Assembly: GCA_024180945.1 (NCBI GenBank)
Contig: JAKSGN010000041.1
Span: 2,976,001 to 3,040,000, forward strand
DNA: 64,000 nucleotides
Origin: Macrophomina tecta
Taxonomy: Eukaryota > Ascomycota > Dothideomycetes > Botryosphaeriales > Botryosphaeriaceae
Reading direction: 5' to 3'
Within the stretch, counting starts at the first letter, position 1, and every line of letters begins with the position of its first letter. Both the position numbers and the translations under genes were made by a program. The notes below the pieces were generated by a model that searched no databases, was not told the origin of the DNA, and saw only the letters and a program-made list of their open reading frames with translations. Below are positions 1-64,000 of the stretch, in pieces.

Positions 1-637
1 GGAGTTGGGGTACAAGTCGGCAACTGCTCTTGCGATTAGCGATGCTGTGCCGCAGCGATTGGCGCCCAGCGAGCACGACGGCGGCATGGGCGCGCTCACA
101 ATCTATTGCCCAGATTCCCGTGCCCGTGCCCAGGTCAATGGCGTTCAGATTCCTCTCGCCGTCCAGCGGAGCGAAGTGGAGGGTGCTGTTGAAGAGCTTC
201 AGGTACATTGCATGCTTCAGGTCCTCGCGATCCTGCTCGCTGTCGTCGTTGGGGAAGCTGTAGGAGCCTTCTCGGAAGCTGTGATACCGTCTGCCGTTTT
301 CGTAGATGAAGTTGCGGGCCGAGGATGCGAGGGAGGCTGAGGTTGTGGACGCGCTGTCTGACTCGTAGCCCTGATCGTCGTCGGAGGTGAAGTCGTTCGC
401 TTCGATGCCGTCCTCGGCCTGCTCAAAGGCGTCGGCCTGCTCCTGGGCGGTGATTGCAGGCGGCCCTGCCCCTGTTCCAGACCCCGACGTGTCTGTCCGC
501 TTTGGGTGGGTTGGGCTTTGGCGGCGTTCCTGCTGGAAGGAATGGAGCTCAGAGGGCTGGTCGAGGAGCGAGTCGTGCAGCGAGTAAGCGTCGGCCTGGC
601 GCGCCTTGGAGTCATCGTGCTGGTGGTGGTCGGCCAT
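1..637 (-). CDS. LaeA-like SAM-dependent methyltransferase (5' part, cut by window start)
   Basis: Class I SAM methyltransferase of the fungal LaeA-like family; family members act as nuclear regulators or tailoring enzymes of secondary metabolism. Start ATG is at 635-637 (minus). Residues 1-110 are polar and low complexity (MADHHQHDDSKARQAD onward). Then comes the family signature ENGRRYHSFREGSYSFPNDD, an EQDREDLKH stretch, and SAM motif I, AIDLGTGTGIWAID. An intron at 99-24 (GTGAGC donor, GAGCAG acceptor, 76 bp) joins to a second exon at 23-1 giving FADLYPNS, which restores the usual motif order after IWAID. The gene continues left of the window, so the C-terminal half is unseen. It is divergent from the O-methyltransferase at 1207 across about 570 bp. 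Family call is firm; the specific role is unknown. Confidence 0.82.
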   Translation of the reverse strand, partial: MADHHQHDDSKARQADAYSLHDSLLDQPSELHSFQQERRQSPTHPKRTDTSGSGTGAGPPAITAQEQADAFEQAEDGIEANDFTSDDDQGYESDSASTTSASLASSARNFIYENGRRYHSFREGSYSFPNDDSEQDREDLKHAMYLKLFNSTLHFAPLDGERNLNAIDLGTGTGIWAIDCERAHAAVVLAGRQSLRHSIANRKSSCRLVPQL

Positions 638-1206
638 GGTCGGGACGGGCCGCGCCAGATGATGTGCGACGAGGGCCGGGGGCGGGCGGTCGATTGGTCG
701 CGTGGCGGGCGGCGGCAGGGCACGTGGAGGCGGCTGCTCTGGTGGTGGAGAGGAAGTCGAGGAGCAGTTGAGGGATGGCGGATTTGTCGGAGCGGGCGTG
801 ACGGAGGAAAATAACTGCCGGTGGTGGAGGTGCAACGGCGGCGGGCAAGCATGCGGGATTAGTGGCTTGGGCACTAGCCGTGGCCGCTCACATGGCCGGC
901 GGGGGCGCGATGGCGTGCAGGGACACGGCTCAGAGGCGATTCCTGGATAGCTTGCGATGGCGTCGGAGCTGGAGGCTGGCCGCGGCTCTCTGCCGGGCAG
1001 CGGACGGGCTTCCCTCGCCGGCAGCGCTCGCACGGCCCGGGAAGCAGCCTGGGCAGCGCCTGTCACTGCCAAGGGGAGCATGTGGGTGTGCTTCCATAAA
1101 GGCGTCTCTGCAGACCCGACAACCCAGTAACCCCTGCCACACCCTTCGCTCTGCTCCAGCCCGCTGGATCCACTCGCCCATTGTCCCAGGACCAGCGCCC
1201 ACCACC
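638..1206. promoter_or_regulatory. Shared divergent promoter of the two methyltransferase genes
   Basis: This 569-bp GC-rich gap separates the starts of the LaeA-like gene (minus) and the O-methyltransferase (plus). No convincing third gene lies in it. A GGAGCTG heptamer at 965-971 matches the half-site seen upstream of cluster genes at 22-44 kb, but a single heptamer is weak evidence. The downstream ATG has a good context (CACCATGTCG). Confidence 0.4.
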
Positions 1207-3125
1207 ATGTCGCGCCTGAGCGAGCTCACGGCCGTCATCCAGGCCGAGACGAGGAAGATCGAGCAGTACTTCCAGGCCAATGGCCTGCCCGCCCTCTCCT
1301 TCGACCCGGCCGCGCCACTGGACTTCCCCGTGCCCGCGGCCAACACCGAGATCCAGCAGGCCCGGCGGGCGGTGATCAATGCGACGCAGGAGCTGCATGA
1401 CTTGATGGTTGGGCCGTCGGAGAGCGTGCGCTGGCTGGCCTGGAGCGTATGTCTCTTCTGTTGTTTTTTTTTTTTTTTTTTTTTCCTGTGCGACATGCCG
1501 CTGATGATGGATCCGCTGCGCCGGGCCGCGACGTGACAGTACAACGACAATCTCAGCCTTCAGGCCGTCTACAACTTCGGCCTCCCCCACGCCGTGCCTC
1601 TGGACCAAGACATCTCCTTCGACGACCTCGCCGCCGCTACCAGCCTCGACGTCGTGAACGTCAAGCGCATCGTGCGCCATGCAATGACCAACCGCGTCTT
1701 CTGCGAGCCGCGCGACGGCTTCGTCGCCCACACTGCCGCCTCGCGCGCCATGCTCGACGACGCGACGCTGAACGACTGGGTCGGCCTCTGCAGCTCCGAC
1801 TTCTTCCCCGCCGCCGCGCGCACCGTCGACGCCATGGAGAAGTGGCCGGGCTCGCAGGAGCCCACGCAGTGCGGCTTCTCGGTGGCCTGGAACATCGAGG
1901 TGCCCATGTTCGTCGAGATTGGCCGGAACCCTGCACGCGCGAAGCGGTTTGGGCGCGCCATGCAGTCGCTCACCGGCGGCGAGGGCTACGAGGTCGACTA
2001 CCTGGTCAACGGCTATCCCTGGGACGCCCTCGGCACCGCTACCATCGTCGACGTGAGTGCCTTTGCCTGATTGAGAGGGATACTCAACGAGAAACTGACC
2101 CGGGCCCAGGTTGGCGGGTCGCACGGTTTCGTGCCCGTCGCGCTCGCCAAGCGCTTCCCCGATCTCCGCTTTGTCGTGCAGGATCTCCCCAAGACCGTTG
2201 CTGACGGCCCTGCTCACATTCCGTCGGAACTCGCCGGCCGCATCCAGTTCCAGGCCCACGACTTCTTCGCCGAGCAGCCCGTCCATGGCGCCGATGTCTA
2301 CTTCTTCCGCTGGATCTTCCACAACTGGTCGGACAAGTACTGCGAGAAGATGCTCAAGTGCCTGATCCCTGCGCTCAAGCCCGGGGCACGGATCCTCGTC
2401 AACGAAAACATCCTGCCGAAACCGGGATCTGAGAATGCCTGGGACGAGAAGATTATCAGGTACGTCGTGAATCAAGATAGCCGAGATCGAGATGCCTCCC
2501 TTTTTCTTTTTTTTTTTTTGGCCGCCCGCCACGTGCGACACATCACACATGCTAACCGTAAGCTCGCTTATCCTGCAGGACCATGGACATGACGATGCTG
2601 CAGCTTCTCAACGCCCGCGAGCGGGCCGAGGAGGACTACCGCGATCTTTTCCACAGGACTGATCCGCGCTTCAAATTCCTGGGTGTCAAGCGCCCCGAGG
2701 GCAGTCGCACGTGCACCATCGAGGCCGTCTGGCTCCCTGATCTCGACACTGCTGCCGCCCCGCCCGTTGCCAAGCCGGACTCCAGCGGCGCTGCAACCGT
2801 TGTCCAAGGCGAGAAGAGGGACTACGAAGCTTTCCATTCGCCCGTGACCGCCGGGAGCAATGGCATCGCCGACGCCACGAAGGAATCCCCCGCAGTAACT
2901 GCGGCCGACACCCCCATGGAAACCTCTTTCTCCAGCAACGATATCCAAATGGCCGGCACCGCTCCTCTTGAAGAGGCCGATAAGCTCAGCACCACCACGT
3001 CTGCTCCCATCGTCGGGAATGAACACGCCACAGCCATTGATGCACCAGATAAGGTGGTCGAAAGTGCGGCTCCTGCTGTCAACGGTGCTGCGGATGCCAC
3101 TGCTGGCGCGCCGAAAGATGCGTAG
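1207..3125 (+). CDS. COMT-type (class II) S-adenosylmethionine O-methyltransferase
   Basis: Transfers methyl from SAM to a hydroxyl, typically of a phenolic or polyketide product. Four exons: 1207-1446, 1540-2052, 2110-2459 and 2579-3125, all with GT/AG introns and consistent phases, giving about 549 aa. N-terminal residues 1-130 resemble the dimerisation/winged-helix part (LQAVYNFGLPHAVP, then VNVKRIVRHAMTNRVF). SAM motif I is VDVGGSHGFVPVALAKRFP around residue 251. The catalytic-His motif is FFRWIFHNWSDKYC, followed by LKPGARILVNENILP. After the last core strand (CTIEAVWLPDLD) there is an Ala/Thr/Pro-rich tail of about 130 residues, unusual for the family and probably disordered. Intron 1 carries a 21-base T run. 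Substrate unknown; it could act with the divergent LaeA-like neighbour. Confidence 0.88.
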
Positions 3126-5492
3126 ACCTGAAATACCCTCAGCGCGTGTGCACCGTCGATGTGGCAGCAAATGAGATCCGAACATTCGCGTGCTGCGCTA
3201 GAGCATTAAGATATTAGCAACGCTGACCTTTACTAAGTGCAGGAAGAAGGAAGATGCACGCCGGGGATTCTTATCATGATCCGGTGGAGACCAGTCTCAT
3301 TTTCTACGTCCACGTTTCGTCCTTTGCTCTATTTGCCCATATGCCGCCCCAGCCCATGATGGCTGAACGATTGATACCTTTCTCGCTACCTTTTGCGCAT
3401 TGCGGGTGATTTAAACGTTTCGGCAGCACTATTTCCTCCTTTTTTTTTTTTTTTTTTCTTTTTTCTACTTTTTCGGTGGCCTGTATTCTGTTTTCTGACT
3501 CACAGCGCCTCCTGAAGCCTCACTGCTCTCTCTTGCGGGCCGTTGTTGAGTTCAGCAAATTTGTTCCTCTTACCTGGTGCCGCTTTCTTGGGAAGATTTT
3601 TGCCTACGGCCAAGATTCGGCGATTCTTGCCGCCGTTGGGTGCGCAATCGATCTCCTTTTTATCATTTGAATGTTTTCCTCTCCGTTCCTTCATCAAGCA
3701 CTGTTGCTATCCAAAGATGTGGTGCGGCCGTGGTGGACGTGCATCGACGTATGCAGAATGGGCTAGCGGTATGTGCGCCTGTCTCCTTGTTCTGCATGGG
3801 CATCAAGCTGTTCGCTGCGGCATCAGGATGCTTCAACTCATCTACACCGTGTCGTGCGTCGCAGCAAGAGAGCTGACGGTCTGCTGGTCGGGTTGACGGT
3901 TGGGCAGGCCATAAATGCAGAGCTGTATGCCTGCGCGTATAAGGTGATCGCTTCAGTGCTTACGAGGAACGGCGGTAACATTAAGATGTCGTAGCCACTT
4001 CGTTGTTTCGAATATACGTCGATTACCGCACCGAGTTCTTGCTTGTTCAAATTGCCGTACGCTCTCAACACTGTGGTCTCTCATTTTATAGGGTAGCGCC
4101 TCTTCCTTCTCAACCAGTCGCGACTAAATTAAGAAGCACGATCCCATGACCTTTTCGTGTCCGCCACACTCCACAATTGAAGGCGGTTTTTTTTTTTTTT
4201 TTTTTTTTGGCTGAGAGGAGGCTGTGGCTGATGAAGGCCTTGTACAGCGGCACGGGGTCGTTTATGAGGTAATTATGTCGGTTGTGGAAGAGATGGGCAG
4301 GATTCGGGAATCTTGTGATTGCCTAGGGACCGGATTTTGATTCCATAACGATACCGCGAAGATGGCAATGTGAGGCCAGAAAAGCCAGAAGGCCATGGCG
4401 GTCAGTTGGTCTGGCAACAAGTTAGGTTGCATGGCGGTGGTGACATGTGCGTCATGGCCGGCGAGGGCGCCCCTAAAGCGGCAGGTCGGCCGCCGCACAA
4501 ACCACCCTTTGGGCTCATTTACCCATCCTTCCATCCCCGCGTCCAACACCCCCGCAGACTGCAGCCCTGCAGCCCTATGCGTCCTATCTTTAGTACCGGT
4601 GATATTGACGCTTCCGAGATGCTGCTCAATCTTCGATGATGTTCTGCACGCCTAATGATGCTCTTCGCGAACTCACGCTGGCAGAATATAGGACTATTAC
4701 CGCTCAGCGTGCAGCAAATCAGCACCCGGAAGTATTCCCCCCCCCCCACATGTGCTCAAATCCACTCCCTCACTGCTGAAGGTATATTTACACCCATAAG
4801 GGGTCAGTGCCGGTGGTTTGTCATGAAATGGCCTGTGAACGCCCTACCCGGCGAATCCCCCGTCCAAGGCCGGAGAACTCTAATTCTGAAACGTTCTATA
4901 GCCCGTTCGGAATAATTTGTGTCGGCGTCTCCTGAGCAGACAACACAATGACCCACTCCCATGTACTCTCAGGAAGACTTAGCGTCCGTATCCAGCCCGT
5001 GGCCCACTGGGTTCTTCTAGAGAGGCAAGTGTCCCCGCCCAGCAGAACGGTCTTCCCGCCCCATAGAAGACACCTAGAACGTCAGCCATTGTTGCTACTT
5101 CGTCTGCTACTTGAAGGCTTGGAAAGGCTTCTCTCTCCACAACACCTGCATATATGGCTGGCTTCAGGTGCCAATGTATCAATATGACTTCGCAATAGCC
5201 GATAGCCGAGTGACTGCCACGCCGCGCTATCGTATTAGCGGAGCCGTTACCTACGTTCGCCCTTGGAACGGATGAAGGCTAACGTCCTATAGTGCCCCGT
5301 GTGCCGGCAGCTCAAGTCACGAAGACTTCCACCTCGAACTATCCTAGAAGCCATGGGAGGCAAGGCCATGGTGTGCTCCGCAAATACTCTGCGTACCCAA
5401 TTGGCACAGTACCCTTGCTAAACACGAGAAAATACGGGCACAGACACTCCAGAACACAATGCTAAATACGAACACCGATCTGCCCATCCAGA
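3126..5492. other. Intergenic stretch, no supported gene
   Basis: About 2.4 kb between the O-methyltransferase and the secreted-protein gene. Only short overlapping frames without family resemblance are present. It contains two long T runs (3440-3457 and 4187-4208) and a C run near 4738-4748. I see no RNA gene or repeat. Confidence 0.5.
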
Positions 5493-5498
5493 TATAAA
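5493..5498 (+). promoter_or_regulatory. TATA box of the secreted-protein gene
   Basis: TATAAA about 120 bp upstream of the ATG at 5620, followed by a C-rich/pyrimidine-rich leader typical of well-expressed fungal genes. Assigned from position and sequence only. Confidence 0.5.
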
Positions 5499-5619
5499 GC
5501 CCCGCGCCCGCCCACCCCAACCTCTCGTCCACACAAGCATCATACATCCCCTTTGCTCCTCCAACTCCCATTCAGACCTCCAAAAGTCCCCCGACCACTC
5601 GTTTCCACACACCCTCAAA

Positions 5620-6218
5620 ATGCAGTTTAAGCAGCTCCTCCCTCTCGCCGCCACGGCCTCCCTCGCCCTCGCCGACGTCCGCCCCACGACGACGGCCGGC
5701 CAGCCCACGAAGCCGCTCACCGGTGACGCCAGCGCGGTTACGTGCGGCGATGGCAGCGTCAAGCACCTCGAGTACTTCCACACCTACGGCCTGCAGGAGA
5801 GCCACCTCGCCTTGACCAACAACACTATCTTCACGCTTGTCGAGCCGTACACCAACTTCCGCTGGCTCTGTGAGGGCATCAGCGCCGCTGACGGCAAGGA
5901 GTTCGGCTGCAACATCCAGAACGCCACCGTGCCCGCGCCCGCGGCGGGCTTCTGGTACACGGACGATCTGACCGTGCTGAACGTGATTGTGCGCTGGGAT
6001 GCTGGGTGAGTGCTGAACGATCTGTTTCGAGACTCGAGGAACGGGAGATACTGATTCTTTTTCGTAGTGTCTTGTGCAATGGCGCCCCTGCTACCAACAC
6101 GACTGCCCTGGCGAACAAGGGCTCGCCCGAGTCCACTTGGCCCGCGCCCCGTGGCGGCGGTGAGATCCAGGATTTCGTGGACTTCGACCTCGCCGTTGTT
6201 ACGTTCACCCACCCTTGA
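5620..6218 (+). CDS. Small secreted cysteine-containing protein, effector-like
   Basis: Two exons (5620-6005 and 6068-6218, 62-bp intron, GTGAGT donor, TTCGTAG acceptor) encode 178 aa. Residues 1-18 (MQFKQLLPLAATASLALA) form a clear signal peptide with cleavage after ALA. The mature protein has four cysteines (AVTCGDG, WLCEGI, FGCNIQ, VLCNGA), enough for two disulphides, and two or three N-glycosylation sequons (NNTI, NATV, NTTA). No transmembrane segment or GPI signal follows. I do not recognise the family; length, signal peptide and cysteine content fit a small secreted or cell-surface protein. It stands alone, more than 1.4 kb from any other gene, with its own TATA box. Confidence 0.75.
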
Positions 6219-7690
6219 ATGCCCGTCTACTTTGTCCAATGGCTCCAGGGTTCCGATTCTTCCCGCGCGGTGGGAGAGGCTGAGAAAAGGGGCCGTTTTG
6301 GGACTGGGATGATGTTAAAAACATGTATAGAACTGCTTTTGTAAATGTGAATTGTCAATGTATAATTTTGGAACGACTCTTTGGCCGCGGTGCCACGGTG
6401 ACTGCACAGTTTCGCGATAGTTAGCCGCGTGGAGTGAGCTGGAGGATTACTCTCCCCCTCGAACGAACTAAAACCTACCGCACGTACATTCTTCACGGCC
6501 TGACCGATATCGTGTCACGACGAATCACCCAACAGAATACGGGGCGTAGAGGACCCTGCCAGAAGTCCACTAGTCCAGTGGTCGGAAAAGCTGTCTAACG
6601 AATGACTTCTCGTCGACGACTAAACACACTCGTCTGAACGTTGGTGCGGTCGGCTCTTCTCAGCAATTGCATTCTAATGAACATTTGGCGCTTATCACCT
6701 TAGCGCTCATGCCGTCGCAATCGACGCTTTTCTGCAAAAAGCGGGTTGACGTTCTGGCGTGATCCATGATTCAAATTGATGAAATCAACAAACGGCCAAA
6801 ACCTACAGAATCACGACTGCTTTTCTAATGACGACATGGAAGAACAGACACAGACTTTTGCATGTTGGCTGAAGGGCAAATTTGTCTTCTTTCTCGATCG
6901 CTAACCGCGTTTATCATCGGCAAAAAAAAAAAAAAAAAAAAGTAATACTGCCAAGTGTCTTCAGGACACAAGACAATAGGCTCTGCATTTTTTTTTTTTA
7001 AGAAAAAAAAAAGAGTAATCAAGGTGTCGCTTCTGAAAACAAAAAGCAAAAGAAAAAGTAAGGTCAAGTAAAAATAAAAAGGCGGAGACCGGGGAAATAA
7101 ATAAGAAAGTGACTGACTGTCCTTTTCCGAAGGATTGTTCTCTCTATCTACTGTGGGCCATAAGAAATTGTTAAAGTGCATACCCAAGTTAACTATATAA
7201 AAAAGAAGGATGTTAGAAATAAGGTATTTATATGCTGGTGAACGCAATCCCTGCTCTTCAATCTGTTAACAACGTACGGCCATGGTTGGCGAGGCTTAGA
7301 GATAGCTGTCCAGGATAGAACTTGCGTCGCACCATTCGAAGAGATAGATATGAGTTGTGAAAATGATGGCATGCACAGCCACACGGCACTGACAGGGATA
7401 ACTTTTGCCACCATTTATCACCAAGTACTCATTTCAAATTCGGAGCTTTACGGCACTCATCAAGGAAATCTGCGCAGAGGAAATTTCAAGATCAAATGAC
7501 ATCTCATTGTACAGCATCGAGTCATCACGCCAAAACCAAAAGGGCCACAGCGGGCCAGTCAATCCACAAAAGAATCAACAACGCCGCAATAAACCCACCA
7601 GGACAGCATTCAACCCAAAATAAGCCCACCATCCTAGACACCAGCCGACAAAAGCCCCACCAACACCTTTCAAACCCAAGCGACCAGAGC
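6219..7690. other. Intergenic stretch, no supported gene
   Basis: 1.5 kb, AT-richer than the neighbouring genes, with a 20-base A run at 6922-6941 and A/T runs near 6988-7013. The frames present are short and made of homopolymer translation. Nothing else is visible. Confidence 0.5.
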
Positions 7691-10600
7691 CTACTCCTCG
7701 TCATCACTACTCAGCAGCGCATCTACGACATCCCTCGCCTTCTCTGCCGCGGCAGCAGCCGCCTTCCTCGGTCTTCCCCTACCCCGCCCAGTCGTACTGC
7801 TCTCAGCCTTAGCCGCACTACCCGCACTCGCCTTCTTCGCAGGTGTCCTTTTCTTCTTCTCTGGAGCCGCAGCCGCAGCATCCTCACCCGCCGGTGCTTT
7901 CTTCTTGCCACTGCCCGGCGGCCGGCCTCTCCTCTTGGGCTTAGGCGCGTCCTCCATCTCCACCTCGACTGAAACATCCTCCTGCTTAACCTCAGGTTCA
8001 GGTTCCGGTTCAGGCTCGGGTTCTTTCTTCTTTCTGCCCCTCTTTTTCGGTTGCGGAGGAGGCGGAGGCGTTGGATCTTTCACAACTGTAATCTCCTCTT
8101 CGTCCTCGCCCTCGTCCTCGTCCTTTTCATCTTCCTCCTCATCCTCGTCAATATCCATCTCATCTCCAATGGGCATGACAGTGCCCTCTGCATCAACATC
8201 TCGCATAGTCTCGTCCTGCAGCTGCATCTGGATCTGCTCCTCCAGACTCAGCGCCATCGGCCTCGACTCATCCTGCTTCTGCACGACCGTTTCGTCATCC
8301 TCTCCTTCAACAACCGACATCTCCTCCACACCACCAGCCTCGCTGGGCGCGACGTCTGCCTCACTTTGGTCAACGACGGACTGGGCTTCCTCGTTGGCGG
8401 TAGTGTTCCCATCATCGTCATCCCTGCCACCAACAGTAGTTTGATAGTCGTCCTTGTTTTGCTCTGGTTCATCGGCGTCGAGAACAACGGTTCCACTCGC
8501 ATCTGCCTTCTCTGATAGCGCAGAGAGCTTGGTGAGGCCGTTGGAAAGTTTGGTGAGCGCATTGCGGAATGTGGCATCAGTGGAGCCGGCTTTGCTGTCA
8601 AGGCCCTCTTCCACAAGATCAGAGACCGACTGGATCTTCTCAGTAGAGCAGGAAGTGTGGACGTGGAGTTTGCCCAACATGGAGATGTAAACTTTCTTCT
8701 CGTCACCTAAATTATCGTTAGCTTCCCATCAGACGAGTTGCTGCGCGGAGGCTTACGGGTCGTGCCGGGTGTGAGAATCTTCTCCAGAAGATCCTCCGCA
8801 AGCAGTAAATGGGCATCACCAAGACCTTCAATCTTGTTCTCCCCGGAGACGAGCTTGCCGCCCATCTCATCAGCGCCGACTAACTTCCGCGGATCCGTCC
8901 AATCGACGATCTGGCTGCCGACAACATTGAGACCAACCATCTCAACATCACCCTCCTCGTCTAGTTCCTCTTGTACGCCAGACAGTGCGTGGATAACTGA
9001 GACAGCAATACTAGACATGCGCTCTGCGTTCTCCTTGCGCGAGTGGCAATAAACGGGGAGGAAGTACGTCAGGGCTTGACGCAGTCCGGGGTTTTGCTGT
9101 GATTCTGGGTTGAAGTATGCCACAGTCAGAGCTTTCAAGAGATCTGGGTCACGTAGAGTGTTGAGTAGCATCAACTTGCTAGCAGCAACAGCGCCCGTGG
9201 TGGCGACACCGGGATCAGCAGACTTCACTGCCTTCAAGAACATCTTGTGAATGGGCTTAAGAAGCGGGTTGACAGGATTAATTTCCGAGACATCGGGTTC
9301 GGTTGGAGTCGGAGGAGGTGCAAGTAGGGAAGGGTGCGTGGTCAGGATATCGGTGATGATCTGGAGAGCAATAGTTTGCAGAGCTTCGTGGCCCTTCGCG
9401 AAACAGTGGAGGAAGAGAGCGAGGTTTTCCTGAGCAATATTCTGTGCGAGTGATTAGCAATGGACGGCTGAAAGCACAGCATGTGAAAGCTCACCTTGCT
9501 GAGAAGACAGCAGAGGCCAAGACAGAGAAAACCACGCTCTCTGATTGGTGCCTCCTGGGATCGAACCGCAGGGACAACCAAGTTATTCAACATGGTAATC
9601 AGAGCACTGTTCGACTCAAGCTCGCATTGCACGTTCTGCAACATGCACTGAGCTATGTGCAGACATTTCATGTTGACCATGATTTCCCGAATGGCTTTTT
9701 CTTCTTCAGCTGCGTCCAACTCTTCATCAGTCATATCGGGATTCTTTTTCTTCAACTTTTCCCTTGTAGTGCTCTCGTCGTTGTCGTCATTAACGTCAGA
9801 TTGGGCCGAGTGGAAGCTCTCGTTGTCATCATCTTCTTTGTTCTCTTCATCCTCACCCATGATAGTATCGTGGACGTCAGCGATGGCTTCTAGTACGATA
9901 CCACAGAATTCACGTTCGCCGGCCACATTGTCTCCGCAAACGGTGCGTAGGATTTCAACCACCAGTTTTGTGCATTCCTCTGGAAGTTCCGGGATGGCGA
10001 GGGCCTCCCGCATGGCAGAGAACATCTTTCGACGTCCGATTTCGTCCGTGTAATCCAGAGTAAGAGCGATATGGAGAAGTTGCTCGACGCAGAATTCTTG
10101 TTGCACCGTGTCTTCCTCAGCCTCCGGGTCCTCCTCATCATCAGCGACTTTTTGGACGCCCTCAATGAGCTTGTGAATGTGCTTCTGAATCAAGTAGCCG
10201 TATTTAGTGACTTCTGGCATCTTATCTTCCACACTGCTCTGGAGCCTGCTATCACCGCTGGTTCGGCAGTAGTCGTTGAAGGAACGCGCAACAAACGAGC
10301 TCTCGGGTGTCAAATCATCCCAGAAAGGGTCTTCGAAACTGATGGCATCGCGATAGTCTGGTCGGCCCTCCCAAAACTCTTTCATGGCCTCATGAGCAAC
10401 ACCGCCTTCAACTCCCGAGTTGGAAACATCGATACGCTCGAGCAGCTCAAGCAGTGCGTTGAAGCTCGGCTTAGACATTTGCTTCACAGGGCCGTTGCTA
10501 TCCTGAGTTGCTTCGGGTACGCCAGCACAGTCTTCAATCCAGCGTTCCCGAAACAGACGAGCTGTGGCCTTGCGCACATTCTCGTCGCGATCTCGTAGAC

Positions 10601-11654
10601 CCCAGCGGAGCAGCTTCTCTCTGTGGGTGAGTGACAAGTGGCGGAAGTCCCCGAGAGCCGGTAGTAGCCGTGAATAAAGTGCCCTTCTGGTCGCGGGATC
10701 CAGATCTCTTGCGCGTTCCAACAGGTAAGGCAGGGTCGAGGGTGTTAAGGGGAGGTTCAGCAGTAAAGACCGACGGACTTCAGCTGCGGGATCATTCTGA
10801 AGGACATAAAGAAGCCTCTCGAGAAGCCCTTTGGCGCTGTCCTCGTCATCACTATTCTCATCCTCTTGTTCATCCCCTTCGTCGGCAAGCCGTCCCAACC
10901 CTAGCACGGCTTGAACGCGGACCTGAGCTTCCTTGTCGTGCAAACGCCTGAGCAATCCTAAGCGGACTAGTGGGAAAAGGTCATCGTCGATGGAGTCTAG
11001 GGTATTCAGAATGTGGGAAATAATCTGCGCCGCCCTGAAACGGACGACCTTGTCCTTTGCCGTGAGGAGAGGTATCAAGGCGGATAGGATGTGGGAGGTA
11101 AGGCGGCTGCTGGGAGTCGAGGGGAGAGACGTCTCGTCGGGATCGGCTTCCTGGGCTATTTGATTATCTGGGAGGCATCAGCACCAGTGTTCCGTCACAC
11201 GCAGTACACGAGATGTATCTCTACCCTTATCACTGGCATGCCTCAAGAACAGGCCTAGGAATCTGACGACTCGATCACCCACAGGCTCGCTCTTCTTGAC
11301 GGGAAGAATGCGCAGGATGCAGCGACCCATTTCGTTATTGAAGTCCTCCTCGCCGAATTCTTCATCGGACTGGTGTTTCTTCGGCTTGACGGGTTCGTAG
11401 CAACAGGCTTCCTGGATCTTGCGCAATTGTACGACCAGCTTGCGCTGTGTGGCGGTGGTCCGCTGGGCATCTCCGAAGATCCTGCATACTTGTTCCCGCA
11501 GCGAAGTGGACTCTCCTTCATCGGGGATCTCGACGGTGTTGGCAGAGGCGCGGGCGGACTTGGAGTTGCGCGACCGGGTCGTGGTGGCGGTCTTGGAGGA
11601 CGATCCGGCGGCCGAAGCGCGGGCTCTGCGCCTGTCTGCTACGCGACCAGGCAT
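7691..11654 (-). CDS. Condensin complex subunit 3 (CAP-G / Ycg1 / Cnd3 family)
   Basis: HEAT-repeat, non-SMC subunit of condensin, which binds DNA and compacts mitotic chromosomes. Four exons on the minus strand: 11654-11225, 11167-9495, 9441-8757 and 8706-7691, with introns of 57, 53 and 50 bp and consistent phases, about 1267 aa. The N-terminus is basic ([20 protein letters not shown]). HEAT-like units follow ([75 protein letters not shown]), then a Cnd3-type C-terminal domain ([31 protein letters not shown]). The last 300 residues are acidic, then basic, with an AT-hook-like [12 protein letters not shown] and an acidic end (SDDEE). It shares a 229-bp divergent promoter with the cysteine synthase. 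Single-copy housekeeping gene; family assignment is strong. Confidence 0.9.
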
Positions 11655-11883
11655 GGCGGCGGCACTGGGATGGGTTGGCGGTGAGTGTCGTGTCGTTGGG
11701 CGCGTTGTCGCTTGCGATGGTTGTTTACGAGAACCGCAGAACGGTGTTTACCTCCGCTGTCGCCGGTCTTGGCGCGTCAGCGGGCGCGCCCGCCGAGCCT
11801 TGCGTAATCGGCGGGATGATGCATGCACCAGAGAAAGTTCACAGCCATCAGTCCGACTCACTCGCTCCGCTACATTCCTCATT

Positions 11884-13074
11884 ATGTTCCGCACCCGCGT
11901 GCTGCGCTTCGCAGCAACTTCCTGCCGCAGGGCTGAGAGCATTGCGCAGATCGAGGCTGCACAGCAGCATGCCATTGGCGTCTCCAAAGCCCAGGCCATC
12001 GCCCACCGCGGCTTCATTGACGGTACGCGCCCTCTCGCGCGAGGCAGAGCCCATTGGAAGCTGACACATTGCACAGCCATCGGCAAGACCCCGCTCATCC
12101 GTTTGAAGAAGCTTTCCGAAGAGACCGGCTGCGAAATCCTGGGCAAGGCCGAATTCCAAAACCCCGGTGGCTCCGTCAAGGACCGCGCCGCTCTTTACGT
12201 CGTCGAGCATGCCGAAAAGCAGGGCCTGCTGAAGCCTGGCGGTACCGTCGTTGAGGGCACCGCAGGCAACACTGGCATTGGTCTCGCTCATGTGTGTCGC
12301 TCCAAGGGCTACAAGCTGGTTATCTACATGCCCAACACCCAATCGCAGGGCAAGATTGATCTGCTCAGGCTTCTCGGTGCCGAGGTCTACCCTGTTCCAG
12401 CCGTGGCCTTTGAGAACCCGCAGAACTACAACCACCAGGCAAAGAGACACGCCGAGAGCATGGACAATGCTGTCTGGACCAACCAGTTCGACAACACCGC
12501 CAACCGCCAGGCGCATATTGAAACTACCGGTCCTGAAATCTGGTACCAGACGGATGGCAAGCTCGATGCCTTCACTTGTGCTACCGGCACTGCGGGTACT
12601 CTCGCTGGCGTTACCAGGTACCTGAAGGAAAAGTCGGAAGGCCGCGTCAAGTCTTTCCTTGCCGATCCCCCGGGTTCCGTGCTGCACTCCTACATCCAGA
12701 GCGGCGGAAAGCTTACTGAAAGGAGCGGTGGCTCTATTACCGAGGGTATTGGCCAGGGCCGCATCACTGACAACCTAAAGCCTGACATTGGCCTCGTCGA
12801 CGACTCTGTACACATCCCTGATGAGGAAACCATCCTCATGGTGTACCGCTGCCTTGATGAGGAGGGCCTTTACCTTGGCGCCAGCTCATGCTTGAATGTT
12901 GTCGCCGCCAAGAAGGTTGCTGAGAAGCTCGGGAGGGGCCACACTGTCGTCACCATTCTCTGCGACGGTGCTTACAGATATGCCGAGAGGCTCTTCTCCA
13001 AGAAATGGTTGACGGAGAAGAAGCTTATTAACTCGATACCAGAGCACCTTAAGAAGTACATCGTCCTTCCATGA
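11884..13074 (+). CDS. Cysteine synthase, PLP-dependent, probably mitochondrial
   Basis: O-acetylserine sulfhydrylase-type enzyme of the PLP fold-type II family. Two exons, 11884-12022 and 12077-13074 (54-bp intron, a multiple of three, so it can be read through as coding), about 378 aa. The N-terminus [19 protein letters not shown] is an Arg-rich, acid-free presequence typical of mitochondrial import. Motifs in order: [23 protein letters not shown] lysine in [11 protein letters not shown], phosphate/substrate loop [14 protein letters not shown], and PLP-phosphate loop [16 protein letters not shown]. The GTAGNTG form, rather than PTSGNTG, points to the second fungal class (yeast Mcy1/YGR012W-like, S. 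pombe Cys12-like) rather than the main assimilatory enzyme; I hold that subdivision loosely. Divergent from condensin subunit 3. Confidence 0.9.
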
Positions 13075-13783
13075 GCTCCACCGCACCGGATTAGTAGTAA
13101 CTACTGTGGGTCGTTGATACAATTATTTGCATGTAAATGTTATACATTTATTCATTAAACTTGCATCCTTATGACTGCTTCATCTTCCGGGAAATGGTCA
13201 TAGCTGAATCGACTTTGTATCAACAAGAAAAAGAAAGAAAGAAAGAAGGAGCCACCCACGTGTCGCCTAAGCCGTGGCTCCTCATTATGGACCTTCCGTA
13301 TGGTACGTCTTTTCTCGATGTCACATCATTCGCGCAACGTTCAGTCATCCATCACAAAATATCGCATTCATCCCCTCGTTTTCTCACTTCTACAACAAAG
13401 CCCGTTACGGCCATGGAACTCAGTCGTCAAATCCAACATCGGCCTCTGTTCGATATTTGGCAGCGGCTACTTCGAAACATAAACATACTTTATGCTCGGG
13501 GCGTTTTCGATCGTCGCCCTTGGTTTATTCATCCCACTCATTTTACAAACGATGACCGCCTCCTTGGACAAACTGCAATTGAAATAATAATCTGGCAAAC
13601 AATAACGGCTCAGGAGGGCCATGATCATGAGGTGGCAGCATTAGTGGTATGACGAGTGACGAAGACCGGTGCTCCAGGTACTGATACAAGGAGCAGGCCG
13701 AATGCATTCAGCAAATCATTTTCCTATACCAACAACAACATCCCCGCCTCCAATATGTTGTTGCACGTCACCATGCACGTCCG
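13075..13783. other. Intergenic stretch
   Basis: About 700 bp downstream of the cysteine synthase. It holds an AAAG/AAGA-rich purine tract near 13225-13248. Frames of up to 171 codons overlap here but show no family features, codon bias or good start context, so none is called. Confidence 0.4.
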
Positions 13784-14221
13784 ATGCACTTTAACTACGT
13801 CGGGACGCGTATCGCGCCACCTATTCAGCGCTTCCCCTCTACGCCACGCATCTCGCTGCCCACAACATCTCGGCGCTTCGCGCCCAGCAACCACACAGAA
13901 ACCGTCGATTCTTCCTCTTCTACAGGCTCTCACCAGCTCACTACAATACCTGAACTCAACGAAGGCCCTCCTTCCACAGTTTTAAGACTAGCCGTGCCGT
14001 GTAATTGGCACTTGATACCCGAGGAGATATCTTATCTGGAAATAGCTGCCGCGGCACGGAGAGCTGATATGCAAAGGGCTACATCGCCTGTTCGGAGAAG
14101 GTTGGCAATGTTATTACAGGGGCATTTGGACAGGTTGGGCCCGGTCGGTGGTATGGCGAGAGTGGACTGGGAGGACAGGGCAAGAGCGCTGAGTGAGTTG
14201 GATAGCGAAAGGAGTGACTGA
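13784..14221 (+). CDS. Hypothetical protein, 145 aa
   Basis: Single-exon frame. Residues 1-60 are Ser/Thr/Pro-rich. From about residue 70 the sequence looks like a folded helical segment (WHLIPEEISYLEIAAAARRA, then RRRLAMLLQGHLDRLG and MARVDWEDRARALSELDSER). I recognise no family, signal peptide or membrane segment. The alternating charged/hydrophobic C-terminal half and codon choice favour a real gene, but the start could be elsewhere or an upstream exon could exist. It is an isolated gene on the same strand as the cysteine synthase. Confidence 0.35.
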   Translation: MHFNYVGTRIAPPIQRFPSTPRISLPTTSRRFAPSNHTETVDSSSSTGSHQLTTIPELNEGPPSTVLRLAVPCNWHLIPEEISYLEIAAAARRADMQRATSPVRRRLAMLLQGHLDRLGPVGGMARVDWEDRARALSELDSERSD

Positions 14222-16361
14222 TGCGTGGAGTGTTGCAACATCCATTGTGAGCGGAAAAGTTTGTGCGGACGCACATGCTTGCAAAAACTGATGGTATCAC
14301 ATCCTGGCATTGGATACTCTCGTTAGAATTGTTTTTTTGAGGTATCCGTTACTGTACTTGTGACGATAACCTGCGGGGAATCGGATAGCAAAGCAGCACC
14401 TGGCACAAAATAACCAAGGCTGAGCGGGACCCTTTTTTTAGAGGCTCGACGCAGTTTCCAATACATCGGAATATCGGAAAACGCATATCTCTGAGATTGA
14501 GACGAGCGTCCGTAAGATCACCTCGGGATGATTCACGACTTTGCACTTTGACAATCGCTTGTGCCTTTCAGCGATTGGTTCTTTCTCTTTTCGTCACAAT
14601 CTGTGCATGTCTCTTCAACTCTGCACGGGCTAGTGATAAATCTATGTTACTGGGAAATTTCCGGATACCAATTCCGCGTCGGTTCTTCGAAATCAGCTCA
14701 TCTTTAGTAGTGTGAGACGACGTCGGATAATCTCCGCATACAATCGCTTGATCTGAATTTGGAAACCAATCTGATAGTGTGTTGGGTAACTTTTTCCGCA
14801 GTTCATTTTGATACGCTTTCTTTGCGAGTAGGTATGTACATGTACTTTCTTCCTTTAAGCCCTCCTCGTACCAAGTAAACCTCCCCTATGCATTTCAGTA
14901 TTTTCAAAGCACAAAAGAAGCACGGGATGGTACTTCACAACTATCAACATATACGTCATCGATCATACTAAACGAGAATATATGCCCGGGACCGTTTTGC
15001 TCCTGGATAAACCGAAATGGCTTATGGAAAATCGCCGTCGCCAGATTGATTGGGACCTTCTACATGTCGGAGCAATGAGAAATGATTTTCAAAACTCAAA
15101 AAATGAGCTACGGTAGAAGTTTTTGAACTCTATCCAATTGACCTGGACCTAAAGCGGCCATGTGGATGCGGTTTTGAAAGAGGCTAATCCCTATTTCTCC
15201 AAATGGCTACTTTAGCTGTCTTAAACTGCCCCGCAGCATAGCTCAGAGTTTCTTCTGTTATCCCTTGCCAATTGATACTTTTATTTTTCTTTTCAAAGTC
15301 ACGTTCATACTTTAACTCCGCAAATCCGCGGTTATCCCCTCTGCTGGAACATAGACCCACCACGGATGAGGTAGCAACTGATCAATTATCGATATATCCG
15401 ACGACTTCAGATCTTTTAAATCCGCAGAGTGGCCATGCTCGACTACACGCGCTCTGATATAACTAGACATACAGCCCATATTTTCAGGGTGCTAGTATGG
15501 CTCACTGACACATCCTCTGCATTCCTAAATGCCTTGGATCACTTTTACCACTGCGGCATATCTGTCCAAATCGGACTGTGTCTTCGCAACTGACCACGCA
15601 GACAGATGAGTCCGATCCATAAGTAACAAACCTCAACATCAGCGCTGAACAACTACCGTCAGCCTCCACCAGTGATCATCTCGATAAGCTCGGTTCTCTT
15701 CTTCGCTTCTGCCAACAGCTCTATCATCTAATAATTGCATCATGTGTGCTACATCAGATCGAAGACTTCATCATGAGGAAATAGGTGAGTTCGATTTCAT
15801 CTTCCAAGGGGATCCTGAGTGTTCTATGTTTTCATTTTGCTCAAGCTCAATTCCGGGAACCGTCCATTCGGCCGAGGGCTGACTTGTTAATCCCCGAGAA
15901 CCACGCCTACTCTGACATGGCCCCACATACTGATCAGAGCCGGCCGTCTTTTGCCACTCCACTACTCGTGCTGTGGTGGGAGAAGACGCTGGAGGCTCTT
16001 GAGGTAATTGCGGGTAATGAAGGCTCTGCATAATTCTTCGCCATTTACGAGCAGTTCCTCGTTTTGGCATAGCGCACTTTCGTGCGATCGTGTTCAGTAC
16101 TTTCTGGCCTCCACCCTGGCCTTATACGGCGCGCTCCTTCCATCCACTCTTCAAATCCACGATTGAGAGATCCCTTCCGCATTTGCCGAACTCTAATCGG
16201 TCCATCCGGAGATCGCTGGTTAGGCGGCCGTGGTCCCGACCCTCTGGTGTACTCATGTTCGCAACAACCCACCCATCTGTTTACCTCGGTGGCTTGGCGC
16301 TCGAGATCTCCCGTTTGCATCTGGGCTGATTGGTCCGTCCGTTCTCAGAGATGCTGTATAC
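14222..16361. other. Gene-free stretch before the hAT insertion
   Basis: 2.1 kb, comparatively AT-rich between 14.6 and 15.5 kb. No frame longer than about 130 codons, and no recognisable protein. The right edge is the hAT target site (CTGTATAC at 16354-16361). Confidence 0.5.
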
Positions 16362-16381
16362 CAGGCTTTCTAACCATACGC
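16362..16381 (+). repeat. Left terminal inverted repeat of the hAT element
   Basis: 20 bp, identical to the complement of 19077-19096. Immediately preceded by the target duplication CTGTATAC. Confidence 0.95.
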
Positions 16382-16464
16382 CATACGCCATACGGGCTTG
16401 TATGGTTAATGGCGTATGGTTTATCTCCGTATGGTACTGTAAACCATATATTGCCCATACAGTA
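16374..16464. repeat. Left subterminal ACCATACG/TATGG motif array
   Basis: Inside the left end the core CCATAC or its complement GTATGG recurs at least six times in about 90 bp (three near-tandem copies CCATACG at the edge, then inverted copies). Subterminal repeats like these bind transposase in other hAT elements; that role here is inferred. Confidence 0.6.
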
Positions 16465-16513
16465 AATGACGTCATACATGACCGCGCTCTTAGCTTGGCA
16501 GTGTAGCTCCTAT

Positions 16514-18661
16514 CTAGCCTGTTGCGCTTTCCTCGAGATATTGCTCCACCATTTCAACTGGTAGTCCAGACGTGATACCGCTGCGGATCCAGCTCTTCAA
16601 GCACTCCCCCTTCTCAATAGTGGAGGATCCTAGCAGCATTCGATCCCATGATATCGTACGGCGTGCACCGGAAAAGACCCGTTCGGGGTCGGCGGACATG
16701 GCGGGGATCGAGAGGATATCAATGGCCATCTTTGACAGACGTGGATAACGTTCCCGCTGCTCATCACGAAGCCACCAGCTAAGCGGCGAACAGTCGATCT
16801 GGATAGGTGTCTGTGCAGTATAGGCTTCATATTCGTCGACGTCGGGCATTGTGCCTACAACATCGAGCTCCTGAGCAAGAAGATCGTACTCGTCCGGCTA
16901 TGCTAGTGGCACTAAGGAAGGTACCGAGCGTATGGTTGGCAGCCCTTTGTAGTCGTCCTCCCACAGTCTCTGGACGTTGTTGAAGACCTTCTTATGCCAA
17001 GGCTTCGGCCAGTTCTTCTGAATATGGGCCTTTCTTCGTGAAGGATGAAGAATAAGTGCCGCGGCGTACGCAGGACTCTCGTCCGATAGCTGATAATATT
17101 TGTCGAAGACATGCCAGCTAGCAAGCACACAGCCCAGCAGCTGTTGGTCATCTCTATATTTGTCGAAAGCGTGATTATAGTGCTTGTGAAGAACGTCCAT
17201 GGTGAATAACGTATGGTCGAGCGTCGTGCGATAGCCCTCCGTTAGCAGCGTTATCCTCCAGAATGGCTGGAGGAAGTTTCGGGTACGATGAAGAGTTTGC
17301 CAATCCTGCGGTGTTAGATAGTCACCCATCAGACTGTCGTAGTACTTGTCTTGATACCACTTCACGTGCTCCTGCTTCTCAAGTGTTACGTCAAGAAGAA
17401 GAAACCACGAGTTCCAGCGCGTATCATTGTCAAGCCCTAGCACCCTGCCAGCACGCCTCTTGAACAGATTATATCTGTAGTCGTTCGCCCTTATGTGGAT
17501 AGCGATATTATGGACTTTACCAAGAGGTCCCATTTCGCGCCAGCCAAGGCCTTTGCTTCTCTTCCAAGCCTCGATCATATCCATGTCGTAAGAAGCCTCA
17601 TCGAGCTCCTCGATTTGTTTACAAGCAGCTTCGACAGCCTCCTGCGAATGCATGAAGAGGAAGGCTTGTACGATGAGGTTGACAACGTGGCCGTGGCAGC
17701 GGATACGGCGATGTTCTGCCCGCCACATGGTGCCTTTCTCCCTCAGGTAGCCGCTGAGCGCACGGCAAAGGACGTCATTGGCGCCATGGTTATCGCCTGT
17801 AACATATCCTATCTTATGCCAGATGCCATATTCTTCAAGCACTGGCTGAAGAAGTTTCCATTGCTCAGCCCCACTGTGGCTACCGGGGCCATCTATGCCA
17901 GGAAGCTCGGACAGAGCGAGTAGAGCCTGACGGACTTCCTTTGTATCCTCCTCCACCAATTGTACGCAAGTTCCGAGGAAAGCTTTGTGGTTTGGCGCGC
18001 TCCATACGTCGGCGGAAAGGTGAAGCTTTGAGACCGAGGATTGGAGCTTCTGTCGCAGGATGTCTTTGTGAACAAAGTAGGAGTTGGAAACAAGCTTCTG
18101 GACTGAGCCGTGGGAGAGGCTGATGATGTCCCCTGCAGTGTAGTTAACTGCCAGAAGCAAAGCGTGTAGCTCCGGCCATTGGCTGCAATTGTAAGGAAGG
18201 TTCCGCACCGTGACCAGCTGAACCAAAGCCTCAATTGCAGCCTTTGGATTCAGAGCGTCCTGGAGCACCTGCTCCTCGCGCATTTGAAGCTTGACGGTGT
18301 TTACATGGCCGGCCTTAGCAAAGGCGTCTTTAAGGAGCGAATTCCGTGCTCTCTTTACCGGATGTGCCTCTGAGCATTCTACCTCGATTGAGTGGACCTT
18401 CAATAGGTGATTGCGGAAGGTAGTTGAGACGTAAGTAGAATAAGATGGGCTGACGCAGTATTTACAGTAGAAGACGAGGTCCTTCTTTTGGCCTCCACGT
18501 TCGGGCTCGGAGCTTTGCGGCCGACGAGCATGCTCCCAGGTAGAATCAGTTGTGCGAGCACGCCTTTTTTTCGAGGAGGTTGAGGACAGGGTCTTCGGGG
18601 TCTCGGTTTGCTCAGATGAACTCTCGATCGACTCCACGACCGAGAAGGAGGAGGAGGACAT
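16514..18661 (-). pseudogene. hAT transposase with one in-frame stop
   Basis: One continuous frame of about 715 codons from ATG at 18661. It begins with a BED-type zinc finger (FYCKYC, then NHLLKVH, residues about 65-95). The catalytic region includes LHLSADVWSAPNH, GYVTGDNHGANDV, IRCHGHVVNLIVQAF and the hAT motif LDNDTRWNSWF. The C-terminal hATC dimerisation domain is LSIPAMSADPERVFSGARRT followed by an IEKGECLKSWI stretch. A TAG at 16898-16900, after VPSLVPLA, separates the catalytic part from hATC; the frame continues unchanged after it. TAG here can arise from TGG or CAG by one RIP-type transition. Without hATC the product would probably not work, unless the stop is read through or removed by splicing. 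Confidence 0.9.
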
Positions 18662-18984
18662 TACTAAAAAAAATATTGGTGGTTCTAGACAGAAATGCTT
18701 GGTTAGATGGCATAAATTTGGGGCTGAATTGGGTATCGAAGGAATGAACCTTTTGATGTCGCCTTCTTGAGCGACGGTAAGTGAATATATCTACCTAAAC
18801 TGCTGCTAGCCCAATCTAGATGAGGTGTGACGTGTATCAGAATTCAAACTATAGTGTAACCGCTCAGAGTATTACCTCCTTATTTTAATGTATGGTGATA
18901 TGGGCATTAATAATTCATGCGTTCTAGAGCTATCCAGGAACCTCTCTTACACAACACCAACCGAGTCCGGAACAAGAATTTTCC

Positions 18985-19086
18985 GGCGTATGATCATACT
19001 TAAACCATACGGCCGAGCTGTATGGTATAGGTGTATGGTTTATATATGGTTTATATATGGTTTAACTAAACCATACGCGTATGGTT
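18985..19086. repeat. Right subterminal CCATACG/TATGGTTT motif array
   Basis: The right end repeats the same core in both orientations, including near-tandem TATATATGGTTT units at about 19038-19064. It mirrors the left array, as expected for paired transposase-binding regions. Confidence 0.6.
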
Positions 19087-19096
19087 AGAAAGCCTG
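19077..19096 (-). repeat. Right terminal inverted repeat of the hAT element
   Basis: 20 bp, exact complement of 16362-16381. Immediately followed by the second CTGTATAC copy at 19097-19104. Confidence 0.95.
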
Positions 19097-20349
19097 CTGT
19101 ATACTTTCATTCAAATATCGCCATTCCATCTCACGCACGGGTGTGCTCCGCATTGCGTGTCATGTCTGGACTATACATACGGTGGCTGACTAAAGTCATA
19201 TGGCCAACAAATGATAGGTCGACACTCAAATCTTATGGAAGTTCGCTACCAGGACCGATCGCGCTAAGACAGATTGTCAATTGCTTATTGCGAGGCAAGC
19301 ATTGGCTAAGAGAACTGCACTGCCCGCCAGTGGGGCTCCACACGGGGCATTGAAATGGCCCGGCCAGAGTCGATTCTGAATCCGCCGAATTCATCCGAGC
19401 GGGGTGAATTGAACCAACGAGGCTTGTGGATCGATCGTCGAATCTGGGCTGTTCCTTCCACGGAGCCGGGGGTTCGTTCCAAAAGGAGATCTGGAGTAAG
19501 GAGAGCGAAGCCGCTTGGACCACGGCAACTCCCGGGCCCGCAGCCACGATAAACTGCCCTGCAGACGCGCAGCAGCCAGGTCGCGTCTTAACATCGCCAA
19601 ATCGGCTTCTCCTTATCAGGCTTTCTGACACCGACTGACTCGCACTTTTGGCAGATTATTCAGGCCCGCGGTCGCGCGGAATGGCATCTCAGGCTGATTC
19701 AGAAGGCGAGCCGAGTGGGCGGTGTGGCAATGTCGTTTCAGAGCTAAGGTTGCGCCAAGTGTCCGCCATTTGCTTGTGCTCCCGCGGCTAGTCAGGTATA
19801 GTGGCTGTTGGTTGCCTCGTACTTGACTCGTTGCCTGAACTCCGAGATCTCTGGCACTGCTGTGGAATACGTAAGTAGCTATTAAGCTACCGTGATGCCA
19901 GTATCACAGAAGGCCAGCAGAGGTTCGACGCGTGCCACACAGCAAAGATGTCTCGAAGAATTTCTCATAACATCCTCTACCTGGCCCTCAACGACCTTGA
20001 CCCACAAAACTCCACCTTATTGATCAATTCACCGAGCGACACAAGCTACCTCTATTTCCAAGTACCCTTCCGGGACGTGCACTTCCTCGCGGTCCAGATC
20101 GCAGTTGTTCCCTTCTGCTTGGCTGGCCATCGGGATCAGGTTTTCTACTATGCGCGTGGGGCGTACGCACAGTGCTGTTCCGGGGTGCACCCTCGCGACT
20201 TCATATCGACGGTTTGCGATGCCGCTCAAACGGTTTATGAATTCTGCGTAAAGAATCACTACTGGAACTTCAGGACGTCCAGTTGTTGGTAAGTGTGCTG
20301 GCTCTGTCGTTGCACAACACTTCCGTGTTGACAACCGTACAGAGAACAA
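19097..20349. other. Intergenic stretch
   Basis: 1.25 kb from the hAT target duplication to the next gene. A frame at 19948-20292 looks superficially protein-like, but splicing it to the next exon creates a stop, so it is not called. Confidence 0.4.
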
Positions 20350-21764
20350 ATGCGATTTGGCTGGGAACGCTCTTCTACAACCGACTCCTGCCTCCATAGA
20401 TCGCACCGATACTTGGAAGAGCTGACAAGTGGTAATGACAACGTTGCTGCGGCCACTCCACTTCCAACACCCAGCTCGGATTACCCGGATTCCGTCATGA
20501 GTGACTGCCACCAAAACTTGTCAGCATGCCCGTCTCCCGCGCGTTCCAGAAGCGCATCTCTGCAGCCGCAACGGCGAAAACGCCTTCCTGGCCGCGGGAG
20601 CAGAAAGAACTCAGTATACACGCCCGACGAGTCCGAGTCCGGAGTGGCGGAAAGGCATCCTGACACCTCGACTCAATCCACCAACGCCGACGCCGCCATC
20701 CAGGTAGCTGACCAATTCCTCGACTCCATCCCTAACGTCGATATCTCGCGCCTTGCCGCCGCCTCCTTCTGCCCGCCCATCGAGACGACGCGCTGGACGG
20801 TGCGCGATGAGCCCGAGCAGTACGCCATCAAAGCGTGGGAGCTCTGCTCCGCCGTCGCGCGGCAGGCAAACCAGTACTTCGGCCACGCGCGCTTCATCCG
20901 CTTCATCTCGCTCTGCTTCTTCCTCATCTGGGAGAGCTTCTCGACCAAGTCGGGCAAAGCCAGCGCGCGGGAGGTCAACCTGCGCATGCGGGAGGCGGGC
21001 TTCGAAGGCACCTCGCGCACGCTCAAGTCCCTGCGCGACGAGACCATCTTCATCAACCAGCTCGTGTCCTCAGCTGAGCAGATGCACGGCGCCGAGGTGG
21101 CGTCAAAGCTCATCTACTGCATCTTCGGTACGTCGTCCTGGGCCCCTACCACCGCTCTCATCTCCGAGGTCCGTCTTGTCGGAAGATACTGACTCTTTGC
21201 TTCCCCAGCGGGCTCGAATTACCATTACATCCGCACCGTCTGCCGCTTCGGCGGCTCCAAGCGCCTCAGCGCCGTCGAGCACATCTGCCGGCGCTTCGTC
21301 GCCGCCGTGCCCGGCGACTGGCCGCTGCTGACCGCCCGCCCCCAGAACATCATCAAGCAGTACCTGCCCAACCTAGAGTGAGTCCGCCTTTTGCTCCCCT
21401 CTCCGAGGCTGCCCTTTGCCCCGTGCTTCCCCCGACTAACAGCGCGCCACGCAGCATCGACACCATCAACACCGCCATCCGCTACGAGCCCCTCGCCTTC
21501 TCGGTGCAACAGCGACCTCAACCGAGCAGCGAGACCGCTCTGGCGCCCCCCGACGACGCGCCCTCGCGCCTCTGGCGCAGCTCTTTCAGCTTCAGCGCCC
21601 CGCCGCCGCCGAGCTGGGACAGCAGCCTGTCGGACAGCTCGGCGTCGGCGCCGACGAGCAGCGCGGCGAGCTTGGTCGACGGGTCGTGGGAGCTGGAGCT
21701 GGCGGCCAGCCCGCTGGCGGGGCTGGCGACGCAGTTGGATGAGTGGTATTCGAATCTGGCGTGA
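20350..21764 (+). CDS. Unrecognised protein, about 418 aa, three exons
   Basis: Exons 20350-21127, 21209-21377 and 21455-21764, with GT/AG introns of 81 and 77 bp and matching phases. Residues 1-125 are Ser/Pro/Arg-rich (SPARSRSASLQPQRRKRLPG, SRKNSVYTPDESESG), probably disordered and phosphorylated. Residues about 125-300 are a folded helical domain rich in aromatics (EQYAIKAWELCSAVARQANQ, HARFIRFISLCFFLIWESF, SNYHYIRTVCRFGGSKRLSA, RFVAAVPGDWPLLTARPQ). The last 100 residues are again low complexity. I do not recognise the domain. The start could instead be ATG 20497. No partner gene is evident; MDR oxidoreductase lies convergently downstream. Confidence 0.7.
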
Positions 21765-21866
21765 TGACTCCACTTTGGAGAGTTGTATTGGAACTCTTCG
21801 GCTTTTCTTTTGTTCTTTCTTCGTGGTTTTTTTTCCCCTCCTCTCCCTAGAGGGTTGACATGGCTC

Positions 21867-21997
21867 GGCCGGGTAAATTTTTTTTTTCTTTTAAAGATTC
21901 CTTTTGTTTGGCGCTGGTGAGATTAGGGGGAAGCCGGGTAAATTTTTTTTTTCTTTTAAAGATTCCTTTTGTTTGGCGCTGGTGAGATTAGGGGGAA
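21867..21997. repeat. 65-bp tandem duplication
   Basis: Two nearly identical head-to-tail copies with a 65-bp period. Each starts GCCGGGTAAA, has a 10-base T run and ends GATTAGGGGGAA. It lies in the 3' region of the preceding gene. The run and perfect match suggest a recent slippage-type event. Confidence 0.85.
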
Positions 21998-22396
21998 AAG
22001 GAGTAAAGGTGGCTTTGAGGGAGCATGATACCACTGCGTATAGCTATTAAATTAATGACGATGAACCTTGCTGTTAGTTTTCGTCCTTCCGGCCTTTCGT
22101 GAGGACGATGACACCCAGTGTGCTTGAGACGAGAGGCAGTCATGCCAGTGCTTCCCCTGGATGGCCACGTGAGCTCCCAGCACAACAGTTAGGGAAGGAG
22201 AGGCAGGCGTGTCTCAGAGCATGATCAACGCGAGAGGAACCAACCAGCATGAGAAAGGAGTCATAGAAGTATGGTGAAAGCGTGATGCAAATTCTGAGCG
22301 CAAGAGCACCAGCTGCCTATGCTATATAAACCCGGTGCACGACGAAAGACGAAGAAGGGGGGGAAAAGGCGAGAAAAACCTGTTCTCCACCGGCCG
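21998..22396. other. Intergenic between convergent genes
   Basis: About 400 bp between the three-exon gene (plus) and the oxidoreductase (minus). A TATATAA at about 22322 has no gene downstream on its strand. Nothing else seen. Confidence 0.4.
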
Positions 22397-23320
22397 TCAA
22401 GGCACGATCACGATGCGCTCTCCACCCTTCTCGCCCCAAATGTGCTCGACGTCATCGAGCTTCACGATGCGGAACTTCAGCGGCGCGATCCTGCCGGTAG
22501 CGATGGCGTCGATGACCTTGGGGCTCTGCTCGGCGAATTGGCTCATCTGCCAGGCGCCGGGGCCGGAGCCGCGCACGGTGATGTCCTTGCTGCGCAGGAT
22601 CTCGCCGGGCAGGTCGAGGGTCTTGTTGGCGGTGGTGCCGATCTGGACGTACTGGACGGGCTTGGTGGGCTTGAGGGACTGCAGCAGGTGCAGCGTGGGC
22701 GCGCCATACAGGAAGTCGAGCACGACGTCAGCGTCGGCAGCGGGCGCGTAGTCGGTCTGCGCGTCGTCTTCCTGCAGCTCGATGGTGGCGTCGAGCGCGA
22801 GGGCGGCGAGGCGCTCGGAAGGGCGAGCGATGCCGACGACACGGGTGGCGCCGAAGGCGCGCAGGACGGACACGGCAGCGGTCCCGGAGACAGTGGTGGC
22901 ACCGACGATGACGGCGGTAAAGGCGGGCGGCAGATGGGAGGTGCGGGTGGCCAGGGCCATCCAGCTGGCCATGACCGGGTTCACCAGGCCGGCCACCTGG
23001 ATGGGGTCTGCGCCGGCGGGCAGCGGCGTGGTGGCGGCGGCAGGCACGTTGATTCGCTCCGCCATCGAGCCGCCCGACGGAGTCATGGCGGAGAAGTAGA
23101 CGAGCGTGCCGTCGTCCAGTGTGCCCACGCCATCGCTGCCGGGGATGTGTGGCAGCGTCTTGGCGCTGTAGTGCAGGCCGGCGGCGCGGGCACGCACGAG
23201 GTTGTGGAGGCCGGCAGCGAGCAGCTTGACTTGCACGTGGCCAGCAGCTGGGGCGGCCGGGGCGGGCACGTCGATGCACTTGGGCGGCTCGCCCCAGGCA
23301 GCTACCTGAGCCTGCTTCAT
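22397..23320 (-). CDS. Medium-chain (MDR) quinone reductase-type oxidoreductase
   Basis: Zinc-independent NAD(P)H-dependent oxidoreductase, 307 aa from ATG 23320 (MKQAQVAAWGEPPKCIDVPA); an in-frame ATG at 23419 would add 33 residues that lack family resemblance. The N-terminal GroES-like domain contains HVQVKLLAAGLHNLVRARAAG and HIPGSDGVGTLDDGTLVYF. No zinc-ligand Cys cluster is seen. The Rossmann part has AVIVGATTVSGTAAVSVLRA and RVVGIARPSERLAALA, and a late VVLDFLYG/VQYVQIG segment. It lies head-to-head with the NRPS-like gene across 1.24 kb. In terrequinone biosynthesis an MDR reductase (TdiC) acts beside an NRPS-like enzyme of the same architecture, so a tailoring role on the NRPS-like product is a reasonable guess. 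Confidence 0.85.
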   Translation of the reverse strand: MKQAQVAAWGEPPKCIDVPAPAAPAAGHVQVKLLAAGLHNLVRARAAGLHYSAKTLPHIPGSDGVGTLDDGTLVYFSAMTPSGGSMAERINVPAAATTPLPAGADPIQVAGLVNPVMASWMALATRTSHLPPAFTAVIVGATTVSGTAAVSVLRAFGATRVVGIARPSERLAALALDATIELQEDDAQTDYAPAADADVVLDFLYGAPTLHLLQSLKPTKPVQYVQIGTTANKTLDLPGEILRSKDITVRGSGPGAWQMSQFAEQSPKVIDAIATGRIAPLKFRIVKLDDVEHIWGEKGGERIVIVP

Positions 23321-24160
23321 GATGGTGCGTATCTGGATCGGTCGGAGGAGCCGGCGGACGGTGGTGGGCGGCATGCGAGTCGGCGGCGATGGATTAGTTC
23401 GATTTCCCCCATTCTCCACGTCCTTTAAACGTCACCCAAGCGGCCCGGAGCTGGCCCAGCGTGGGTGGGCGGCGCGAGGAGGGCCGGCATGCCGCATGCT
23501 TCGGCGTGTAGCTGCGCGCGAGAGCGACGCGTTGTGCACGAGTTGTGTCGTGGACAGTTGTGCTGCCGGGGCCGCGATTCGCGCGCACCAGCCCCGGCCA
23601 ATCACGGGCGGCCGGCGGAAAGACGGCGGCGTGCTATTCGCTGGTCTCCCGCGCGCTGCCCGGCCCGGCTGCAGCGGCGCCTCACCTTGTGTGCACTTGC
23701 GGCCTTCTGCACCGCCTCCATCTCGACTCTCCCCCGTGCCGAGTCGGGCCAGCGAGCTGCGGACCGCTGAGCCCCGTCTTCCTGGATAATCGCGTCCGCA
23801 TGCCTGTCCCGGCACGTGGCATGGCCCCGGGCATGCGGTTGCCGGTCAACCATGCAACACTTGCCCTGGACTTCGCCTGAGTCGCGGTGCGCCACCGCAC
23901 TCGCGCAGAAATGCGCGGTGCCCGGTTGAGCTCCGGGAGATCGACTCCTGGTCCCTTGGCGTGCTTGCTCCTGCAAAGCACCGGCAAGCCTGGAGATCCT
24001 CGTGGTGCCTATCTGCCGCACGAATCAGATCCCGCTGCCTCCGCCAGACTGCCGAGCTCACGACTCAATTGCATCGTTCGGTATCAGGCCCCCTCGTCTC
24101 CTCTGCCGAGATCCCGCTCTTCCCCCCTACTTTTCCGTTGAGCCTCCTGCGCACGTTTTC

Positions 24161-24176
24161 CAGCTCCCGGGAGCTG
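24161..24176. promoter_or_regulatory. 16-bp perfect palindrome CAGCTCCCGGGAGCTG, candidate regulator site
   Basis: Perfectly self-complementary, 382 bp upstream of the NRPS-like ATG. With its left flank (TTTC) it matches 19 of 20 bases at 44247-44266 upstream of AROM. Dyad-symmetric sites are usual for dimeric Zn2Cys6 factors; a factor of that class lies at 51.2-53.3 kb. The binding role is inferred. Confidence 0.6.
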
Positions 24177-24474
24177 ATTGCAGCGATAGGCCGCCCAAAC
24201 CACAATTGTACTTTGTCGCAGAAAACTGCCGACGCCGATCTGCCCTATTTCGCCATGCTCATTGCAGACACCTACTGGTGGCTTCAGGAAAAGACTTCAC
24301 ACGAACTACACAGCGATGGGACTACTTTCTCCCGGACGCCTCATTCGTGTTGCTGGTGGGTGGTGGCCGCCTCGTAGCTGAAACACCAATGGCCCAGCAG
24401 TATCTACGCATCTGTAGCATCCCGAGTCTATCCGCGAGCAGCGCTCTGCAAGAGAAACTCACCTCCAGTTGCTC

Positions 24475-24484
24475 ATATATATAC
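24475..24484 (+). promoter_or_regulatory. TATA element of the NRPS-like gene
   Basis: ATATATATAC about 75 bp upstream of the ATG at 24558. An out-of-frame ATG at 24493-24495 lies between them and opens a frame overlapping the coding start. Transcription is expected to begin downstream of it, otherwise it would act as an overlapping upstream frame. Confidence 0.5.
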
Positions 24485-24557
24485 CACTTGACCATGCATC
24501 TCCAAGTTCAGACTCCAGCCCTCAGACTCCAGTCTCCAAAGCACATCCAACTTCACA

Positions 24558-27467
24558 ATGCTTTCCCTCGTTCAAGACTCCGCAAAGCACCCGACCGGCT
24601 TCGTCCCGGTCGAGGCCCCCACCGAGACTGCCACCACAGATGCCCCCGCCGTCACCAGCCTCGTCGGCCTGCTCCAGCAGGCGGCCAAGAACAACAGCGG
24701 CGGCATCCTGACCTATCCTCCCGGCACCATCAACGACCCCAGTGCCCTTACTACCCTCACCTATGCTGATCTCCTCACAACAGCCCAGGCCAATGCAGCA
24801 TCACTGCGCAGCAGTCTGGCAAGCCGCGGCCTCACCCTCACACCCGGCAAGGTTGTCCTCATTCACTTCGACAGTGCAGTCGACTCCATCCCATGGTTTT
24901 GGGCGGTCATCCTCGCCGGTGCTATCCCCGCCATTTCGGCGCCCAACATGCTGAGCAACAATGCAACCGAGGTCAAGAAGCACCTGGCCCATCTCTACAA
25001 GACCCTTGATCAGCCCATCGCCCTGACTCGTCGCGCTCTGCTGGAACCCTTCCATGTCCAGGACGCCGAGTCCCGCATCGACATCCTCAGCGTTGAGGAG
25101 CTGGCTCCCGCAGCCGCTGAGACCACCGAGCTTCCCTCGCCCGCTTCTTCCGACTTGGCGGCATTGATGCTCACTTCGGGCAGCAGCGGCAACTCGAAGG
25201 CCGTCCGTCTCACCCATGGCCAGATCCTTGCTGCCATCACCGGCAAGGCTCAGTTCGCGAAGCCCAACCCCAGCAAGCCCTACCTCAGCTGGATCGGCAT
25301 GGACCACGTTGCCAACCTGACTGAGATCCACCTGCACGCTCTTCTCCTCGGTCTCCCGCAGATCCAGATCTCTGCCGCAGACCTTCTCGTCGACCCGGTC
25401 CAGCTGCTGAACCTCATCAGCCGCCACAAGGTCCAGCGCACCTTCGCCCCCAACTTCTTCCTTGCCAGACTCCGCCGCGCGCTGGAGTCCGGCTCCGTTC
25501 CCACCCTCGATGCTGACCTGAGCCTCGAGTCGCTCGAGTGGCTGGGCTCCGGTGGTGAGGCCAACGTCACCGAGGTCTGCGCTGCTATTCAGCCTCTCCT
25601 GGAGAAGTACGGTGCCCGCAAGGATGTCATTGTTCCTGGCTTCGGTATGACCGAGACCTGCGCTGGCTGCATCTACAACCGCCAGTGCCCGAGCTACGAC
25701 AAGGAGAAGCGCTACGAGTTCACCTCTCTGGGATCCTGCATCCCTGGTGCGCGGATGCGTGTCACCAAGATGGTCAGCGGCGGTCAGAGCGTTGAAGCCG
25801 GGCCCAACGAGATTGGTGACCTGGAGGTCAGCGGTGATGTCGTCTTCAAGGGCTACCACAACAACCCGGAGGCTACCGCCAGGGCCTTCACCCAGGATGG
25901 CTGGTTCCGCACTGATGATCTGGCTTTCATTGATGACCGCGGCTTCCTCAACCTGAGCGGCCGTACCAAGGAGGTCATGATCGTCAACGGTGTCAAGTAC
26001 CTCCCTGTCGAGCTTGAGGCTGCTCTCGAAGAGGCTGAGATCCCTGGAACCACCCCTACCTACTTCTGTGCCTTCTCCACCCTCGACGCATCTCTCGACA
26101 CCGAGTGCGTTGTGGTCATCTATCTGCCCTCTTACGACGAGAACGACGATGCTGCTCGCTTCGAGACGCAGAGCACCATCATCCGCATTGCCAGTATGCA
26201 CACCCGCTCGCGCCCGCGCGTCGTGCCGCTCCGCAAGGACCAGCTCCCCAAATCAACGCTCGGCAAACTCTCCCGGGCTAAGCTTAGGGCAGCTCTCGAG
26301 AAGGGCGAGTACAAGGCACAGATCGCCGCCAACGACCTCGCCATCGCGAGACACAGGCAAACGATTCGCGGAGAGCCAGAGTCGGAGACGGAGGCCATCA
26401 TCCTCGAGGAGATCCGCTTCCAGCTGGGCCTCCCGGCTGAGGACGACTTCGGCGTCAACGACTCCATCCTCGCCATGGGCGCCTCGTCGATGGACCTCAT
26501 CGCCGTCATCAACCGGCTGAAGCCGCGCCTCGGCCTGGCGCAGCCCATCCCGCTCATCGACATCCTCAACAACCCAACCGCCAAGGGTCTCACGACCCGC
26601 ATCGCCGAGACCAACGCTGAGGGCCGCGAGTACAATCCCGTCATCAAGCTCAACTCGTTCGGGCACAAGACGCCGCTCTGGCTGATCCACCCCGGTGTAG
26701 GCGAGGTGCTCGTCTTCCTCAACCTTACCAAGTACATCACCGACCGCCCCGTGTACGGCATGCGCGCCAAGGGCTTCAACGCTGGCGAGGAGCCCTTCAC
26801 CACCATCGACCAGGTCCTGACCTGCTACGTCGAGCACATCAAGAAGACGCAGCCGCAGGGTCCCTACGCCCTCGCCGGCTACTCCTACGGTGCCATGCTG
26901 GCCTTCGAGATCTCCAAGCGCCTCGAGGCCCTCGGCGACGAGGTCCGCTACTGCGGTAGCTGGAACTTGCCCCCCCACATCAAGTACCGCATGCGCCAGC
27001 TCGACTGGGAGGAGTGCATCGCCAACTTGTTCTACTTCGTCTCCCTCATCGACCAGGACGTCGCGCTCGACCAGTGCCCGAAGATCCGCGCCATGCCCGA
27101 CCGCAAGGACGCCGTCAAGCATATGCGCGCCCTGGCTGATCCGGTCCGCTGGGAGGAGCTGGGCCTCGATGAGGACGACTACCTCAACTGGGCTGACGTC
27201 GCGACGAAGCTGCAGGGCATGGCTCGCGACTACGAGCCCAGTGGCAGCATCAAGTGCATGGATGTGTTCGTCGCCGTGCCGCTGAAGGCTGTTGCGAAGG
27301 ATCGCAAGGACTGGGTCGAGAATAAGTTGAGCCATTGGAAGGATTTCGTCCGCGAGGATGTCAGGTTCCATGATGTTGAGGGCGAGCATTACACTATGCT
27401 CAACCCGACCTATGTCGCGGGCTTTGCTGATAGGCTGCGCAAGGTGCTGGCTGAGCGTGGTGTGTGA
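24558..27467 (+). CDS. NRPS-like A-T-TE synthetase, arylpyruvate (furanone/terphenylquinone) type
   Basis: Single exon, 969 aa, domains A (about 35-590), T (about 605-690), TE (about 705-965), no condensation domain. Family members (TdiA, MicA, AtrA, ApvA, BtyA, PgnA) activate an aryl-alpha-keto acid and the TE dimerises two units. A-domain motifs: LMLTSGSSGNSKAVRLTHGQ (A3), FGMTETCAG (A5), GWFRTDDLAFID (A7), GRTKEVMIVNGVKYLPVELE (A8) and LPKSTLGKLSR with the A10 lysine. WIGMDHVANLTEIHLHALLL in the substrate region matches the keto-acid activating group. T domain: MGASSMDLIAVINRL with the phosphopantetheine serine. TE: GYSYG nucleophile elbow, SWNLPPHIKYRMRQLDW, and a late His in VEGEHYTML. 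Phenylpyruvate is the likely substrate given the prephenate dehydratase nearby; the product is not predictable. Confidence 0.93.
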   Translation: MLSLVQDSAKHPTGFVPVEAPTETATTDAPAVTSLVGLLQQAAKNNSGGILTYPPGTINDPSALTTLTYADLLTTAQANAASLRSSLASRGLTLTPGKVVLIHFDSAVDSIPWFWAVILAGAIPAISAPNMLSNNATEVKKHLAHLYKTLDQPIALTRRALLEPFHVQDAESRIDILSVEELAPAAAETTELPSPASSDLAALMLTSGSSGNSKAVRLTHGQILAAITGKAQFAKPNPSKPYLSWIGMDHVANLTEIHLHALLLGLPQIQISAADLLVDPVQLLNLISRHKVQRTFAPNFFLARLRRALESGSVPTLDADLSLESLEWLGSGGEANVTEVCAAIQPLLEKYGARKDVIVPGFGMTETCAGCIYNRQCPSYDKEKRYEFTSLGSCIPGARMRVTKMVSGGQSVEAGPNEIGDLEVSGDVVFKGYHNNPEATARAFTQDGWFRTDDLAFIDDRGFLNLSGRTKEVMIVNGVKYLPVELEAALEEAEIPGTTPTYFCAFSTLDASLDTECVVVIYLPSYDENDDAARFETQSTIIRIASMHTRSRPRVVPLRKDQLPKSTLGKLSRAKLRAALEKGEYKAQIAANDLAIARHRQTIRGEPESETEAIILEEIRFQLGLPAEDDFGVNDSILAMGASSMDLIAVINRLKPRLGLAQPIPLIDILNNPTAKGLTTRIAETNAEGREYNPVIKLNSFGHKTPLWLIHPGVGEVLVFLNLTKYITDRPVYGMRAKGFNAGEEPFTTIDQVLTCYVEHIKKTQPQGPYALAGYSYGAMLAFEISKRLEALGDEVRYCGSWNLPPHIKYRMRQLDWEECIANLFYFVSLIDQDVALDQCPKIRAMPDRKDAVKHMRALADPVRWEELGLDEDDYLNWADVATKLQGMARDYEPSGSIKCMDVFVAVPLKAVAKDRKDWVENKLSHWKDFVREDVRFHDVEGEHYTMLNPTYVAGFADRLRKVLAERGV

Positions 27468-30400
27468 GTGATTGGCGCGGTTATTTCCTTTCCCTTTTTC
27501 TTTTATCCCCACTCGATCTTGGGAATCCTGATGTTTAGTATTTACGGTCTTTGTTCTCTTCTTTGGATTTCTCGCGTAGACTACGTATATCATGCAGTGT
27601 TATTTTAGAGATTAGATGAGTCTTTCAATTTACTTGCTATTTCAACAACGATCCTGGAGCAAACGATATCCTCCGCATCTCATCACTGCAAGTCTTTTGG
27701 GCCTTAACTTGAATGCAAAAAGAACGACGCGGCTGGTTTAAGTTTCTTGGCATCAGGGATCGACAGAATCCATTTGGGCCTCCGTTCTTTGCCGGACAGA
27801 CAGATTGTGAGGCGCTGTCATAGTCTCGGCCTTAGCTTGGTGTGCTTATTGCGGCAGATTAGCAGTTCAGCAACGGCCCACAAAGAGGCGTAAAGATCGA
27901 TGTCCCTTGGGCCCATGCTCCCGTACTCCTTTTGCACTGAGGCCCCCGTTCCTCCGCTCAAGAATCATCGATCCTGACACCTCGAAAGTCTTAAACGAGA
28001 AACGAGATTCATTAGACCCACAAAGATCATCCTTTCCACAGGAATATCAAGATTGCTTGTGCCTCGGTACATTTGCACCGTTATTCTCTCGACGCTCGGG
28101 AGGTTTATTGACCAAGACCTTGGCTGGCGCGACGGACCGATCCGACGAACGCTCAAGCGGAGGGACCGCAGGAGGACTCCGACAACTCAAAAGGGGAAAG
28201 CAGCGCGAGCTCCACATATCTGGCCTCAGCCTCATCGTTCGAGCTATGAGCCTCTGATTTTGCTGACTCGATCAAGCCCGATGCCGCGCGTTGGACTGTC
28301 CACCGATGGGTTTGCCCGAGCTGTGCGTCTTCACGTGTGGCTGGCGCTCCGCGCTTACGCGGCACTGGTGTTGCCCGAACCGAAGACAAGCGGGACCCAC
28401 GGGCTATCTCTGCACGGCTTCAGCCTTATCCTACCCGACAAGAGGCTCTGCGCCATCTGAGTCGTGGTGTTCCTACCCGCAGTTATTTGTCCGAAGCCCC
28501 ACATTGCCCACGATATGAGACACGCCGTACATATTCCTCCGAATCGAGTAAAATGCCGCCTAATCGTGCTGCATACCTCTGGGTCTCTCCCACGTGCGAG
28601 CAGGAGGGCGCAGCCGTTGGACACGACTCCCGTCTCCCTCCCCACCACGCCCTCGCGCTGTCGTGTCTGCGGCGCTACCGGCACAGAGACACATGTGGTG
28701 GAGTCTTTTCCAGCAGCTGCGTCTGGGCCCCTGCATCGCCCGTTCGCCAGCAGCTCTTCCATCCCCTTCCATCCCATCCCATCCCATCCCATCCCAGCTA
28801 TCAGCTCCCAGCACCGGCTGACTCGAGCCGCAATCGCGCGCCGCAGGCAACGGCGAGCAGTGCGCCGCGCCTATTGCTTGCGCTCCAGAGAAACTCTCCC
28901 ACTTCAACGGCCCGGGTGGCGTCGGGCCGTGCCTCATCCACCTTCGACCCTCCCTCTCGCTTAGACCAACAACTTGCTCAAGCGTCTGATATACGAGTTT
29001 AAGAAAAAAGAAAGAAAAGAAAAGCAAGTGCATCCCGCAAAGGCCCGCCGGCGCCTCCCGTACGCTTCCGGGGCGCGCGGCCGCAAACTGGGAGAGCGGG
29101 CTGATCATTTTCGCGTGCTGGAGCAGCAGGGCTGGGGCGGTAGGCCACCCCGATCGACGCGGTGCGAGCTGATACGTTTTGCTGAAGCGAGTAATACACA
29201 AAAGTTGTTTATTTTTACCTTCTTTTTTTTTTTTTTTTTTTTGGTTGGGGCGTGGGGGTATAGTAATCAAGTCGCTATACGAGTCAGATTGGCCTGTGTT
29301 TGCCCTACGTGTAGGCTTGGCGAGATGATTGTACCGAGATGGTTGTGCTTTTGGGTCTGAATTGTTCTTATCGGCAGCGTCGGGGTTGGCCTGGGCGAAA
29401 CACCCCAGAGGAGTGTGGGAGATTAGAGGGGTGTGCTGCGCTACTATCGGAGATTGCAAAGGAGGAAGTCATGTAATGCTGCTGAGCTGCTGATGTTAGA
29501 GATAGTGTAAGCTGATGGCATGCGGCTTGATGGACAGTGTCTGTCAATTATGTTATTGGGGGAAGGTAGGGGGGAGGTGGAGGTTTCAGTTATGGTGTGT
29601 GTGCAAACATTGTTGCGGTTTACTAGGTTGTTGGTGACTTGTACGGTACGATAACGGCATATGGCTTAAGCCAACGGTGCTAAGGATTGTCGTATGAGGC
29701 TTCACTTTTCTTGACGGTGTAGAAGGAGAATGTAGTTGGCAGAAAAGAAGACGCAACCGAAGCTTTACCTGCGGTCTTTGGCTTTGCACTTGGTATTGAG
29801 ATTCCAAAGTCGTCGTTTGGATTCAGGTCGTTTCCTATCGACAAGAAAAAATACAGGATCTGGAGCGCAAAGTCGCTACACATATATAGATCTCCTTACA
29901 AGCTGAAAGGCGAGAATGATGCCGAGAACGTTTCCTTGCTCAAACTCGCACATCGCTATCGCTTGATCTTTTTTTGCGGCACGGCTCGATAAAAACCTCC
30001 CACTTCAGGAAAAAGCTTCGGGCGAAGTCTCCGCCTGAGACCCAACAGAAAGCTTCAGGAAAGGACTATTCAACGCAGTTAATAACAGATGAATTTACAA
30101 AAATCTAAAAAGAAAGACCGTCAATGACTTTGTGTTGAAGTTCGTTAGGCCGCACGCAGCATCTACCCAAAATGGAATGTCGGATTGGGCTTAGTCCCAC
30201 TTCATGTGTACATAGTCTCCGCCAGTTGCTGAGCCCCTTAGCGGGTTAATCCATTATGATTTCAACACTTTGTATTATGAGAATAAACAGAACGGCTCAT
30301 TGCCTTTCATCCAAGTGCTCGGCCTGAAGTCAAGTTACTGTGCTTGTGAAGCGGTAAAAGAAGCGGATAATGGTATTAATCTTTTGGTAGATTCGAAAAG

Positions 30401-32415
30401 CTCCATGTTACTCTTTGATAGAGACTTTCTATAATAAAATGAAGCTTTTGTGTGCAAGGTTGGCGTCTCTTTGGATTATCAAAAGAATTATTCCATTTAT
30501 TTTACGGACCATTCACCGCTTAGTTCAAAGTGGTGACCTTCTATCCACTGTGCAGAATGCCCATCGGTAAATGATGACAGATTTTGATATACAGGCTTTG
30601 GAGCGATGCAGACGTTCTGACCTGGCCAACACCAGGAAAGTAAATAAATGGAGGAATTGACTCAAACTTGTCAGTGAGGAGACCCAAAGTGCTCCCCCCT
30701 CCTTTAACCCGACATATAGACTGGTCAAATCTCAATATCGTGAGATTTCTAGTCCGATACTACCGCCTTAAATTCAAGAGCTGATTTTCCACATTTTTGA
30801 AAAAGGCTTATCTCATTCCCAGGTGGCGAACAACTCATCTTCGACGTGTGAGAAGCATCAGCGTCATCCACGATGTGTTTCCTCCCCTGGCTTGCTCGAT
30901 ACTTCCAACATTCGATTATGTCTAACGCATGTCCTGGGAGGATAGCTCGTAACTTTTGTTTTGGGTCTAGGGTGGAATTCTCTCAGTATCCTTGCGTATG
31001 GCAATCAAGAGTAGTCTTTTGAATACTCGCGAACCCCGTTCAGAGCCCCCCGGAGCCATACAGAAAAACCAAGTGGGCTTCGCTGTTCAAGCGGTCTACT
31101 CTGCCTTCTAGATCTAGGTAAGCTTATTTTGTATGCATCGCAAGGCGGACGGGGCTCTCAGATGTAATATCAAGATCATCTTCAGCGAAATAGTGCTCAA
31201 TCCAACCCCGTTTTTGTGATGTGCCCCGAAATCTGTCGTGGCTTGTCATTGAAACAGCTCCTTCGTCGGCGACGATTTCAGGTATACGTTTATATCCAAA
31301 GCGGAATGGATGGTTGCTTTCAAAACACTCATGCATCAAGCGATGGCCGAGAGTAGTGCTGGGAGAGAAAGTCACCAGTGTCGACCTACTCCTTGCACTA
31401 TTACTTGGGCCTCGAGAGGATCGGGAACAATTGTTGCTCATCATTCACATTTTCCTTAGAGAACACAAAATCGGTGACAGAGCCACATCCTAGTGAGAAC
31501 CAGATGTCTGCACCTGAAGAGGCCCAGCAACATGATGGAAATATACTGGTGGCTTGAGCGTGTTTCCACAGGTCATCCATAGATTTTTTCAGATGAATCC
31601 TTGGAGAACAAACTCAAAACGATGCTTTCATTGACATGATCAGCTATGAAGAGCCATCAGCCAAAATAGAGCTCCGTAGAATGCGTCAACAAAGTCGCGT
31701 TTGAACGTCGATATTCGTTTAAAATACTCATGGGCGAAAGAGACGTAGGTAGCTTGGGCATTATAGATATTGGAAAGCCTTCTGCAAAAGACATCTTCTC
31801 GCATAGAGCGTTCAGTTTCCACTAACCCATGGAGACGATGTAAAAGCCCGGGAAGCAGAACAGCCTTTTCGGGATGACTCCTCCATGCAAATTCCATCCT
31901 CGATTATTCTAACTATCTTAGGGACATAACTCATTTCTGCGATTCAATAGTTATGTGGAAACGTATCAGATCGGTGGCTTCTCCGTTATTCTAAAAGCCA
32001 TGCACCCGGAACCTCCCATTTTGGCGGCTCTTCCCAAATATTCTCGGCATATTCCACTGACATTGTTCTTCAAGTCTGTCATAATGTGCAACAAAAAAAA
32101 GGCGGTAATGCTCGCCATTTATCACGACAAATCACAGTTTTCCTTGGGAATCGCATCTCGAATACAATGTTCACCCGGAGCCAACTTGACTGAAATGAGG
32201 TTGTTCCCGAATACTTCATTGCAGAAATAAATGACAGCTTCCAATAATATTCAATATTTGGTGCGCTGTGGGATGACATGAACATAACAACCTGATGTAG
32301 TCTTTAATCTAAAACCTTATGATGACCCCAAAATTTCCGACAAAAAAAAGAAAGAAAGAAACCGAAAGCAGAAACAATTGAATACGCAGAGTTTTCACGG
32401 ACAAGCGGGAGCCAT
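27468..32415. other. 4.9-kb stretch without a supported gene
   Basis: Only short frames without family resemblance. It contains a pentamer microsatellite near 28769-28797, a 20-base T run at 29223-29242, and an AT-richer part from 29.9 to 32.3 kb. Minus-strand frames at 31640-31897 and 31124-31444 look faintly protein-like, broken by stops, and might be a gene relic; I cannot name it. Confidence 0.45.
28769..28797. repeat. (CATCC)n microsatellite
   Basis: About six tandem copies of a 5-bp unit in a non-coding stretch. Confidence 0.8.
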
Positions 32416-36016
<3,601 letters not shown>

Positions 36017-37360
36017 ATGTCAACCTTTGGCCAACACTTCCGTGTCACCACGTATGCATCCCGCGATCCGCCTGCGCGACGCCCTCGCTCACCCATGCTA
36101 ACTACACCAATGCCTCCAGATATGGCGAATCGCATTGCCGCTCCGTCGGTGCTATCGTCGACGGATGTCCTCCGGGCCTACGCCTCACCGAGACGGATAT
36201 TCAGCCGCAACTGACACGACGCCGCCCCGGTCAAAGCGCCATCACCACGCCACGCAATGAGAAAGACCGCGTCGAAATCCAGTCGGGCACGGAGTTCGGC
36301 GTCACTCTGGGCACGCCTATCGGCCTGCGTGTGATGAATGAGAACCAGCGCCCCGGAGACTATGGCAACAAGACGATGGATCTGTATCCCAGGCCTAGCC
36401 ACGCTGATTGGACGTACCTGGAGAAATACGGCGTCAAGGCGAGCAGTGGTGGGGGCAGGAGCAGCGCACGGGAGACTATTGGTAACGAGCCCTCCTTATT
36501 GGCTTGCCTTAGAAATTGCTTTTCCTGCGATAAGGGCAATCGCTGACGGGGGACATGTAGGCCGCGTAGCAGCAGGAGCCATTGCCGAGAAGTACCTGAA
36601 GGAGGCATGTGGGGTGGAGATTGTCGCCTTCACTGCCTCGATTGGCAATGAATTCCTCTTCCCGCCAACTGCCGAACACCCAAACCTCTCCACCAACCCT
36701 GACTTCTTGAAGCTGGTTGATGGCATTGACCGGGAGACAGTTGACAGCTTCCTGCCTGTGCGCGCTCCGGACACCGACGCCAATAGCCGCATGGAAAAGC
36801 TGGTCGAGAAGTACAAGGCTAGCCAGGACAGCATTGGCGGCACTGTGGCTTGTGTCATCAGAAACGTCCCCACTGGCCTGGGTGAGCCGTGCTTTGACAA
36901 GCTTGAAGCGAAGCTTGCCCATGCCATGCTGAGCATACCTGCGACCAAAGGGTTTGAGATTGGCTCTGGATTCGGCGGCTGCCAGGTCCCGGGATCTGTG
37001 CACAATGATCCTTTCGTCAAAGCAGAGTACGTCAACGGAGAGGCGGGCTCGTCGAAGGTCCCCCGCCCTCGTCTGACAACCAAGACGAACAATTCCGGGG
37101 GCATCCAGGGCGGTATCAGCAACGGCGCGAATATCTACTTCCACGTGGGATTTAAGCCTGCCGCCACCATCGGTCAAGCTCAAACGACAACGACGTACGA
37201 AGAGGAAGAAGGTATTCTAGAAGCCAAGGGCAGACATGACCCATGCGTTGTACCCAGAGCAATTCCAATCGTTGAAGCCATGGCCGCGCTGGTAATTATG
37301 GACGCCTTTATGGCACAACAAGCAAGGCAAAGCGCAAGGAATCTTCTGCCAACTCCGTAG
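36017..37360 (+). CDS. Chorismate synthase
   Basis: Converts 5-enolpyruvylshikimate-3-phosphate to chorismate with reduced FMN; fungal forms carry an intrinsic flavin reductase. Three exons: 36017-36051, 36120-36481 and 36561-37360, introns 68 and 79 bp, phases consistent, 398 aa. The start [20 protein letters not shown] is the canonical N-terminus and fixes both the start and the first splice. Other motifs: [39 protein letters not shown], the active-site [40 protein letters not shown], and [20 protein letters not shown] near the end. All signature residues look intact. Its 3' end is only 52 bp from the convergent prephenate dehydratase. Confidence 0.95.
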
Positions 37361-37412
37361 ACTTGATGGTAGATTATATTTCGTAGCCCAGAATATATAT
37401 CGCATCCTTCAC

Positions 37413-38511
37413 TTACTGAGGCAACTTGCTCTCCCAACTCCCCAGCCAACGCCATCCCGGCACCACCCTCCCCAGTTCTACCAACGCAGCCTCCACATCC
37501 GCCGGGGCCTTCCCGCCGAGCACCAGCTCGACCATAAAAACCCCTCTCCCAAGCCTTCCCCCCCACGCTCGGTCTCGTCACAACGTTTGCCACAGGCACC
37601 GCATACCTCGCAAGCGCGCCCAACGCCTCCGCCACCCTCTCCGGCTCCGCCAACGTAAATGCCACCAATGCGCTCCACCTCCCCGCTTCTCCCTCGCCCT
37701 GCGCACTCCTCGCAACCATCTCGTCGACCCTGCCGCCCGCCCTCCTCAGCACAAAGAACCTCGTCGTATTCCCACTGAAGTCGCTCACATCCTCGACCAG
37801 GACATCCAGCCCATGCACGCGCGCCGCCGCCACGCTCGCGACGGCCGCACTCTCGCCCCTCACATCCTCGCTCACGAGCCTCGCCGCGGCGCTCGTGCTG
37901 TCGGCATCGACCCGCTTCGCCCTGCCCAACGGCCCGCTGCCGAGCGCCTTGGTGCACTGGCCCCAGGCCTGCGGGTGGCTGTACAGCGTCTTGACGTGCG
38001 CGAGGCAGGGGCTGCCCTTGGCGCTGGCGTTCTGGCTCGGGCAGCGGCGGCCGAGCAGCGCGTGCCGGACGGGCACGAAGGCCTCGCCGCAGATGAGCAC
38101 GTCTGGGTGCGACGACGCCGCCGCGGCGAGCAGGTCCCACGTCGGCACGACGCCGCCGTTGGACGAGTTTTCAATGGGGACGACACCGTGCGTGTAGGCG
38201 CCGGATTGGACGCCGGCGAAGACGGAGGCGATGGAGGCGGTGGGGTGGAGTGGAGAGGAGGTGGGGAAGAAGGAGAGGGCGGCCTGGGGATTGACGCGTG
38301 GTGTCAGAGGTAAATTATTTTTTTTTCCTTATTCGTTTTTGCATAACTCCCTCAGGTGATTGGAGTTTTCATGGAGAGCGGATCCTAAAGCTGTGGGGGG
38401 AGGGATGCGCGGGGAACGAACCTGATGCGTGTATGTACCCTCCGGGCCGAGGAAGAGGACTTTGTCTTGGATGGCCATTTTGTTATATTCGACGGTGGTC
38501 TGGACGCCCAT
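37413..38511 (-). CDS. Prephenate dehydratase with degenerate ACT domain; apparent 1-bp frameshift
   Basis: Converts prephenate to phenylpyruvate. Exon 1 38511-38422 (MGVQTTVEYNKMAIQDKVLF, then LGPEGTYTHQ) and exon 2 from 38283, after a 138-bp intron. Catalytic-domain motifs: VVPIENSSNGGVVPTWD, CLAHVKTLYSHPQAWGQC and the essential DFSGNTTRFFVL. The ACT region (SALVAFTLAEPERVAEALGA, then VPVANVVTRPS) lacks the usual GAL and ESRP Phe-binding motifs. After TRPS the reading frame must shift by one base within a C7 run (37558-37564) to reach the conserved end GVFMVELVLGGKAPADVEAA and WLGSWESK, stop at 37413-37415. Unshifted, the frame runs into unrelated sequence. This is either a sequencing error in the homopolymer or a real mutation; no normal-sized intron explains it. 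AROM lies upstream on the same strand. Confidence 0.88.
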
Positions 38512-39036
38512 GGTGGAAGAGGAGAGTTTTAACGTAAAAGATGACAGACCTCGAGAGGCATGTTGTCGGAGCTATATATGTTCATATCAGATCCCCGCCG
38601 CACTAACCCGGCGAGTTTGGACCCGAGTGGGCCCGATGTCTCAAGCAAGTTTATCGCGGGGAATTTCTTTTTATCAACAGGAGCTGCTCTTGCACCGACG
38701 CTTCCCATAGGTACTGGAAACGGCAATGCATTCTACCACTTAATTGCTTGACTCAGATTAGGAAACCCCAGCCGAATCGCGTAATAATCCACCAAACTAC
38801 CTATCTCCGCCCCGTACACGCTCCTACAAGGTCGAGACTCGATTTCAGAAGTGTTACCACAGCGAGTGCACATATACGTGCGAGGAGTAGTAGCATATAT
38901 GACTCCTCAGGGCGTGAATATTCAGACAGACTAGTAATATTTATGTCCTGCCGAATGATTCCACTGCAAGTAAATACCTTTGCAGCCGACATCGTACTCA
39001 CCGTTCCATTCCCCGCACCCCATCCACCTATACACC
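38512..39036. promoter_or_regulatory. Gap between AROM 3' end and prephenate dehydratase start
   Basis: 525 bp. GGAGCTGCTCTT at 38680-38691 is identical to 44260-44271 in the AROM promoter, 169 bp upstream of the prephenate dehydratase ATG. A further CGGAGCT at 38567-38573 sits next to TATATA. No gene. Confidence 0.45.
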
Positions 39037-45940
<6,904 letters not shown>

Positions 45941-48900
45941 ATGGCGTCAACGACAACGGATGGAGAGAAACAGCAACAGCTGGGGCGGAATCCCGAGCAA
46001 GAGATCGACGAGTTAGTCGAGGCCTTTCTCGAGGGTGTGCCTGAACCTATTGAGGGTGAGTTCGATGTCTGTTTCAAGGAATTGGATGTCATCGGCGCCG
46101 GGCTGGGTGTAAGTTCCCTTCATCCTTCCCTTCTTTTCCTTGTGCTGATGCCACGGCCCCAGACCCAAACTGCCCCAACAGTAGCAACCGCATCGCTCCG
46201 CCTCCTCCAGAACCTCAACCCCGCGACATGGCTCTCCTCCAGAAATAGCGGTCCACCTCCCACACGCACACTGCTCAACAAATTCACCGGTACCGTCCGG
46301 GGCGGCGAGATGCTGCTCATCGTTGGGCAGCCCGGAAGCGGGTGCACGACGTTCCTCAAGATCATGGCGAATATGCGGCAGGAGTACCACGGCGTCGAGG
46401 GGTCTGTGACCGTGGGAGGCGAGGATGCAGTTCAGGTGAAGGAGAGCGCTCCGGGGGAGTTTGCTTTTGCTGGTAAGACGAAAAAAAAAAAAAAAAACTC
46501 CCCTTTCCTCTACCCACCTACCTTCTTTCCAATCCAATACTGATGAAGCCTTGATATTTCAGGCGAAGACGACATCCACTTCTCCTCGCTCTCCGTCGGC
46601 ACGACGCTGCGCTTCGCCGTCAACGCGCGCACGCCGACCGACATCCCCGACCGCGCAGGGAGGGTTGAGCGTGTCCTTGACAGTCTCCTGAAACTCTTCC
46701 GCCTCTCGCACACCGTCAACACGGCCGTCGGAAACGACTACCAACGAGGAGTGAGCGGCGGTGAGCGGCACCGTGTGACGGTGGCCGAAGCGCTGAGCAC
46801 ACGTGCGGGGTAAGCAGTCAAACAGCACTCAAACCGAGCCCCCAAAAGCGGAAAAATAGAGAGAAAGAAAAGGGAACCAGGAACTGACGACACCCGCACT
46901 TCTAGCATCATATCCATCGACAACCCCACGCGCGGCCTCGATTCGGCCTCCGCCCTGCGGCTGATGCAAACCCTGCGCAGCTACGCGACGCGCCGGCGCG
47001 CCGCAATAATCGCCAGCGTGCCGCAAGCCAGCGACGCGATGTTGGCCCTCTTTGACAAAGTGCTCGTCATAAACAGCGGGCGCGAAGTCTACTTCGGTCG
47101 CATGGACGGCGCGGTACGGTACTTCTCGTCGTCGCTCGGTCTACATAGGCCAGCGCGGACGAGCCTGTCGGACTACCTAACGGCGGTATCGGTAGCAGAC
47201 AGTCCGGCAGTAGAGCGGTCGTCAGACATCGTAGCGCCACGCACGCCTGAGGAGTTCGAGGCAGCATTCTGGAGCAGCTCGTGTGGGCGAGCGGTGCAGG
47301 AGGACGTCGAGGCGGCGTGCTCAGTCATGCCAACGACCCCACGGCGGTCTGGTAGACACGCAACCTATGCGCTGCCGCTATGGACGCAGATCGCGGCATG
47401 CACTGTGCGGCAGACGCAGGTGCACATGTCGGACCTGGGGCCGTGGATAGCGGAGGCGATGGGGCTGACGCTGCAGGCGCTGATCCTGGGCACGCTGTAC
47501 TGGGACCAGCCCGACTCGACGCGCAGCCTGTACACGCGCGGCGCGGCGCTGTTCTTCAACGTGCTGGTCATGGCGCTGCAGGCGTCGGCCGAGTACGGCA
47601 ACACGTTTGCGCAGCGCGGCGTCTTGCTGAAGCACGGCGCCATGATGTTCTACCGGCCAGGCGCGTATGCGGTTGCGCAGTTGGTCGCGGATGCGCCGTG
47701 GAAGGTGTTGACGGTGGTGTGGCAGCTGCCGACATACTGGATGGCCGGGTTCAGAAGAGACGCCGGCGCGTTCTTCACGTGGTTTGTTGTGCTATATGTC
47801 TGCTTGATGTCTCTGGGGATGGTGTTCCGGGCGATTGCCGTGAACACAACTTCGGTGACTAAGGCGATCTTGCCAGTCGGAATCCTGATCAACGTGTGGA
47901 TCCTGTACACCGGGTTTTACGTTACGGCTCCCGGAATGAAGGTGTGGCTCGGTTGGCTGCGCTACCTGAACGTAAGAGTCCCGAGCACTCAAATGGACTT
48001 GCCTTGATGACTGACATTCCAACCCTTCAATAGCCCATGTATTACGCCTACGAAGGCATCGTAAGCAACGAGCTGTCCGGATCGCACTATCGCTGTAGCG
48101 AGCAAGACACTTTCCCTTTCGGCGCCGCTTACAACGACACCCAATACCAGACATGCGCAGTGCAAGGCTTCAAAGCCGGATCCACGCGCCTAAACGGAGA
48201 CGACTACCTTCAGTCCTTCTACGGCTTCAGTAAATCCCATCTCTGGCGCAACTTCGGGATCATCATCGGATTCTTCCTTGTCTTCGCTGTTATTGTTGCG
48301 TAAGCTTCTCCGTTCTGCTCTTACTTTTTTTTTCTTCCGACTCACAAACCCCCAGCATCGGAATGGAGCGCTTCAAAGTCCCCGCTGGCAAACTTGCCAC
48401 CGTATACTTCGCCCGCAGCGCCTTCGCAACACCGAAGCGCAAAGGCTCTGCTTCAGATGTCGAAAGTCAGCAATCCGCATCAGTCTCCGTCGACGAGAAG
48501 CTGGACTCAGGCAAGCCCGAGACAGCAATCGACGTCCAGCCGACATCTCCCCCAGCCGAAATCGTCCGGAGCGAGAAATCGTTCTCCTGGAAGGACCTTA
48601 GCCTTGATGTCAAGACAAAAGACGGCAACAAGCGGCTACTCAACGACGTCTGCGGTAAGTAGGAGGGACTAAGACTAGTTAGTCCAATTCAAGAGAAGTA
48701 CTGACACCTGAACAGGCCATCTGAAACCAGGCACTATGACCGCTCTGATGGGCATGTCCGGAGCAGGCAAAGTATGTGTCTTCCCTACCGCAATCACTCA
48801 GCAGACACCGAAACTGACACCGCCCTTCATAGACCACCCTCCTCAATACCCTCTCCCAGCGCGCCATCCCCGCCGGCAGCACCCTCAGCGGGAGCCTCCA

Positions 48901-50694
48901 CCTCGGCGGCTCCTCCCCGCTCCCCCGCTCCTTCAAGCGGCGCACCGGCTTTGTCCACCAGCAAGACGTGCACCTGGCTACTTCGACCGTTCGCGAAGCG
49001 CTCCTCCTCGCCGCCACGCTGCGGCAGCCGGCCTCGGTCCCAGCGGCCGCGAAAGAGGAGTACGTCGATGCGATCCTCGCGCTGCTCGAGATGCGCTCGA
49101 TCGCTGACGCCGTAATCGGGATGCCGGGCAGCGGGCTGAATCTCGAGCAGCGCAAGCGCGTAAGTATCGGCGTCGAACTTGCGGCGCGCCCAGACGTCTT
49201 GCTTTTCCTGGATGAGCCGACTAGTGGCCTGGATGGCGGGTCGGCTGCGCGCATTGTAAGGCTGCTGCGGAAGCTGTCGACGGATGCTGGGTTAACTATT
49301 CTGTGCACCATCCATCAACCGGCAGCTGAGCTGATGCGCGAGTTTGATGAGTTGCTTTTGCTTGTGCCGGGCGGGCACACTGCATACGTTGGGCCACTCG
49401 GCAAGGATTGCGGTCGCGTGCTTGAGTACTTTGGAAGGCATACACGCCCCTGTGAGGAGTCTGAGAACCCGGCTGAGTATTTCCTGGGCGAGACGGTAAA
49501 TCCGAACGTCGACTGGCCGAAACTATGGGAGAAATCGGCCGAACGGGCACAGCTGCAGCGGACGCTGAATGGCGGGCTAAGCGGCAGCAGTGGCGAAAGC
49601 TCCAAAGCTAACAGCACTGACAATGGCAGTGAGGCTGTGGTATCAGAGGAAGAAGACCCAAACAAGTACGCGGCGTCGCTGGGAACCCAACTGCGCGTGG
49701 TGACAGCGCGAGCCTTCACCAACTACTGGCGCGACCCGGATTATGTGCTGGGCAACCTCCAGCTGAATCTTTGGATGGCGCTCATGAACGGTTTGACGTT
49801 CTTGCAGCTCGGGAGCTCTCTTACCGACGCACGCAACCACGTCTTCTCGCTCTTCGTCGCCGTCATCACTGGACCCGTCATCAGTCTTGCCGCCATGCCG
49901 CGCTTCGTCGGACTGCGTGACCAATTCCTCGCGCGCGAAAAGGATGCCAACACATACCGATGGCAGGTTTTCGTAGCCAGTGCCGCAGCAGTTGAACTTC
50001 CGTGGGCGTTGTTGGGCGCTGTGGTGTACTGGATTCTGTGGTACTATTCTGTCGGTTTCCCGTATGCCGCGGGCCGCGCAGCGTACGCTTTCCTCATGTA
50101 TATCCTGTACACGGTCTTCGTTGCTGGCCTGTCCCAGTTCACCACGGCCTGCTTCCCGACGGTTGCCGCCGCTCAGGTGGCGAACGGGTTCATCTGGCTC
50201 ATCGTCAACACGTTCAACGGTCCGCTGTCGCCACCACCCCTGACGCCCCGTGGCTGGCGCTGGATCTACAACGTCTCGCCGCTGTACTACTTCATCGATG
50301 GCATGGCTTCCAACGTGGTGCATGATCAGAAGATCACTTGTACCTCGGCTGAGACAAGTGCTTTCTTTGCGCCCGACGGTGTGACGTGCGGCGACTACGC
50401 AGCGTCTTACTTCTCTTTCCCCAACGCGACGGGATACCTGGTTGATCCGTCAGCAATTGGACAGTGCGAGTACTGCCAATTCTCAGTTGGTGATGAATTC
50501 GTAAGTCATCTTAGAAACTACTCCGTCTCTGATGAAAACTAACCTGAGATGCCATTCAGATCCGGCAATACGAGTTTTCGTACTCTGATAGAGCTGACAA
50601 TGTGGGTATTTTCATCGGGTTCATCGCGCTAAACTTCGTCTTGATCTTTGGCGCTACGTATTTTCTCTTTATTCGCAAGTGGAAGAAAGCGTAG
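45941..50694 (+). CDS. PDR-type full-size ABC (ABCG) exporter
   Basis: Plasma-membrane drug/metabolite exporter, order NBD-TMD-NBD-TMD. Nine exons: 45941-46108, 46163-46472, 46563-46809, 46906-47971, 48034-48299, 48356-48654, 48716-48771, 48833-50500, 50560-50694; about 1404 aa with consistent phases. NBD1: Walker A VGQPGSGCTTFLKIMA, signature VSGGERHRVTVAEAL, and Walker B region ISIDNPTRGLDSASA with Asn in the Glu position as usual in PDR proteins. TMD1 has about six hydrophobic segments ending RYLNPMYYAYEGI. NBD2: MGMSGAGKTTLLNTL, LNLEQRKRVSIGVEL, LLFLDEPTSGLDGGSA and the His switch TILCTIHQPAA. TMD2 ends with FIGFIALNFVLIFGATYFLF. Position between AROM and the Zn2Cys6 regulator suggests export of the cluster product or self-protection; this is inference. 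Confidence 0.93.
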
Positions 50695-51175
50695 AGGGTT
50701 GAGCAATAGCAAGCCGAGTTGCGATATAATCCAAGGAGTTGTACGAGTTTTAAGGAAGGAGGTAATGAAGATGAAGTGTCGGAAGCACGTAATTGAGATA
50801 CCAGATTAGACGAAACGAGTCTTTTACTTTCTATTGCAGCTTCATGAGCCCACTCCGGTAGCACTGGGCGGTGGTGAGCGAGGACTATGGGACCACGAAA
50901 TAGAGATGGCGAGAGCCACGGTCAGCTGGAGAGACACAATTCCAAAGTTTGTCGGGCTTTTGTTACTTCATTCCCCTTTCCCTCGAAACTTTGAAGCGGT
51001 CAGTCAGCGCCTTCGTTGGATGCACGCATGTGTGACCACAACGAAGCCGATATCCAGACCAGGCCTGGATTTTGTTTTGGTTAAGGTCTTGGAGTACGTG
51101 AAGAAAAAGAGACTTGAGGTTTTGCCGTTATGGGAGATTTTGAGAAATCGGGGTTGCATCATTCTTCCACTACTC
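50695..51175. other. Convergent 3' gap, ABC transporter and transcription factor
   Basis: About 480 bp between two stop codons on opposite strands. No gene or repeat seen. Confidence 0.5.
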
Positions 51176-53290
51176 CTAAGCATCGAAACCCTCACATGAC
51201 CCATCCATAAGAACGTCCAGATCGGTAATATCAGTGAACAGCTCATCGATGCCATGCTGGTAATCGGGCCAGCTCGGCAATCCGACGATGTCCATCCAAC
51301 TCCACAAGTCCTGCTCGACTGCTGGCAGGGCACCATTGGGAGCGGCCATGTTGTCCTGGATTGCAATGTGTTGGCTCTGTTCCTCAAGCAGTGGCAACGA
51401 AGGGTGATTCGTCAAATCGCCTCGGGCATCCGGCGTGACGAAGGGCGACCCTATAGCATTCAACGCCACCGATGACGCCATTCCAGGAGCGTCGCCTCCA
51501 GAGTACGCAGCTGCTCCTTCGACACGGTGAGGCGCACTGGGTCCAGCCTCGGATATTTCCTTGGCTTTTTGGCTCTCCTCAGCCAACCGAACGAGGCGAT
51601 CAACGCGGTCACAGAGATCACGTCCAACGACAGCGAGGCGACCCACTGTGGCGATCCGGCCAGCCACAGTGTCAAATACGGCAATGGCTTTCGGGAAGTG
51701 CTGACGTGCGAGTCGAGAGTAGCGGCAGAGAGGGTAGGACAAGATAAAGCCAGCCATAGTCAGAACAGCATTCCACTGTGCATGATAGACCTCGCAGATG
51801 CCGTAGAGCAAGTCGTCGACGTGGAAGCTGTCAAAGATGGTAGCTGTCAGGGCAATGGCATGCTTGACCGCCATGGTGGCGTTGACGTCCACGCGCGGAC
51901 TGCGCACGGGTGTAAGTGAGCGGAAGGGAAAGCGGATATAGGCGCGGTAGAGGGTCATTAGGCTGTTGTGGTAATGGACCTTGAGCAGTGTCCTTTGCAG
52001 AGCTCGCACGGTTCCAGAGTCAGATATTGTTGAGATGCCATCTGTGTGTCCGGACTGTGCAATCGCGGTATCTGGGTCTAGGTTGACGGTTGAAAAGGGT
52101 TCGCTCTCCTGCAAGGAACGCTCCCAATCGCGGACGGGGCCGAGAGTCTCCGCAAGCATCTTTGCCTGGGCCTCCACAAGCGCCAGGGCTCCTTCTGGGC
52201 CAGGAGCTAGTTTGCGGCCGCTGCCATGGGTGCCCGACAGGATAGCGGCAGTGAGTCGGACAGCGTATGTGTGATAGCTCCAGGCGGGATCTTCCCTCGG
52301 CAGTGGGCACGAGATCTCAGACCAGTGAAAGGCTACAGGGCGCCTGAGAAGCGATGAGCACCTGTGATCAAGTTGGACGAGAGTCCACCATGTGCGACTA
52401 CAGAGGTCGGCATTGTCGCCTGACACAGGGCGATGCAAGTGGAGGGAATAGGCCATGCGCACCGCGGATCCAAGAAGGCTGTAGGCAGGTTTAAGATGGC
52501 CAGCATTGATGAGAAAGAGCGACATCAGCACGTGGCATTGCACGTCGGCCAGAGAGGGATCGAGCTCGAGCGAGCTGGTGGCCAGCAGTGTCCTGCAACG
52601 GGTGACGAGGTGGTAGCCGGCGAGAGACGCATCTGCACCGGCAGAGGGGGCAGGCAGGCCGAGGCCAAGCATGCGGTCCGATAGAGAGGAGCAGCAGGCA
52701 TGTTGGATCGCCAAAGCAATAGCAGCGCAGGCCAAGGGCGGAAGAGGCTGGTCCGGATGGGCATCGTGAGCGGCGGTCAGAGCGGCCAGGTCGAAGATCG
52801 GAACAAGCGGATACAGGCGGCGAGCAAAGAGACGCAGGAGAGCGGCTCGTTGAGAATGGGTGAGGGTTGGGTCCGAGTGGTCGTCGACGCGGGAGGGTTG
52901 GCTCAAGGCGCTGTACTGCGGAGGCGGGCTGTGGAGGACCAGCTCGGAGATGGAGGTGAAGTAGTCATTGATCCTCGAAGCGAACTCTGGGCTGGCGGCA
53001 GCTGGTGGAGTCGACTGCGGCGAGGGCTGCGGGACAGGGGTGCCGTCTCGCAGCTGGGCCGGTGGAGTGGCCGAGGACGCGTCGGAGGCTTGGTGGGAGA
53101 CGGACGAGGGAGCGGCAGGCCTGCTGGCCGGCTTGCTGGACGCGTAGACGCAGCGGCGTGGGCTCGTCTGGCAGCGCGCACACGGCTGCTGCCCGTTGCA
53201 CCGCACCCGGAACAGCCGGCAGTTCTCACACGCCTGTCTTACCCGACGTCGGCCTTTGGCGTGCGACGGCGACGAGAATGTGAGGAACAT
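51176..53290 (-). CDS. Zn(II)2Cys6 fungal transcription factor
   Basis: Single exon, 704 aa. The binuclear zinc cluster is at residues 20-46: CENCRLFRVRCNGQQPCARC plus QTSPRRC, spacing C-2-C-6-C-5-C-2-C-6-C, preceded by basic KGRRRVRQA. A Ser/Pro/Ala-rich linker follows. Residues about 145-450 are the fungal-specific regulatory domain (LLRLFARRLYPLVPIFDLAA, HVLMSLFLINAGHLKPAYSL, GSAVRMAYSLHLHRPVSGD, RTWWTLVQLDHRCSSLLRRP). The C-terminus is acidic (MDIVGLPSWPD, ITDLDVLMDGS), a possible activation domain. It ends the run of cluster genes and is the natural candidate for a pathway regulator binding the CAGCTCC-type palindrome; no binding evidence exists. Confidence 0.92.
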   Translation of the reverse strand: MFLTFSSPSHAKGRRRVRQACENCRLFRVRCNGQQPCARCQTSPRRCVYASSKPASRPAAPSSVSHQASDASSATPPAQLRDGTPVPQPSPQSTPPAAASPEFASRINDYFTSISELVLHSPPPQYSALSQPSRVDDHSDPTLTHSQRAALLRLFARRLYPLVPIFDLAALTAAHDAHPDQPLPPLACAAIALAIQHACCSSLSDRMLGLGLPAPSAGADASLAGYHLVTRCRTLLATSSLELDPSLADVQCHVLMSLFLINAGHLKPAYSLLGSAVRMAYSLHLHRPVSGDNADLCSRTWWTLVQLDHRCSSLLRRPVAFHWSEISCPLPREDPAWSYHTYAVRLTAAILSGTHGSGRKLAPGPEGALALVEAQAKMLAETLGPVRDWERSLQESEPFSTVNLDPDTAIAQSGHTDGISTISDSGTVRALQRTLLKVHYHNSLMTLYRAYIRFPFRSLTPVRSPRVDVNATMAVKHAIALTATIFDSFHVDDLLYGICEVYHAQWNAVLTMAGFILSYPLCRYSRLARQHFPKAIAVFDTVAGRIATVGRLAVVGRDLCDRVDRLVRLAEESQKAKEISEAGPSAPHRVEGAAAYSGGDAPGMASSVALNAIGSPFVTPDARGDLTNHPSLPLLEEQSQHIAIQDNMAAPNGALPAVEQDLWSWMDIVGLPSWPDYQHGIDELFTDITDLDVLMDGSCEGFDA

Positions 53291-53885
53291 GGAAGGAAGA
53301 GCGGATCCAGCTGCCGGGGAATTGATCTATGCAAGAGCAGCGGTGCTTTTTCTACTCATCAGCGACTCGCCCTCCGACCACCGGCGCTTATCCGGCCGCA
53401 ACACGTGGATCCCTCACATAAACAACCCCGACTCCGACGTAATTTCAGCACGCCACTGCGAAAATACAGAGGCGTCTGCGAGGCCCGTATTAGCTTGCCG
53501 TCTACTCTCGATCCCAGCACATGGCCTCTGCGAAGCAAGCTCTGCGTCAGCGACTGCTTGATGGGGTCGACTTCCGACCATCTCACCCCTACCAAAACGG
53601 CTAGCCTTTCGCGAAGTGGTTGCGAGAGACGAGAGCACCGGCGGAAAGCCCCGTTCTCGATTGCCCTGCCTGGTAGCAGCAACATCTGCGCCTGCCTGTA
53701 AATATTTTCTTGCGTAGGTGCTTAGCCGGCTTCATGGTGGCACTTTGTGGAAGCAACGGCTCGCTGGGTCACAGTGCAGCAGCTTCTGCTCCAAGAGAAC
53801 GCTCCATCAGCTGTCATCTGCACTGCTGTAGGGATACCGACCATCAGTCTTCCAATACACGACTCTTCTCGCTCCGTCCATCAAG
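53291..53885. promoter_or_regulatory. Divergent gap between the regulator and the pRiA4b-like gene
   Basis: About 600 bp with no gene. It contains several CGG/CCGG elements (for example around 53380-53398), compatible with zinc-cluster factor sites but too common to assign. Confidence 0.3.
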
Positions 53886-54840
53886 ATGTCGTGGCGGCTG
53901 AGACCCCCGGATGAGAACCGAGCCACCATGATGAGCCACGAAAACGGCGTCTACACATTTCACGTGCGCCTCGCCCACCCCGGAAACCCCACCACTTCCC
54001 GTCTCATCTGCGTCCCCGCCAGTCCCACGTTCGACTGCGTCCACCTCATCCTCCAAACCGCCATTGGCTGGTCTAACAAGCACTGCTACTCCTTCACCGT
54101 CTCCGAGCCGCGGCCTCCCAGCCAGGTAACGCACGCCACCCCGCCCCAAGGTACCCACTCCTCAGGCTTCTCGCAACCAGTACAACAGCCGCCCAAACAT
54201 CGCGAACGACGTCCTCACCATCGACGAGTCCGAAGACGCCTGGCCCAAGCGGTCGTCCGACGCCGACGCCGACGCGCTCACCGGCGGCGCCCGCGCCTCC
54301 GCCACCGAAACGCACGCTTTCCAGCGTACTTGCCGATCCCGCGTCTCCCCGCCGCCGACAGGGCGGTCCTGCTGTACCACTACGACTTCAGCTTCGGCGC
54401 CGGATGGAGCCCCGAGGTCATCTTCCTCGGCCGGAGCGGCAGCGAGCAGCACGACGCGGCCAAGAGGGCGCTCGGCAGGGGTGTCGTCGAGGGACAGGCG
54501 GCGTGGTGCGTGTCTGGTGAGGTATGGCCAGAGCGTCTTCCTCTCCCCTCCTTTCCTCTGTCCTTTTCTATTTTGGCTAGTGGCCGAAGAGGTTGAGCAT
54601 AAGGGCCACGCCTGCGCAGAGGACTGTAGCGGTCCCGATGCCTGGCGCACGCTGAAGGAGGCTTTCACGCAGGAGCCATACTTCAACGTCGGCGATGGCA
54701 GCGGCACCAGCCCGTTCGATCTGCGCTTGTGGTTCGCCGCAGAGTGCTCCAATGCCGAGGGTGAGGCGGTGCCTGACCCGTGGGAGTGGGATATCACAAT
54801 GGTCAGCCAGCAGCTTTGCTGGACTTACCGCATTGAGTGA
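53886..54840 (+). pseudogene. Plasmid pRiA4b ORF-3-like protein, apparent frame breaks
   Basis: Recognised by TFDCVHLILQTAIGWSNKHC, LLYHYDFSFGAGWSPEVIFL and HACAEDCSGPDAWRTLKEAF, the three conserved blocks of the pRiA4b ORF-3 family (function unknown, mostly bacterial and fungal). Exon 1 53886-54125; intron to 54180; then YNSRPNIANDVLTIDESEDA in frame. The third block follows an intron at 54517-54580 and ends WTYRIE. Between about 54300 and 54345 the best match moves through three frames: KRTLSSVLADPA is in a second frame and VLLYHYDF in a third. That needs two net single-base shifts and no credible intron fits. Either this is a young pseudogene, or GC-rich sequencing errors, or unusual splicing. 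Counted as broken, with moderate confidence. Confidence 0.6.
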
Positions 54841-55299
54841 GAGTCTTCCGGACGCTGATGGGTGAAGCTGGCGTATTATTTTCTTTTTCTTTTTCTTAGT
54901 TTCGCGGTGCGCATTTAGAGCACCCATAAGCTTAGCTGAGTTTTGGTTTTCTGGATGTTCGGTTCTGGTTGGGTGGTAGTGTCCTGGAGGGTGGCTGGGG
55001 AGCTGGTGAGGTTTGCGAATTGTGAAGTCATAAAGGGAATTATTAGAACAAGTGATGTGACAGCTTATTCAGTGATAAAGGAAGTGGATTGGCATTGATT
55101 GGCATGACGAGGAAGAGGGTTAGTGACCCGACCGCCTCTTATACGAGTGATTGTAGCTAAGCGATGTGGTGTAATAATAAGGAGACCTTAAAACACGTGA
55201 TTAATCTAATACACCCCCTTCACGTACTGCCTGATTGGGGAGTAGGTGATAAAAAGAAGGTGGGAGCGAGTGTTAAAGTCGTATATATGCATAAGAAAA
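54841..55299. other. Transition from gene-rich to transposon-rich DNA
   Basis: About 460 bp with normal dinucleotides on the left giving way to AT-rich DNA depleted of CpA/TpG from about 55.3 kb. A CTTTTT-type pyrimidine run is at 54877-54898. The left border of the adjacent Copia relic cannot be fixed. Confidence 0.4.
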
Positions 55300-56245
55300 A
55301 AAGAATGCTTAAGCACCGCTAGGAGTTAAACTCGGAAGCTTTCTAAAAATTACATAGTAAGAGGTGTGGTATAGAAAGGAGATATAACCGGGTTAAGATA
55401 ATAGAGCTATAATACTTTATAGTAACCTATATACTATAATAGAAGAAGATTTAGCTGGAATAATATAATTAATAGTAAAAACTTCGGGGGAGTCTAGGAA
55501 GATTTATACCTATATAGGCATAAGTTCTCTATTAACGTAAGCGAATAGTAAGGGTTACGCCTTATCTTATATAAGAAAACAAGTAGAATAAGGTTAGTTA
55601 TAGAGTAGTAAGAGTCTAATAGCCGTAACGAATTAAGCGTGCTTTTAGCGAGGTAAGGCTTTAGTTAAACCGTCTACTAATATTACTACTATAGGCGTCT
55701 ACTAAAGGTATACGTTATCTACTTAGGCTTTCTAGCGCAGCCAATGGTAGTAAATATCTATATAATATAGCTTAGTGTTGAGTTTACTAACGTTCTCTTA
55801 TATAAGGCGAAGCGTCTGCTTGTTATCGCACTAAACGTTAATTTAATAGCCTAGATCGAACTATACTCCTCTAAAGAGGCGCTTCTACTAAAAGTACTAC
55901 TTAGTAGCTTCTAATAAGGCGAGAAGCTTAGCTTTAGTAGTAGAGGTTATAATAGTAGGCTATTTAATAGCCTTCTAATTAATAGCTACTCCAAATATTA
56001 TAATAATCGAGCCTTAGTAGCTACGGCGTGTATCTAGATTATTAGTAAATACCGTATTACTACTAATAGTAAAGATGCTGTTCTTATTATAATTATCTTA
56101 AAAGTATAAGGCGAGTTTCTTTATTTCTACTAGATAGCTAAGGAGCTACTATAATAGCTCTAGGTAGCGAGGAAATAGATTAGTAAGGTAGAATAAGAGT
56201 GCTAAATAAACGTACGTAATATCTATCCTTATACTAGTGGCTATA
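55300..56245 (-). mobile_element. RIP-decayed Ty1/Copia retrotransposon fragment
   Basis: Minus-strand translation between about 56.2 and 55.63 kb shows the end of Copia reverse transcriptase/RNase H: TSTTKAKLLALLEATK, CDNKQTLRLI, KLNTKLYYIDIYYHWLR and VDGLTKALPR, interrupted by many TAG/TAA codons. CpA and TpG are almost absent. The left limit is approximate. The right side is cut by the Pogo insertion at 56246. Confidence 0.75.
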
Positions 56246-56299
56246 ACGTGTTTCACCACCGAGCCGTCCAAACCACCGAGCCGTCCACTTCCTCACCAA
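56246..56299 (+). repeat. Left 54-bp terminal inverted repeat of the Pogo element
   Basis: Starts ACGTGTTTCACCACCGAGCC; contains a tandem pair of ACCACCGAGCCGTCC separated by AA. Matches the complement of 58045-58098. Confidence 0.92.
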
Positions 56300-56326
56300 A
56301 AACGCATCGGATGAAAACTCAACACG

Positions 56327-57976
56327 ATGCATCACCACAACGCTATGAAATCATCCCAGAAAACTCAGTATATTAACCTTGCTATCCAATCTATTGATAC
56401 CCACGCGTCGCACAGCGAAAGAGCTACCTGTCGCGAGTACCTTGCTCCCCGATCAACCGTACGCGACCGACGCGCAGGTGCCATACCACGCGTAGAAGCT
56501 GTGCCTAACGGCAAGAAGCTTACCAAACATGAAGAAGGCGCGATTGTCGAGCGTATACTGGACCTGGATTCGAGAGGGTTTCCGCCCTCCAAGGATATAC
56601 TACGTGATATGGCCAACAAATTGCTGGCAGAGCGCGACGGGGGTACCGTGGGCAAGAACTAGCCAGACAGGTTCATCAGCCGCAGAGATGAGCTCAAAAC
56701 GTGCTGGACTCGCGCGTACGATCGCCAGCGAGCCTTAAACGAGGACCCAGTGGTTATCGAGCGGTAGTTCGACCTCGTTCGCTCTGTGAAGGAGAAGTAC
56801 GGTATCCTAGACGAGGATACGTACAACTTTGATGAAACTGGCTTTATGATGGGCGTAATAGGCTCTCTGCTAGTTATTACAGGCTCTGAAAGGCGCGGAA
56901 AACGAAAATTTATCTAGCCAGGCAATCGCGAGTGGACTTTAGTTATTAACGCGATTAGCGCGCTCGGTTGGACGATCCCACCCTTTACGATCTTCGCCGG
57001 CAAGAACCACATTAACACTTGGTACGAAGACACCTCTGGCATGGAGGACTGGGTTGTTGCTGTCAGCGCCAACGGCTGGACGATAAATGAGCTTGGAGTG
57101 AAGTGGTTAGAGCACTTTAACGCGCATATAAAGTCGCGTACTGTGGGGGTGTACCGGCTGCTCATAATCGACGGCCACGAGAGCTATAACTTAATTGAGT
57201 TCTAGGATCTGTGCAAGGAGGAGAAGATTATTACCGTCTGTATGCCGTCGCATTCGTCGCACCTCCTGCAGCCGCTTGATGTGGGCATTTTCTCGCCGTT
57301 AAAGCGGGCGTACCGCTCTTAGATCTCAGGCTTGGCGCGCTTGATGGCCACAAAAATCGACAAACCAGCCTTTATACAGGCGTACAAGGCGGCTTATTAC
57401 AAGGTGTTCACAAAGGAGAATATCTGTGCAAGCTTCCGAGGAGCTGGCTTGGTGCCGCTCGACCCGCAGGTTGTGTTATCGAAGGTTGATGTCAGGCTTC
57501 GTACGCCTACACCGCCTGCACCAGAGGCTGTCCCATGGGAATCCAAAACGCCCAGCAATATGCGCGAATTAGAGGCCCAATCAAGGCTACTTTATCAGCA
57601 GATAAGGCAGTATTGCAGCTCCTCACCTACAGAGGCGCGTGGATCGCTTCAATCGCTCGTAAAAGGCGCGTCATTCATGGTGCACTCTGCTGTGTTAGTA
57701 CGCGACGAACTCTCTGCCCTTCAAAGGGCCACAGAGGCCGCAAACAAGAAGAAACAGCGTAAAAGAAAGTACGTACAGAATCGGGGCACGCTAACAATGG
57801 TAGACGGCGGTCAGCTATCTAATCCTCAGGGCGCTGGGGGGGCAGAGGGCAGCGAACAGCCCTCTAAGAAGGCTCGCGCAGAGGGCGCGCAGGGGGCTCA
57901 ACGGCGCTGTGGGAACTGCGGCAAGACCGGGCACAACAGACGGACTTGTACAGAGGAGGTAACAGGTACTGAGTAA
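56327..57976 (+). pseudogene. Pogo/Fot1 transposase with five in-frame TAG codons
   Basis: A single frame of 549 codons. Order: N-terminal psq-like/CENP-B HTH (KLTKHEEGAIVERILDLDSR, FPPSKDILRDMANKLL), DDE catalytic core (TYNFDETGFMMG, RLLIIDGHESYNL, HSSHLLQPLDVGIFSPLKR), and a C-terminal basic region with a CCHC zinc knuckle (CGNCGKTGHNRRTC). Internal stops, all TAG, fall at 56660, about 56765, about 56915, about 57204 and about 57320. Three sit where related transposases have Gln (for example before PGNREWT) and two where they have Trp, so each is one CpA-to-TpA change on one or other strand. No frameshift is present. Inactive as it stands. Confidence 0.9.
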
Positions 57977-58044
57977 TCTAGGATCGCTACTAGTTTATTG
58001 AAATTTTTGTGTTGTGTTGAATAACTTGAGTTCAAAGTGTGATG

Positions 58045-58098
58045 TTGGTGAGGAAGTGGACGGCTCGGTGGTTTGGACGGCTCGGTGGTGAAACACGT
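58045..58098 (-). repeat. Right 54-bp terminal inverted repeat of the Pogo element
   Basis: Complement of the left repeat, with the same tandem 15-bp units, followed by TA. Confidence 0.92.
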
Positions 58099-59586
58099 TA
58101 TTAGCTATAGAATTATAAGATACCCCTACTCCCGGAAATATAACCTACTTTTAAGCCCATTTACTCCTTATCTAAGATAGAGGCTAAAGTACTATAGAAA
58201 TATATTAATAAAAACCTAGAATAAGGATATATACGACCCTTATAGTCGCCGGTAGAATACCCTATTCTATTCGTTTTAAAAAAGAATAGCAAGCTCCGCC
58301 TCTACGTCGACTATAGATAGCTAAATAATATTACAATAAAAAACTAATATCTATTACCTCGTATCGACAAATTATAGGATAAGCTTCGCAACGCTAAGTT
58401 CTTTATGAAACTAGACCTCTAAGAAGGCTACTACCTAGTTTGTATTAAGAAAGATAAAGAATAGAAGACGGCGTTCCGAACGCGATTTAAATATTATAAA
58501 TATACGGTAATATCTTTCGGGCTTACTAACGTACCGGCTATCTTCTAGAGCTTAGTTAACGATACCCTACGTCCGTATTTAGATATATTCGCCTTAGCTT
58601 ACCTAGATAATATTCTAATATACTCGGAAATGCTCGAGGAATATACCGAGTACGTAAGAAAAGTTCTAAGAGCCTTAGACGAACAAAATCTCTAAGTAGC
58701 CCTAGAAAAGAGCGAGTAGTATATATAAAAGACGAAATACCTAGGGTTTATTATTATTCTAGGGTATATCGGCATAGATGATAAGAAACTAGACGTAATT
58801 AGAGACTAGCTAATACCGCGAACTATTAAAGAGGTGCAATTCTTTCTTAAATTTACTAACTTTTACCGGAAGTTTATAAAGAACTACGCTAAAATAGCGG
58901 CACCTCTAACGGATATCACTAAAAAGGAATATAGGTTTATATAGAAAGAAAAATAATAACGAGCGTTCGACTTACTAAAGCGGATATTTATAAAAGTACC
59001 GGTTCTAGAACTCTATAACCTAGATCTACTAATTACGGTAGAAACTAACGCTTTAGACTACGCTATAGAAGCCGTACTTAGTTAGCTAGATAAAGAAGGT
59101 AGACTATACCCCATCGCCTACTACTTAAGAAAAATAACACCTATCGAGAAGAACTACGACGTCTACGATAAGAAACTCTTAGCTATAGTTACGGCTTTTA
59201 AAGAATAGAGATACTACCTCGAAGGCGCTAAGCACTAGATTATAGTCTACTACGACTATAAGAACCTCTCGCACTTTACTACTACTAAGAAATTAAACTG
59301 ACGATAGGTTCGATAGGCTAAAGAGCTAGCATTCTATAATATAAAGATTATCTATAGAAAGGGATCTAAGAATGCTCGCACTAATACGCTAAGTAGACGA
59401 GCTAACTATATTAAGAAGAAGCTAGGTCCGTAATCTATAATACTTAATACATAGAAGAACGGGTTTTTTATACCCGCTAGCCGTAGCCACTAGATCACAG
59501 CTATTTATAGCCTAGGATAAACGTAGCTTAAAGAAGAACTAAACGACTCGCTTACCCTAGTTAGACTATTCGCCCTAGTGATACGC
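58099..59586 (+). mobile_element. RIP-decayed Ty3/Gypsy pol fragment (element A)
   Basis: Plus-strand translation gives reverse transcriptase and RNase H: FKPIYSLSKIEAKVL, LRLYVDYR, NAKFFMKLDL, KTAFRTRFKYYKYTVISFGL, AYLDNILIYSEMLEEYTEY, then [51 protein letters not shown], broken by many TAG codons. The catalytic YLDD has become YLDN by a TpG-to-TpA change. CpA/TpG are nearly absent while CpG persists. The fragment stops at 59586 where element B begins. Confidence 0.88.
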
Positions 59587-60364
59587 TATAACGGCAGCCT
59601 CTTCTACTAGACTTTAGAATCGCCTAGTAGGGTTAGGTAGCTAAAGGGTTTACCTTAAAGAATAAGAGAAGGGTAAAGAATTAGAACGATAGTAGTAATT
59701 ACGTAGTATATCGATACGCGATACGCGTTAGGCTTATTACCTCCAATAGGGCTGTATTAGAACTTTAAGTTAACTACGAAGGTTAAAGTACTATCTAATA
59801 AGTATATCTATATACTATAGGAAAATTATAGCAATCTAGATCGATATAGCTAGATTAAAGTAGCTAGATCAATAGTATTAAATTATTAATCTTAGATTAG
59901 GTTAATCTAGGTGGGCCCTATGGGTCCTACGTAACTCGGGCGCTAAAGCCCGTTTCCTGGAATCCGACTTCTATATTAGTTACGAAAGTATTCTACCGCT
60001 AGACTATTATTCCTTAGATTGTATAAGTTATCCGACTTTCTCCCGTCCGTTTCTCTTAGCTCGAAGCCGGTTTTCGGGATTCGTAACTTCTTTCTTATAG
60101 GCGTTCTTCCCCTACGGGAGTTTACCTAGTCTATATTCTCGTGGTCTTGCTATACCGCGTGGGCGTCGCTCTCGTGCGGGCTTCTATTACTATTTTATCT
60201 AGGCCCGTACGCGCCGTCTTCCCTTACGGCTAGTTTTCCCATGCGGGCGTGCTAGTAGTGCGGCTCTATTATTTTTATAGGTTTCTAGCTTCTGCGGTGC
60301 CTTTTCCCGTGCGGGCCTTCCGCCCGTAGGGTTATAAAGCCCTTATTCTCTAGGGTTTGTAATA
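59587..60364 (-). repeat. RIP-mutated LTR (3' LTR of Gypsy element B)
   Basis: 778 bp, alignable along its length with the unmutated solo LTR at 63197-63968; differences are largely G-to-A at TpG and C-to-T at CpA. Termini TATAACGG and GTAATA correspond to TGTAACGG and GTAACA of the intact copy. Confidence 0.9.
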
Positions 60365-60380
60365 CTATCCCCCCTCTTAA
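60365..60380 (-). other. Polypurine tract of Gypsy element B
   Basis: On the minus strand, TTAAGAGGGGGGATAG directly abuts the LTR. This fixes the element's orientation and identifies that LTR as the 3' one. Confidence 0.7.
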
Positions 60381-60469
60381 GGATCTTTGGCCCGAAGATT
60401 TATTTATTCGTTTATATCTTAGGCTTTCTTTGTTTTCTTATTTTCTTTTTTTACTATAAGCCTCCCGCC

Positions 60470-61213
60470 ATACCTCCGAAACGAAAGCGCGATTTATAGA
60501 AGACTAAGCGTAAGTCTCTAGATACGAAGATTAATTTACTAGGTATCGCGATACCTATTTCTTATTCGTAGTATTTACTTCTAAACGCCCAGCGAAAGGC
60601 GGAGGAGCCTAAGATAGTATACCGGGTAGCCTTAGGTTTTTCTCGTTATAGCGAGTGTTATCGTGCCGGGCGTACTAGTTATAATACTAGCGGCCTTAAG
60701 AACTCTAATTATTAGTTCTTTTTTAGTAGTCTCGCTAGTCTACTAATTCTTTCTTTAGTTAAGCGTCTTCGTCGTGCCTTAGATAAGGCGCACTCAGAAC
60801 GTGCTACTTTTAAGAATTAGCTTTAAAAGGCGGCCTCCGGTCTTTCTCGTACTAAAAAACAGTAGAAGTTACTTAAGCGTTGTGCTACCCTAATATTACA
60901 GCGTAAGTCGGACGCGATTAATATACTTAAAAAGTTAGAAGCGTTAGAGGCTAGGAATGCCTCTAACCCTAAAAATACTAAGGAGGAGCGATCGTCGAAG
61001 CGTTTACGTAGCGCTACCTTAGCTAGTAACGCTATAGAGTCGTTCTAGTCTATTAGGTCTCTTAGCGTTAGTTCGGGTTCTACGCCTCCCGAGGGTTCCG
61101 GTCTAGTTAACTAGGCGCGGTTATCTCCGTTTTCTAAGTTCGATTTTGGGTCCTTCGTGTATAATAAGTCGGCGGTGTTGGTCGATCTAGGTTTCGGCGA
61201 TAGAACTTATTAA
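60470..61213 (+). pseudogene. Decayed frame on the strand opposite to pol, inside Gypsy element B
   Basis: A frame of about 247 codons whose start is now ATA (ATG by reversing TpG-to-TpA). It begins basic (PPKRKRDL), then has a small Cys-like cluster with Cys-to-Tyr changes (RYSECYRAGRTSYNTSG), then a long Leu/Ala/Lys/Glu-rich helical segment (VKRLRRALDKAHSER, ILKKLEALEARNA) suggesting a coiled coil, and a Ser-rich end. Stops are TAG only until TAA 61211. It lies between pol and the 3' LTR and is antisense to pol. I know similar Cys-cluster plus coiled-coil proteins from fungal repeats but not their function. Confidence 0.5.
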
Positions 61214-61219
61214 TAAGTT

Positions 61220-63196
61220 CTTAATAATCGTAGAGTTCTAGTAGTTCCTAGGTATTATCCTAGTCTCCCTTCTATTTAAGGAGGTATCTAAACTAACCAT
61301 TAATATAGCTACTATCTAGGACTTATTCTACGTCCTAGTCTATATTTTTGTCGGCGTCTAGATTTTCCGGTAGCATTTCCTTCGTTTAGCGTAATAGCGC
61401 GGCGTTTTCTAGTACTGGCTCGAGGAGTAAGACGTAAAATATAAGATATATCTGTATAGTATTAGGTAATCTAAGGCGGAAATTAACCTTTCTAATTTAT
61501 TCTTCGATTTCGAACGGTCCGATTTTCTTAAAGTCTAATTTATTATTCGGCCGTTTTGTCTTAATGTTTTTTCTAAGGAGGTAAACTTTATCCCCTTTCT
61601 TTAGCTTTAGTACCTCCTAGTGCCGTCTATTGTAGTATCTACCTATTTATAGAGCTACGAACTCGAGGTCTAGATATAGTTATTCGTGGAGTGCCTTTAG
61701 CTAGTCTGCTTTAAGAATTTCTTTTTAGGCTAGGGATTTACTTAGTATTGGCTCTTTATAAGCTATAGGCTCGTAACCGTAATTAGCGTAGAACGGGGAT
61801 TCTTACGTAGCTAACGCTTTCGAGCTATTATATGCGAACTATACGAGCGGTAGTAGCTCGACCTAATTATCTTACACGTAATTAAGGTAGTAGCGTAGGT
61901 ACTATTCTAGTATCTAATTCATCCGTTCTGTCTATCCGTCTATTTAAGGGTGTGCCGTAGTTAAGAGCTTATACTTAGCTCTAAGCTAGCGGGTAAGCAT
62001 CTACTAGAATCGGGATATAAATAGCTGATCTCTATCTAACACGAGCTCTTCTAGTAACCCGTGGTTGCCGAGGATTATTCTAAGGAATATATAGGCGAGT
62101 TCTTCCGCATTTACCGTCTTAAAGTATAGTAGGTAATATACGTACTTTATTATTCTATTAACGATAACTATAATCGAGTTATACTTAACCTTAGTAAACG
62201 GTTCTTCTAACTTAGGTAGGTCTGTAATAAAGTCTAGTAAGATAGATTACTAAGAGCGCTTCGGTGCCGGTAGCGGCTAAAGTAGTCTATAGGGCGCGTA
62301 CCTTGCGGCCTTACTTCTAATACAAAGATCGTATTACGAGACTACCCGTTAAACGGTTCTTCTTAGCCCTAGGAAGTAGTAGCTTCTCGTAATTCGCTCT
62401 ATTATCTTATTTATTCCTTAATAACCGTGTGCTAGGGCTTTATATATGTCCTTTACGAGCTCTTCCCATAATTTAACCGGAACGTAGATTAATTCTAAAA
62501 ATAGAATTATGCTATCTGCGTTTCTAGTTATTTGGGGGTTATTTTTAAGCTCTCCAATTTCTCGAGCCGTTACGTTATTTACGTAGGCTTCTTGGATCTT
62601 CTACTCCCATTCGTTGCCTTCGAGGTATACCGCTAGGGCGAATAGTCTAACCGGGGTAAGCGAGTCGTTTAGTCCTTCTTTAAGCTACATTTGTCCTAGG
62701 CTATAAATAGCTATAATCTAGCGGCTACGGTTAGCGGGTATAAAAGACCCGTCCTCCTACGTATCGAGTATTATAGATTGCGGATCTAGCTTTCCTTTGA
62801 TATAGTTAGCTTGTTTGCTTAGCGCGTTAGCGCGAGCGTTCTTAGATCCCTTTCTATAGGTAATCTTTATATTATAGGACGCTAGCTCTTTAGCCTACTA
62901 AACCTATTAACGGTTTAATTTCTTAGTAGTAGTAAAGTGCGAGAGGTTCTTATAGTCGTAGTAGACTATAACCTAGTACTTAGTACCTTTAAGGTAGTGT
63001 CTCTATTCTTTAAAAGCCGTGACTATAGCTAAGAGTTCTTTATCGTAGATATCGTAGTTCTTTTCGGCAGGTATTATTTTCCTTAAGTAGGAGGCGATAG
63101 GGTATAGTCTACCTTCTTCGTCTAGCTAACTAAGTACGGCTCCTATAGCGTAGTCCGAAGCGTCGGTTTCTACCGTAATCGGTAGATCCAGGTTAT
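61220..63196 (-). pseudogene. Gypsy element B pol remnant (RNase H and integrase part)
   Basis: The minus strand of 62600-63196 is the counterpart of element A 59030-59586 (RNase H end and the linker to integrase), clearly alignable by eye. The rest (61.2-62.6 kb) should be integrase and beyond, but stops are so dense that I identify it only by position. Confidence 0.7.
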
Positions 63197-63968
63197 TGTA
63201 ACGGCGGCCTCTTCCACTAGGCTTTGGAATCGCCTAGCAGGGTCAGGTAGCTGAAGGGTTTACCTTGAAGGACAAGAGAAGGGTAAAGGATTGGAACGAT
63301 GGTAGTGATCACGTGAGATGTCGGTGCGCGGTGCGCGTCAGGCTTGTTACCTCCAATAGGGTTGTATTGGAACTTTGAGTTGACCACGAAGGTCAAAGTA
63401 CTATCTAATGAGTGCGTCTATATACTGTAGGAAAATTGTAGCAATCTGGATCGATACAGCTGGATCAAAGCAGCTGGATCAATGGTGTTGGATCATTGAT
63501 CTTGGATCAGGTTGATCCAGGTGGGCCCTGTGGGTCCCACGTGACTCGGGCGCTAAAGCCTGTTTCCTGGAATCCGACTTCTGCATCGGTTACGGGAGTA
63601 TTCTACCGCCAGACCATCGTCCCTTGGACCGTACAAGTTGTCCGACTTTCTCTCGCCCGTTCCTCTTGGCTCGAAGCCGGGTTTCCGGGATTCGTGACTT
63701 CTCCCTTGTGGGCGTTCTTCCCCTGCGGGAGTTCACCTGGTCTGTGTTCTCGTGGTCTTGCTGTGCCGCGTGGGCGTCGCTCCCGTGCGGGCTTCCATTG
63801 CTGCCTTGCCCAGGCCCGTACGCGCCGTCTTCCCTTGCGGCTGGTTTTCCCGTGCGGGCGTGCTGGTGGTGCGGCTCTGCCGTCCCTGTGGGTTCCTGCG
63901 GTGCCTTTTCCCGTGCGGGCCTTCCGCCCGTGGGGTCATAAAGCCCTTGTCCTCTGGGGTTCGTAACA
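63197..63968. mobile_element. Unmutated solo LTR with 5-bp target duplication
   Basis: 772 bp beginning TGTAACGG and ending GTAACA, flanked by GTTAT on both sides (63192-63196, 63969-63973). It interrupts the RNase H region of element B; the flanks rejoin to the sequence seen in element A. GC-rich with normal CpA/TpG content, in sharp contrast to both flanks. Long open frames in it (for example 63496-63966) reflect GC content, not genes. Confidence 0.93.
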
Positions 63969-64000
63969 GTTATAGAGCTCTAAAACTGGTGCTTCTATAA

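What the first reader, a model, noticed from the sequence alone, without database searches (positions are those of the whole stretch)
22397..53290. Shikimate-to-phenylpyruvate genes clustered with an arylpyruvate NRPS-like synthetase
Seen: DAHP synthase, pentafunctional AROM, chorismate synthase and prephenate dehydratase lie within 12 kb, flanked by an A-T-TE NRPS-like gene with an MDR reductase on one side and a PDR exporter with a Zn2Cys6 regulator on the other. Known: in fungi these shikimate genes are normally dispersed, and A-T-TE enzymes of this type (TdiA, MicA, AtrA, PgnA) use arylpyruvates. Inferred: a self-contained cluster that makes its own phenylpyruvate and turns it into a dimeric aromatic product. 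I know of no described cluster with this complete supply set.
Basis: partly seen in the sequence, partly recalled or inferred. Interest (0 to 1): 0.93.

Follow-up and report, generated by a model that had tools for sequence, protein, structure and literature searches.

The report
Second shikimate pathway inside fungal cluster
A plant-pathogenic fungus (Macrophomina) carries, beside an enzyme that probably joins two phenylpyruvate molecules, its own extra copies of nearly all the genes that make phenylpyruvate, one of which has lost the usual off-switch motif; related clusters described in two other fungi carry only the first of these genes.

Summary
Observation confirmed: MDR reductase, A-T-TE synthetase, DAHP synthase, chorismate synthase, prephenate dehydratase (PDT), AROM, PDR exporter and Zn2Cys6 regulator lie at 22397-53290. 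The genome is Macrophomina phaseolina or very near (AROM 98.8% to MS6). All four shikimate genes have further copies on other contigs; the C7 AROM is the ancestral one. Cluster AROM arose by duplication within Botryosphaeriales and keeps 506 of 530 near-invariant positions. Cluster PDT keeps its catalytic motif but lost the phenylalanine-binding GAL motif that 56 of 59 compared PDTs keep. The synthetase falls outside the TdiA-like clade and lacks the 4-hydroxyphenylpyruvate Asn. Corrections: chorismate mutase is not in the cluster (single copy, C37), so the set is not complete; and two known clusters, ascocorynin and allantofuranone, already carry a DAHP synthase. The window's PDT has a frame break near its end; another M. 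phaseolina record is intact. Substrate, product and co-expression are untested. New variant of a known kind.

The parts
22397..23320 (-). MDR (quinone-oxidoreductase-like) reductase
   Evidence: PF00107 below its cut-off; quinone oxidoreductases by sequence; a 65% paralogue lies on C5
24558..27467 (+). NRPS-like synthetase, A-T-TE, 969 aa, single exon
   Evidence: PF00501, PF00550, PF00975; code and motifs; ends
32416..33669 (-). DAHP synthase (Aro3-type by recalled likeness), open frame; probably one in-frame intron near the 3' end (by eye)
   Evidence: PF00793 317 bits; closest solved structure 6u8j; 78.8% to the C32 copy, 63.3% to the C7 copy
36017..37360 (+). chorismate synthase, probably 3 exons (by eye)
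   Evidence: PF01264 over both halves; 72.8% to the C2 copy over exon 2; start and last codons
37413..38478 (-). prephenate dehydratase with ACT domain; C-terminal end in another frame; ends counted by eye
   Evidence: PF00800; frames; intact homologue P0241; ACT motif lost
39129..44121 (-). pentafunctional AROM, intron 43257-43404
   Evidence: five activities by domain; 1598 of 1614 residues as P0121
45941..50542 (+). PDR-type (ABC-G) exporter, several exons; start counted by eye
   Evidence: PF01061 in two open frames, PF00005 in one
51176..53290 (-). Zn2Cys6 regulator
   Evidence: PF00172 and PF04082; ends
27468..32415 (.). gene-poor gap between synthetase and DAHP synthase
   Evidence: 6 open frames of 72-106 aa from this gap had no Pfam match at 0.1; the gap was not scanned in full

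Best explanation
A biosynthetic cluster with a private, partly rebuilt shikimate pathway. The extra DAHP synthase pulls carbon in, the extra AROM (five steps) and chorismate synthase carry it to chorismate, the housekeeping chorismate mutase makes prephenate, and the cluster PDT, which probably no longer binds phenylalanine as a brake, turns it into phenylpyruvate. The A-T-TE synthetase loads phenylpyruvate and its thioesterase joins two units into a cyclic dimer (quinone, furanone or dioxolanone core; a quinone fits the neighbouring quinone-reductase-like MDR protein best), which the PDR exporter carries out under control of the Zn2Cys6 protein. Shown: genes, second copies, AROM duplication within Botryosphaeriales, kept catalytic motifs, lost ACT motif. 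Inferred: flux, substrate, product, export, regulation.
For: Second copies of all four genes; C7 AROM is 88-91% to five named Botryosphaeriaceae proteins (90-91% to four of them), the cluster AROM 66-67% to those compared, and the cluster AROMs form their own clade within Botryosphaeriales with a long stem. 506 of 530 near-invariant AROM columns kept. PDT: NTTRF motif kept (NATRF in P0242), GAL replaced in both cluster PDTs P0241 and P0242, ACT fold still predicted and matched to PDT structures, several Phe-bound. Only the phenylpyruvate branch is duplicated: chorismate-binding enzymes were found once on C2 and once on C13, none in the window. Synthetase code V-A-T-L-S-G-A-G, Val first, no Asn at position 5 (rule from PMC10316625). 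Precedent: DAHP synthase co-expressed with AcyN; alfS beside AlfA; both synthetases use phenylpyruvate.
Against: No chorismate mutase in the cluster. No expression data. The synthetase is closer overall to rows with the TdiA-like code (A domain median 58.0%, TE 61.6%) than to the rest (49.0%, 54.3%), and position 5 is Leu (Phe in P0001), not Ile/Val; a Cytospora row inside the TdiA-like clade also has S-G at positions 6-7 (P0046). PDT frame break in this assembly. DAHP synthase shows no change that I could see at recalled regulatory residues (by eye). A 4.9-kb gap between synthetase and DAHP synthase. No tailoring enzyme seen apart from the MDR protein, itself a 65% paralogue of a gene elsewhere. 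A shared promoter motif was not convincing.
Confidence: 0.6

Rival explanations
1. The synthetase uses indole-3-pyruvate (terrequinone/asterriquinone type); the shikimate genes raise chorismate for tryptophan, and PDT's phenylpyruvate serves as amino acceptor for a transaminase elsewhere.
For: Overall similarity highest to TdiA-like rows; MDR neighbour, compare the quinone reductase TdiC of the tdi cluster.
Against: Outside the 30-row TdiA-like clade, SH-aLRT 100, quick tree; code S-G, not T-S, at positions 6-7; no extra anthranilate synthase type enzyme; no aminotransferase or prenyltransferase among the 30 open frames of the window scanned with Pfam (the window was not scanned in full).
Confidence: 0.12
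2. The shikimate genes and the synthetase are unrelated neighbours; the block serves another aromatic demand.
For: 4.9-kb gap; regulation untested.
Against: Two known clusters pair such synthetases with DAHP synthase; outside Macrophomina the nearest relative of synthetase, AROM and PDT is in each case an unnamed 'lgn' record, which hints at joint inheritance but does not show it.
Confidence: 0.12
3. A decaying duplicate block: the copies evolve fast and the PDT is already broken.
For: Long stem of cluster AROM (0.62) and PDT (1.75, where the placing is unsure); frame break.
Against: 506 of 530 near-invariant AROM columns kept; PDT intact in another record; TE domain 97% identical to that of P0001.
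Confidence: 0.1
4. Self-resistance: the product inhibits a shikimate enzyme and the copies are insensitive targets.
For: Duplicated housekeeping enzymes in fungal clusters are often resistance copies (recalled); both cluster AROMs carry unusual changes in the shikimate dehydrogenase domain.
Against: Four enzymes of one route, ending at the presumed substrate, fit supply better; loss of a feedback motif is not expected of a resistance copy.
Confidence: 0.06

Closest known systems
Ascocorynin cluster (acyN, Ascocoryne sarcoides; PMC9047271, abstract and passages seen)
   Same: A-T-TE synthetase near a DAHP synthase and a zinc-binding regulator, co-expressed; phenylpyruvate to polyporic acid
   Different: only DAHP synthase; the words chorismate and prephenate do not occur in its main text
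Allantofuranone cluster (alf, Allantophomopsis lycopodina; PMC12105029, passages seen)
   Same: AlfA makes polyporic acid from phenylpyruvate; DAHP synthase alfS, C6 regulator, a dehydrogenase
   Different: no other shikimate gene in its table; has a ring-cleavage dioxygenase and an O-methyltransferase, not seen here
Terrequinone cluster (tdi; as described in passages of PMC12105029 and PMC9047271)
   Same: A-T-TE synthetase, quinone reductase; supply enzyme in cluster (TdiD)
   Different: indolepyruvate; aminotransferase and prenyltransferase; synthetase here lies outside the TdiA-like clade
Plant type-II arogenate dehydratases (PMC10845154, passages seen)
   Same: duplicated, loosely Phe-regulated dehydratases thought to feed specialised metabolism
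   Different: plants, gene family, no cluster; here loss of control is inferred from sequence only
Phenguignardic acid (pgnA of Aspergillus terreus; toxins of Guignardia, Botryosphaeriales; PMC5566483, passages seen)
   Same: two phenylpyruvates joined by an NRPS-like enzyme; producers in the same fungal order
   Different: genetic origin in Guignardia not known in that paper; pgnA sequence not compared here

Membership tests
Non-reducing NRPS-like (A-T-TE) aryl-keto-acid synthetases | A, T and TE domains; no condensation domain matched | tested here: met
Non-reducing NRPS-like (A-T-TE) aryl-keto-acid synthetases | Val at code position 1 (keto acid) | tested here: met
   rule in PMC10316625; columns placed by motif and recalled GrsA positions
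Non-reducing NRPS-like (A-T-TE) aryl-keto-acid synthetases | T-domain Ser, TE GxSxG and His | tested here: met
Phenylpyruvate-specific members | Ile or Val at code position 5, not Asn | tested here: inconclusive
   Leu here, Phe in P0001; Asn in none of 121 rows, so the set holds no contrast
TdiA-like (indolepyruvate) clade | falls within the clade and shares its code (T-S at 6-7) | tested here: not met
   the clade's label rests on one NCBI name, P0032, and one clade row (P0046) has S-G too
acy/alf-type polyporic acid clusters | DAHP synthase near the synthetase, with a zinc-cluster regulator | tested here: met
acy/alf-type polyporic acid clusters | synthetase close to AcyN/AlfA | not tested
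   their sequences were not at hand
acy/alf-type polyporic acid clusters | co-expression; polyporic acid as product | not testable with these tools
   no expression or metabolite data
Feedback-regulated prephenate dehydratase | GALV-type Phe-binding motif in ACT domain | tested here: not met
   motif role in PMC10845154
Feedback-regulated prephenate dehydratase | catalytic TRF | tested here: met

The most novel reading that the evidence does not exclude
The fungus has rebuilt the seven-step shikimate route plus PDT as a second, co-regulated pathway inside a secondary-metabolite cluster, and freed its last step from phenylalanine feedback, leaving chorismate mutase as the one gate shared with primary metabolism.
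Probability: 0.45. Interest if true: 0.82.

Novelty: new variant of a known kind. Interest (0 to 1): 0.68.

Why it matters
Fungal clusters often carry one supply enzyme (recalled; two examples); a nearly whole primary pathway duplicated into a cluster, including the 1614-residue AROM, would be an unusually clear case of a secondary pathway taking over its own precursor supply. The pair of old and new enzymes in one genome makes it directly testable how feedback control is lost, and whether chorismate mutase is the control point. It also points to a likely aromatic metabolite of a crop pathogen; the listings of my literature searches showed no such compound for this species (listings only, open-licence papers).

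Tried and rejected
Shared promoter motif: CGG-N12-CGG occurs 16 times (both strands, overlapping palindromes counted twice) in 6.3 kb of cluster intergenic DNA, shuffle mean 3.5, and in 0 of 300 shuffles did any of 26 spacings reach 16; two flanks plus the gap hold 8 in 21 kb. But promoters of the five dispersed copies, of chorismate mutase and of the C30 synthetase hold 8 in 7.1 kb, cluster coding DNA 30 in 14 kb, and twelve other loci 81 in 72 kb, so it is only a weak lead. Hidden genes: six open frames of the gap 27.5-32.4 kb and four of 34.4-35.6 kb gave no Pfam match. PDT tree: the cluster PDTs sit on very long branches and their place is unsure, so no date was drawn from it. NCBIfam scores stay below the equivalog cut-offs for cluster and housekeeping PDT alike. 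DAHP synthase desensitisation: no change seen by eye at recalled positions; not tested on a structure. Literature: searches for shikimate, AROM, chorismate synthase or PDT in a fungal cluster showed no such case in their listings beyond the DAHP synthase of the acy cluster; the held library is open-licence papers only, and one search was broad (296 papers, 15 listed). PMC8336260 (Botryosphaeriaceae genomes; 12 of 24 passages seen) and PMC6941272 (Sclerotinia) were searched for terms and gave nothing on this cluster.

Selections made: AROM tree, 33 of 120 listed hits plus two own copies; synthetase tree, 57 of 120 plus the window; code count, all 120 plus the window; ACT count, the first 59 of 120 listed PDT hits; PDT tree, 28 of 120; AROM column count, the 91 of 118 hits over 1560 aa. 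The protein searches themselves scored only about 8000 candidates each and listed 120 of 965, 2373 and 536.
Full report
What is there. The window is G000:C35:2976001-3040000 of a 54.1-Mb fungal genome in 37 contigs. The cluster AROM is 98.8% identical over 1377 residues to a Macrophomina phaseolina MS6 protein (P0121) and the cluster PDT 98% to another M. phaseolina record (P0241), so the organism is that species or one very near. Between 22397 and 53290 lie, in order, an MDR reductase (-), an A-T-TE synthetase (+), DAHP synthase (-), chorismate synthase (+), PDT (-), AROM (-), a PDR exporter (+) and a Zn2Cys6 regulator (-). Further left are a condensin-subunit-like and a PLP-dependent enzyme gene; the frames scanned between them and the cluster had no Pfam match.

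Second copies. DAHP synthase: three in the genome (window, C7, C32). AROM, by its EPSP synthase domain: two (window, C7). Chorismate synthase: two (window, C2). PDT: two (window, C3). Chorismate mutase: one, on C37, by two different models. Chorismate-binding enzymes (which I read as anthranilate and aminobenzoate synthase): one each on C2 and C13. So the route to phenylpyruvate is duplicated into the cluster except for chorismate mutase, and the tryptophan branch point is not. The tool scores only the best candidates, so counts are lower bounds in principle.

Which copy is old. The C7 AROM is 90-91% identical to the Neofusicoccum, Diplodia intermedia, Diplodia seriata and Lasiodiplodia proteins (88% to Diplodia corticola), the cluster AROM 66-67% to those compared and 66.5% to C7. 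In a tree of 35 rows the cluster AROMs (window, MS6, unnamed P0122) form one clade with full SH-aLRT support, inside Botryosphaeriales (12 rows, 100) but outside the Botryosphaeriaceae housekeeping clade, on a stem of 0.62 (quick search, no bootstrap). The duplication therefore happened within the order, probably before or near the split of its families, and was followed by fast change. Cluster DAHP synthase is nearer to the C32 copy (78.8%) than to C7 (63.3%); cluster chorismate synthase is 72.8% to C2 over its last exon; cluster PDT (P0241) 48.2% to its counterpart P0256. For DAHP synthase and chorismate synthase no homologues of other fungi were fetched, so their dates are unknown.

Are the copies working enzymes. 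Of 530 columns that are the same in at least 90 of 91 full-length AROMs, the cluster protein keeps 506, with losses in all five domains; the most suggestive are two neighbouring changes in the shikimate dehydrogenase domain, changed in both species. PDT keeps its catalytic motif. In the window the end of the PDT gene runs in another frame than the rest; P0241 has the same conserved end in frame. This is left open as assembly error or strain difference.

The brake. PDT is normally inhibited by phenylalanine through its ACT domain; GALV and ESRP are named as ligand-binding motifs and TRF as the catalytic triad in PMC10845154 (passages, citing Pohnert 1999 and Tan 2008, which I did not read). Of the first 59 of 120 listed PDT hits, 56 have GAL at that place; the three without are the cluster PDT P0241 (EPERVAEAL), the relative's P0242 (EPAVVTAAL) and P0261 (QPASLANAL). 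The set was chosen by similarity to the cluster PDT. AlphaFold2 still predicts an ACT fold (mean pLDDT 90.2, 35-row alignment), and the best Foldseek matches are prephenate dehydratases, several solved with phenylalanine bound, together with GqqA, described there as a quorum-quenching acylase. The simplest reading is a PDT that keeps its fold and activity but is not shut off by phenylalanine. That is an inference from sequence.

The synthetase. It has A, T and TE domains with their active-site motifs. Its nearest listed relative is P0001 (89%, unnamed), then rows at 50-60% that include one named TdiA. In a 58-row tree it and P0001 stand outside the TdiA-like clade (30 rows, support 100; quick LG+G4 tree). 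Over 121 rows its code V-A-T-L-S-G-A-G is shared with 16 others; seven of these are in the tree and none of the seven falls in the 30-row clade. T-S at positions 6-7 marks 52 rows; but P0046 (Cytospora), within the clade, has S-G. PMC10316625 (passages) gives Val at position 1 for keto acids, Ile/Val at position 5 for phenylpyruvate and Asn for 4-hydroxyphenylpyruvate; here it is Leu. This argues against 4-hydroxyphenylpyruvate, mildly against indolepyruvate, and leaves phenylpyruvate as the most likely substrate, not a proven one. I placed the code columns by motif, from recalled GrsA positions.

Known precedents. In the ascocorynin cluster, acyN, a regulator and a DAHP synthase are co-expressed and AcyN makes polyporic acid from phenylpyruvate (PMC9047271, abstract and passages). 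The alf cluster has alfA (polyporic acid), alfS (DAHP synthase), a regulator, a dehydrogenase and others (PMC12105029, passages). So supply of shikimate flux within such clusters is known for its first step. The listings of four searches showed no fungal cluster with AROM, chorismate synthase or PDT, and the main text of the M. phaseolina genome paper does not hold the words shikim- or chorismate (PMC3477038, passages).

Distribution. Only protein-level evidence was available. The nearest relatives of synthetase (P0001, 89%), AROM (P0122, 78%) and PDT (P0242, 63%) outside Macrophomina are unnamed 'lgn' sequences on contigs of up to 46, 34 and 37 kb; whether they share a genome or contig is not known. 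The next AROM hit is at 65% and of housekeeping type in the tree. No M. phaseolina record was listed for the synthetase, although there was one for AROM and one for PDT; I cannot explain that.

Verdict. The likely function is a secondary-metabolite cluster with its own shikimate supply and a deregulated PDT, lacking only chorismate mutase. It extends a known theme (one supply gene) to nearly the whole pathway. Substrate, product, co-expression and feedback release remain to be shown.

Noticed in passing
about 37413-37540 (-): End of the PDT gene lies in a different frame from the rest; another M. phaseolina record is intact (P0241).
   Followed up: partly
G000:C5:2988370-2989296 (L032): A 65% paralogue of the cluster MDR protein lies between a zinc-finger and a kinase gene, so the MDR gene too may be an extra copy of a dispersed gene.
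   Followed up: partly
L028 (G000:C30:885500-895400): A second synthetase-like gene, 35-36% identical to the window's, with a ketopantoate-reductase-like gene nearby.
   Followed up: no
intergenic regions of the cluster: CGG-N12-CGG direct repeats above shuffle expectation, but not clearly above other promoters.
   Followed up: partly
P0121 positions 1348-1349: His-Asn of the shikimate dehydrogenase domain, near-invariant in 91 AROMs, changed in both cluster AROMs.
   Followed up: no
16901-18790 (-): Long open frame that looks to me like a transposase; no Pfam match at 0.01.
   Followed up: no
58001-64000: AT-rich flank (GC 0.36-0.46) right of the cluster.
   Followed up: no
No M. phaseolina record near 100% was listed for the synthetase although one was for AROM and one for PDT; the database may lack it or hold it in a different length.
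   Followed up: no
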